NCBI GenBank assembly: GCA_027064085.1
Contig: JAMOQH010000095.1
Coordinates: forward strand, 1 to 42,530
Direction of reading: 5' to 3'
Length of the DNA: 42,530 nucleotides
Origin: a bacterium
GTDB taxonomy: Bacteria > UBP6 > JAFGXH01
The notes under the pieces were generated by a model. The model was not told the DNA's origin. It was given only the letters and a program-made list of their open reading frames with translations, and did no database searches. Both the position numbers and the translations under genes were made by a program. Positions 1 through 42,530 of the stretch are shown one piece after another. The first letter of the stretch is position 1; every line of letters begins with the position of its first letter.

Positions 1-673
1 AGTCAATTGCTTCATCTCTGGTTTTTTCTGCATTTTCAAGTAATTTTAAACTATCAATCAATTCATACCCCTGCTGTTTATACTGCCCACCAAAGGAGGC
101 CGGATATGACCTTGTTTGCACATCATTGTTTCCTACAGCAGTTGCTGAATAACCAGCTCCCGAAATAACCTTATTCTGCTCTATTTCACTACCATCTGTT
201 GAATAAAACCAGCTATGTACATTCTCAAAATACATACTAGAGTTAGCAGATTTAATTTCAGGTTTTTGCCTTAATATTTTATCTATTTCTAGTAGTAAGT
301 TAAGTTTCTCTGTTAATGATACAGAAAAAGGGTTAATAGTAATAGGAGATTGCCAAAAATCCTTATAAATATCTTCTTTTGCAAGTTTAACAGGCTCTTT
401 TTGCAATAAATAACTAGCCTTTGCAACTTCCAAAGCATCTTTAGCTTTATTTATTAAATTGTTTTCATCAAAATTATCTGAAGAAGAAAATCCCCATGCA
501 CCTTTGTATAAAACCCTTATACCATATCCAATACTTTTATCCTGCTCTAGTTCAGCAACAATACCATTATTTATTTTAATTGATTCTATTTGTTTTTCAG
601 TAAATCTGATATCAGCATAATCAACACCATTTTCTTTTAAAAACAACAAAATACTATTAGCATATCTTTTCAT
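1..673 (-). CDS. tldD: TldD-family metalloprotease subunit, partial (N-terminal 224 residues)
   Basis: TldD pairs with TldE (PmbA) to form a cytoplasmic zinc protease that degrades unfolded peptides and matures some ribosomally made peptides. The visible N-terminus begins MKRYANSILLFLKENG and carries the family pattern YADIRF, then IGYGIRVLYKGAWGFSS, and later SFGGQYKQQGYE. The ATG at 673 is preceded by GAGGG and lies 19 bases after the stop of the EGF-PLD lipoprotein gene, so it looks like the third gene of a tldE - lipoprotein - tldD operon. The reading frame is open to the window edge. The HEXXXH zinc motif, expected near residue 260 in this family, lies outside the window, so TldD rather than TldE is inferred from the pairing with the motif-less partner upstream. 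Confidence 0.85.
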   Translation of the reverse strand, partial: MKRYANSILLFLKENGVDYADIRFTEKQIESIKINNGIVAELEQDKSIGYGIRVLYKGAWGFSSSDNFDENNLINKAKDALEVAKASYLLQKEPVKLAKEDIYKDFWQSPITINPFSVSLTEKLNLLLEIDKILRQKPEIKSANSSMYFENVHSWFYSTDGSEIEQNKVISGAGYSATAVGNNDVQTRSYPASFGGQYKQQGYELIDSLKLLENAEKTRDEAID

Positions 674-692
674 ATTCCCTCATAAATATTAA

Positions 693-2726
693 TTATTCTC
701 CAAGTTCTCTTCTGATACAATATCCATCATTACTCTCTTCAAACTTGCTTGCACATAAAGTATATTTCCAGCCCTTATGATGGTCATCTTGACTAGCTCC
801 TCCATTCCATGGTTCATAGGAATAGTGATATTCACTATTATTAATAGGGTCCACAGGAAGTTTCCATAAAATACCCTCTGTAACTAAATCCCTTAAATCA
901 CTGTTTTCATCCCAATCATCTCCATTACCACACTCACTTCCATTATCTCCAGTGGAACAATCACTTTCGGAATTTTCAGGTTGAGTATATGAACCATGTA
1001 TAGCATAATGTTTTTTTAATCCATCAGCAATATGATGTAAATCAACCTTTCTTGCTCTATTTCTTGAAGTAACAGAAGAATAATCTTTAATTTGAGTCCA
1101 AAAATTTAAATAATCATTATAAATATTATCGTTTTCTATGCGAATAAAGGTTTCATCATTTTGTCTTAATGCTGAAGATGTATAATTGTGAGAACCAGTT
1201 ACAACAACCTTCTTCCTTACACCATTCATTTTGGCATCAATCAACATAAATTTACAATGTATTGCGTTTTCAGCCTTTAAAAGAGATTCCTTAAGTGTTT
1301 CAATTATATTAAATCCAGGTGAAAGATAACTTCCATCTCCCCATTCAATACCTGTAATAACTTTGACATCACAACCATCTTCTGCCAACTCACTTAATTT
1401 TGAAGCCACTGAATCTCTGCCATAATCATAAAAATATGCTATTGCAATATTAATCTTTCCATTTTCAGAGCAATCTACTTCATTTAGAATATCTATAATA
1501 GGGTCACTTCCTTCTTTTTTGGGAAAGAAATAAGCTTCAACTCCTGAAATACCCATTTGCACAGTAAATGTATAATTATCTGCATCTTCTGATTTCATTT
1601 CTATAAAATGATTGAGATAAGCATTATATAAAGTTGTATCATAAGGTATAATTACTAAATCCTGAAAACGCTTAACAGAGTTATTATAAAGATTTGATGA
1701 AGATTGAAATACAACATTTTTTAAACCATTGGAAAGTTCTTCAAAAAGAATAAATTTATTGTGATTAATACCTTTATAATCCCCGTCATTATATGTTCCA
1801 AGACAACTACCCCAGCCATCATCTACACCATTATTCATCTTGCAAATATAAATACAATCGGCGGTATTATCCAAACAAATTTCAGTAGCTTGAGCTAATA
1901 AAGGAGCATTTGTTGAAGTTCTATTTTTACCATCAACAATAATTTGAATGTCAACACCTCTGCTTTTGGCAACCTTTAAACTATCCAGAATAGAATCTTC
2001 GCTTAAAAGATAGTAGCTCATTTTTATACTAGACCCGGGAACAGCCATATAAATATATTCCTTAACCTTATTAAGAATATTTCTGCTTTCAGGTGTTGCA
2101 AAAACTGTTGTTACTTCAATCTTACAGTCAGAAGAGCAACCATCATTATTTTCATTATTTCCATCATCACATTGTTCACTATTGTCCTTGTTCCCATTTC
2201 CACAAATATTTATTTCGCAATTATCTCCTTCAAAACCCTCTTTGCATTTGCAATGATATTTATTTACTTCATCTATACAAACACCATCATTAAGACATGG
2301 ATTAACAACAGGGCAGTCATTTATATTTATTTCACAATTATCTCCTTCAAAACCCTCTTTGCATTTACAATGATATTTATTTACTTCATCTATACAAACT
2401 CCATCATTTAGGCATGGATTTACAGCAGGGCAGTCATTTATATTTATTTCACAGTTATCTCCCTCAAAGCCCTCTTTGCATTCACAATGATATTTATTTA
2501 CTTCATCTATACAAATTCCATCATTAAGACACGGATTAATAGCGGGACAGTCATTTATGTTTATTTCGCAGGTTTTCCCTTTAAATCCATCTTTACAATC
2601 ACAAAATCCATCATTACATACGCCATTATTTTCACATGTAACATTTTTACATAAATCTATTTTATCTGTTTGAGAACATGAAGTAATAATTATAAATAAA
2701 AATAGAAAAGATAAAAAAAATTTCAT
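693..2726 (-). CDS. Lipoprotein with four EGF-like domains, a DUF4215-like module, a phospholipase D domain and a pseudopilin-like C-terminus
   Basis: This is a predicted outer-surface or periplasmic lipoprotein of 677 residues. A hydrophobic signal ends in ITSC with the lipid cysteine at residue 17. Four six-cysteine EGF-like domains follow (about 26-53, 60-92, 99-131, 138-170); the last three are almost identical. A cysteine-rich module with CGNG...EQCDDGN...GC..DC (175-202) resembles DUF4215/myxococcal disulphide repeats. Two HKD motifs of the phospholipase D superfamily follow: HNKFILFE at 322, with Glu in place of Asp, and HCKFMLID at 490, with GSHNYTSSAL after it. The final ~120 residues (SRNRARKVDLHHIADGLKKHY, LWKLPVDP, YHYSYE, YTLCA) resemble the globular part of type II secretion pseudopilins. 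Its GGAG site lies in the end of tldE, one base upstream of which the genes nearly touch. The substrate is unknown; nuclease or phospholipase activity is possible. Confidence 0.85.
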   Translation of the reverse strand: MKFFLSFLFLFIIITSCSQTDKIDLCKNVTCENNGVCNDGFCDCKDGFKGKTCEININDCPAINPCLNDGICIDEVNKYHCECKEGFEGDNCEININDCPAVNPCLNDGVCIDEVNKYHCKCKEGFEGDNCEININDCPVVNPCLNDGVCIDEVNKYHCKCKEGFEGDNCEINICGNGNKDNSEQCDDGNNENNDGCSSDCKIEVTTVFATPESRNILNKVKEYIYMAVPGSSIKMSYYLLSEDSILDSLKVAKSRGVDIQIIVDGKNRTSTNAPLLAQATEICLDNTADCIYICKMNNGVDDGWGSCLGTYNDGDYKGINHNKFILFEELSNGLKNVVFQSSSNLYNNSVKRFQDLVIIPYDTTLYNAYLNHFIEMKSEDADNYTFTVQMGISGVEAYFFPKKEGSDPIIDILNEVDCSENGKINIAIAYFYDYGRDSVASKLSELAEDGCDVKVITGIEWGDGSYLSPGFNIIETLKESLLKAENAIHCKFMLIDAKMNGVRKKVVVTGSHNYTSSALRQNDETFIRIENDNIYNDYLNFWTQIKDYSSVTSRNRARKVDLHHIADGLKKHYAIHGSYTQPENSESDCSTGDNGSECGNGDDWDENSDLRDLVTEGILWKLPVDPINNSEYHYSYEPWNGGASQDDHHKGWKYTLCASKFEESNDGYCIRRELGE
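2208..2567 (-). repeat. Three tandem 117-bp repeats encoding EGF-like domains
   Basis: Three consecutive 39-codon units encode EGF-like domains with the core YHCKCKEGFEGDNCEININD. They are near-identical at the DNA level as well as the protein level, differing mainly at silent positions and in the residues before NPCLNDG (PAI, PAV, PVV). This points to recent tandem expansion or homogenisation inside the EGF-PLD gene. Copy number may vary between strains. Confidence 0.85.
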
Positions 2727-2727
2727 A

Positions 2728-4059
2728 TTAAAACTCCGTAACAGATGAAAACCGAAAACCTTTAATTTTCATATAGGGTAAAATAACAGAAAATTCAGGG
2801 TCAAAAAACTCATTAGCTATATAGGTATCTTTTGATAAAGCCTCTACATTATTTAATAATCTGATTATACTATCTGTAAATCTTAAATTTTTAACAGCTT
2901 TTGTAATTTTACCATTTTCAATTAAAAATAATCCATCTCTTGTCATTCCAGTAAAGGTCATCTCTTTAGGATTAATAATATTTGTATAATGAAATCTATT
3001 TACATATAATCCATACTTAGTTGATTTTATCATCTCTTCTTTACTAGAATCACCACCTTTAACTACCATATTTAATGGAAATGCTCCAAAATTATTAGGT
3101 TGGGTTAATCCATGACCTGTTGATTTTATGCCAAGTTTTTTTGCATAAAATCTATCAAGAGCTATATTTTTTAAAACACCATTCTCAATTAAAGTTAAAT
3201 CCTTTTTATCCACTCCTTCACGATCAAAAAAATAGCCTTTCTTTAAATCACTTAATGGCTCATCAGTAATTGTTATATTTTCACCTAAAACCTTTTCATT
3301 TAATTTATCAAAAGGCCCCGTTTTATCACAAAAATCCTTTCCGTTAAATCCATACCATGCTAAAAATGAAAATAAATCACTAGCTGCATCGGGAGATAAA
3401 ACTACATCATATTCTTTTGCCTCCACACTTACTGCATCTTTGTTTTGAGTAGCAATCTCAACAGCTTTTTTAGCAATCTCTAGATGATTAATTTTATTTG
3501 CATCACTGGTTATTTCTTGTGCCCATCCTTTACTAGGCTCTGTAATTGAAACAGAAAAATTTGCTGCATACACAAAGGCTTCTTTTTCAAGTCCTTTACT
3601 GTTTAAAAGGGTTAAAGATTGATAAACTTCAGTGTCAACTCCTGCTGATTTCATATTTTTACTTTTTATGTAATTCAGTGCTTTTTTTATACTCATAGCT
3701 CTTTCTTCATGACTCAATTTAAAAACTTTTTCTATATCAATACTTTTTCCTCTATTATCTTCATATAAAGAGAGTAAGTTTCTATCTGTGGGCATAAATT
3801 TAATTACAGAAATAGCTTTATTAAAACATGTTAATAATCCTGATTCACTTAAATCATTTGTTGAGGCAATACCGTTTTTACCACCTTTAATAATCCTAAA
3901 TCTAACTTCTGTTTTCTCCTGATTTACGGATTGGATAATATCATTATCTGCAAATCTGGCTAAAACACTATTATTTTGCTCAATGAGAATTTCCAACTCA
4001 TCATAATTTTCAGAATATGTTTTTTTAAAAAAAACTGAAACTTTATCCTTTATATTCAT
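2728..4059 (-). CDS. pmbA: TldE/PmbA-family protein
   Basis: This is the non-catalytic partner of TldD in the TldD/TldE heterodimeric protease. The 443-residue product shows the family layout: an N-terminal domain with FRIIKGGKNGIASTNDLS and a C-terminal domain with DVVLSPDAASDLFSFLAWYGFNG, GYFFDREGVDKKDLTLIENG and TGHGLTQPNNFGAFPLN. No HEXXXH motif is present, as expected for TldE rather than TldD. The reading frame is open 18 codons further up to an ATG at 4113, but the ATG at 4059 has AGGAG at good spacing and gives the normal TldE N-terminus (MNIKDKVSVFFKKTYS), so it is preferred. It is the first gene of the tldE - lipoprotein - tldD operon; the next gene starts one base after its stop. 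Confidence 0.88.
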   Translation of the reverse strand: MNIKDKVSVFFKKTYSENYDELEILIEQNNSVLARFADNDIIQSVNQEKTEVRFRIIKGGKNGIASTNDLSESGLLTCFNKAISVIKFMPTDRNLLSLYEDNRGKSIDIEKVFKLSHEERAMSIKKALNYIKSKNMKSAGVDTEVYQSLTLLNSKGLEKEAFVYAANFSVSITEPSKGWAQEITSDANKINHLEIAKKAVEIATQNKDAVSVEAKEYDVVLSPDAASDLFSFLAWYGFNGKDFCDKTGPFDKLNEKVLGENITITDEPLSDLKKGYFFDREGVDKKDLTLIENGVLKNIALDRFYAKKLGIKSTGHGLTQPNNFGAFPLNMVVKGGDSSKEEMIKSTKYGLYVNRFHYTNIINPKEMTFTGMTRDGLFLIENGKITKAVKNLRFTDSIIRLLNNVEALSKDTYIANEFFDPEFSVILPYMKIKGFRFSSVTEF

Positions 4060-4203
4060 AAAATCTCCTAAAAATAAGATGCTTATTATACTCAATAAAA
4101 AGAAACATCGCAAATTATATAAATTTATTTTATAAAAACGCCTAGTAAATGTTTTTTTAATAAGAAACCTAAGATTTTATCGACTTTTACCGAGTAATTT
4201 ATT

Positions 4204-4218
4204 ATACTAGTTTAGTAT
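4204..4218. promoter_or_regulatory. Perfect inverted repeat upstream of thiD
   Basis: ATACTA-GTT-TAGTAT is a perfect 6-bp inverted repeat with a 3-base spacer, about 30 bases before the thiD start. It includes a -10-like TATACT, so an operator overlapping the promoter is possible. There is no direct evidence of a regulator. Confidence 0.3.
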
Positions 4219-4249
4219 GATTTATTTTATATAGAGAAAGAGGATATTT

Positions 4250-5020
4250 ATGCAACAAATATTAGTAATAGCAGGTAATGACCCTTCATCTGGGGCAGGA
4301 TTAGAATTAGCAACAAAATTTTTTGACCATATCAACTACTATACTTTCAATGTAACAACAGCAATTACAGCACAAAATTCTTTAGGTGTTCAAGATTTTA
4401 AATATACCTCACATCCAATATTTTTATCTCAACTAAGCAGTGTAAGTAGCGATTTTAGAATTGATATTATTAAAATAGGATTAATTGCAAATACTGCTTT
4501 AATTTATAGTTTTTTAGATTGGTATAATTCATTAAAAGGAAATAAACCGCCTATCGTTTTTGACCCAATTTTAAAATCTACTTCTGATAAAAACTTTTTT
4601 GACGATAAAGAAATACTCGGAGCAATAAGGGAATTGATTTCTGTATGTGATATCATAACACCGAACTACAAAGAAGCTATGATTATTTCGGGAAAAGCAA
4701 CTATTGATGATATGATTAAATATTTTAGAAAACTTGGTACGAAAGGTGGTGTTATTACAGGAGGAGATGAAGATAAAGAGCAGGCTACAGACTATGTTTT
4801 TACCCAAAAAGAAGAAAAAGTTCTTTCATATCCAAAAACAAAATTAGACAATGAAATTCATGGTACAGGATGCTTATTTTCTAATGCAATTACATATTAT
4901 TATATTGAAACTTTAAACATTCTCGAATCTGCACAAAGGGCCAAAGCCATGGTCAGTTTTAATATTAGAAACAATTTAAAAAAATTAGGAAAAGGATATT
5001 ATTCGTTTTTACTTAAGTGA
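4250..5020 (+). CDS. thiD: Hydroxymethylpyrimidine/phosphomethylpyrimidine kinase
   Basis: ThiD phosphorylates HMP and HMP-phosphate in the pyrimidine branch of thiamine diphosphate synthesis in the cytoplasm. The 256-residue product has the ribokinase-fold signature: an N-terminal VIAGNDPSSGAG (family consensus GSDPSGGAG), TAITAQNSLGV, KIGLIAN, the VFDPIL strand, DIITPNYKEA, and the anion-hole motif HGTGC near residue 205. The length is normal for the family. It stands alone, divergent from the tldE operon and followed by a hairpin, so it does not sit in a thiamine operon here. The ATG at 4250 follows AAAGAGG at good spacing. I saw no TPP riboswitch in the 190 bases upstream. Confidence 0.92.
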   Translation: MQQILVIAGNDPSSGAGLELATKFFDHINYYTFNVTTAITAQNSLGVQDFKYTSHPIFLSQLSSVSSDFRIDIIKIGLIANTALIYSFLDWYNSLKGNKPPIVFDPILKSTSDKNFFDDKEILGAIRELISVCDIITPNYKEAMIISGKATIDDMIKYFRKLGTKGGVITGGDEDKEQATDYVFTQKEEKVLSYPKTKLDNEIHGTGCLFSNAITYYYIETLNILESAQRAKAMVSFNIRNNLKKLGKGYYSFLLK

Positions 5021-5035
5021 TATTTTGTCACTTAA
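5013..5035 (+). terminator. Hairpin over the thiD stop codon
   Basis: TTAAGTGA - 7-base loop - TCACTTAA is a perfect 8-bp stem that includes the thiD stop codon. It is followed a few bases later by ATTTTT rather than an immediate T-run, so it is a weak terminator candidate or an mRNA 3'-end structure. Confidence 0.4.
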
Positions 5036-5041
5036 CACCTA

Positions 5042-5065
5042 TTTTTAAACTAAAATCTTGAAAAA
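5042..5065 (+). repeat. CTAAAAT-loop intergenic hairpin, copy 1 (imperfect)
   Basis: TTTTTAAA - loop CTAAAAT - CTTGAAAAA, between thiD and the J-domain gene. The base pair closing the loop is an A-C mismatch; the next seven positions pair, including one T-G wobble. The loop is identical to the other members of the family in this window (about 11.4, 26.7, 32.5 and 40.9 kb). Confidence 0.5.
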
Positions 5066-5170
5066 CTTAAGAAAAAATGATATTAAATAATATATATGGG
5101 AATGTAACAAGTTATACTATAAATTATCTATAACAATAGTTGCATATTTAACTATTAATTAAGGCGTTTT

Positions 5171-6289
5171 ATGAATATTAGTATAAACAGTAAAAATCTA
5201 AATATAAATATTACAAAAGATGAAGTTTTCATACTAAATACAATTATTGATAAAATAGACTTTATTTCTTTAAAAAAGATTACTTCAAATAATTTTAAAG
5301 AAGAAGAACTAATTGATATATTAAAATCTCTATATGAAAAGAAAATTGTTCTCATTGATGACCCATCTTTACTAAAAATTGGTTCATTTAATAATAACAC
5401 TAGTGAAAGTTCTGTATATTTATATACTAATACTAATATTTCAGAACAAATAGAAAACATATATAAAAAAATACAAGAAGAAAAAAATTATTACGAAATA
5501 TTAGGAGTCTCCCCTAAATCATCACTAAAAGAGATAAAATTTATCTATTTTAAATTAAGTAGAAGATATCACCCTGATATAGTAAAAAAATACAATTTAC
5601 CTAGTGACATAAAAGAACAAGTTGATACAGTAATGCTTAAATTATCCAATATATTTAACATACTAAAAGTTGATTCTAAAAGAAAAGAATATGATAGAAC
5701 TTTAAATATATTTAAAAATAAACTAAAATCAATTAAACAGGCAAATCCACACAATAATAATATTGAAAAATCAAATGAATATACACTACTTGCAAGTAAT
5801 GAATACTATGGAGGAAAACTAGATAAGTCATTACAATTAATAAAACTAGCTCTATCATACAATCCTAATAGTAAAAAAGCACTAAAATTAAAAACAGATT
5901 TAGATATATTAATTAATAAAAATAAAATTTTAAATAACATAAAATCAATCAATGAATTAATAAGTGTGGGAGATTATTATGAAGCATTTGAACAAATTAA
6001 TGATTTAATTATTGAATATGGAGATGAAAAAAGGTTTTTATTAAAAAAAGTAGAGCTTTTAGATAAAATTAATTCTCATAAAAATAAAAATAAAATAATT
6101 AGTTTATTAAAAGACATATTAAGTAAAGATAAAAATGATATACAAACAAGAGAAATTTTAATAGAATATTTAAAAAAAGTAGATGAAAAAGTTCTATTGA
6201 AAGAACAATCAGAAGAATTGTTAAAAATAGATCCTAAAAATAAAACTGCTAAAAAATATATTAAGGGGAAATTATGGAATATGTTTTAG
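5171..6289 (+). CDS. J-domain co-chaperone with winged-helix-like N-terminus and TPR-like C-terminus
   Basis: J-domain proteins stimulate the ATPase of Hsp70 and deliver clients to it. The J-domain lies at about residues 107-177: YYEILGVSP start, the diagnostic HPD in RRYHPDIV, and KRKEYDR at its end. The ~95 residues before it (KKITSNNFKEEELIDILKSL) look like a small winged-helix module, a layout I recall from deltaproteobacterial J-proteins. After the J-domain, residues ~195-370 form helical TPR-like pairs (LDKSLQLIKLALSYNPNSKKA, LLKIDPKNKTAKKY). There is no zinc-finger or G/F region, so it is not canonical DnaJ. Its last 16 bases overlap the start of the Hsp70 gene, implying translational coupling and a dedicated chaperone pair. 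Confidence 0.85.
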   Translation: MNISINSKNLNINITKDEVFILNTIIDKIDFISLKKITSNNFKEEELIDILKSLYEKKIVLIDDPSLLKIGSFNNNTSESSVYLYTNTNISEQIENIYKKIQEEKNYYEILGVSPKSSLKEIKFIYFKLSRRYHPDIVKKYNLPSDIKEQVDTVMLKLSNIFNILKVDSKRKEYDRTLNIFKNKLKSIKQANPHNNNIEKSNEYTLLASNEYYGGKLDKSLQLIKLALSYNPNSKKALKLKTDLDILINKNKILNNIKSINELISVGDYYEAFEQINDLIIEYGDEKRFLLKKVELLDKINSHKNKNKIISLLKDILSKDKNDIQTREILIEYLKKVDEKVLLKEQSEELLKIDPKNKTAKKYIKGKLWNMF

Positions 6290-8070
6290 GAATTGATTTA
6301 GGTACAACAAATAGTTGTGTTTATTATTCTAAAGAAGATGGTAGTCTTGAATTAGTTCCTATTGATAATAAAAATTTATTACCTTCAGTTGTTTCATTCA
6401 GAGAGTCTAGTGTATTAGTTGGACACAATGCTTTAAACCAACTAATTATTAACCCTCAAAATACAATTTATGCATTTAAAAGATTAATTGGTAGAAGATG
6501 GGAAAGTAGTTTTTTACAAAATGCAGTTAAAAATTATTCATATAAAATAATAAAACACAATGAATCATCAGTTAGGGTTGAAGTTGATGATAAATTGTAC
6601 TCCATAGAAGAAATCTCTGCCCTTATTTTATCAAAAATCAGAGCTGAAGCATCTAAAAAATTAGGCGAAGATATAACAAAAGCAATTATTACAGTTCCAG
6701 CTTATTTTAATGAAAATCAAAGAAAAACAACCAAAGATGCAGGAAGCATTGCAGGACTAGATGTTATAAATATTATAAATGAACCTACTGCAGCAGCTCT
6801 TGCTTATGGATTTAAAGAAAATAAAAATCAACACCTACTTATATATGACTTAGGTGGTGGAACATTTGATGTAACCGTTTTAGATATAATGAATAATATT
6901 TTTGAAGTAATTGCAACAGTTGGTGATACTTTTTTAGGTGGAGAAGATTTTACTAATAAAATTGTCACATGGATAGAACAAGATATTATAGAAAAGTATG
7001 ATAATTCATTTAATCTTCAAAATGACCCTATAATTCACCAAAGAATTAAAAGTGCAGCAGAAATACTTAAAAAAGACTTATCAAAAAGAAGTTCTGGTAC
7101 AATAGAACTACCATTTTTATTTATAACCAAAGATAAAAAAACTATTAATTATTCACAAGAAATCACTTTGGAACTTTTTAATGAGTTAGTTGAACCTCTA
7201 GTTGATAAAACCATTGATTTAATAGAGCAAATGCTAGACTATACAAATTTATATATTGAAAATATTGATAAAGTAATATTAGTAGGAGGGCAAACTCGTT
7301 CTAGAATAGTTGTTGAAAAACTAGAAAATTTCTTTAGAAGAAAGATTTCTAAATCAATCAATCCAGATGAAGCAGTTGCTATTGGAGCAGCAATAAAGGG
7401 ACGCTTACTATTTAATAATGAAAATGATTCTCTCTTACTAGATGTTATTTCTCAGTCCATGGGAATTATGGTATCAGGTGGTTTTTATGAAAAAATTATA
7501 GATAGAGATTCGGTAATCCCATGTTCTGCAGTTAAAACATTTACAACAATAAAAGACAATCAAAAACAAGTAGATATAAATATTTTTCAAGGAGAATATT
7601 TATCTGCAACAGAAAATACATATTTAGGAACAATTAAAATTAAAGATATTCCCCCTATGGCACAAGGTGAATTTAAAGTAGATATAACATTTCTTGTTGA
7701 TACAGAAGGTATATTAACTGTAAAAGCAATAGATTTAAACTCTGATAAAACCTATGAGCTTGTTTTAGAAGGTGCATCAGGATTAACAGCCGAAGAATTA
7801 AAAAAACTTTCAGAAAATAAAAATCTTATTAATGGTTACGAAACCGGCAAAGAAGACTTATATATGTTATTAACTTCAATAAAAAAATTAATTCCACTCT
7901 CTCAGAAAAGATTAAAAGGAGACAAAGATAATTTACTTAAGTTAAATAACTACAAAAAATATATAGCTCTCATAGAAACTCAAAAATCATTTAATCAAGA
8001 TGAAGTATTAAGTTTTACTGAAAATTTAACAGCAATAGAAGCTGCATTAAAAGATATAGTGAATGGCTAA
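6274..8070 (+). CDS. Hsp70-family chaperone (DnaK-like, accessory)
   Basis: This is a cytoplasmic ATP-dependent chaperone of 598 residues. It has the standard Hsp70 signatures: VLGIDLGTTNSCV at the N-terminus, AIITVPAYFNENQRKTTKDAG, NIINEPTAAALAYG, LIYDLGGGTFDVTVLDI, and VILVGGQTRSRIV. A substrate-binding beta-domain follows (about 395-510, INIFQGEYLSATEN) and a shortened helical lid. The start ATG at 6274 follows AAGGGG and lies inside the end of the J-protein gene. The gene is not next to grpE or a canonical dnaJ, and its length is slightly below that of DnaK (about 640), so I read it as an accessory Hsp70 working with the overlapping J-protein. Its end overlaps the carboxypeptidase gene by 8 bases. 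Confidence 0.92.
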   Translation: MEYVLGIDLGTTNSCVYYSKEDGSLELVPIDNKNLLPSVVSFRESSVLVGHNALNQLIINPQNTIYAFKRLIGRRWESSFLQNAVKNYSYKIIKHNESSVRVEVDDKLYSIEEISALILSKIRAEASKKLGEDITKAIITVPAYFNENQRKTTKDAGSIAGLDVINIINEPTAAALAYGFKENKNQHLLIYDLGGGTFDVTVLDIMNNIFEVIATVGDTFLGGEDFTNKIVTWIEQDIIEKYDNSFNLQNDPIIHQRIKSAAEILKKDLSKRSSGTIELPFLFITKDKKTINYSQEITLELFNELVEPLVDKTIDLIEQMLDYTNLYIENIDKVILVGGQTRSRIVVEKLENFFRRKISKSINPDEAVAIGAAIKGRLLFNNENDSLLLDVISQSMGIMVSGGFYEKIIDRDSVIPCSAVKTFTTIKDNQKQVDINIFQGEYLSATENTYLGTIKIKDIPPMAQGEFKVDITFLVDTEGILTVKAIDLNSDKTYELVLEGASGLTAEELKKLSENKNLINGYETGKEDLYMLLTSIKKLIPLSQKRLKGDKDNLLKLNNYKKYIALIETQKSFNQDEVLSFTENLTAIEAALKDIVNG

Positions 8071-9829
8071 GTTTTTAGTAATATTCTTGCTTGTCACATC
8101 AATACATACATATTCAACTCCTATAGTATCAATAAAAGAAAATAAACTTAAATTTTTATCTCACTTTAATCCATATATTTATGGCAAAAGAAATAAAAAG
8201 ATTATTTTATTGGGTCAAAAAAAACTACTTAAATATTTAAAAAATAACGATATTAACTTTAAGATTCTTTATAAAAATGAAAACTTATATAAATTTAAAA
8301 AAAAATCAATTATCAGTAATGAAAATTTTATAAAATATAGTGAAGTCAGAGATAAAATAGAGCAACTAGTGACTAAATACCCTAGTACTATAGAAAAGAT
8401 TATTATAGGTAAATCTGTTGAAGGAAGAGATATCATTGGTATTAAAACAATAACTAATACTTTTGCTCCTAAATATAGAATTGTTGGTGGTATTCACGGA
8501 GATGAGGCAATGTCTTATCAATTCGTATATGATTTTATGATTGAATTAATTGAACACAATAAATATTATAAAAATATACTAGATAATACACAAATTTATA
8601 TTATTCCTATGTTGAATCCAGATGGAGCGGTAAATGTAACAAGAAGAAATGCCAATAATATTGATTTAAATAGAAATTTAGGATTCTTTTGGAAAGCCAT
8701 TATGTTTTCAGGTAGTAATTATTTCTCTGAACCTGAAACTAAAGCCCTAAGAGATTTTACATTAAAAGAAAACTTTAGCATGTCCTTTTCATTCCATACT
8801 TTTGGAAATATAATAAATTATGTATGGAATTTTTCACCTGATAAAGTTTCAGATACAAATGAAATTGTTAATATTAGCAATATATATAAAAATTTTACAG
8901 ATTATGAAGTAACAGAAGGTTATGATTGGTATCAAACAACAGGTGATTTAAATGATTACAGTTATGGAACAGCAGGAACTTTGGATTGGACTATTGAAAT
9001 TGATGATAGTGACCCCAATGGAGATATTTTTAAAAATAATAAAAACGCTATAATTGAAATCTTAAAAACAAGTAAGTTTGGAATAGAAGGAATCATTTCT
9101 GATACAAATAATAAACCATTAAACTCAACTATCATTATTGATGGTAAATCTATTTTTTATAACAATGACAATGGATATTTTTATAAGTATTTATTGAGTG
9201 GCTATCACCATATAAAAATTATTTCTCAAAATTATGAAGATTATGAAACTTTTTTTAAAGTTGATTTTGATAAACCATTTTTAAATATAAAACTTAATAA
9301 AAAAGAAACTAAAACTTATTTTACTGATAAAATCATATCAATAAAAGCAGATCTTGGGAAATATGGTTATAAAAATGTAGCACTACCTAATAATTTATTA
9401 TTTTTAGCAGATAATAGATATTTCTCACTCCCATTTGAAGGCGAAATTTTTATTAAAATACCAAATATAGATAAAGAAAAATATCTTGAAATAATAACTA
9501 AATATAATTTTGATACAAATTTAATAATTGAAGGATATGAAGATCTTGATAGTGATTATTTATTTACTCAAAAATATGAAAAACATTCAATTTTAATAAC
9601 TAAAAATATAAAATACATAAAAATAATACAAAGAAGCTCTAAAGATATCGCCCTAATAGATTCTGTTTTATTTAAAGACAAAGAAAATAATAATAATACA
9701 CTTTACTATAGTGGAAGCGGAGCATTATGTAGTTTTAATTCAGATTATGACTTTACTTTATTTGCCTTATCTCTTATTATATTAAGTGTGTATATATTCA
9801 AACGGAGAAAATATATTGAAAAAAGATAA
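8063..9829 (+). CDS. Exported M14 zinc carboxypeptidase with C-terminal anchor-like tail
   Basis: Predicted secreted metallocarboxypeptidase of 588 residues. A signal peptide (residues 1-18) and a short pro-region precede the M14 catalytic domain (about 93-340). Zinc ligands are visible as H145 and E148 in GGIHGDEAMS and H245 in FSFHTFGN; the substrate-binding DLNRN (201-205) and the catalytic Glu in LDWTIEI (E312) are also present. A carboxypeptidase-regulatory-like beta-sandwich follows (345-415), then an uncharacterised domain to about 545. The last 42 residues carry GSGALCS, a hydrophobic stretch and KRRK, like MYXO-CTERM or related sorting tails. It overlaps both the Hsp70 gene and the next hydrolase gene. 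Exact substrate is unknown. Confidence 0.85.
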   Translation: MAKFLVIFLLVTSIHTYSTPIVSIKENKLKFLSHFNPYIYGKRNKKIILLGQKKLLKYLKNNDINFKILYKNENLYKFKKKSIISNENFIKYSEVRDKIEQLVTKYPSTIEKIIIGKSVEGRDIIGIKTITNTFAPKYRIVGGIHGDEAMSYQFVYDFMIELIEHNKYYKNILDNTQIYIIPMLNPDGAVNVTRRNANNIDLNRNLGFFWKAIMFSGSNYFSEPETKALRDFTLKENFSMSFSFHTFGNIINYVWNFSPDKVSDTNEIVNISNIYKNFTDYEVTEGYDWYQTTGDLNDYSYGTAGTLDWTIEIDDSDPNGDIFKNNKNAIIEILKTSKFGIEGIISDTNNKPLNSTIIIDGKSIFYNNDNGYFYKYLLSGYHHIKIISQNYEDYETFFKVDFDKPFLNIKLNKKETKTYFTDKIISIKADLGKYGYKNVALPNNLLFLADNRYFSLPFEGEIFIKIPNIDKEKYLEIITKYNFDTNLIIEGYEDLDSDYLFTQKYEKHSILITKNIKYIKIIQRSSKDIALIDSVLFKDKENNNNTLYYSGSGALCSFNSDYDFTLFALSLIILSVYIFKRRKYIEKR

Positions 9830-10547
9830 AAAACTAATAATTCTAATACATGGATTTACAGGAAATCCATATAATTTCTACTTTATGAAAATTTTTTTTG
9901 AAGATGAAGGCTATGAAGTTTGGACACCTCTATTGCTTGGACACGATAGTGAAGAAATGTTCAATAAATATATCGCAATTGAATGGTATGAAGATATAAA
10001 AAAGAGAATTTATAAAAAGATAAATGAAACTAATTATGATAAAATAATACTTGCGGGGCTTTCTATGGGAGGAGCATTTGCAATAAGACTAACTATAGAA
10101 ATCAATAAATTTGATGCTCTTGTTTTATTGGCAACACCTAAAAGTTTAAAACTAAAAAATAAACTACTACTTGGTATTTTAGGATATAATTTATTAAGTA
10201 AAATTAAACCTCAACTTAGAAAAAAAGATAGTGATATAAGTAAAGAATTACAAAGAAAAATAAATAAAAATTTTGATTTTATTTCAATTAGATCAGTATT
10301 TGGTTTATCATATTTTTTAAAAGAAAATAAAAAGTTTATCTCTCAAATTAAAATTCCTACAATCGTAATTCACTCTAAAAAAGACCACACTATTCCATTT
10401 AAACAAGGGAAATACATATATAATAAAATATCATCTAAAAGTAAGAAGTGGTTACTTTTAAGAAAATCTTATCACATTCTTCCATTAGATGTAGAAAAGG
10501 ATTATGTTTTTAGTAAAATAAATGATTTTTTAAATAAAATACTATAA
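9816..10547 (+). CDS. Alpha/beta hydrolase, carboxylesterase/monoacylglycerol-lipase type
   Basis: Cytoplasmic serine hydrolase of 243 residues. It begins almost at once with the first core strand and oxyanion segment, LIILIHGFTGNPYNF. The nucleophile elbow is GLSMGG, the acid is probably the Asp of HSKKDHTIP, and the catalytic His is in SYHILPLD, giving a complete triad. The layout resembles Est30/YvaK-type carboxylesterases. I chose the TTG at 9816 because GGAG lies 8 bases upstream; an in-frame GTG at 9786 would add ten residues (CIYSNGENIL) that overlap the previous gene and look unlike protein. It ends exactly where folE2 ends on the other strand. Substrate unknown. Confidence 0.85.
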   Translation: MKKDKKLIILIHGFTGNPYNFYFMKIFFEDEGYEVWTPLLLGHDSEEMFNKYIAIEWYEDIKKRIYKKINETNYDKIILAGLSMGGAFAIRLTIEINKFDALVLLATPKSLKLKNKLLLGILGYNLLSKIKPQLRKKDSDISKELQRKINKNFDFISIRSVFGLSYFLKENKKFISQIKIPTIVIHSKKDHTIPFKQGKYIYNKISSKSKKWLLLRKSYHILPLDVEKDYVFSKINDFLNKIL

Positions 10548-11321
10548 TTATTTAACTGTTTTTTCAATACATGCGTAAGCAGAGTGATTATGTATTGATT
10601 CAAAATTTTCAACTTGAACTCTAAACCAAGTAATATTATCTAGCTCCATAACTCTTTGAGCCGCAGTTCTTACTATATCTTCAGCAAAACCAGGATTTTC
10701 ATAAGCATGTTCAGTAACATGTTTTTCATCAACTCTTTTTAATAAAGAATACAGCTCACATGAACCTGATTTTTCTGCGACATCAATTAAATCCTCTAGC
10801 CATAAAAAATTAGTATATTTAGCTTCAATTGTTAAAATAGAGCGTTGATTATGAGCTCCATATTTAGAGATTTCCTTTGAACAAGGGCAAAGAGAGGTTA
10901 TAGGAACTTCTACTTTTAAAATAAACTCTCCTTTATCTTTTTTACAATTACCAATAAAAGAACATTGATAATTCATTATCCCTTTTATTTTACTTATTGG
11001 GGCTTCTTTTTCTATAAAATATGGGAATGTTAATTCCATATAAGATTCTTCACTTTCTAACCTTTCTTGCATAACTTTAAGAACTTCTACCATATTTCCC
11101 ATAGTGATTTTTTCATGAAACTCATTTAAAACTTGCAAAAAACGGGACATGTGTGTTCCTTTACTGTTATGAGGCAAGTTTACAAACATTGATACATCTG
11201 CAACAGTGCGTTGTTTATTATTTTTTTTATCCAAAACGGTAATTGGATATTTTAAAGATTTTATTCCTACTTTATTTATAGCTAAATGTCTATTATCTTC
11301 ATACTTTTGAACATCTTCCAT
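10548..11321 (-). CDS. folE2: GTP cyclohydrolase I type B
   Basis: FolE2 converts GTP to 7,8-dihydroneopterin triphosphate, the first step for folate and for queuosine-type precursors. It is the metal-flexible form often used when zinc is scarce. The 257-residue product matches the family throughout: MFVNLPHNSKGTHMSRF, PVTSLCPCSKEIS-like segment ITSLCPCSKEISKYGAHNQ with the active-site cysteine, CELYSLLKRVDEKHVTEHAYENP, FAEDIVRTAAQRV, and ENFESIHNHSAYA near the C-terminus. Length is normal. Its stop codon directly abuts the convergent hydrolase gene. The start ATG is preceded by GAGGTAA at usable spacing. No Zur-type operator could be recognised in the 170 bases upstream. Confidence 0.95.
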   Translation of the reverse strand: MEDVQKYEDNRHLAINKVGIKSLKYPITVLDKKNNKQRTVADVSMFVNLPHNSKGTHMSRFLQVLNEFHEKITMGNMVEVLKVMQERLESEESYMELTFPYFIEKEAPISKIKGIMNYQCSFIGNCKKDKGEFILKVEVPITSLCPCSKEISKYGAHNQRSILTIEAKYTNFLWLEDLIDVAEKSGSCELYSLLKRVDEKHVTEHAYENPGFAEDIVRTAAQRVMELDNITWFRVQVENFESIHNHSAYACIEKTVK

Positions 11322-11425
11322 TATTATTACCTCGTAAAATTAATTAATTTCAATCTTAATTAAAAGATTAGCTTACAAAATAGCAATTATTTATGAAAAA
11401 TCAAGTTATTTATATAATCAGGAGG

Positions 11426-11451
11426 ATTTTTAAGCTTAAAATCTTAAAAAT
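11426..11451 (+). repeat. CTAAAAT-loop intergenic hairpin, copy 2
   Basis: ATTTTTAAG - loop CTTAAAAT - CTTAAAAAT, a perfect 9-bp stem between the giant lipoprotein gene and folE2. Its loop has one extra T compared with the other copies. A second block, AACTAATTTACT at 11461-11472, is shared with the copy at 40.9 kb (41006-41017). Confidence 0.6.
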
Positions 11452-11492
11452 TGAAAAATCAACTAATTTACTTTGTAAATGGATTTAATTTT

Positions 11493-14400
11493 TTAGTAAT
11501 TGCAATCTTCATCGTGACATAATGACATATCATTACTGCTTCTAGGCATAATAACATAAGATGCATCATCAGATTTATCACCAGTTGTACAAATACCACC
11601 AGTGAGTTCATTAGTATTTTCACCATTTTCTAATGATAAACAAGTTTCAGCTCCATTACAATCAGTATTTTCGTTACAAGCGTCTTTACTTGCAGGAGAA
11701 TTGTGTTCATATTTTAATACACCAGATAAAGTTCTTAAGGTTGTTTCATAATAATGACATTTACCTGCTCCACTATCATGACCTCTCACCATAATATGTT
11801 GACAATTATTATCACTAGTACAGTCATATTCAGGCAATACAACAGGAGCACACTCACATATTTTACATAAAATAGGATTATAGTAATAAGCACAATTATC
11901 TTCATCATTCAGAAAATCATCACCGTCTATATCCGGGTCACATTTATCGCCAATGTTATCACCATCAAAATCTGATTGAACAGGATTAAATACATTTGGA
12001 CAATTATCAGAAACATCTTTTACACCATCCCAATCTTTATCACTAGTATAATCACATGCGTTACCCCAGTTTCCACTTCTTGGAGGAGGCATAGTTGCAT
12101 TATATAATTTTTTACTATCTACAACACAATCATCATTAATATCTAAATGATAACCACTATCACATGAACACTCTGCTACCCCCTGAATAACATTACAAAT
12201 ACTTTTATGACTTTCAGGACAAGTATTTGTTTCACATACTTCATCTATAATGCAACTATTTGCCACTCCATGGTAACCGCTATCACATGAACATTCTACT
12301 ATTCCTCCAACAATATTACAAACAGTTTTATGCTCTTCTGTGCAACTATCGTCTTCGCAAACTTCATCTATAACACATTCATTGTTTGCAAAATGGAAAC
12401 CAGTATTGCATTCATCACAGTTGGCACCACGATAGCCTTCATTGCAAGACCAATCACAACCAGTTATAGCATTCCAAGTACCGTCTTGATTTCTTGTAAT
12501 AGTTCCATCACCATCTCCATTTAAACTTGCATTTGCAGGAATACTAGAAACATCACATGGTTTATCATAAGCTTGATCTAAATTTTCAACAGTTGGACAA
12601 TTATCGTCTTCATTAACCCAACCGTCACCATCTAAATCATTATCACAAGCATCACCTTTATTATCATGATCCATGTCTTCCTGATTTGGATTATAATCTA
12701 ATATACAGTTATCAACACTATCTTTAACACCATCATTATCTTGGTCATCAGTAGCTTGACAAGTATCCCCCACACCATTTTTATCTGTATCCTCTTGTAT
12801 TAATTTAAACCCTCTTTTACAGTATTTATTACAAGAAGTCCATGATTCCTTATTACAAGCATTATTTATACATTGTCCAGTACCTTTATTTAAAGAATAA
12901 TCATTTGTTAATTCTTTATCAATATAGAACTCTTCATCATAAGAATCTTTTAGTGTAGTTCTAAAATTATTAGAAGAAGCTGCATTTTCTATTACAGTAT
13001 ATGGTTTATTATCAACAGCGTTTATCAATAATGATTCAAAACCTTCAGCTTTATTAGATTTATTTTTAAGTATTTGAGCAACTCTTATATCATAGTAATA
13101 AGGATCAAAAGGCTCTAGTTTTCTACAAACATTATCTTCCAGATTACAATATTCATCACTTTTACAAACACTGCAATATTTCTCTTCATCTCCACTTCCA
13201 CAAGGATAATGAGAATTTTCTTCATCACAATAAACATTCATTCTATGAAAATAATCTTTTAAACTAATCGCCCTTGACATCCCGTAGTGATTTATGTATT
13301 CAACTGAAGTTATTATTTCATCGCCAGGTTTATAATCCTTATAGCTTTCATATTCGTCTTTACGAATAATTACATATATTCCTCTATATAAATAGGTACT
13401 TAAAGGACATAAGTCAATATTACTATCTGAATTTTGTTCACAACTTATAACTTCTCCATCATTATTATAAGTACAATTACAACCTCTAAAATAACCACCA
13501 TCAACTTTGGGTGTTTGGGCATACAAATAAAACCCCAAACTTTTATTTATAGTATCATTATAAACGGCTAAAATTCTACCAGTAATACTATCTTTATATT
13601 TAGATGTTTTTATAGTGGTTTTATTATACCCATGAAACTCTCTTATTTTATTAACTTCAGCTTGAACACAGTGCCCAGAAGCTTCTCCATCTTTTATTTC
13701 ACATAAAGTAGAACCAGTTGCAGAATCTTCTATATTGGCAAAACAATCACTACTTCTATAACATGTTTTATATTCACAAACATGAGTTGTATTATTACAT
13801 TGTTTATCATAACTACAATCTGTATTTTGATTACAAGTACCATACACTAAAGAGCAACCAGACTCTAAACAAACTTCCCAAGGATTACAATTACCACATG
13901 AATTAGAAAAGTTTTCACATTGATGAGAAACAGAACTACATAAAGAATATGCACCACAGTAATCATCTAAACTACAGTTAAAATTTGTTTCATCTGCAAT
14001 ACACATTCCATCCTTACAAATTTCCCAAGGTTGACATTCTACAAAACATTCATATTCATTTTTAACACAATCATGAAGCGAGGTATCACAAACTCTATCA
14101 TCAGGACAATCACCATTATTATTACAAGCATTTGTATCTAAAACACATTTCCAATTAGGGTCACAATGTTCCCAGTTATCACAGTCATCATCATCTTGAC
14201 ATGGTTTAGCAATTTCTTCTGATATACAATCATGAGTTTCAGGGTCGCAAGTCATATTTCTTGGACAATCAGCTTTTACATTACATTTATCACTCATAAG
14301 CTCACAAGAATTAGTTTCAACAGAACAAACTTCCCAAGAATCACATTCTGGAGTACAGCTGGAATTAACTTCAACACAGTTATGAGTATTTAAATCACAA

Positions 14401-17400
14401 GAAATTGAAGTTGTTTCATCAGTTGAGTTGCAACCATAATTTTCATATGGATTTTCACCTATATAAACCTGATCAGAACACCGTCCATCAGCTAACAAAC
14501 ATTTTTTGGCTTGATGAATGTGGTTATCATTTTCATCATAATATGAGTAAACTTTACATTCTTCCCATTCATTACAAGGAGAATCACAGGCAAGCTTACA
14601 AGTATGAGTTTCTGTACTGCATTTTTTGCCACTTTCACAATTCAAATCACTCTCACATAATCCCTCAGTTAGTACACATTGACCATCATTACATTCTTGG
14701 TAATCAGCACATATAGGATTACATATTCTTTCACAACTATGCTCGGAATTACAAACTTGATTTTCTAAACAATCAGTAGTATTTCCACATCTGTTATCAT
14801 CATTAACACACTCTCCTCTATCGTTACAGGATTCCCATGATTCACATACAGGATTACAAACAGCTACACATTCATGAGATAAAGGGTCACATGTTTTTAC
14901 TCCATCACAATCAGAACTTGAATCACAATGATCTTCTTTAGGAATACAGACATGACTACTTGAACAGTATTGCCATACTAAGCAATCATCATTATCAAAA
15001 CATCCATTTGGCTGATCATTTACACAATTATGATTTTCATTACATCTTTCATTATTGTTACATTGAGAATTATTCTCACAAAAGCCAGCATTTAGCTGAC
15101 ATTGCTCTGCTACACATCGTTCCCAGTCTTTACAATCTGGATTACAAACACTTCCATTTGGATTAGATTTACATGAATGACTACTTACATCACAATATTT
15201 ATTGGACGGACAATCTCCTCCATCATTACAACGATTAGAATTAACTAAACAATTATTACCACTACATATTTCCCATGCTTGGCAACTAACATTACAATTA
15301 TTACTTTCGCATAGGTGACTTATTGCATCACAACTTTCATTATTTTCACAATCATTATCATCGATACATCTATCATCTCTTGATTGACAATTATTACTAG
15401 AACATATTTCCCAAGGATTGCAAATAGGATTGCAACCCGATGGGTCTGGATCTTGACATTCTTTATTTTTACAAACTTGCCCTCCACGACAATCACTTAC
15501 ATTAGTACAAGTTCCTTCTATATTTTTACAAATATCACCTTCTGCACAATATTCCCATGATTTACAATCAGGAATGCAACTGTTTGATGGTTCTAATTTA
15601 CAAGTATGACTCAATCTTGAACAATATTTACCATCTCCACAATCATTATTCCTTAAACATCTTCCATTAGCTAATTCACATTGGTTAGTAATATTACATA
15701 CTTCCCATGGTTTACAAAAAGGATCACACGAATCTGAAGGATCCTCTTCACATGTATGAGTATCTAAATTACATGTAGCACTATATCCATAAGTTGTTCC
15801 ACAATCTTCACTTCCATCACAATACTCTATTTCTCCACAAGTATGATTTCTAGCATCACAAAATAATCCAGTTGCGCAATCAGAACTATCAGAACACCTA
15901 TCTTCATTACTTGAGCAAGTTCCATCATTATTACAAGTTTCCCAATCTTTACAAGAGGGAGTACAATTAGTATATTCACATAAATGACTTACTGAATTAC
16001 ACATTTTTCCATCTATACAATCATTATTTGAATCACATCTACCTGTTCTTACTTTACAATTGTTATTTGAACATACTTCCCAAGGATCACACAAAGGACT
16101 ACATCCATTCGGGTCAGGCTCTTGGCATTCGTTATTATTGCAAACATCAGTTCCTGAACATTCACTAGTAGTAGAACAAGTTCCTTCTATTTTTTTACAA
16201 ATATTACCCTCTGCACAATACTCTAAATCACTACAAGCAGGAGCACAATCATTTGAAGGTTCATCCTTACAAGTATGAGTTAGCCTTGAACAATATTTAC
16301 CATTTCCACATTCTGCATTAGTAGAACATCTTCCGTCAGCCAATTCACATTGATTATTTATATTACACTCTTCATAAGGTTTACAAAATGGATCGCAATC
16401 ACTTGATGGATCTTCTTTACAAACATGAGTAGTTAAATCACATGTGGCACTAAATCCGTATGTTGTTCCACAATCATCATCAGCATCACAAAAACCATCA
16501 TTTACAGAACACTCTCCATTATCTTCACAAGTTCCCCAAGTATCACAATTTTCTGTACAATTATTTTCACATTTATGAGAACTTAAATCACATTTTTTAC
16601 CATTTTTACAAGTTGAATCACTAGTGCAATAATCATCATTATTTAAAATACAAGTTTTTCCATCAGGAGAACATTCCTCCCAATATTCACATTCTACTTC
16701 ACATTCAGTTTCACATTTATGAGTCGCAAAATCACAAACAGAATCACCTAAGCAATCTTCAACTAAATTACAAGACCCCTGTGCTAGTTTACATCGACCA
16801 TCTTCACAGTATTCCCATGAATTACAATCATTATCTGTTTCACAAGCAGTATTATTTAGAGGTACACATTTATGTTCGGAATTACACTTTTCACCATTTG
16901 CACAATCAATATTTTCTGAACAATAGCCAACAGCAGCAACACAGTTATCATGTCTATCACATGTTTGCCATAATTCGCATATTGGAGCACAAACACCAGG
17001 GTCCTTCTTACAAGTATGAGTATCGGGGTTACAAGTAAAACTAGTCGCTGTATTTCTTTCACAGCCTACTTTAGGATCACACCTTCCACTTGCAGTCACA
17101 CAGGTTCCATCTTCATCACATGTTTGCCAGCCTTCACATTTAGGATTACAATTATCATATTCACATTTATGTTTATTATTACAAACTTGACCACTTTTGC
17201 AATCTGTAGCATCATTACAAAAATATCTGTCCTTGTCTGCCTTACAAACTTTATCTTCTGTACATATTTCCCATGAATTACACTCAGGTTGACAATTATA
17301 TGTACATTTATGAGTTCTTGAGTCACATATAGGCTTATCTTCTCCACAATCGTTATAAGTATTACAATATTCTTCTAGGGCAACACATTTATTGTTTAAA

Positions 17401-17678
17401 TCACATCGCTCCCATGATTCACAACCAGGATTACAACTTCCTAAACACCAATTTGTTTTCGTATCACAAGCCTGAGGATATTCACAATCTTGTTGAGCTT
17501 CACATCGACCTTCTTTAGGTAAACAACTTGATGTAACTTCCCCATAATCATCTTCAACAGAATTACATTGTTCCCAATCTTTACATTTTGGCTCACAATT
17601 TCCTATAGGTGTAACCGTATTACATGATTGAAAGTACAACAAGAAAAGCAGTATAAATGAAAAAAATAATTTCGCCAT
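11493..17678 (-). CDS. Giant cysteine-rich repeat lipoprotein (2061 residues)
   Basis: Predicted surface lipoprotein. The signal peptide ends LLYFQSC with the lipid cysteine at residue 19 (a relaxed lipobox). Residues ~27-1290 consist of about 25 units of ~50 residues, each of the form C.P.C..WE.C.....C....GRC....DC....CD..TH.C. A domain at ~1340-1465 (TGRILAVYN, LGFYLYAQTP, GIYVIIRK, YKPGDEI) looks like an OB-fold insertion. Then come two blocks of thrombospondin-3-like calcium repeats (about 1635-1700 and 1873-1920; DQDNDGVKDSVDNC, DIDGDDFLNDEDNC) around EGF-like domains (1739-1860; CSCDSGYHG). The C-terminus is cysteine-rich with no anchor. The start is preceded by GGGGG. Cysteine spacing implies extensive disulphides, so export to an oxidising place. 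An adhesin or coat role is only a guess. Confidence 0.85.
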   Translation of the reverse strand: MAKLFFSFILLFLLYFQSCNTVTPIGNCEPKCKDWEQCNSVEDDYGEVTSSCLPKEGRCEAQQDCEYPQACDTKTNWCLGSCNPGCESWERCDLNNKCVALEEYCNTYNDCGEDKPICDSRTHKCTYNCQPECNSWEICTEDKVCKADKDRYFCNDATDCKSGQVCNNKHKCEYDNCNPKCEGWQTCDEDGTCVTASGRCDPKVGCERNTATSFTCNPDTHTCKKDPGVCAPICELWQTCDRHDNCVAAVGYCSENIDCANGEKCNSEHKCVPLNNTACETDNDCNSWEYCEDGRCKLAQGSCNLVEDCLGDSVCDFATHKCETECEVECEYWEECSPDGKTCILNNDDYCTSDSTCKNGKKCDLSSHKCENNCTENCDTWGTCEDNGECSVNDGFCDADDDCGTTYGFSATCDLTTHVCKEDPSSDCDPFCKPYEECNINNQCELADGRCSTNAECGNGKYCSRLTHTCKDEPSNDCAPACSDLEYCAEGNICKKIEGTCSTTSECSGTDVCNNNECQEPDPNGCSPLCDPWEVCSNNNCKVRTGRCDSNNDCIDGKMCNSVSHLCEYTNCTPSCKDWETCNNDGTCSSNEDRCSDSSDCATGLFCDARNHTCGEIEYCDGSEDCGTTYGYSATCNLDTHTCEEDPSDSCDPFCKPWEVCNITNQCELANGRCLRNNDCGDGKYCSRLSHTCKLEPSNSCIPDCKSWEYCAEGDICKNIEGTCTNVSDCRGGQVCKNKECQDPDPSGCNPICNPWEICSSNNCQSRDDRCIDDNDCENNESCDAISHLCESNNCNVSCQAWEICSGNNCLVNSNRCNDGGDCPSNKYCDVSSHSCKSNPNGSVCNPDCKDWERCVAEQCQLNAGFCENNSQCNNNERCNENHNCVNDQPNGCFDNDDCLVWQYCSSSHVCIPKEDHCDSSSDCDGVKTCDPLSHECVAVCNPVCESWESCNDRGECVNDDNRCGNTTDCLENQVCNSEHSCERICNPICADYQECNDGQCVLTEGLCESDLNCESGKKCSTETHTCKLACDSPCNEWEECKVYSYYDENDNHIHQAKKCLLADGRCSDQVYIGENPYENYGCNSTDETTSISCDLNTHNCVEVNSSCTPECDSWEVCSVETNSCELMSDKCNVKADCPRNMTCDPETHDCISEEIAKPCQDDDDCDNWEHCDPNWKCVLDTNACNNNGDCPDDRVCDTSLHDCVKNEYECFVECQPWEICKDGMCIADETNFNCSLDDYCGAYSLCSSVSHQCENFSNSCGNCNPWEVCLESGCSLVYGTCNQNTDCSYDKQCNNTTHVCEYKTCYRSSDCFANIEDSATGSTLCEIKDGEASGHCVQAEVNKIREFHGYNKTTIKTSKYKDSITGRILAVYNDTINKSLGFYLYAQTPKVDGGYFRGCNCTYNNDGEVISCEQNSDSNIDLCPLSTYLYRGIYVIIRKDEYESYKDYKPGDEIITSVEYINHYGMSRAISLKDYFHRMNVYCDEENSHYPCGSGDEEKYCSVCKSDEYCNLEDNVCRKLEPFDPYYYDIRVAQILKNKSNKAEGFESLLINAVDNKPYTVIENAASSNNFRTTLKDSYDEEFYIDKELTNDYSLNKGTGQCINNACNKESWTSCNKYCKRGFKLIQEDTDKNGVGDTCQATDDQDNDGVKDSVDNCILDYNPNQEDMDHDNKGDACDNDLDGDGWVNEDDNCPTVENLDQAYDKPCDVSSIPANASLNGDGDGTITRNQDGTWNAITGCDWSCNEGYRGANCDECNTGFHFANNECVIDEVCEDDSCTEEHKTVCNIVGGIVECSCDSGYHGVANSCIIDEVCETNTCPESHKSICNVIQGVAECSCDSGYHLDINDDCVVDSKKLYNATMPPPRSGNWGNACDYTSDKDWDGVKDVSDNCPNVFNPVQSDFDGDNIGDKCDPDIDGDDFLNDEDNCAYYYNPILCKICECAPVVLPEYDCTSDNNCQHIMVRGHDSGAGKCHYYETTLRTLSGVLKYEHNSPASKDACNENTDCNGAETCLSLENGENTNELTGGICTTGDKSDDASYVIMPRSSNDMSLCHDEDCNY
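15250..16480 (-). repeat. 669-bp internal duplication in the giant lipoprotein gene
   Basis: Two consecutive stretches, about 15250-15810 and 15920-16480, encode the same four-unit order with high similarity. Both start with CGTTYG(F/Y)SATC and continue through CELA(D/N)GRC, YCSRL(T/S)HTCK, (C/I)...EYCAEG(N/D)ICK, and DP(N/S)GC(S/N)P. The matching points 15781 and 16450 are 669 bases (223 codons) apart, so the array grew by a segmental, in-frame, multi-unit duplication and not only by single-unit steps. Confidence 0.75.
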
Positions 17679-17845
17679 TAGAACCCCCTAAAGATATCTA
17701 CATACATAGTTTTATACTAATATAAAAATATTATTTTCGCAAGTAAAATAGTCTTAATGTCTATATTATCAACAAATTAAATATACTTAGATTAACAGTG
17801 AATACAATTTCAACACTATTCTATATGTATTTATTTTTATAATTT

Positions 17846-18514
17846 TTATTTTTTATAGGCTTCAATTATTGATATATCAATAATTTTATCCATTATTGGA
17901 GTTTGAGAAATATCCTTAAAGTTAACTTCATCTAAAAGTTTAAAATAATTACCATTTAACCCATCTTCAACAAAAAATGGATTCGGGACATATTTAAATA
18001 ACTCAATATATTTTTTTAAACCAGTTTGATTAGAAACATCAACAATTATAAGTTTGCCTCCAGGTTTTAAAACTCTATATAATTCTTTTAAAGCATAAGG
18101 TTTTATCGTTTTAGGAATATAACTAAATAAAAAAATCGCTACAATTTTATCAAAATAATTATCATCATAAGGAATATTCTCAGCCAAGGCCTCTTCTAAT
18201 TTTATATTAAGACTTTCATCCTCCAATTTCCTTTTAGCAATCCTTAACATTTCTTTAGAACCGTCAATATCATAAATATCAAGTGTTGGATTTTCATTTT
18301 TTAGAAAAATTGAAAACGATGATGTACCAGAACCAATATCTAAAACTTTTTCATAATCCTTAGGAGCTAAATATGATTCTACTTTTTTAAAGAAGTCTTT
18401 ATTTATTTTAAAAATATTTTTCATAACAAAATCATATAAATTTATATTAAAATAATCATTAATTAGAACTGCCCCAAGCTTATTCTCAAATTTTTTCTGT
18501 AAAAACCAAGTCAT
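17846..18514 (-). CDS. Class I SAM-dependent methyltransferase (UbiE-like)
   Basis: Cytoplasmic methyltransferase of 222 residues. SAM-binding motif I is VLDIGSGTSSFSIF, followed by the acidic residue of strand 2 in DIYDIDGSKEML, motif II around AENIPYDDNYFDKIVAIF, and the motif III segment LYRVLKPGGKLIIVDVSN, which places it with UbiE/COQ5-like enzymes. The start ATG has AAGGAG six bases upstream. It is the last gene of a run with the helical-repeat protein directly upstream (one-base gap). The methyl acceptor cannot be told from sequence; the C-terminal half lacks the strict UbiE motifs, so a menaquinone role is possible but not shown. Confidence 0.8.
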   Translation of the reverse strand: MTWFLQKKFENKLGAVLINDYFNINLYDFVMKNIFKINKDFFKKVESYLAPKDYEKVLDIGSGTSSFSIFLKNENPTLDIYDIDGSKEMLRIAKRKLEDESLNIKLEEALAENIPYDDNYFDKIVAIFLFSYIPKTIKPYALKELYRVLKPGGKLIIVDVSNQTGLKKYIELFKYVPNPFFVEDGLNGNYFKLLDEVNFKDISQTPIMDKIIDISIIEAYKK

Positions 18515-18515
18515 G

Positions 18516-20558
18516 TTACTCCTTTATATAATCTATACCATATCTTTTATACTCTTTTATTAATTGTTTTTGCAAGATTTTATTTGGATTTAAATTATAA
18601 CTATTCTGCAAGTAAAACAATCCCTTTCTATTATTTTTTATTTTTGATAAAACCCAACCATTCAAATAGCTTAAATAACTATCTTTAATAACTATACTAT
18701 GGTATCTTTTCATCAAGCCTAACATTTTGTCATATTCTCTAGTTTTAAAGTAAATTTCAATTCTTAAAATATCGATATCATCGCTTATATTTTCTAAATC
18801 TTCTATTATTTTTAATGACTTTTCATATTTTCTTCTTAAAATTAGTAATTTAATGCTATAAAAAATATCAAATTCATCATTTTTAATATATTTTTTTCTT
18901 ATATTCAAATATTTTCTCATTGCTAAATATTTTTTATTTTCATAATAATAAATAACTATCTTATTTAAAACACTTATATCCATCTTTAGTTTTAGAGATT
19001 TTTTTAATAGTTTTAGTTTATTTTTATTTTTAGTTAAAGCTTTAGTATAGTAATATAATTCCTTTTTTTCTATTAATTTATTTACTCCTATTTCATAATC
19101 CTTTAAGATAAAAAATAGTAATTTATTAATTACTGATATATCTAAAGAAACATTATCATATATGTAATTAAAAATAATTTTTTCAATATCATTAAAACCA
19201 AGTATCATTTCATTATAAGGAGATAAAATTATTTTTTCTTTTATTGAAAAACTTAAAATATTTGTTCTTTGTTTCGTATACAAAAAAACCTGTATAAATA
19301 ATTTTACAAATTCTATATTATTATTTAGTTTTTCATCATATTCAAATATTTTTTTATTATATAGCTCTAAAACATAAGCATTCAACTTATCATAATTATC
19401 ATCTTCACTTGATATCCTATACAATATTTTTAAATATATAAAAATTATATCAACATTAAATCTAAAGTTTTCAATCACAGATAATGCTTTTTTATTATCA
19501 ATTGCAACTTCAGAATAATACTTTGCAATCCAATAATTTGCCTTATAGCTGTTCTTTCGGACAATTTTATAAGAATCCAAGTCTAAATACGATTTAAATG
19601 CTAAAAAAAACTTAGATCTAAACATTATTTCCAAAAACAACTCATAAGTACCATCAAGTGTTATATTATTTTTTACAGATTTCATTATATATTTTCTTGC
19701 AAGTTTTAAATTGTTTAATTTTAAATAACAATCTGCTTTTAAAGTATTAATCAAACCAGCTTTTAATGTAAAAAAAATAGATTTATCATTAATTTCATTT
19801 AAAAGATTTATTGCTTCTTGATATTGTTTAAATTCCATTAAAGTTGTTGAAAGTAGAAATAATGTATAATCATTATTTTTATCATTCTCTTTCAAACTAT
19901 TTATAATTTCATAAACAGAAAAGATATTATTCATGGTGAGTAATTTCTTAACTATATATCGAATAATAGAAATTTCTCTATATTCTAAATATATATTTTG
20001 AAAACCTTTAATATACTTAAGGCTATTTTCTGTATTAAAAAAGTTATCATCATGTTTAATTATATTTTTTATTTTTTTAAATAATGAATAATCCGTTACA
20101 TACATCTTGTAATCATTTGAATCTTCTTCTATGCTTATTAAAAGCCTCTCTCCTATATCTTTTAAAACATCAGAAATCATCACTTTATAAGTTTTTTCAA
20201 ATAAATTTTCGCTTAAAATATAATTTCTAGTTATTTTTAGTTCTTTATTAATTCCAGTATAAATATGAGAAGTTATTAAATAACTATTTTTCTTTTTTAA
20301 AAGATCTATAAATAAGATATAATCAATAGTTTTATCATTATAAATTTCCAACAAATCATCTATGGAATATTTAGCATACAAATCTTCAGAAACAATACTT
20401 CCATTTTTGGTAATCAATTTTACAATACTTGAAGAGATGTAAATAGTTGTTTCCAATGATAAATGAATAAAAAGCGATAAAGTTTTAGCAAAATAAATAT
20501 CTTCTTCTACTAAAGATTTTGTTTGAATAGGGAAAATTGCAATTTTTTTTAAAATCAT
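18516..20558 (-). CDS. TPR-like helical-repeat protein with a TolB-N/FlgO-like N-terminal domain
   Basis: A 680-residue protein of unknown function without signal peptide or membrane segment. The first ~150 residues (KKIAIFPIQTKSLVEEDIYFAKTL, DYILFIDLLKKKNSYLITSHIY) resemble the small alpha/beta domain found in FlgO/TolB-N-like modules, which often precede TPRs in bacterial proteins. Residues ~200-680 are continuous helices with TPR-like spacing (FLLSTTLMEFKQYQEAINLL, LKADCYLKLNNLKLARKYI, GWVLSKIKNNRKGLFYLQNSYNLNPNK). It is very lysine, isoleucine and asparagine rich, in line with the low G+C. It lies between the methyltransferase and the QueG-like gene with one-base gaps, so it is cotranscribed. 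A scaffold role is an inference. Confidence 0.6.
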   Translation of the reverse strand: MILKKIAIFPIQTKSLVEEDIYFAKTLSLFIHLSLETTIYISSSIVKLITKNGSIVSEDLYAKYSIDDLLEIYNDKTIDYILFIDLLKKKNSYLITSHIYTGINKELKITRNYILSENLFEKTYKVMISDVLKDIGERLLISIEEDSNDYKMYVTDYSLFKKIKNIIKHDDNFFNTENSLKYIKGFQNIYLEYREISIIRYIVKKLLTMNNIFSVYEIINSLKENDKNNDYTLFLLSTTLMEFKQYQEAINLLNEINDKSIFFTLKAGLINTLKADCYLKLNNLKLARKYIMKSVKNNITLDGTYELFLEIMFRSKFFLAFKSYLDLDSYKIVRKNSYKANYWIAKYYSEVAIDNKKALSVIENFRFNVDIIFIYLKILYRISSEDDNYDKLNAYVLELYNKKIFEYDEKLNNNIEFVKLFIQVFLYTKQRTNILSFSIKEKIILSPYNEMILGFNDIEKIIFNYIYDNVSLDISVINKLLFFILKDYEIGVNKLIEKKELYYYTKALTKNKNKLKLLKKSLKLKMDISVLNKIVIYYYENKKYLAMRKYLNIRKKYIKNDEFDIFYSIKLLILRRKYEKSLKIIEDLENISDDIDILRIEIYFKTREYDKMLGLMKRYHSIVIKDSYLSYLNGWVLSKIKNNRKGLFYLQNSYNLNPNKILQKQLIKEYKRYGIDYIKE

Positions 20559-20559
20559 C

Positions 20560-21417
20560 CTACTTTTTATAATCTAATGGGTCTTTTACCAAAAGATTAA
20601 TTTCATATTCGCTTCCTAATTTACAATTATAACAAAAGTCAATGTATTCGCCAAATCTATTATCTTTTATTATAGACTTTATAATATCTAAAATTGTTTT
20701 ATTTATACCAAATGTATCTTTATAATACTTAATATGCTCAAAAGATGCATTCCTAGCAGTTTTAAGACACGCTTTATCACAAATATCAATAGGTTTATCC
20801 AATTGAACTTTTAATGGAGCATTTGTAATCATATATGACATCAATAGCCTTGGACCATTTTTAACAGTTATAGGAAAACCATTTGGTGCAATATCTCCTA
20901 AATGAGAAGCTTTAAATATTTCATTCTTATCAAAATTTTTAAATAAAAACTCATTATTTAAATCTTCAGGAATTCCCCAGTATCCATATTTAGATAATGC
21001 ATGTAAAAGTAAGTTGTCCGTTTTATCCTTTTCTAACTTTAGTGATTTGAAATAATTGTTAATATCATTAACAGAAAATTTAAATATAGATTTTGGAATA
21101 GGTATATAATAAACAATTATGGATTTAGCTTCTTTTGTAAAAAAGTTTTCTTTTTTTAATAATTCAGAAATTTTTATTGGCAATTTTTTAATTAGCTTAT
21201 TATCAGTTTCCTCTATTTTTTCCAATAAAGTCTTTTTTATAAAAGCAGTATTAAAAGCAGTATAACTAATCTCTAATAAGTTACTTGGATTTGCCAATTT
21301 ATTAATCTCTTGAATTAAATGATGCATTCCAACAGGTTTATGCTTTTTGGTGGAAAACTCTTTTAAATCTCCAAGCATTTTATCTTTCCAATTATCAACA
21401 ACATGCAAGTCTTCCAT
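20560..21417 (-). CDS. QueG-like protein with eroded iron-sulphur motifs
   Basis: A 285-residue protein. The centre and C-terminus resemble the double-[4Fe-4S] region shared by epoxyqueuosine reductase (QueG) and reductive dehalogenases: ASHLGDIAPNGFPITVKNGPR, then MITNAPLKVQLDKPID, then CDKAC, and finally CYNC. Those families need eight cysteines in two CxxCxxCxxxCP motifs. Here only CxxxC and CxxC remain and the prolines are lost, so two normal clusters are unlikely. The N-terminal part (AKSIIVYYIPIPKSIF) fits the QueG alpha/beta region. It sits after secG and before the helical-repeat gene with tight spacing. It may be a non-catalytic relative, or may bind a different metal; true queuosine function is doubtful. 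Confidence 0.55.
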   Translation of the reverse strand: MEDLHVVDNWKDKMLGDLKEFSTKKHKPVGMHHLIQEINKLANPSNLLEISYTAFNTAFIKKTLLEKIEETDNKLIKKLPIKISELLKKENFFTKEAKSIIVYYIPIPKSIFKFSVNDINNYFKSLKLEKDKTDNLLLHALSKYGYWGIPEDLNNEFLFKNFDKNEIFKASHLGDIAPNGFPITVKNGPRLLMSYMITNAPLKVQLDKPIDICDKACLKTARNASFEHIKYYKDTFGINKTILDIIKSIIKDNRFGEYIDFCYNCKLGSEYEINLLVKDPLDYKK

Positions 21418-21456
21418 TTGAAGCCCCCTTAAATTATTAGAAAAATTTTAATTGTG

Positions 21457-21858
21457 TTATTTTTTATCTGATTTTTCTTCTTTTTTCACAGCTTTTTTAG
21501 TTTCAGCCTTCTTTTCAGCCTTCTTTTCTACTTTTTTAGTTTCTTTTTTAGGTTTTTTAATAGTTTGAGTTATTGCAGTCTTTGAGCCTTTATTTGCATA
21601 CTTTGCAGCTAAAGAAGACTTCTCTTTAGATGTGGACTTAACTAAAATAATTGAAAGACCAATAAAAGCGATTGCAAGATATGCTGTTAATTTATTTAAA
21701 AAAGAGCCTGCACCAGCACCACCAAATACGGAACCTGTCGATGAGCCTCCATTTCCTCCACCAATAGACCCCATTCCACCGGCACCTGATTGAAGAAGTA
21801 TGACTATAGTCATAACAATTGCAATTATTACATATAAAACTAATAAAAATGTATACAT
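21457..21858 (-). CDS. secG: Preprotein translocase subunit SecG
   Basis: SecG is the small accessory subunit of the SecYEG channel in the inner membrane. The 133-residue product starts with a first membrane helix (TFLLVLYVIIAIVMTIVILLQ), then the characteristic glycine/serine-rich loop (GAGGMGSIGGGNGGSST, GSVFGGAGAGSFLNK), then the second helix (LTAYLAIAFIGLSIILVKS). A long lysine/alanine/glutamate-rich tail (about 85-133) is an extension compared with E. coli SecG and is predicted to be disordered. The ATG has a strong AGGAGG upstream. It appears to be the first gene of the run 21858-17846, followed by the QueG-like gene after 39 bases. Confidence 0.92.
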   Translation of the reverse strand: MYTFLLVLYVIIAIVMTIVILLQSGAGGMGSIGGGNGGSSTGSVFGGAGAGSFLNKLTAYLAIAFIGLSIILVKSTSKEKSSLAAKYANKGSKTAITQTIKKPKKETKKVEKKAEKKAETKKAVKKEEKSDKK

Positions 21859-22093
21859 TACTACATCCTCCTAACATAAGAACAGTTTTATACCATAAAT
21901 TATTAATATTTTCAATATTTTATTTTTTTTAATTACCATAATCTTGTAATTACTCATATTTAAACTATAATTATAAGAAATATTTATTCGTACAGGAGTT
22001 CATATTATCAATTACTTTTAAAATAAAATTTTGCAGAAAGAAGATTTACGGTGTATAGTATTTAGTGGAGCTTGGATTGAATCAGGAAATAAA

Positions 22094-23638
22094 ATGAACA
22101 AAAAACAAAAAAAAGCATTGTTTGTAATCAAAGAAAATGGAGGTAATATTACACTTCCAGTATTCGCTACCCAAATGAATGCCGGATACCAAGAAGCATC
22201 CTATCTATTAAAATCCATAATAAAAAAATATAACTGCAATTTTCTGGTTACTGAAAATGGAGAATTAATTTATGATTTTGGCAAAAACATAAATATAAAG
22301 ATATCATTATTGGAACAATTTAAAAACATAATAGGCTTGCTTTCAATGGTTATAACTGAATTATCTTTTGGATTAATGTACATAACACTAAGATGGACAA
22401 TCTGGCTACCTATTTATATTACAGGAAAGTTAATAAAAAAAGACATATCAGATTCAGATAAAATTACCAATATCACTTTAAACGAAATGATAAATACAAT
22501 ACGACCACAAAACCCAAGAATAACAAACTTCAAAATCCCCGAGGAAAAAGAACTTAAAAATTTTTCCTGCTACTCAAGAATAAAAGCAGAATTTCTTCAA
22601 AAGTGGCACATAAATACTTATAAAAAAAACAGAGAAAAGGCTTTTATGAGATATGTAGAAAGTGTAGACGGTATTGTTGCACCTATTGAGTGGGCTATTT
22701 TATTTAATACAGGTTTACAGGAAGCAGAAAAGTCTATTACCGACTTATATATCAAATATGAATCTGATATTAGAGTATCAGAATCTGGAGAATTGTTTTT
22801 TGATTTCTCTGCAGAACTTGGAAAACATAAAAAAACTCCGCCTATTCCTGAATTTTATAAAATAGCATTTTTAAAAGCTCTAATTCCTTCAAAAGAAAAA
22901 AATCTAATTTATTTCTCTGTTTTAACCATTTTATTTTTAGTTAGTTACACAAGCACAGCCCTTATTATTATTTCACTTTTTTCAGATGTACCATCTGTTT
23001 CGGCTTGCCTTGACTCAAATACATCAATATTCATTATATCAATCCTACCTGGTTTAATAATAATGATGATTAACTGGCCTGCCTATACCTATCCTATGTT
23101 TGGAGTCCTTAGCTTAATGCTGATTGCAGGGTCACTATTACTCTTGCTAGAAATCATATTAAAATTAACAGGAAATACAGAAATTATGGTAAGTATAACA
23201 AATTCGCAATTAATGAAAGAAATAAATAAAAATCATGTAATACCATTAATAATTTTTTCTTCACTATGGCTACTAGGTTCCTTATTAGCCTTTCCTACAG
23301 TTCTAATTTCCACTATATTACGAATAATATTTATGAAAAAAAATAATTATCTCTTCAAAATGGCCCTTCATTCCTATTTAGTAAAAGACAGTGATAAATC
23401 AATACCAATAACTCCTTTTGAGGTAGCTGAATTTCTGAATCATTATACCTCATACAAAGTACCAATACCATCAAATAAAAGTTTTATTCATATTTTAGAT
23501 GAATTTAAGGCAGAACTAAGAGATGATAAATTTATTTTTTCCATTGTAAATGCCCAAATAACTGCAATTTTAACAGAAAAACCACTACATAAAATTTCTA
23601 AAAATCTGGTATATTCGTCAAATGATGATGATTTATAA
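22094..23638 (+). CDS. Polytopic membrane protein with a duplicated winged-helix-like module
   Basis: A 514-residue protein I do not recognise by name. Two related modules are visible. The first (residues ~12-45) has NITLPVFATQMNAGYQEAS, then a helix and FLVTENGELIYDF. The second (~191-235) has GIVAPIEWAILFNTGLQEAEKS, then RVSESGELFFDF. Both look like small winged helices ending in a GEL(I/F)(Y/F)DF hairpin. Hydrophobic segments occur at about 75-110 and at four places between 265 and 415, predicting about six membrane helices, followed by a soluble C-terminus. The frame extends to a TTG at 22031, but ATG 22094 with AGGA eight bases before gives a more natural start. It stands alone between divergent secG and the HDAC gene. 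Confidence 0.7.
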   Translation: MNKKQKKALFVIKENGGNITLPVFATQMNAGYQEASYLLKSIIKKYNCNFLVTENGELIYDFGKNINIKISLLEQFKNIIGLLSMVITELSFGLMYITLRWTIWLPIYITGKLIKKDISDSDKITNITLNEMINTIRPQNPRITNFKIPEEKELKNFSCYSRIKAEFLQKWHINTYKKNREKAFMRYVESVDGIVAPIEWAILFNTGLQEAEKSITDLYIKYESDIRVSESGELFFDFSAELGKHKKTPPIPEFYKIAFLKALIPSKEKNLIYFSVLTILFLVSYTSTALIIISLFSDVPSVSACLDSNTSIFIISILPGLIIMMINWPAYTYPMFGVLSLMLIAGSLLLLLEIILKLTGNTEIMVSITNSQLMKEINKNHVIPLIIFSSLWLLGSLLAFPTVLISTILRIIFMKKNNYLFKMALHSYLVKDSDKSIPITPFEVAEFLNHYTSYKVPIPSNKSFIHILDEFKAELRDDKFIFSIVNAQITAILTEKPLHKISKNLVYSSNDDDL

Positions 23639-23681
23639 ATTTTTACTAGATTAATTTATAAAAACAATCTATATATTATAC

Positions 23682-24650
23682 ATGAAAGGTAGTTTATTAA
23701 AAAAAATTAATAAGAAAAAAATTTTGTTTCCTATTTGGTTCCAAGTTAAGGTAAATTTATTTTATTCTTTTGAATATCAAATTGATTTTACAGAAAATGG
23801 AGCAAGAAGAAGCTTTGATACCTATAAATTTTTAAAAATAAGTAGAAAACTTAGAAAAGATAAATTAATAAAATTTAGACATTTAATTAAACCTCAACCT
23901 CTAAATGATAGGGATATTTTACTGGCACATACTAAAGAATACCTTGAGTGGGTAAAAAAACCACTTAATTTACAACAAATATTAAATACAGACTACTTAA
24001 CTGAATTTGATGAAGATATATTTAATATTTTTAGATATATTGCTGGTGGAACTTATGAGGGAGCAGTCTTAGCACTTGAAAACAGAAAGCCTTCTTTTAA
24101 TCTTTCGGGTGGATTTCATCATGCAAGAGCAAATAGAGGTGAAGGATTTTGCCCTATTAATGATGTTGCAATTGCAATAAAAAAACTCAAAACTGAAAAT
24201 AAAATAAAAAAAGCTTTAGTTATAGATTTAGATTATCATCAGGGAAATGGAACAAGAAATATATTTCTTTACGACGAAAATGTTTTTACATTTTCAATTC
24301 ATGCAACTCAATGGTGTGATATTGAAGCGAAATCAGCTCTTGATGTTAATATTGAGACCAATATATCAAATATTGATTATATTAAATTACTAAAAAAGAA
24401 TTTGGAGATAATAAAAAAGAAATTTACCCCAGATATAATCTTTTATCTAGCAGGAAGTGATACATTTATAGGTGATGCCTTATGTGATATGAGTTTAAAC
24501 CTTGAAACATTATTAAAAAGAGATTTAATTGTTTGCAACTTTTCAAAAACCTTAAATGTTCCGATTGTTACATTACCCGCAGGAGGTTATGGTGCTAAAT
24601 CTTGGCAAGTATATTACAACTTTATTAAATACTGCTTACTTTATAGATAA
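23682..24650 (+). CDS. Histone-deacetylase-family (arginase/deacetylase fold) protein
   Basis: Zinc-dependent amidohydrolase of the HDAC/acetoin-utilisation/acetylpolyamine amidohydrolase superfamily, 322 residues. The charge-relay pair is in GGFHHARA (H146, H147). Zinc ligands are D184 and H186 in DLDYHQGNGT and D260 in LAGSDTFIGDAL. The tyrosine of PAGGYGA near residue 308 matches the transition-state-stabilising GGY loop. All catalytic residues are therefore present; the substrate is probably an acetylated small molecule or protein lysine. No clear ribosome-binding site precedes the ATG, but an AT-rich TATATTATAC lies just upstream. Its 3' end overlaps the next gene by nearly 60 bases in another frame. 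Confidence 0.85.
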   Translation: MKGSLLKKINKKKILFPIWFQVKVNLFYSFEYQIDFTENGARRSFDTYKFLKISRKLRKDKLIKFRHLIKPQPLNDRDILLAHTKEYLEWVKKPLNLQQILNTDYLTEFDEDIFNIFRYIAGGTYEGAVLALENRKPSFNLSGGFHHARANRGEGFCPINDVAIAIKKLKTENKIKKALVIDLDYHQGNGTRNIFLYDENVFTFSIHATQWCDIEAKSALDVNIETNISNIDYIKLLKKNLEIIKKKFTPDIIFYLAGSDTFIGDALCDMSLNLETLLKRDLIVCNFSKTLNVPIVTLPAGGYGAKSWQVYYNFIKYCLLYR

Positions 24651-25578
24651 AATTATTGATAAGCAATTATTAATAAGAAAAAAATTTAATAAAAAAAGAA
24701 AAGCTTTATCTCCATATAGTTTAATGTATGAACCTAACATAGATAATTTTGATAACGACTTTAATTTATTTGAAAACAATAATAGATTTTTAAATTTTTA
24801 CTCAACATACGGAATTAACTTAGCATTAAAAGAATATGGAATAAAAAAGATACTTAAAAAACAAGGTTTTGAAAATATACTTTATAAAATAAATAAAAAT
24901 GACTACACTCATACACTTAGTATCTATAATGAAGAAATAAATTCAGACCATTTAATATCACAACTAGTTATAACTTTAGATACTAATATATGTTTTTCAT
25001 ATAAAAACTGTAAATCAATGACTATTGAGTGGTTAAATTTACAAGACTACAGAAAAGTTTTCACAAAGGAAAGAATGAAGCTTCCAGGTCAAAGGTTTCC
25101 AGGTTTAGGTTTCGGATTATTAGCATTTGAACTAATAATACAAATAGCAAGAAGGCTTAATGTTAGATATTTAGTTAATACCCCAAATCATTTTCATAAC
25201 GCATATATTTATTCTAATTACTTTTCTTTTAGAAATCCAAACAATAAAGCATGTATTGATATATTAATTTCAGAATTTGAAGGATTATCTCTAGCCTCTT
25301 TATCATGGTTAATATATAACGAAACACTAATAGAAACAAACAATAAGAAAACTTTTAAATGGACTCCTGATATTATGATTATGCCTGTTTATAGATATAA
25401 AGATTTTAACAACTATTTTAAAACAAAAGAATATCAAGATAGGTACAAGCTATTTTTATCAAGTCATAGTTATAAAATAGACAGCAAAAAGTTTTATAAA
25501 AATAAAGATAAATTTCCTAAAATGATACTTAAAGATATAGAAGAGTACAAAAAAAGAGAAACTCTCAGATTTATTTAA
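24592..25578 (+). CDS. Protein of unknown function overlapping the HDAC gene
   Basis: A protein of about 328 residues that I do not recognise. The reading frame is open from 24556; I prefer the GTG at 24592, five bases after a perfect AGGAGG, although that AGGAGG also encodes the invariant AGG of the HDAC motif. An ATG at 24589 is the alternative, and the first ~45 residues could be non-coding if a start lies further down. The conserved-looking core is MTIEWLNLQDYRKVF followed by KLPGQRFPGLGFGLLAFEL, then NTPNHFHNAYIYSNYFSF. No signal peptide or membrane helix is seen. The overlap implies coupling with the HDAC, perhaps a two-gene version of a fused protein. Confidence 0.7.
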   Translation: MLNLGKYITTLLNTAYFIDKIIDKQLLIRKKFNKKRKALSPYSLMYEPNIDNFDNDFNLFENNNRFLNFYSTYGINLALKEYGIKKILKKQGFENILYKINKNDYTHTLSIYNEEINSDHLISQLVITLDTNICFSYKNCKSMTIEWLNLQDYRKVFTKERMKLPGQRFPGLGFGLLAFELIIQIARRLNVRYLVNTPNHFHNAYIYSNYFSFRNPNNKACIDILISEFEGLSLASLSWLIYNETLIETNNKKTFKWTPDIMIMPVYRYKDFNNYFKTKEYQDRYKLFLSSHSYKIDSKKFYKNKDKFPKMILKDIEEYKKRETLRFI

Positions 25579-26123
25579 AAATCAGTAAAATAATACCATA
25601 CGCCTGGACTAACTCTTACATTATCCTTTTCCTGTTTCTTTAAAAAATCATTAACCTCTTCTTTTTTTAATAAAAAAACTTCTATATTTTCACTGAGTTC
25701 AAGTTCCTGAATAGGATTTAAGTTTTCTTTTAGTGTTTCGTCAACCTCCATTGTTACAACCTGAAATGTTGCATCAGTCATTGCCGGATTCATGTCTAAA
25801 ATAGAACTTACCTTTATTATTTTTCCCGAGGTAAATCCTGTTTCTTCCTTTAACTCCCTAATTGCATCTTTTGTCACATCAGAATCTTCAACAAGACCAG
25901 CCGGAAATCCAATTACAAAATGGCCAACAGCGGCTCTATATTCCCTTATAATGATAAATCTATTTGAGGGTACTAATTTTGCTATGATAACAACAGCATG
26001 TCTTAAATTTTTTCTTCTTACGAAATCCCAACCATAAGTTTTACCATTTTCATGCTTCCAATTTGCTTTTAAAAGTTGCAACCAGTCACTTTCATATAAT
26101 AATGTTTCTGATATTTTTTTCAT
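25575..26123 (-). CDS. Nudix hydrolase, ADP-ribose pyrophosphatase type
   Basis: Cytoplasmic Nudix enzyme of 182 residues that probably cleaves ADP-ribose or a related nucleoside diphosphate sugar. The Nudix helix is clear in AIRELKEETGF, preceded by GFPAGLVEDSDVTKD. Compared with the consensus GX5EX7REUXEEXGU, the loop between Gly and Arg is one residue short and the first Glu is an Asp or Ser. The metal-binding EE of the helix is intact. Upstream strands (HAVVIIAKLVPSNRFIIIREYRAAVG) match the ADPRase subfamily, which usually has REYR before PAG. It converges on and overlaps the preceding gene by 4 bases. The ATG is preceded by AGGA. Confidence 0.85.
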   Translation of the reverse strand: MKKISETLLYESDWLQLLKANWKHENGKTYGWDFVRRKNLRHAVVIIAKLVPSNRFIIIREYRAAVGHFVIGFPAGLVEDSDVTKDAIRELKEETGFTSGKIIKVSSILDMNPAMTDATFQVVTMEVDETLKENLNPIQELELSENIEVFLLKKEEVNDFLKKQEKDNVRVSPGVWYYFTDF

Positions 26124-26253
26124 AAATAATTCCTAATAAATCATACTAATAGATACAAGTATATAACTTTAGAACATAAAATTCCATTTTTAAATTATAA
26201 GTTGAAAAGATTAAAAGCTAATTCTTGCTAATTTTTTCATTTTTTTATATTTC

Positions 26254-26546
26254 CTACAGAGTATTCCTAGTAACTTCATGTTCTGACTTATCTTCTATTA
26301 TTTCAACAGCAGGAGAAGGTGTTGTTGGAGAAGGTGAAATTACACTCTTTATCAAGTGTGAGTAACAACAGGATAAAATAATTACTAAATAGCCCCTGCA
26401 ATAGTTGGGCAACTATGCCCGGATGCTTTAACAATATCTAAATAACTAAACTCAATTAAACCATTCTCAAAAGTTCCTAATAAATCTGAAAGACCATCTT
26501 GGAGCTTGATTGTTTCTATTTTTCTAAAAAATTCTGGATATATCAT
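26254..26546 (-). pseudogene. FmdE-like gene remnant (N-terminal 53 residues, then frameshift)
   Basis: The ATG at 26546, preceded by GGAGAGG, opens a 53-codon frame with PEFFRKIETIKLQDGLSDLLG and then YLDIVKASGHSCPTIAGA, the N-terminal signature of the FmdE family (formylmethanofuran dehydrogenase subunit E-like). In that family this segment continues AGAYL. Here the frame reaches a stop at 26385 directly after AGAI; restoring one lost T would give AGAYLV. The shifted frame then runs on to a stop at 26254-26256 (YLVIILSCCYSH, SPSPTTPSPAVEIIEDK), but that part does not look like FmdE to me. The normal protein is about 180-200 residues. I read it as a decayed fragment; a genuine 53-residue protein is less likely. 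Confidence 0.6.
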
Positions 26547-26671
26547 ATAAATACCTCTCCTAATGATAACCATGTGAAAAAGTATCACCATAAAGTAAAC
26601 ATAACCTTATTAATTAAATTTCGCAAGAAAATAATAAGTTAAGAGTTTTCCTGTCCCAAAAATTGAGCGAC

Positions 26672-26696
26672 AATTTTGAGATTTTAGCTCAAAATT
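26672..26696 (-). repeat. CTAAAAT-loop intergenic hairpin, copy 3 (inverted orientation)
   Basis: AATTTTGAG - ATTTTAG - CTCAAAATT on the + strand, so on the - strand the loop reads CTAAAAT. The stem is a perfect 9 bp and differs in sequence from the other copies. The left arm is also used by a competing hairpin, AAAATTG - AGCGA - CAATTTT at 26659-26677. Confidence 0.6.
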
Positions 26697-26768
26697 CAAT
26701 AAAAAATAAATTTTACTATCATAAAATTATATTTTTAATTTTTATTTATACTTCTAAGTAAATATTAT

Positions 26769-26798
26769 TTGACAATTTCCCTTGAAAAGTCTTAAAAT
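26769..26798 (+). promoter_or_regulatory. Sigma-70-type promoter of the parA operon
   Basis: TTGACA at 26769-26774 and TAAAAT at 26793-26798 with an 18-base spacer, about 30 bases before the parA start. The -35 box is a perfect consensus match. Confidence 0.6.
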
Positions 26799-26826
26799 AT
26801 GTCTTGAAATATTTTTTGGAGAAAAG

Positions 26827-27609
26827 ATGACCAAAGTAATATCTATCGCAAATCAAAAGGGTGGAGTTGGTAAAACGATAACAGCTATTAATTTATCAAG
26901 TTTTTTAACAATATTGAATAAAAAAGTTCTTTTAATTGATATGGACCCTCAAGGCCATAGTGGAATTGGACTTGGAATTGACATTGAAGACGAAGATTAT
27001 TCAACAACTTACGACTTATTAATAAATAAAGATAAAACCCTAGATGATTGTGTTACAGAAATTGATATTAAAGATAAAACTTTGGATTTAGTCATTTCCA
27101 ATGTGGAATTAAGCTATGCAGAAAGGGAGTTAGAAAAACTATATCGTTCTCCAATACAAATATTAAAGAAAAAGTTAAAACCTGTAGTTAAATCAAAAGT
27201 ATATGACTATATAATTATAGATTGTCCTCCATCATTAGGTAATTTAGCAATTAATGCATTTTTATCATCAGACACAATTATTGTCCCTGTTGCAACATCA
27301 TTTTTTTCATTGCATGGAGTAGAAAAAATTGCAGGTACGCTAAACGAAATTATGGATGAATTAGAAATTGAATTTAATATATTTGGCTTGTTAACTAGGT
27401 ATAGAAGAAACCAAAATGTTTCTCATGAAGTCCATCAAACAATGAAAGAATACTTTAATAATAATATGTTTAAAACAGTTATAAGAGAAAATATTGATTT
27501 GGAAAAGGCTATTGGTGAAGGTTTGCCAATTTGTGAATACAAAAAATCATCAAACGGTTATTTAGATTATAAACGACTAGCTATGGAGATAATGAGTTAT
27601 GGCAACTAA
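26827..27609 (+). CDS. ParA/Soj-family partitioning ATPase
   Basis: ParA ATPases position DNA or protein cargo by cycling on the nucleoid. The 260-residue product has the deviant Walker A KGGVGKT at residues 11-17, the A' motif LIDMDPQGHSGIGLG, and the Walker B/switch II region IIIDCPPSLGNLAINAF. It lacks the N-terminal helix-turn-helix of plasmid-type ParA, so it is a Soj-like form. The frame extends upstream to 26782, but ATG 26827 with GGAG before it gives the family N-terminus MTKVISIANQ. No parB follows; the last 11 bases overlap a beta-propeller gene. I saw no parS consensus nearby. It could be the chromosomal Soj or an orphan ParA for another cargo. Confidence 0.88.
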   Translation: MTKVISIANQKGGVGKTITAINLSSFLTILNKKVLLIDMDPQGHSGIGLGIDIEDEDYSTTYDLLINKDKTLDDCVTEIDIKDKTLDLVISNVELSYAERELEKLYRSPIQILKKKLKPVVKSKVYDYIIIDCPPSLGNLAINAFLSSDTIIVPVATSFFSLHGVEKIAGTLNEIMDELEIEFNIFGLLTRYRRNQNVSHEVHQTMKEYFNNNMFKTVIRENIDLEKAIGEGLPICEYKKSSNGYLDYKRLAMEIMSYGN

Positions 27610-28813
27610 GAAAAAGAAAGCTAAAAGAGGTAATAAGGTAAAAAAAGGTGGATTTTTTAAAGAAAAAGGGGGCTTATTTAATCAAACTACAGATGAAACA
27701 GTTAATCCTACTAAAAAATTTATCAAAAATGTCTCTGATGATGAAAATATCGAATTAACAGAAAGTGGAAAATCTCATTTCGAAACGGTAAAAAAACAAA
27801 AATTTATAGAATCAATGGAACCTGCAATATTATTAGATAATTTATTTAATGAATTTGAATTGATAAAAATAAATAACTCTTTATTTCTTGAACTAGAAAA
27901 TAATGAACAAATTTATGAAGGTGTAAAGTATTACCTAAAAGAAAAAGAAAATATTTGGCTATTTTTTGAAGATAAAGCAATTATGCTTGATTATGCTCTT
28001 ATGGAGGAGTTAAGTTTTAATTATGAATCAGAAAATATTCTAAAATACTCTCCAACGATAGTAAATAATAAAATATTTTTTATTGCAAATAAAGAAATAC
28101 ACATCTATAACTTAACAGAAGAAACATGGATGCACTACTCTATTTCAGGAGAAACAACATCTTCTGCGATAGTAAATGACGAAAAGATTTTTTTGGTAAT
28201 TGATTTTACTAAACTCGTTTGTTTAAATGAAAACTTTAAGGAAGAGTGGTCTTTTATTACTGAGGGATATTTATTAAACACTCCAACTATAGACGATTTT
28301 TTATACATCACATCTAGTGATGGAATGTTATACAAACTTGATAAAGAAGGTGATATAATTTGGTCTTTTAATTCTAAAAGCTCTCTAGAAACACCTCCAA
28401 TCTTATTTAAAGATATAGTTGTAATTAATTCAATGGCAGGTAAGTTATTTTTCATATCAAAAGAAGATAAAAGAGAGCTAGCTATTATTGATTTAGGTTT
28501 TCACTTACTAAATAAACCAGCAATCAAAAATAATGTTCTTTATGCATTTAACAGAAGATTCATTTATAAAGTGGATTTGGTGAATTATAAAATTCTTGAC
28601 ATACTTATGCTTGAAGAACCTATAGAATCAATTTCTAGCCTAGACGATTATTTGCATATAAAAACTAAAAATTCAAAAAGTCTCATCCTAGATGAAACAT
28701 TTACAAATATAAATATAACAAATTTTAAATCAAGTAAGTCTCCAATTCAACATGTTAACTTTTTATTATCTATTGATGAAAATTATAGTTTATTAAAAAC
28801 TGAAATAGTTTAA
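27599..28813 (+). CDS. PQQ-like beta-propeller protein with lysine-rich N-terminus, coupled to ParA
   Basis: A 404-residue protein without signal peptide, so predicted cytoplasmic. The first 17 residues (MATKKKKAKRGNKVKKG) are almost all basic, followed by a low-complexity linker to about residue 60. From ~115 onward the sequence shows repeated blades of the PQQ/WD-like kind: FFIANKEIHIYNLTEETW, IFLVIDFTKLVCLNENFKEEW, LYITSSDGMLYKLDKEGDIIW, VVINSMAGKLFFISKEDK, VLYAFNRRFIYKVDLVNYK. Such proteins are usually periplasmic; this one is not. It starts inside parA (11-base overlap), which implies coupled translation and a shared role. A basic N-terminal tail is typical of proteins that activate ParA ATPases, so it may be ParA's partner. 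Confidence 0.7.
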   Translation: MATKKKKAKRGNKVKKGGFFKEKGGLFNQTTDETVNPTKKFIKNVSDDENIELTESGKSHFETVKKQKFIESMEPAILLDNLFNEFELIKINNSLFLELENNEQIYEGVKYYLKEKENIWLFFEDKAIMLDYALMEELSFNYESENILKYSPTIVNNKIFFIANKEIHIYNLTEETWMHYSISGETTSSAIVNDEKIFLVIDFTKLVCLNENFKEEWSFITEGYLLNTPTIDDFLYITSSDGMLYKLDKEGDIIWSFNSKSSLETPPILFKDIVVINSMAGKLFFISKEDKRELAIIDLGFHLLNKPAIKNNVLYAFNRRFIYKVDLVNYKILDILMLEEPIESISSLDDYLHIKTKNSKSLILDETFTNINITNFKSSKSPIQHVNFLLSIDENYSLLKTEIV

Positions 28814-28816
28814 ACA

Positions 28817-29284
28817 CTATAAATTATCTTCTAGAAAACTTAATATTAAGTCATCTAGATTATCTTCACTAGCTTTTTTATTTTTATCAAGAATTGATTT
28901 TTGTTTATCTTCTATAAGGTGGGCAGTATGCTTTTTTTTATCTTGTTCAATAATATTTAAATCATCTTTTGAAGAAAGATTCTCTATTTTTTTTATTTTA
29001 GATGATTTCATATGCTCAAGCATTTTATCAATTTCTTTATCATACTTAGAGCTCAAAAGACCTTTTAAAACGGATTTATGTTGCTGTTCCATCATGGATT
29101 TTACAACATTTCTAAGTTGGGGAGCATTTACAACATTTTTATAAGAATTCTTTACAGAAATAATAATATTACCACCAATAAAAAGATGTGTAATAATATG
29201 TGCTATCTCTTCTCCACTATCCTCAGTTTGGACATGGAATACAATATCTTTATATTTTATATTGTGATTAAAACCTGTAATCAT
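28817..29284 (-). CDS. Conserved protein of the FNHN...HVQTEDSG type
   Basis: A 155-residue cytoplasmic protein. The N-terminal ~70 residues (GFNHNIKYKDIVFHVQTEDSG, IITHLFIGGNIIISVKNSY, VKSMMEQQHKSVLKGL) match a small conserved family that I recall from Myxococcota and other deltaproteobacteria-type genomes; its function is unknown. The remainder is a charged, probably helical and disordered tail (KKIENLSSKDD, NLDDLILSFLEDNL). It converges on the beta-propeller gene with 3 bases between stops. No catalytic motif is visible. The recognition is from memory and could be tested by a profile search. Confidence 0.65.
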   Translation of the reverse strand: MITGFNHNIKYKDIVFHVQTEDSGEEIAHIITHLFIGGNIIISVKNSYKNVVNAPQLRNVVKSMMEQQHKSVLKGLLSSKYDKEIDKMLEHMKSSKIKKIENLSSKDDLNIIEQDKKKHTAHLIEDKQKSILDKNKKASEDNLDDLILSFLEDNL

Positions 29285-29338
29285 TAAATACCCCTAATAC
29301 TTTTATACTATCAAAAAAGATATATGATATCAAGTTAT

Positions 29339-30112
29339 TTAAAAATTAATTATATTTTTTATTTCTTTAATAAAAGTGGAGTTATTTAATAAAATGTCAA
29401 TACCCGTGTAATCACTTGTTGAGTCTATCATTGTTTTTAGATTATCATAATTGTAAATGTATAGTTGTTCATTTAAATCTTTAAAGTCTTTTTTAGAATA
29501 TAAAAACAAGTATTTAGAATTATCACAATATTTATTAAATTCATCTACTGACATTTCATCTGAAAACATCTTAGGTGAAATCATTATAAAAGAGCTATTT
29601 ACTTGACAATAATTAACTGATGAATACAAAGAAATATTCGCACCCAAACCGTCACCAATGAAAACAATATTTTTAAATTTACTTTCATTACTATTTTGGG
29701 CAAAATTTACAATCAACTTTAAATCATCTTTCATTTTAGCAATTGTTGAATAACTAGATGCTTGACTTTTACCAAATCCTCTTAAATCATAGGAAACTAT
29801 ATTATAATTTAGTTCAAGAAAGATATCCATTAAGATATCCCATTCTTCTAAACTACTATCTTCTTTATGAGATAAAACAATAAGTCCTTCATTATTTTTT
29901 TTATGGTATAAACGATAGTAAAGATTACTATTATCATTTGTATTTATATATCCCTCTTGAAAGCTATAATCGTTACTTAAACTTAAGGGGTCTACATCAT
30001 CTTCATTATTATAAGAAGATGTATCATTATAGAGCTCATTATTTATTTCATTACCACTTTGTGAGCAAGAGATAAGCAACATACTTATTATCAAAAAAAT
30101 CATTATCTTCAT
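29339..30112 (-). CDS. Lipoprotein with an alpha/beta-hydrolase fold lacking the catalytic residues
   Basis: A 257-residue predicted lipoprotein: signal MKIMIFLIISMLLISC with the lipid cysteine at residue 16, then an Asn/Ser/Asp-rich linker to ~55. The fold is recognisable from LYYRLYHK, EGLIVLSHKED, YNIVSYDLRGFGKS and NIVFIGDGLGANISL. At the nucleophile elbow the usual GxSxG reads GDGLG, so Gly155 replaces Ser. The oxyanion HG after strand 3 reads SHKED, and no histidine is found near the C-terminal triad position (SDYTGIDI). Only the Asp of LYSKKDFKD survives. It is therefore probably a non-enzymatic, envelope-located binding protein. It is transcribed toward the FNHN-type gene. Confidence 0.75.
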   Translation of the reverse strand: MKIMIFLIISMLLISCSQSGNEINNELYNDTSSYNNEDDVDPLSLSNDYSFQEGYINTNDNSNLYYRLYHKKNNEGLIVLSHKEDSSLEEWDILMDIFLELNYNIVSYDLRGFGKSQASSYSTIAKMKDDLKLIVNFAQNSNESKFKNIVFIGDGLGANISLYSSVNYCQVNSSFIMISPKMFSDEMSVDEFNKYCDNSKYLFLYSKKDFKDLNEQLYIYNYDNLKTMIDSTSDYTGIDILLNNSTFIKEIKNIINF

Positions 30113-30168
30113 AATAACCTCAAATACCTACCTAATTTTATAGTAAAAAAGAAAAAAATCAAGTTATC

Positions 30169-30197
30169 TTGACAAAAAAAAATATTTAGTTTAATCT
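30169..30197 (+). promoter_or_regulatory. Probable promoter of the degenerate GGDEF gene
   Basis: TTGACA at 30169-30174, a 17-base spacer and TAATCT at 30192-30197, 25 bases before the start codon. The -35 box is a perfect consensus match; the -10 box is weak. Confidence 0.5.
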
Positions 30198-30222
30198 AGC
30201 ATTTGTTTTGTGAGGATTTTAC

Positions 30223-31041
30223 ATGAAAACTGTAGTATTTTTAAAATTTAATGAAGAAAGAAAGGATACAATAACAAATCTGTTAAAAGAAACTGATTAT
30301 AAATTAGTCTTTTTAGATTCAACAGAAGATTTATTTGAAAATATTTTCAATAATGATCAAAAATATATTTCAATATTTATAGCTGATGACATAGAAGAAA
30401 TAAATGGAATCATTTTAGAGATTAAAACTCATTTAAAACTATCATTAAATGTTATAAAATATAAAAATGAAAATTTAAGTGAACTAGAAATAGATAATTT
30501 TATATCAGAAACCGCCACTAAAGAGGAATATCTATCACTACTCAGAGGAGCTAAAAAGATAACAGAACTTTTAGATACTAGTATTGATATAAGTAATAAC
30601 TTTTACCATTTTGAATTTTTTAAAAGGATAATACATATTGAAATAAAAAGGGCTAAAAGATATGGTATTGAATTAGCTCTCTTGTATTTAACTTTTAATA
30701 ATGCAGACGAAATAAACAATAACTCAAAAGAACAATTTGAGTCATTATTTAGAGAATTTAACGCAGCCGTTACAACATCAATCAGAGATATTGATATCCC
30801 TATTGCTTTTGGAGAAGAGGCTATCCTTTTAATGATGCCACATACAAATAAAGGTGGAGCAAATATTGTGGCAGAAAGAATATATTCTAAATTAACAAAG
30901 AATGCCCAATCAATAAATTTTTCAATTTCTATTGTTTCACCTAAAAAAGAAGATTTAAACTTTTCAATAATGATGAAAATGATACATGAAGGTATAGAAG
31001 AATCCGTTAAAAAAGGTGGAAAATCTATTATTGTAGAATAA
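30223..31041 (+). CDS. GGDEF-like protein with degenerate active site and receiver-like N-terminus
   Basis: A 272-residue soluble protein. Residues 1-~95 (KTVVFLKFNEERKDTITNLLK, ISIFIADDIEEING) resemble a response-regulator receiver fold, but the phosphoacceptor region is not clearly conserved. Residues ~128-272 match a diguanylate cyclase domain: FEFFKRIIHIEIKRAKRYG, LALLYLTFNNADEINN, and VAERIYSKL. The active-site loop GG(D/E)EF reads FGEEA at 196-200, followed by ILLMMPHTNKGGANIVAERI. Loss of the first Gly and the Phe suggests no cyclase activity; GTP binding or protein interaction may remain. A perfect TTGACA promoter element lies upstream. It precedes the peroxiredoxin gene but is separated by 200 bases. 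Confidence 0.7.
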   Translation: MKTVVFLKFNEERKDTITNLLKETDYKLVFLDSTEDLFENIFNNDQKYISIFIADDIEEINGIILEIKTHLKLSLNVIKYKNENLSELEIDNFISETATKEEYLSLLRGAKKITELLDTSIDISNNFYHFEFFKRIIHIEIKRAKRYGIELALLYLTFNNADEINNNSKEQFESLFREFNAAVTTSIRDIDIPIAFGEEAILLMMPHTNKGGANIVAERIYSKLTKNAQSINFSISIVSPKKEDLNFSIMMKMIHEGIEESVKKGGKSIIVE

Positions 31042-31187
31042 AAATAATTCTCAGTTTAATTCTTAATAAAATATTAAATTAATAAAATCTAATACTGTTA
31101 TACTAGTATTATCATTATGTTACAACAATATCCCTATTCAAATTTTATCAAGATTTAATATTTTTACTAAATAATAAAAATTACTAC

Positions 31188-31215
31188 TTGACATTTATTA
31201 TTAAATAGCTATAAT
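31188..31215 (+). promoter_or_regulatory. Near-perfect promoter of the peroxiredoxin gene
   Basis: TTGACA at 31188-31193 and TATAAT at 31210-31215 with a 16-base spacer, 33 bases before the start codon. An imperfect operator could be formed by TTATTAT and ATAATAA arms (9-base spacer) overlapping the -10 box; it resembles half-sites of PerR boxes but with different spacing. Confidence 0.75.
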
Positions 31216-31248
31216 AAGTGTGTTGTGTAAAACTAAAGGAGGTTAAAC

Positions 31249-31971
31249 ATGGCATGTGATAAACCGCAAAGTGTGGAAGTAACAGAAATAAACAAACAAA
31301 CTAATTTAACAGAAGTTTCAGAGAATGAAACATTAAACATGGAGGAAAATATGAGTGGAGTATTAGTATTAAAACCAATGCCTGAATTTAAAATGGAAGC
31401 TTATAATGCAAAAACTGGACATTATGTAGAAGTAAGTAGCGAACAACATTCAGATAAATGGAGAGTGATTTGTTTTTACCCTGCAGATTTTACTTTTGTT
31501 TGTCCAACTGAAATAGCTGCGATGAATGCATCATTAAAAGTTATAGAAGATGAATTAGGATGCGAAGTTTTAGCTATCTCTACTGATACAAAATTTTCTC
31601 ATAAAAGATTTGTTGAAACTGAGCCTTTATTAAAAGGTTTACAGTTAACTATGGCTGCTGATACAACTGGTGAAGTAGCTCAAAAATTTGGTGTACTAAT
31701 TGAAGGAGCTGGATTAGCCCTTAGAGGTAGATTTTTAGTTAACCCTGCGGGAATAGTTGTGGCTCAAGAAGTTCAATCTCCTGCTGTTGGTAGAAGCGTT
31801 AAAGAATTTATTAGACAGATTAGAGCACATCAAGCTGCTGAAAAAACTGGTGATGTTTATCCTGCTGGTTGGAAACCAGGTAAAACTGTTCTTCCTGTAT
31901 CAACAGATGCCGAAAAAATGACTGGAAATGTAGGTTCTTATATAACAATTGAAGAAATTATGGCTGATTAA
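31249..31971 (+). CDS. ahpC: AhpC/Prx1-type peroxiredoxin with N-terminal extension
   Basis: Peroxiredoxins reduce hydrogen peroxide and organic peroxides. The 240-residue product has the peroxidatic Cys85 in YPADFTFVCPTE, STDTKFSHKRFVE, and RGRFLVNPAGIVVAQ, all typical of the AhpC/Prx1 group. Two oddities are visible. The resolving cysteine in the C-terminal VCPAGW motif is replaced by Tyr204 (GDVYPAGWKPG), so it may act as a one-Cys enzyme or use another cysteine (3, 75 or 105). A 34-residue N-terminal extension (MACDKPQSVEV...) precedes a second in-frame ATG at 31351 that has its own GGAGG. The first ATG has AAAGGAGG and a strong promoter. A Fur/PerR regulator gene lies directly downstream. 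Confidence 0.9.
   Translation: MACDKPQSVEVTEINKQTNLTEVSENETLNMEENMSGVLVLKPMPEFKMEAYNAKTGHYVEVSSEQHSDKWRVICFYPADFTFVCPTEIAAMNASLKVIEDELGCEVLAISTDTKFSHKRFVETEPLLKGLQLTMAADTTGEVAQKFGVLIEGAGLALRGRFLVNPAGIVVAQEVQSPAVGRSVKEFIRQIRAHQAAEKTGDVYPAGWKPGKTVLPVSTDAEKMTGNVGSYITIEEIMAD
31341..31353 (+). promoter_or_regulatory. Internal ribosome-binding site and second start in the peroxiredoxin gene
   Basis: GGAGG at 31341-31345 lies five bases before an in-frame ATG at 31351. Initiation here would give a 206-residue peroxiredoxin starting MSGVLVLKPMPEF, close to the usual family N-terminus. Confidence 0.55.
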
Positions 31972-32011
31972 CTACTAAAAACTTATTTTTAAGTTATTGT
32001 ATTATAAAAAA

Positions 32012-32052
32012 GGGGTATTTCAGTTATTGATGTAATTGATACCCTTTTTTTA
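32012..32052 (+). terminator. Rho-independent terminator after the peroxiredoxin gene
   Basis: GGGTAT (32013-32018) pairs with ATACCC (32039-32044), with further pairing inside (TCAGTTA with TAATTGA), followed by a run of seven T. It separates the peroxiredoxin gene from the Fur-family gene that starts ~20 bases later. Confidence 0.8.
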
Positions 32053-32071
32053 TTATTTTATGAAGGAAAAT

Positions 32072-32473
32072 ATGGATAAATTAACTTCAACGTCTATGCA
32101 AGAGCTACTAAAAGCTCAAGGCTTAAAGGCTACCCCACAAAGATTAGCTATACTCAAAGAAATAGCTAAAGAAGGACATATCTCCGTTGATAACATTTAT
32201 TTAAAAATAAAAAATAATTTTCCATCAATATCCCTTGCAACAATATATAAAAATATTAAGTCGATGAAAGATGCTGAAATCATTTATGAAATAAATACCC
32301 AAGATTCAAAGCCAAAGTATGAAATAAAGAAAAAAACTCATGCTCATTTTATATGTCAACTATGTAACTCTGTAGAAGATATGGAAATAAACAAAGATGA
32401 CTTCAAAAATTATGGTGATATTAATGAAATTGATTTGTATCTATATGGTATTTGTAAAAAGTGTAAGATTTAA
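32072..32473 (+). CDS. Fur-family regulator, PerR-like
   Basis: A 133-residue metal-dependent repressor. The DNA-binding domain shows LKATPQRLAILKEIAKEGHISVDNIY and the recognition helix region SISLATIYKNIKSM. The dimerisation domain has HAHFICQLC and CKKC, the two CxxC pairs of the structural zinc site. Position next to the peroxiredoxin gene suggests a peroxide-responsive PerR rather than an iron-responsive Fur, though the sequence alone does not settle this. ATG 32072 follows AAGGA with 5-base spacing; ATGs at 32060 and 32036 are possible but the latter lies within the upstream terminator hairpin. A hairpin with CAAGC/GCTTG arms and a short T-run follows the stop. Confidence 0.85.
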   Translation: MDKLTSTSMQELLKAQGLKATPQRLAILKEIAKEGHISVDNIYLKIKNNFPSISLATIYKNIKSMKDAEIIYEINTQDSKPKYEIKKKTHAHFICQLCNSVEDMEINKDDFKNYGDINEIDLYLYGICKKCKI

Positions 32474-32496
32474 TTACTCTTTATGGCTTGTTTCAA

Positions 32497-32514
32497 CCAA
32501 GCAAAGCTTGTTTT
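32497..32514 (+). terminator. Probable terminator of the Fur-family gene
   Basis: CAAGC - AAA - GCTTG followed by TTTT, 25 bases after the stop codon. A competing stem uses the preceding GCTTG (32486-32490). The stem is short, so termination may be weak. Confidence 0.45.
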
Positions 32515-32520
32515 CCACAA

Positions 32521-32545
32521 AAATTAAAGCTAAAATCTTTAATTT
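32521..32545 (+). repeat. CTAAAAT-loop intergenic hairpin, copy 4
   Basis: AAATTAAAG - loop CTAAAAT - CTTTAATTT, a perfect 9-bp stem between the Fur-family gene and nagZ. The loop matches copies at 5.0, 26.7 and 40.9 kb exactly; the outer stem is different but complementary. Confidence 0.6.
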
Positions 32546-32667
32546 GAAAATATAAAAATAAAAAATAAATATTGATTATAATTCGTTAAATTCATATACT
32601 TACTTATAGGTTACAAAGTTGTATCTATACTGCAACTATCAATTATAGAATAATCTGTAGGAGAAAA

Positions 32668-33669
32668 ATGAGTAATATAATTAATGAAACAACAAAACTA
32701 GCAGGAAGGTTTTTTATTTTTGGCTTTGAAGAGCCTGAAATTAATGACAGAATTAGACGATTTATAGAATTTGATAAAATTACCGGTTTAATACTTTTTA
32801 AAAGAAATATCATATCTCCAGATGGAGTGAAGAAATTAAATGAAAAAATAAAAAAAACTGCATCTTACCCTATTTTAATTGGAATAGATGAAGAAGGAGG
32901 TAGAGTATCAAGATTTGATAAAGATGAATTTTCTACTTTACCTAGCATGCAATATTTAGCAAAAAATCACTCTATTGATGAAGCATATCAAATGTCAAAA
33001 GATTTAGCAAACAAACTCAAAAACTTAGGCTTTAACTTTAATTTTGCACCAGTTTTAGATATTTTTAGTAATCCTGATAATGAAGTAATAGGTGATAGAG
33101 CCTTTGGAATAGATTCGGATACTGTTATAAAATATTCTATCCCTGTAATGAAAGGATTTCAAGATGGAGGTGTATTAACATGTGGAAAACATTTTCCCGG
33201 CCATGGAGACACCCTTTTAGACTCACATAAAGCATTACCAAAACTTAAAAATAGCTTGGAGGGATTAAGAAAAAGAGAATTTTTACCTTTTAAAGAAGCA
33301 ATTAAAGAAGGGATTGATTCAATAATGACCGCTCATATTTTATTTGAAGAATTAGATGATTATCCTGCAACTTTTTCTAAATTATTTCTAAACGATTTAC
33401 TAAGAACTGAATTAAACTTTAAAAATGTAGTAATATCAGATGACCTAGATATGAATGCAATCAAAAATGAATATGACATTAGAGATGTACTATTTAAAGG
33501 AATAGAAGCTGGGGTTGATTTATTTATAGTATCTAAAAATGATGCTGAAATGCAACAAGCCGTACTCGAATCAATAAGACAAATGATTTCAAATGGTGAT
33601 ATATCTATGAATAGATTAATAGAATCTATGCAAAGGATAGATAGAATGATAATGAAAGTTGCTTATTAA
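32668..33669 (+). CDS. nagZ: Glycoside hydrolase family 3, beta-N-acetylhexosaminidase (NagZ-like)
   Basis: NagZ removes N-acetylglucosamine from anhydromuropeptides during peptidoglycan recycling. The 333-residue single-domain protein has the family signature CGKHFPGHGDTLLDSHKALP around residue 172, whose His-Asp dyad acts as general acid/base in NagZ enzymes. The nucleophile Asp lies in VVISDDLDMNAI near residue 257. LIGIDEEGGRVSRF and NFNFAPVLDI are also typical. No signal peptide is present, matching cytoplasmic NagZ. The ATG follows AGGAG at good spacing. Its stop overlaps the stop of the convergent small membrane protein gene by three bases. Confidence 0.9.
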   Translation: MSNIINETTKLAGRFFIFGFEEPEINDRIRRFIEFDKITGLILFKRNIISPDGVKKLNEKIKKTASYPILIGIDEEGGRVSRFDKDEFSTLPSMQYLAKNHSIDEAYQMSKDLANKLKNLGFNFNFAPVLDIFSNPDNEVIGDRAFGIDSDTVIKYSIPVMKGFQDGGVLTCGKHFPGHGDTLLDSHKALPKLKNSLEGLRKREFLPFKEAIKEGIDSIMTAHILFEELDDYPATFSKLFLNDLLRTELNFKNVVISDDLDMNAIKNEYDIRDVLFKGIEAGVDLFIVSKNDAEMQQAVLESIRQMISNGDISMNRLIESMQRIDRMIMKVAY

Positions 33670-33902
33670 GTTGTTACTTTAGCTTCTGGTTTTGAAGAAT
33701 TATCTTCTTTTGCGTCATCAAAATAACCATTAGATTCTAGTTTTTTCATAGTATAAGAAATAAATTTATAACCAATAAATATAAGTAATGGCCATAAAAA
33801 CAACATGAAAAAACTTACCCAAACATTAAAATCACTATGGTTTGGATTTTGACCAAACTCATTAATTGGTGTTACTGCAGTTATTATATTTAATAAATTC
33901 AT
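33666..33902 (-). CDS. Small single-span membrane protein after cydB
   Basis: A 78-residue protein directly downstream of cydB (nine-base gap). It has an N-terminal polar part, one strong membrane helix (VWVSFFMLFLWPLLIFIGYKF, about 28-48) and a charged C-terminal tail. The position matches that of CydX-like accessory subunits of cytochrome bd, but it is about twice as long and I see no CydX motif. It may be an oxidase-associated subunit. A GGGGGA sequence precedes the ATG. Confidence 0.6.
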   Translation of the reverse strand: MNLLNIITAVTPINEFGQNPNHSDFNVWVSFFMLFLWPLLIFIGYKFISYTMKKLESNGYFDDAKEDNSSKPEAKVTT

Positions 33903-33911
33903 TTTATCCCC

Positions 33912-35060
33912 CTAGTACGCATGCTTGTCTTCAACATCTTCTTTATTAATTGGCTTTCTCATTACATACCAAGTATAACCAACTTCTAGTAATACAAAAG
34001 GTATTGCAAAAGATACATAAAACATCGTTCTTAAACCAACTAAACTACCTGAAGCATTTTGAATTGTTAAAGAACTTTGCAAATCAGCATAAGATGGATA
34101 AAATGCACTATTTCCATAACCTGCAGTCATAAAAATTGCTAAAACCACAAATAGTACTCCAACATTTGCAATCCAGAAACCGATTCTTTTACCCTGAAAT
34201 GCTCCTGCAAAGACACCATAAACGAAAGTTACTGCTCCAATTAATAATATAATTAATTTATATGCTCCACCTGCTAATAAGCTATTTAAGTAATGTCCAT
34301 CAACTAAAGAAACAACTTGAGTTTTAGGGTCAACAAAGTACCCCTTCATTGTTACAAGCATAATTAACATTGCAAGTAAAAAAGGAAGTAATATAAAAAA
34401 GTTAATTTTAGCAAGTTTTTGAGCTTTTTCTTTAACCGCTTCATTTGTAATATTATTATTAACCCATAAAGCACCTGTTACTCTAACCAGAAAAAGCAAC
34501 ATTAACCCAAAGATTAAATTAAATAAAGCTCCATGATTAAATGAAATAGCAGCTTCTAAACCTCTTAGATTAATACCATCTTTTGCTACACCCCATGTAA
34601 GTTCTCTTGTGATTCCATTTACTGAAAAATTAGAACCAGTAAAAAATGTTCCTACTGCTACACCAAGTAAAATTGTTCCAATAAAACCATTGAAATATAA
34701 AAATCCTTGATAAACTTTTTTACCTAAAATATTATCCGGTTTTGTTCTGTACTCATAACCAACAGCCTGAACTACAAAACTAAATAATATTATATACCAA
34801 ACCCAGTAAGCTCCACCAAAACTTACAGAATAAAATAATGGAAATGCTGCATATAATGCTCCACCAAACATAACAAGAACAGTAAAACCTAATTCCCATT
34901 TTCTTCCCAAAGAATTATAAACATACTTTTCCTCTTCTTCATCTTTAGCTAACTGCATTGCCAAGGATTGTCCCCCCTGAACAAACATCATAAATACCAG
35001 CATAGCTCCAAGAAGAGAAATAATAAACCACCAATAATGTTGTAATACTGAATGTGTCAT
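33912..35060 (-). CDS. cydB: Cytochrome bd ubiquinol oxidase subunit II
   Basis: Subunit II of the cytochrome bd quinol oxidase, an inner-membrane terminal oxidase with high oxygen affinity. The 382-residue polytopic protein starts HYWWFIISLLGAMLVFMMFVQGGQ, matching the conserved first helix, and continues with GRKWELGFTVLVMFGGALYAAFPLFYS and AVGYEYRTKPDN, all characteristic of CydB. About eight to nine membrane helices are evident. A GAGGAGG ribosome-binding site lies in the end of cydA, two bases of intergenic space upstream, so the two subunits are cotranslated in equal amounts. Confidence 0.93.
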   Translation of the reverse strand: MTHSVLQHYWWFIISLLGAMLVFMMFVQGGQSLAMQLAKDEEEEKYVYNSLGRKWELGFTVLVMFGGALYAAFPLFYSVSFGGAYWVWYIILFSFVVQAVGYEYRTKPDNILGKKVYQGFLYFNGFIGTILLGVAVGTFFTGSNFSVNGITRELTWGVAKDGINLRGLEAAISFNHGALFNLIFGLMLLFLVRVTGALWVNNNITNEAVKEKAQKLAKINFFILLPFLLAMLIMLVTMKGYFVDPKTQVVSLVDGHYLNSLLAGGAYKLIILLIGAVTFVYGVFAGAFQGKRIGFWIANVGVLFVVLAIFMTAGYGNSAFYPSYADLQSSLTIQNASGSLVGLRTMFYVSFAIPFVLLEVGYTWYVMRKPINKEDVEDKHAY

Positions 35061-35062
35061 AT

Positions 35063-36637
35063 CTATACCTCCTCTTCATGGCTATCTGGACCAAGTTTTA
35101 TCTGTTTGAGCATCATTTTTAATTCAGCAAAACCAAGTATCACAAATAATGTCAAAAAGATAAAGAATGTTGCTTTAACATTAGTTAAATGTATTGGAGT
35201 TGCTGATTTACTTGTAGGAAGTACCCCAAATACTGTCCAAGGTTGACGACCAACCTCTGCCATGGTCCAACCAGTTACTATTCCTATATAAGATAACCAA
35301 AGAGTAATAGATGAAATCTTTAAAAATAATTTATTTTCTAATATTTGATTCTTCCTAACTTTAACATACATAAATAAGAAAAATAACATAAAAAATGAAC
35401 CTATTCCAACCATAATATGGAATGAATAAAAAACAGTACTTATAGGAGGGATAATATCCTTTTCATTTTTTAAGTGTCCATAACCAAAATATTTTGAATG
35501 TTTTTCAAATATATCTTTTTGTTTTTTCATTTCACTAGTATTTTTAATTTTTTTAGCAGCATGGTATGCATACATAGCATCTATTGCAACTTTACCTCTT
35601 TTCATTAGTTCTTTTGCTGGTAAAATACCATATTTTTTGTTACCATATACTAAATCATTTATGCCTGGAATAAAAGCATTTAAGGAATGCTTACCTAGTA
35701 AAGATAGACCTTTTGGAAATGGTATTCCAAAAACTGCTGTTTTATCATTATCTCCAATTTTTATACTTGGATTTAACATTCCCATAACAATTGGAGCACC
35801 TTCTTCTCCCTTAAATAAACCCTCTGCTGCAGCCATTTTGGTAGGTTGCATATTTGTTACAGTTGCTGCCTGCATATCCCCAACTAAAAACAGAAAATAA
35901 GCATTCAATAGAGCAAATGTAATACCTACAGCAATAGATCTTTTTGCAAATGTAATATGCCTTTTCCTTAAAAGATAATAAGCAGAAATTGTAATCATAA
36001 AAGTAGCACTAAGCATATAAGCTGATGACATTTGATGCAAAAATGTATCAATTGCCTTAGGTTGAAGAGCAATTCTTGAAAAATCTACCATTTCGGCTCT
36101 TGCTGTTTCAATATTTAACTTATAACCAGATGGGTGTTGCATAAAAGAATTAGCTACAATAATCCAAAGTCCAGAAAGGTTAGTTCCTATTGCAAACATC
36201 CAAGTTGAAAATAAATGAAATCTCTTACCAACTCTTTTCCAACCAAATAATGAAACAACACCAAAAGAGGCTTCCATAAAGAATGCAAAAATCCCTTCAA
36301 TAGCTAAAGGAGCACCAAAAACATCTCCCATAACCCATGAGTAATTAGACCAATTTGTTCCAAATTCAAATTCATGAATAATACCTGTTGCAATACCAAT
36401 TGCAACATTAATAGCTAATAGTTTTTGCCAAAACTTAGTTGTGGCTTTCCACTCTTTTTTACCTGTTTTATAATACATTGTTTGCATTATCGCAACAAGA
36501 ACAGACATACCTAATGTAATAGGCACAAATAAAAAGTGAAAAATAATTGTCATTGCAAATTGTGCTCTTGCCCAATTTACCACGCCACTTACATTGGCTA
36601 CTGCATCAGTAGCAACAGTAGCAAGAAAATGTTCCAT
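35063..36637 (-). CDS. cydA: Cytochrome bd ubiquinol oxidase subunit I
   Basis: Catalytic, haem-carrying subunit of cytochrome bd (524 residues, normal length). Visible landmarks are the haem-ligand His34 in RAQFAMTIIFHFLFVP, IHEFEFGTNWSNYSWVMGDVFG with the conserved acidic residues, the second haem His in DTFLHQMSSAYML, the Met-bearing helix SFHIMVGIGSFFML, and the quinol-site signature GRQPWTVFGVLPT. About nine membrane helices are predicted. AGGAGG precedes the ATG. Gene order is DUF4492-like small protein, cydA, cydB, 78-residue membrane protein. Such oxidases support growth under low oxygen and protect against peroxide and nitric oxide, consistent with nearby peroxiredoxins. Confidence 0.95.
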   Translation of the reverse strand: MEHFLATVATDAVANVSGVVNWARAQFAMTIIFHFLFVPITLGMSVLVAIMQTMYYKTGKKEWKATTKFWQKLLAINVAIGIATGIIHEFEFGTNWSNYSWVMGDVFGAPLAIEGIFAFFMEASFGVVSLFGWKRVGKRFHLFSTWMFAIGTNLSGLWIIVANSFMQHPSGYKLNIETARAEMVDFSRIALQPKAIDTFLHQMSSAYMLSATFMITISAYYLLRKRHITFAKRSIAVGITFALLNAYFLFLVGDMQAATVTNMQPTKMAAAEGLFKGEEGAPIVMGMLNPSIKIGDNDKTAVFGIPFPKGLSLLGKHSLNAFIPGINDLVYGNKKYGILPAKELMKRGKVAIDAMYAYHAAKKIKNTSEMKKQKDIFEKHSKYFGYGHLKNEKDIIPPISTVFYSFHIMVGIGSFFMLFFLFMYVKVRKNQILENKLFLKISSITLWLSYIGIVTGWTMAEVGRQPWTVFGVLPTSKSATPIHLTNVKATFFIFLTLFVILGFAELKMMLKQIKLGPDSHEEEV

Positions 36638-36678
36638 AAAAACCTCCTGAAAAATATATAAAACTATATGAATAACTC

Positions 36679-36900
36679 TTAATGTTTACTATTCGGTTTA
36701 TTGGTACTTTTTATTGAATTATTTGTTAACTGTTTAATCATGAAATCTTTTTGGGAATCTTCTGTCTTAAAATTATTTTTGAAAAAATTTGGAAAAAAAA
36801 TAGGTTTTATAACTGCAACTAAAAAAATAATTTTTAATGATGCGATTAAAAACAATTTTTGCCACATAGTCATTTTTTGCTTTTTTTTAAATAATTTCAT
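36679..36900 (-). CDS. Small DUF4492-like membrane protein upstream of cydA
   Basis: A 73-residue protein with a basic N-terminus and one membrane helix: MTMWQKLFLIASLKIIFLVA followed by VIKPIFFPNFF. The combination of the tryptophan, Lys-in-helix and the FFFPNF motif matches DUF4492, a family I recall as encoded next to cytochrome bd genes in Bacteroidota and Campylobacterota. The C-terminus is polar and asparagine-rich. AAGGA precedes the ATG; 41 bases separate it from cydA on the same strand. It probably assists assembly or stability of the oxidase. Confidence 0.65.
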   Translation of the reverse strand: MKLFKKKQKMTMWQKLFLIASLKIIFLVAVIKPIFFPNFFKNNFKTEDSQKDFMIKQLTNNSIKSTNKPNSKH

Positions 36901-36909
36901 TATATTCCT

Positions 36910-38985
36910 TTATTTTCCAAACATCTTTTCAAGAAAATCACTTTTTTTACCTAATTCATAAGCTTTGTAAAAACAATCATTTGCTTTAGTCTCATCTTTA
37001 TACACATCTTTATATAGTAAACCTAAACTATAGTATGGGTCCGCATAATTTACATCAATAGATATTGCCATATTATACGAAGAAATAGCATCATCATAAT
37101 TATTCAAATAAAGGTCTTCCAGATACCCTTTGTAATACCATGCAGGTGCATAATTATCCCTTAACTTAATATATTCATTAAATAATCGGTAAGAATCTTC
37201 ATATTTTTTTTCTATCATATTAATATAAGCATAATTATAAACAACACCTTTATGATTTGGATTTAATTCATATCCTTTTTTATAATATTTTATTGCTAAA
37301 GAAATATTTTTTTTGAATGTTTCATATAAAAACCCTGCATTATTATATGCATCTGTATAATTAGGATTAAACTTTAAAGACTTTTCATAGAATTCTAAAG
37401 CGGTTCCATAATCTTTTAAGTGTTTTTCTGTTAAATACCCTACATTAAATGCATAAATATAACTAGTTGGAGATGCTTCATAAGCTTTTTTGTAATACTC
37501 AAGAGCTTTATCAAGGTTTCCTTTATGTATTTCATATAATAATCCAGCACTATTGTATGCTTCTGAATAATTAGGACTTAATTCTATTGCTTTTTCATAA
37601 TACTCAAGAGCTTTTTCTTTATCATCAAAGTACTTCTCTAAACAATAAGCCATATTATAGTAACCTGTTGAATAATTAGGATTAATTTCTACTGAATGCT
37701 GATAAAAGTTATAAGCTTTATCATAATCCTTAAAAATTACTTCATATAAGAACCCTAAATCAACATAAGTGTAATGTGAATTAGGGTCTAAAGCTAATGA
37801 TTTTTTATAATAATCTTCAGCAATTTCATATCTATTAGGAGCATCCATTTTATAATGGTACACATAAGCAATATTATACAAAGGCTTTGCAAAATCAGGA
37901 GATAATTCAACAGCTTTTTTATAATATTCAATAGCCTTATTAAAATCAGAATACAAGCCTTCAGAGATTAATCCCATATTATTTAAAGAATTTATATGAT
38001 TTGGATTTATATCTAATATTTTATTGTATAGTTCTTCTGCTGTATGTAAATCATTTTTCTTAAAATGAAAAAGATATGCTTTTTTATATAAAACTTCTAT
38101 ATTATCTGGAGAAATTAAAAGAGCCTGATTATAATAATATTCTGCATTCTCATAATCATTATATGTAACTTCATATAGACTTCCTAAATTTTCATAACTA
38201 TAATGATAATTTGGATTTAACTCTATGCTTTTTAATAAATACTCTTTTGCTTTTTCTTGATTATTTAATTTATATTGATATAAATATGAAGCATTATAAA
38301 TAGATAAAAAGTATTTATCATTTTCTTGAATAGATCTTTCATAATACTCAATTGCACTATTAATATCTTTTTTATGTGTTTCATAAAGATAGCCTAAACG
38401 ATTTAATGTAGAATAATCATTTGGCTTTACAATTAATGATTTATTATAGTAATCGAATGCTTTATCAAATTCTTTTAATTTAAATTGTAAAAAATAAGCA
38501 TAGTTATGTAATGCTTTAAAGTATTTTGAATTAATTTTAATTGATTTTAAGTAATAATATTCAGCTTTTTCGTAATCCCTTATATCTTCTTCATATATCA
38601 GAGCACATTTTTCATAAGTATCATAATCATTATCTTCATTATTCATTTTTAGTGCTTTTTCATAATATTCTAGTGCTTCTAAATGATTTTTAAAATAAAA
38701 GTCAGTTATATATCCTAAGTTTTTATATAATTCAACATCAACATCATAAGGATTAGAATCAATAAACTTTTTAGATTGATTTAATGCTTTATTTGCATAT
38801 CTTTCTTGTTGTTCATAATCACCAAGAATTCCATATATCTTATACAGGCCATATAAAGCATAAGGAGAATTCTCATAAGCAGCTAAAGATTTTTCAAAAA
38901 AATCTTTAGCTGCATTGTCATTTTCTTTTATAAACTCCTCTCTACCTAAAAAATATAATCTTTTAGACTCACTTAAATCATACAT
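36910..38985 (-). CDS. Large TPR protein (about 17 repeats)
   Basis: A 691-residue cytoplasmic protein composed almost wholly of TPR motifs at ~34-38 residue spacing, such as ALEYYEKALKMNNEDNDY, AIEYYKKAVELSPDFAKPLY, and ALEYYKKAYEASPTSYIYAF. Many repeats carry an insertion (…LYEVTYNDYENAEYYYNQAL) typical of long tyrosine-rich TPR arrays. There is no signal peptide, membrane helix or catalytic domain. It ends 9 bases before the DUF4492-like gene and so may be cotranscribed with the cytochrome bd genes. Its likely role is a protein-protein scaffold; the partner is unknown. Confidence 0.8.
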   Translation of the reverse strand: MYDLSESKRLYFLGREEFIKENDNAAKDFFEKSLAAYENSPYALYGLYKIYGILGDYEQQERYANKALNQSKKFIDSNPYDVDVELYKNLGYITDFYFKNHLEALEYYEKALKMNNEDNDYDTYEKCALIYEEDIRDYEKAEYYYLKSIKINSKYFKALHNYAYFLQFKLKEFDKAFDYYNKSLIVKPNDYSTLNRLGYLYETHKKDINSAIEYYERSIQENDKYFLSIYNASYLYQYKLNNQEKAKEYLLKSIELNPNYHYSYENLGSLYEVTYNDYENAEYYYNQALLISPDNIEVLYKKAYLFHFKKNDLHTAEELYNKILDINPNHINSLNNMGLISEGLYSDFNKAIEYYKKAVELSPDFAKPLYNIAYVYHYKMDAPNRYEIAEDYYKKSLALDPNSHYTYVDLGFLYEVIFKDYDKAYNFYQHSVEINPNYSTGYYNMAYCLEKYFDDKEKALEYYEKAIELSPNYSEAYNSAGLLYEIHKGNLDKALEYYKKAYEASPTSYIYAFNVGYLTEKHLKDYGTALEFYEKSLKFNPNYTDAYNNAGFLYETFKKNISLAIKYYKKGYELNPNHKGVVYNYAYINMIEKKYEDSYRLFNEYIKLRDNYAPAWYYKGYLEDLYLNNYDDAISSYNMAISIDVNYADPYYSLGLLYKDVYKDETKANDCFYKAYELGKKSDFLEKMFGK

Positions 38986-39051
38986 TAAAACCTCTTATAA
39001 AAATTAACTGTACTTGTTTTAACATTAATTATATTAAAATTGCAAAATTTA

Positions 39052-39525
39052 TTAAATTATTTCCGTTTTAATGTATTCCAATACCTTTTCAACATGTTCT
39101 TTTACCCTAACCTTTTTATAAACTTTCCTTAAGATACCATCTTTATCAATAATAAAAGTTGTTCTTACTATTCCATAATATTCTCTTCCGTAATTCTTTT
39201 TTAACTGCCACACATTTAACAATTCAGAAAGCAGATGCTCTTCATCTGTTAAAATAGGAAAATTTAGTTCATATTTAGATGAAAATTTAACATGTGACTT
39301 TAAATTATCTGGGCTAATTCCTATGATAACCGTGTTTAAGTTTTCAAAAAATTCAATTCTATCCCTAAAATCACAAGCTTCATTAGTACAGCCGGGAGTA
39401 TTATCTTTAGGATAAAAATATAATACAATATTTTTCCCTTTAAAATCAGAAAGCTTTACAAGTTTATCATCCTGACTTTTTAATTCAAAATCAGGAAATG
39501 CTTTATTTATCTCAGGATACTCCAT
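39052..39525 (-). CDS. bcp: Bcp/PrxQ-type peroxiredoxin
   Basis: Thioredoxin-dependent thiol peroxidase of 157 residues. The peroxidatic and resolving cysteines are five residues apart in DNTPGCTNEACDFRD, the atypical two-Cys arrangement of Bcp. Other family segments are AFPDFELKSQDDKLVKLSDFKGK, IVLYFYPKD, VIIGISPDNLKSHVKF, and VRTTFIIDKDGILRKVY. Length is normal and all active-site residues are present, in contrast with the peroxiredoxin at 31.2 kb. It is probably cytoplasmic. The ATG is preceded by AGGAGAG. Confidence 0.92.
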   Translation of the reverse strand: MEYPEINKAFPDFELKSQDDKLVKLSDFKGKNIVLYFYPKDNTPGCTNEACDFRDRIEFFENLNTVIIGISPDNLKSHVKFSSKYELNFPILTDEEHLLSELLNVWQLKKNYGREYYGIVRTTFIIDKDGILRKVYKKVRVKEHVEKVLEYIKTEII

Positions 39526-39687
39526 TTACTCTCCTAAATACAAAAGTTCCTTAGGGTATTCGCAAATAATTTTCCAAGTAAACAAACTAGTTAAAACCAT
39601 TATTACAACTAAATATCGTTGTTAAAACTATAAATTGTTATTATCTTTCATTATTAGATTATCTTAAGATTAGTATAATTATTTACT

Positions 39688-40854
39688 TTACCATTCTTCG
39701 TCTTCTTCATCTTCTTCGTCTTCAAATTCTGGCTCGTCATTAAATGCATCACTCGCTTCATCATATTCGGCAGAATCTTCATTATCATAACGAGATTCGT
39801 TGTCATACTCATCAGCATCAGCATTATCCATATCTGCATCATAATTAGCATCAGCAGCTTCATTTCTATATCTTTCCCTATCATCAACATCATCTAGAAT
39901 TTCATCATTCATTCTGTCAACTTCATCCAAATCTTGCATTGCTTCTTGCTCGTATTGGTCAGCATACTCGTCATAACCATCAGCATACATTCTATTAGTA
40001 TAATGACGACCATATTGGTTATAGTAATCTCTTTCATTTCTAAAATAAATTCCATCATACCAAAAAGGTCCCATATCGAAAATATCATCATTATAGTAGA
40101 TATCATATCTTCCGACTCTTCTTCTACTTCTCACTGGAACACCACCGCCTCTTACTGCTTTACCTTTTACGACAACAAAAATTATAATTGCCAAAATTAT
40201 CAAGAATACAATTATTGCCCCAGTTGTAGAGCCTCCGCCTGAGTGCCTTACTCTATTACCAGCTCTACTGTTTCTTCTATTTTTTGCCATATTAGCTTTA
40301 GTTTGAGCAACTTTAAGCTTTCTATCAGCTACTTTATGCTTATCTTTAATTGCTTCTGATTTTGCATTAGCTTTTGCTGTCGCTTTTTTAGCTTTAGCTT
40401 GATTTCTTTTTGCATCAATTCTTTTTGTATCAGCTTTTCTTGCATTAGCTTTAGCCGAATTTTTTAATTCACTTTGAGCGGCACCTTTTACTTCCTCAAA
40501 CTGCGATTTAAACTTTTCATAAATCTTCTTTTTCTTTTTACCCGTTAATTTTTTAGTTCTTAAAGATTTAGGTGGCCACAAAAAATCCCACTTTGATTTA
40601 CTTTTATTATTTTTAGTTATTCTTAGAGCTTCTTTCCATGCTTCAGCAGCTTTGATATTATCCCCTTTTTCATAATATGCCTTACCAAGCAGATAGTAAG
40701 CTTCAGCTGTTTTTCCTGACTTATCTTTAAGTTTACTAATCACACCAGCATAATCTTTCTTAATAGTAAGTTTCCATTCATCTGTCATTCGTCCGGCATA
40801 TACATTACTAGAAAAGACGAATACCATACTAATTACAAGTAACAAATACTTCAT
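39688..40854 (-). CDS. Charge-polarised membrane protein: TPR, Lys/Ala-rich coil, membrane helix, acidic tail
   Basis: A 388-residue protein of unknown function. A signal peptide ends VYA (residue 20). Residues ~48-82 form one TPR-like hairpin. Residues ~100-200 are strongly basic, with Lys/Ala/Arg repeats (AKKATAKANAKSEAIKD) likely forming a long helix. A GGGST linker leads to one membrane helix (212-229, IIVFLIILAIIIFVVV), followed by RSRRR. The last ~140 residues are rich in Tyr, Asn, Asp and Glu (DIYYNDDIFD, YDEYADQYEQEA) and end in an acidic run, EDEEDEEDEEW. If the signal is cleaved, the basic part is periplasmic and the acidic tail cytoplasmic. Nothing identifies a partner. Confidence 0.65.
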   Translation of the reverse strand: MKYLLLVISMVFVFSSNVYAGRMTDEWKLTIKKDYAGVISKLKDKSGKTAEAYYLLGKAYYEKGDNIKAAEAWKEALRITKNNKSKSKWDFLWPPKSLRTKKLTGKKKKKIYEKFKSQFEEVKGAAQSELKNSAKANARKADTKRIDAKRNQAKAKKATAKANAKSEAIKDKHKVADRKLKVAQTKANMAKNRRNSRAGNRVRHSGGGSTTGAIIVFLIILAIIIFVVVKGKAVRGGGVPVRSRRRVGRYDIYYNDDIFDMGPFWYDGIYFRNERDYYNQYGRHYTNRMYADGYDEYADQYEQEAMQDLDEVDRMNDEILDDVDDRERYRNEAADANYDADMDNADADEYDNESRYDNEDSAEYDEASDAFNDEPEFEDEEDEEDEEW

Positions 40855-40939
40855 TATTCCTCCAAAATATAAAAATCATATAATTAAAAAATTAACATAA
40901 TTTAAAGCTAAAAAGCAAGGTTTTATTAGATATTTACTA

Positions 40940-40962
40940 TTTTTAAGCTAAAATCTTAAAAA
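40940..40962 (+). repeat. CTAAAAT-loop intergenic hairpin, copy 5
   Basis: TTTTTAAG - loop CTAAAAT - CTTAAAAA, a perfect 8-bp stem in the divergent region between the charge-polarised membrane protein and xseA. Because both neighbours point away from it, it cannot be an ordinary terminator for either. Confidence 0.6.
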
Positions 40963-40971
40963 CAGACATTC

Positions 40972-40991
40972 AAACACTAAAACTAGTGTTT
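40972..40991. promoter_or_regulatory. Perfect inverted repeat in the divergent region before xseA
   Basis: AAACACTA - AAAC - TAGTGTTT, a perfect 8-bp inverted repeat in the 239-base divergent region. It could be an operator or a small stem-loop. It lies between the two blocks that this region shares with 11.43-11.47 kb. Confidence 0.4.
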
Positions 40992-41093
40992 TCATTTTAA
41001 AATTTAACTAATTTACTAAATAAATTATTTAAATTTTGATTTGCATTAATTATTTTAAAATCATATATTTATAAAACTGTGTTTGGAGCTTAA

Positions 41094-42395
41094 TTGTTAA
41101 CCGTTACTGAATTAACCAAAAAAATAAAAACTCTAATTGAAAATAATTTTAGAACAGTAGAAGTTATAGGAGAAATATCAACTGATTTTAAACCTCATTA
41201 TACTGGTCATTATTATTTTTCAATAAAAGATAATGGAGCAAATTTAGATGCAATTATATGGAAATCATCTGTATTTAAAATAAATACAAACTTTAAAAGA
41301 GGTGATAAAATCATAATTAAAGGGCGACTTGCCTTATATGAAAAATGGGGGAAATATCAAATTATTGTTTCTTCAATACAAAAAGAGGGAAAAGGAAATT
41401 TATTTCTTGAATTTGAAAAAATGAAAGAAAAATTAGAAAAGGAAGGATTATTTGATTTAAAAAAGAAAAAACTACCCTCAATTCCTAAGAAATTAGCTCT
41501 TATTACGGCAAAAGATGCGGCAGCCTTAACAGATTTTTTAAAAATTGCTCAAAAAAGATATCCTTTTATAAATATTGTAATAATTCCAACTCCAGTTCAA
41601 GGTATAAAAGCCTCAAGAGCCATTTCTGAAAACTTAATATATGCATCAAATATTAAAGATGTTGACTTAATAGTCATAACAAGAGGCGGAGGTTCTATAG
41701 AAGATTTATGGGCTTTTAATGAAGAAATTGTTGCAAGAACTATTTCAAAAATAGACATCCCAATAGTTTCAGCAATTGGACATGAAAGAGATTTTACTAT
41801 TTCAGATTTTGTTGCAGATAAAAGAGCCGCAACTCCATCTGAAGCAGCAGAATTAATTTATCCAGAATATAATACTTTAATTAGAAATTTAGAAATGATT
41901 AAGTCTAAACTATCATATTTAAGTAAAAATATACTTAGAAATAAAGAAATTCAATTAATAAAAGAAAAGCAAAAGTTTAAAAATAAGATATTACCTATTG
42001 AAAACTATAAAATGGAAATAGAAAACATTAAAAGTATATTGATAAGCGATATAAATATTAAAACTACTGAAAATTGGAATTTATTACAAAGCTATAAAGA
42101 GATTTTACAAAAAAATGATCCCCAAAGAAAACTTATAGAACAAAAAAATGAAATTAATTTATTAAAATCAAGACTTATTTATATAATAGAAAGAAAACTT
42201 ACAAAAGAAAAACAAGAAATTGCATTTATAAAATCTAAACTAGAATTATTATCACCATTTAAATTACTAGAAAAAGGATACGCTCTTATAAAAGATGAAA
42301 ATGATAAACCTATTTCATCATCAGGAGTACTACAAAAAGGAAAAAAAATCCAAATTATCCTCAAAGACGGAAGTAAAACAGCTCAAATAATATAA
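41094..42395 (+). CDS. xseA: Exodeoxyribonuclease VII large subunit
   Basis: XseA is the large subunit of exonuclease VII, which degrades single-stranded DNA to acid-soluble oligonucleotides. The 433-residue product starts with an OB-fold domain (about 1-100; VIGEISTDFKPHYTGHYYFSIKD, RGDKIIIKGRLALYEKWGKYQ). The catalytic domain shows IALITAKDAAALTDFLK-like LALITAKDAAALTDFL, VIIPTPVQG, LIVITRGGGSIEDLWAFNEE and PIVSAIGHERDFTISDFVADKRAATPSEAAE. A long coiled coil follows (about 265-385), then a short C-terminal domain with LEKGYALI. The start is a TTG with GGAG seven bases before it. No xseB is present in the window. The gene converges on the partial cysteine-rich gene. Confidence 0.93.
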   Translation: MLTVTELTKKIKTLIENNFRTVEVIGEISTDFKPHYTGHYYFSIKDNGANLDAIIWKSSVFKINTNFKRGDKIIIKGRLALYEKWGKYQIIVSSIQKEGKGNLFLEFEKMKEKLEKEGLFDLKKKKLPSIPKKLALITAKDAAALTDFLKIAQKRYPFINIVIIPTPVQGIKASRAISENLIYASNIKDVDLIVITRGGGSIEDLWAFNEEIVARTISKIDIPIVSAIGHERDFTISDFVADKRAATPSEAAELIYPEYNTLIRNLEMIKSKLSYLSKNILRNKEIQLIKEKQKFKNKILPIENYKMEIENIKSILISDINIKTTENWNLLQSYKEILQKNDPQRKLIEQKNEINLLKSRLIYIIERKLTKEKQEIAFIKSKLELLSPFKLLEKGYALIKDENDKPISSSGVLQKGKKIQIILKDGSKTAQII

Positions 42396-42400
42396 ATTTA

Positions 42401-42530
42401 CTATTGCTGACAAGGCTTTTCATCGGCAACACCATTACAGTTGTTATCAAGTCCATCATCACAGATTTCTATCTGAGGTTCAAGAGGAGTTGCATCACAA
42501 ATCATATTACCATTTTGGTCACAAACAAAA
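42401..42530 (-). CDS. Cysteine-rich protein with MopE-like metal-binding motif, partial (C-terminal 42 residues)
   Basis: The frame is open from the window edge to a TAG at 42401. The visible C-terminus reads FVCDQNGNMICDATPLEP, then EICDDGLDNNCNGVADEK and PCQQ. The EICDDGLDNNCNGVADE segment matches the putative metal-binding repeat named after MopE of Methylococcus (consensus E.CDG.DNDCDG..DE), common in exported cysteine-rich proteins of deltaproteobacteria-type genomes. The rest of the gene lies beyond the window, so total size and localisation are unknown. It converges on xseA with five bases between stop codons. Confidence 0.75.
   Translation of the reverse strand, partial: FVCDQNGNMICDATPLEPQIEICDDGLDNNCNGVADEKPCQQ

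Follow-up and report, generated by a model that had tools for sequence, protein, structure and literature searches.

Intergenic CTAAAAT hairpins of a UBP6 bacterium belong to a dispersed family of two-hairpin, probably REP-like elements

What are the small hairpins with similar loops and dissimilar stems that recur between the genes of this bacterium? The window, which is the whole 42,530-nt stretch of DNA analysed here, contains five of them, and a preliminary description presented these as intergenic hairpins with a constant 7-base loop, CTAAAAT, and stems that differ yet stay complementary. All five are present, and each is indeed intergenic, flanked by large ORFs. The shared 7-base loop breaks at 11426, where it has 8 nt, and the arms are perfect over 8-9 bp in four of the five, whereas those at 5042 are imperfect and bulged (TTTTTAAA/CTTGAAAAA).

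When the genomic matches are viewed in context, the CTAAAAT hairpin, hereafter P3, usually has another hairpin in front of it. The hairpin first taken for the whole element is therefore real but forms its second half; the larger hairpin directly upstream, which most genome copies carry, had been overlooked. The unit measures 58 nt and consists of P1 (4 bp), TTCAAC, P2 (4-6 bp), TTTT[A/C]C and P1', followed with zero spacer by P3 (about 9 AT-rich bp). In the first hairpin, TTCAAC/TTTT[A/C]C thus forms a 6x6 internal loop and the P2 tip is variable; G stands directly 5' of P1 in 49 of 70 copies. Four copies folded singly as RNA all gave exactly P1-P2-P3 as the minimum-energy fold; with DNA folding parameters, P1 becomes marginal in some copies, that of the window among them. 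Pairing of TTTT with the CTAAAAT loop as a pseudoknot, which the seed would allow, was rejected as it shows no covariation and the loop letters vary elsewhere. Covariance models were built from 7 copies (R1) and from 73 (R2), and the features of the window are as follows.

32488 to 32545, plus strand: complete bipartite element, 75-80 bits in cmsearch, folding exactly to P1-P2-P3 as RNA
32488 to 32520, plus strand: first hairpin of that element, with P1 at 32488-32491/32517-32520, TTCAAC at 32492-32497, P2 at 32498-32502/32506-32510 and TTTTCC at 32511-32516
32521 to 32545, plus strand: P3 of that element, with arms at 32521-32529/32537-32545 and CTAAAAT at 32530-32536
40940 to 40962, plus strand: P3-type hairpin TTTTTAAG-CTAAAAT-CTTAAAAA, the first of a three-hairpin array
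40965 to 41037, plus strand: divergent bipartite copy within that array, scoring 26.9 bits with R2 (E 0.006 for the window) and made up of hairpin TTCAAACACTAAAACTAGTGTTTTCA and then an AT-rich P3 at 40999-41037 with a C/T mismatch
26672 to 26696, minus strand: P3 hairpin AATTTTGAG-CTAAAAT-CTCAAAATT (R2 36 bits, mainly from P3; fold as single-stranded DNA, z -3.4)
11426 to 11451, plus strand: P3 hairpin ATTTTTAAG-CTTAAAAT-CTTAAAAAT, first half not recognised
5042 to 5065, plus strand: imperfect P3 TTTTTAAACTAAAATCTTGAAAAA (R1 16 bits, from the P3 part only)

The window accordingly holds one complete copy (32488-32545), which starts 14 nt past the stop of the ORF at 32036-32473, a divergent one within a small array (40940-41037) and P3-type hairpins at three other sites. 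The array has a folding energy of -17.6 kcal/mol as single-stranded DNA (z -5.6). Close to the P3 at 26672-26696, a plain AT hairpin (26709-26728) may represent the decayed first half of that copy. Another plain hairpin (5016-5032, AGTGATATTTTGTCACT) precedes the P3 at 5042-5065, which we regard as a decayed or doubtful member because its fold is no better than those of shuffled sequences. The largest ORF of the window (2061 aa) occupies 11493-17678.

Genome-wide, the core AAGCTAAAATCTT occurs 52 times with at most one mismatch, against 26 for the reversed control, and 11 times exactly, against about one predicted from base composition. A count of CTAAAAT hairpins with arms of 7 bp or longer gave three in 442 kb (the window together with 20 stretches of 20 kb chosen beforehand), all of them intergenic and located in the window, and 10 trials of Markov-shuffled intergenic DNA yielded none. 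R1 gave 103 matches in the genome at E up to 10 and R2 gave 110 at E<=0.05, counts that rest on covariance-model searches and selected stretches; the 20 chosen stretches, which come from large contigs, contained five clear copies, below the genome-average prediction. Outside this genome R2 returned no copies, whether in 27 further genomes from the phylum, two of which belong to the same family, or in 385 relatives searched at E 1e-4 with stricter filters. The family thus comprises about 110 copies and is genome-specific among the genomes searched. A scan of viral contigs for one P2 subtype found none. Rfam gave nothing at gathering score in the window, and at seven element loci it matched just an adjacent tRNA and, off the element, gave two chance hits below threshold. 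A simple detector of C.T hairpins was set aside as evidence, being unspecific in bulk (34 per 400 kb vs 15-32 in shuffled DNA).

Selection on structure, as the preliminary description suspected, is strongly supported: the covariation score is 0.823 against 0.190 for shuffled copies and at most 0.20 for slid controls (72 copies), and cells with double changes number 417 against 120. Pairing holds in 97.1% of the 1259 cells from 72 distinct copies, and double changes occur at 17 of the 18 pairs, in an alignment (A3) that was fitted to the R1 structure and so favours pairing; in the seven-sequence seed, aligned without structure, pairing is 100% and 14 of 18 helix pairs covary. What had been taken as constant is in fact mostly variable, since of CTAAAAT just the opening C and the closing T are fixed across the 72 copies. 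These two end bases of the P3 'loop' form a conserved C.T mismatch in 60 of the copies (T.T in 9), and the first hairpin has three more, C.T in 70, T.C in 66 and C.T in 58. The bases that never turn paired are the conserved ones. The stems, in turn, are nearly free: P1 takes about 30 different sequences, the three helices vary in stem sequence independently of one another (Mantel r -0.03 to 0.07), and 71 stem combinations across hairpins are distinct in the 72 copies. Wobble pairs are scarce, with 6 G.T and 9 A.C in about 1255-1259 cells, whereas tRNAs of the same genome, a small sample, show about 5% G.T and no A.C. The near-absence of G.T favours structure at the DNA level.

Most copies lie just downstream of genes. 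Forty-four of 64 intergenic copies come after a same-strand gene, and 34 of these 44 begin within 22 nt of its stop, the typical gap between stop codon and element being 0-22 nt. Among 58 classified copies, 37 are in unidirectional, 16 in convergent and 5 in divergent gene contexts, +/+ copies outnumber -/- copies by 26 to 10, and about one third of the copies are antisense or next to a divergent gene start. REPs, too, are high-copy intergenic palindromes found chiefly at unidirectional and convergent sites (PMC3733652), a pattern to which the element conforms. One pair of copies (L049 and L054) is 94% identical through 63 nt between flanks that are 25-40% alike, and therefore the unit seems to move or be copied whole. 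Other pairs have a common first hairpin and differing second hairpins, and other module types (GTAAC...TTTC; TTCA...CACTTGAA) substitute for one hairpin or the other, which makes the family a BIME-like mosaic of modules. We observed no empty site, target duplication or activity for element copies.

The genome holds Y1 transposases of several kinds. Four genes resemble REP-associated tyrosine transposases (RAYTs): NF047646 is the best NCBIfam model for their proteins, at 55-77 bits and under its cut-off of 80, and they have the HUH and tyrosine motifs MP[ND]H[IV]H and WHxxxY. Modules of the element family lie within about 130 nt of all four.

RAYT C185: element 98 nt upstream, second copy past a neighbouring gene
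RAYT C192: element 62 nt upstream, inverted pair of modules downstream
RAYT C182:61521: inverted M1-like plus GTAAT...TTTC pair downstream
RAYT C182:24615: M1-like, M4 and P3-type hairpins upstream, GTAG REP downstream

Strong model matches adjoin two of the four genes, against a chance expectation of about 7% of genes; the corresponding p is ~0.02 under strict counting and ~0.002 with a weaker hit counted, for an association that is post hoc, covers four genes and was read partly by eye. RAYT genes with inverted REPs on both sides are the rule (PMC2817692). Here, clear close inverted copies on both sides occur only at C192. Canonical GTAG REPs are also present in the genome, one of them beside a RAYT, and the RAYTs may therefore serve those instead; elsewhere in the phylum, RAYTs are surrounded by GTAG REPs (L173, L174). 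Some RAYT proteins (L168:2064-2744, L169:1570-2496, L170:1498-2247) carry low-complexity tandem repeats, reading DKLDKL... and NALPYPVIN..., between the HUH and tyrosine motifs. Another Y1 transposase gene (L139, G000:C32) sits inside an apparent restriction-modification locus with an HsdS-like neighbour and has its own GGGGTTGCAACCCC-type repeats.

The closest known systems are REPs with RAYT (TnpA-REP) Y1 transposases, including GTAG-tagged REPs, BIMEs and REPINs (PMC2817692, PMC3733652, PMC3116915, PMC8266576). They resemble our element in having some 100 intergenic palindromic copies that mostly follow genes, units that look like dimers, copies next to RAYT genes, a stem mismatch or bulge, and complementary changes. 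However, the element lacks a GTAG or CGTC tag on the 5' side of the hairpin (its bottom strand reads GTAA in about 44 and GGAA in about 24 of 72 copies in the internal loop), and it differs in its two dissimilar hairpins per unit, its conserved C.T mismatches, its AT-only P3 and stems that vary almost freely inside one genome. Because the GTAG tag is absent we do not file the units as classical REPs; with that tag lacking and just one RAYT gene clearly flanked on both sides, we call them REP-like. Non-autonomous IS200/IS605 (PATE-like) elements similarly have two hairpins with an unpaired T, as read by Y1 transposases, but conserved cleavage or guide motifs were not identified in our element and we found no autonomous IS with these ends.

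GTAG-type REPs also occur within the elements themselves. GC-rich hairpins tagged GTAG, GTAA or GTAC sit exactly in the apical loops (P2 tips) at L059, L069, L075, L086, L101, L114 and L111, with the tag apparently always on the bottom strand in the copies read. REPs within palindromes have a precedent (PMC3733652), and the pattern suggests that the hairpin tips are REP landing sites. Hairpins tagged GTAA or GTAG, such as GTAAGGACGAGGCGTTGACTCGTCC, some of them close together, were seen at L016, L002 and L049 and represent a second REP family in the genome.

The main rival is a role at the RNA level, in which the top-strand transcript would fold as P1-P2-P3 in the 3'-UTR and be protein-bound, or protect or process mRNA 3' ends. 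The position close behind same-strand stops, the excess of +/+ copies and a conserved structure that folds as RNA all speak for it, but we consider it unlikely in view of G.T pairs no commoner than A.C, the third of copies that are antisense or after a divergent gene start, and the lack of an Rfam match, on which a known RNA family was dropped. Immobile palindromes that terminate transcription or organise the chromosome by binding gyrase or an HU-like protein, alike through shared function, would also fit the location after genes and the A-tract-like P3 arms (AnTm in 48 of 72 vs 24 expected). Their probability is low: no T-run follows P3, for which the terminator reading was dropped, and neither the conserved mismatch pattern nor a near-identical pair in unrelated flanks is expected of terminators.

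Slightly less credible still are sites of another enzyme of folded single strands, integron-attC-like or an IS200/IS605-like hairpin pair, whose cassettes or autonomous element have been lost. As in attC, structure and conserved unpaired bases outweigh stem sequence, the P2 tips are long and variable, and the left end abuts stop codons. Yet the attC reading was dropped for want of the R-box, as the conserved RYYYAAC/GTTRRRY outer boxes are missing and P1 covaries freely; the copies are scattered rather than arrayed, and of three tyrosine recombinases (Phage_integrase) two are read as XerC/XerD and one is solitary, none being established as IntI. Passive palindromes that quasi-palindrome correction keeps perfect in AT-rich DNA could yield almost pure Watson-Crick stems with many double changes. 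This already disfavoured reading is highly improbable, as the same mismatches are left uncorrected in 80-97% of copies and the relatives searched have none.

We consider it probable that the elements are REP/BIME-like, RAYT-associated palindromic repeats whose folded single strands are recognised through their shape and mismatches. Such an unusual, shape-read element is most likely because it adjoins genes for REP-type single-strand DNA transposases. Among the options of the preliminary description, a small mobile or REP-like element is best supported, by the dispersed pair, the conserved mismatches and the RAYT-adjacent modules; no evidence was found for an uptake-type signal. The units would act as folded single-stranded DNA hairpins, which the RAYT-type Y1 (HUH) transposases of the host would recognise by shape and unpaired bases, so that stem sequence would be free to drift while paired. 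They would be dispersed or maintained as non-autonomous repeats, intergenic and mostly just past stop codons. We infer all three central parts, namely that the functional form is DNA and not RNA, that a RAYT is the recognising protein, and that the units transpose. The TnpA-REP of E. coli needs its mismatch unpaired but not the sequence of that mismatch (PMC8266576).

More tentatively, the identity of the element may lie solely in the mismatch pattern of two coaxial hairpins with free and unlinked stems, one class of protein reading some 110 unrelated sequences as one element whose tips are landing sites for nested GTAG REPs. Repeats that are conserved in structure alone escape sequence-based repeat finders. 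For the question whether REP transposases take sequence or unpaired shape as their cue in hairpins, about 70 natural variants with drifting stems and fixed mismatches, together with several RAYT genes in the same genome, constitute a ready-made mutational scan.

Follow-up and report, generated by a model that had tools for sequence, protein, structure and literature searches.

Bacteria employ ParA-type ATPases to position DNA and large protein machines within the cell. Partners of the ParA/MinD (A/D) ATPases are diverse and modular, with a short, positively charged and disordered N-terminus activating the ATPase and the rest of the protein serving the cargo (PMC7993993, PMC10241942). In the division-site positioning system of Myxococcus xanthus, the ATPase PomZ is activated by the short basic N-terminal peptide of its divergent partner PomX (PMC7993993), and PomZ retains DNA arginines to which a role in nucleoid binding is ascribed (PMC7229837). 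PomX is a filament-forming coiled-coil protein. McdA/McdB, in which an ATPase is likewise combined with an adaptor carrying a basic N-terminus (PMC7993993, PMC10241942), accompany carboxysome genes and position a protein cargo. The chromosomal Soj-Spo0J (ParABS) system is characterized by overlapping ATPase and partner genes, a basic N-terminal peptide on the partner and DNA arginines kept in Soj. Many ParA ATPases count as orphans, their partners being so varied that they escape recognition (PMC10241942).

The window analyzed here, a 42,530-nucleotide stretch, is contig G000:C95 of a 3.65-Mb, ~95% complete bacterial genome, and contains a parA gene overlapping a gene for a predicted cytoplasmic β-propeller. 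The pair resembles each of these systems in joining a ParA/MinD ATPase to a partner with a basic N-terminus and shares an overlapping gene order with Soj-Spo0J. Unlike PomX, however, the partner is a propeller; unlike PomZ and Soj, the paired ParA has its DNA arginines replaced; in contrast to McdA/McdB, a search of the window's genome detected no bacterial microcompartment (BMC) shell gene; and, unlike Spo0J, the partner has no ParB domain (Pfam). In the literature searched, with the terms used, no published ParA-propeller pair was found.

Organization and conservation of the gene pair

The features of the locus are collected in Table 1. The ATG start of parA is preceded by GGAG at 26818-26821 and is preferred over the TTG at 26782, which opens a longer, mechanically called reading frame, because the latter would lie within the best promoter-like match; this match is the best site of the region, and such matches as a class are not above chance here. 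The start context of the propeller gene, GGAGATAAT, is also found upstream of the start in both orthologues, in which the overlap with parA is 14 bases, compared with the 11 bases reported by the initial annotation and confirmed here. Since the next gene downstream is convergent, parA and the propeller gene form a two-gene unit.

Table 1. Coordinates of the features of the ParA-propeller locus in the window
Feature	Position	Strand	Basis or remark
Sigma-70-like promoter candidate of the two-gene unit	26769..26798	+	TTGACA-18-TAAAAT, consensus scan 11/12
parA, 260 aa, deviant Walker A KGGVGKT, divergent non-Soj clade	26827..27609	+	ATG start
GGAG Shine-Dalgarno-like site for the propeller gene, within the end of parA	27585..27588	+	Read directly
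parA/propeller overlap, 11 bases	27599..27609	+	
Propeller gene, ATG 27599 to stop 28813, 404 aa	27599..28813	+	
Basic N-terminal tail codons, residues 1-17, 9 K/R	27599..27649	+	Proposed ParA-binding, ATPase-activating peptide
Linker and N-terminal region, residues 18-110, largely unstructured by prediction	27650..27928	+	AlphaFold2 pLDDT, invariant columns
Seven-bladed PQQ/BamB-like β-propeller, about residues 111-372	27929..28714	+	Pfam, AlphaFold2, Foldseek

The initial annotation had made its proposal of a positioning system depend on conservation of the pair in relatives, and the two genes indeed lie side by side, with an overlap, in each of the three family genomes sampled (G000, which contains the window, G001 and G002), two of which belong to one genus. 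The 25 further genomes of the phylum that were searched yielded neither a full-length propeller orthologue nor a second ParA of the paired kind. Among the three orthologues, identity amounts to 72% for ParA and 31% for the propeller; PomZ/PomX has been described as likewise combining a conserved ATPase and a divergent partner (PMC7993993), and this difference therefore counts in favor of the propeller being an adaptor. The dN/dS values between G001 and G002 (NG86) are ~0.03 for ParA and ~0.16 for the propeller, and both genes are, by this sequence measure, under purifying selection.

Within ~9 kb, ParA and the propeller are the only matches between G001 and G002, as well as between the window and G001; the comparison of the window with G002 yielded one additional weak match (28%), between large EGF-like proteins, which was not taken as an orthologue. 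Two 3.9-kb stretches flanking the pair in G002 map onto two and three different G001 contigs. Judging from these comparisons, gene order has been extensively reshuffled, some neighbors being kept, and the pair stayed together throughout. The propeller thus displays a hallmark of partner proteins, being encoded beside and conserved with its ATPase, in three genomes whose flanks are unrelated. Secreted proteins of large size, rich in cysteine and EGF-like, are found repeatedly in the family (window positions 693-2726 and 11493-17678, and 6390-9557 of L038), and the gene for one of them immediately precedes the pair in G002.

In the genomes sampled, the pair is restricted to one small lineage and is probably lineage-specific. 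A scan of named genomes with short peptide patterns, which was not exhaustive, returned no propeller homologues, and two such patterns for ParA gave only 34-44% identity among the matches listed. Across 386 sampled genomes, the paired-type ParAs matched at 1e-164, with a drop to 1e-60 for the next ParAs, most of which, where the next gene was readable, either had ParB downstream or were of another ParA type.

The paired ATPase and its relation to Soj

The ATPase matches Pfam PF13614 with an E value of 2e-50 and contains the ParA/MinD motifs KGGVGKT, DMDPQ and IIIDCPPS. At the Motif 2 position of M. xanthus Asn64, which is among the residues coordinating Mg2+ and the nucleophilic water (PMC12462528), the paired ParA has a histidine (His44), as do seven other aligned ParAs. 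Among the 106 ParAs placed in a tree, the paired proteins form their own clade (support 100/100), apart from the Soj rows, including the soj products of their own genomes; the stem of this clade is long (2.05 changes per site), so that its exact attachment is uncertain. The solved structures closest to it in sequence are those of chromosomal ParA/Soj proteins.

A canonical soj-spo0J locus, followed by a bactofilin gene, is located elsewhere in the window's genome (G000:C139), and separate soj-spo0J genes are also present in G001 and G002. The paired ParA is therefore not the chromosome segregation system, and chromosomal Soj was rejected as its identity; the neighbor of the paired gene is the propeller, not a Spo0J with ParB_N and HTH. 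The search for a second soj, suggested in the initial annotation, yielded one next to spo0J on another contig. The description of the paired ParA as Soj-like is not supported, given the separate clade and the missing Soj DNA arginines.

The latter residues, R195, R221 and R224, are known to contact DNA in Caulobacter ParA (PMC7229837). On alignment of the sequences with Caulobacter and M. xanthus ParA, all three paired proteins carry the replacements R195N, R221E and R224D, compared with R in 104 (position 195) and 97 (position 221) and R or K in 94 (position 224) of the 105 other ParAs. Acidic neighbors have conversely turned basic (D193R and E227K), and the same loop has gained basic residues, with TR[YF]R[RK]N in place of TMYDxR. 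In the alignment, this charge pattern looks like a swap on one face of ParA, which would be consistent with the use of a different surface or with insulation from Soj. With the DNA-contacting arginines lost, nucleoid binding by the paired ParA cannot be assumed.

The residues facing the partner give a mixed picture. In M. xanthus ParA, the invariant residues Y81 and E117 receive ParB R13, and E82 and D110 matter for stimulation (PMC12462528). All three paired ParAs retain the former two (Y62 and E101); the latter two acids correspond to D and E in the window's protein and to histidines at both positions in the two orthologues. At L152, a pocket position occupied by a hydrophobic residue in most other ParAs, the paired ParA carries Asn.

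Other unusual ParAs were observed in the course of the analysis. Three loci, L168 (G113:C11, 1498-3435), L169 (G253:C4, 1501-3400) and L193 (G255:C19, 1498-3554), encode KGGCGKTT-type ParAs that have "DPQGH" as Motif 2 and are extended at the C-terminus, each with another gene behind it; the proteins encoded next in L168 and L169 contain a ParB-like "KLGRGLAEV" in the N-terminal region, as if they were ParA-activating partners. In the window's own genome, L044 (G000:C40, 8094-9293) encodes a ParA with an N-terminal, zinc-finger-like extension of paired cysteines (CKICGKEF, CDQCGKEF), and long-frame matches at similar E values in G001:C207 and G002:C167 suggest that this type is conserved. A further ParA-type ATPase, in L045 (G000:C108, 7854-8663), has a lysine-rich N-terminus of its own (MAFFSKKKIKKNYGNK) and directly precedes a gene for a 377-aa protein, with a pilT-like gene a few kilobases away.

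The propeller and its basic N-terminal tail

All three propeller orthologues share weak Pfam matches, to Beta-prop_ACSF4 (E = 8e-12 for the window's protein, well below the Pfam cut-off) and PQQ_2 (E = 1e-5, just below the cut-off). The AlphaFold2 model, which was built from three sequences only and has a mean pLDDT of 61.8, confirms the predicted fold as a seven-bladed PQQ/BamB-like propeller, with seven four-stranded blades of mostly good confidence; residues 1-106 are without confident structure (pLDDT <50). Foldseek searches with the model retrieved designed propellers and BamB (E values of 6e-15 to 1e-12). The sequence scored 32 bits against the NCBIfam BamB model TIGR03300, for which the cut-off is 285. 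BamB belongs to the BAM complex and is exported as a lipoprotein. It and other PQQ-type propellers resemble the paired protein in fold and, weakly, in sequence, but the latter has a lysine-rich tail and a hydrophilic N-terminus in which no signal peptide was seen. The PQQ-like β-propeller without a signal peptide next to parA was thus correctly recognized from the outset. PQQ propellers carrying signal sequences occur separately in the phylum, and the weak matches to the paired propeller elsewhere in the phylum mostly have signal-like N-termini, where these were read.

The tail preceding the propeller had been described as 17 almost wholly basic residues; a basic tail is indeed present, but "almost wholly" is an overstatement, as 9 of the 17 residues are K or R (MATKKKKAKRGNKVKKG). 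Absence of the tail in orthologues would have spoken against the proposal, and both orthologues possess one, with 6 of 13 residues basic. Its core, TKKKKxKRxN, and the FF that follows are invariant across the three proteins, which are otherwise 31% identical, and conserved islands are found at FF 19-20, KKFI 39-42 and E71-I91 within residues 18-110. In ParB, hydrophobic residues of the activating peptide also matter (PMC12462528); in the propeller protein, the invariant FF comes after the basic run. A stretch of eight residues with at least six K or R near the N-terminus was found in only 3 of 152 non-overlapping open reading frames of at least 150 aa, taken from stretches of the three genomes, with mechanically called starts limiting the count; these three are the propeller and its two orthologues. 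The basic tail is thus exceptional among the reading frames sampled from its genomes, and the propeller possesses the positively charged and, by prediction, disordered N-terminal peptide that is a hallmark of ATPase-activating partners.

A putative positioning pair and its alternatives

On account of the conserved ATPase, the divergent partner, the basic free tail and the folded domain, we take the two genes as a likely dedicated positioning unit. Judging from these features, they probably encode a ParA-partner pair for positioning a protein cargo, with the propeller acting as the ATPase-activating adaptor. An ATP-bound ParA dimer would sit on an intracellular surface, and the disordered, lysine-rich N-terminal peptide of the propeller would bind this dimer and trigger ATP hydrolysis. 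The propeller and linker would hold the cargo, and the ParA gradient would pull this cargo along or set its spacing, in the manner of PomZ/PomX, McdA/McdB and PpfA/TlpT. We infer the ParA-propeller interaction, the ATPase stimulation, the binding of cargo by the propeller and the type of surface. The retention of Y62/E101, the separate soj-spo0J, the adjacency despite changed flanks and the purifying selection count in favor of such a pair; the loss of the arginines, the Motif 2 histidine, the asparagine at L152 and the histidines at E82/D110 in the orthologues count against it, as do the sample of only three genomes and the lack of a shared cargo among the candidates examined. Of the positioning system suggested initially, the combination of a ParA with a tail-activated partner is the best supported part, by the pairing, the tail and the separate parAB.

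It is rather unlikely that the two genes share an operon without any functional partnership, with ParA regulating something else and the tail binding nucleic acid or aiding solubility. The link between the two proteins is drawn from sequence, and an AT-rich genome makes lysine-rich N-termini easier to reach, but the adjacency was retained while all flanking orthologues changed, the tail is unique among the 152 reading frames of the same genomes, and its codons differ between G001 and G002 by silent changes only, the residues being kept. We also consider it quite unlikely that the roles are reversed, such that the polylysine tail touches the nucleoid or another polyanion (RNA) and ParA switches the assembly or release of the propeller. 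The N, E and D at the DNA-contact positions of all three paired ParAs would agree with this, as would the charge distribution of the propeller, with a net charge of +9 for residues 1-17 and -22 for the remainder; however, the loop concerned has acquired basic residues in this ParA and MipZ contacts DNA through a different set of residues (PMC7229837), so that the paired ParA may still bind DNA, and the acceptor residues are kept. A partition module derived from a plasmid or other element, in which the propeller would have replaced the centromere-binding protein and the cargo would be DNA, is highly improbable: the genes overlap as in parAB, and the PHROGs ParA-like partition family matched at 6e-57, but the propeller has no DNA-binding domain in Pfam or NCBIfam, no full-length relative was found on 72,556 plasmids (the best ten listed places, in PQQ proteins, kinases and an unnamed protein, cover 42-59% of the query) and none in a limited peptide-pattern scan of viral contigs, and all three copies of the pair lie in ordinary chromosomal contexts. 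Plasmid or phage partition was rejected on the plasmid and viral results, and anti-phage defence because PADLOC gave nothing beyond one marginal match (0.001).

The positioning of a protein cargo by ParA and the propeller is thus the reading that we prefer. Tentatively, it may be narrowed to a lineage-specific system with a propeller adaptor, in which the charge-swapped ParA would use a surface other than the nucleoid or avoid mixing with Soj. With regard to the cargo, BMC shell genes are present in both relatives (G001:C181 and G002:C226); as none was detected in the window's genome, within its ~95% completeness, a carboxysome-like cargo was rejected, and microcompartments are unlikely to be the common cargo. 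A chemosensory cargo is not diagnostic, because CheW is also encoded in eight genomes of the phylum that lack the pair. With BMC shell genes and CheW as candidates, no shared cargo was found.

The conserved pair gives one orphan ParA a testable partner and adds a repeat-fold scaffold to the types of ParA partner discussed in the papers cited. A natural ParA with a sign-changed DNA-binding face also bears on how several ParA systems are kept separate within one cell.
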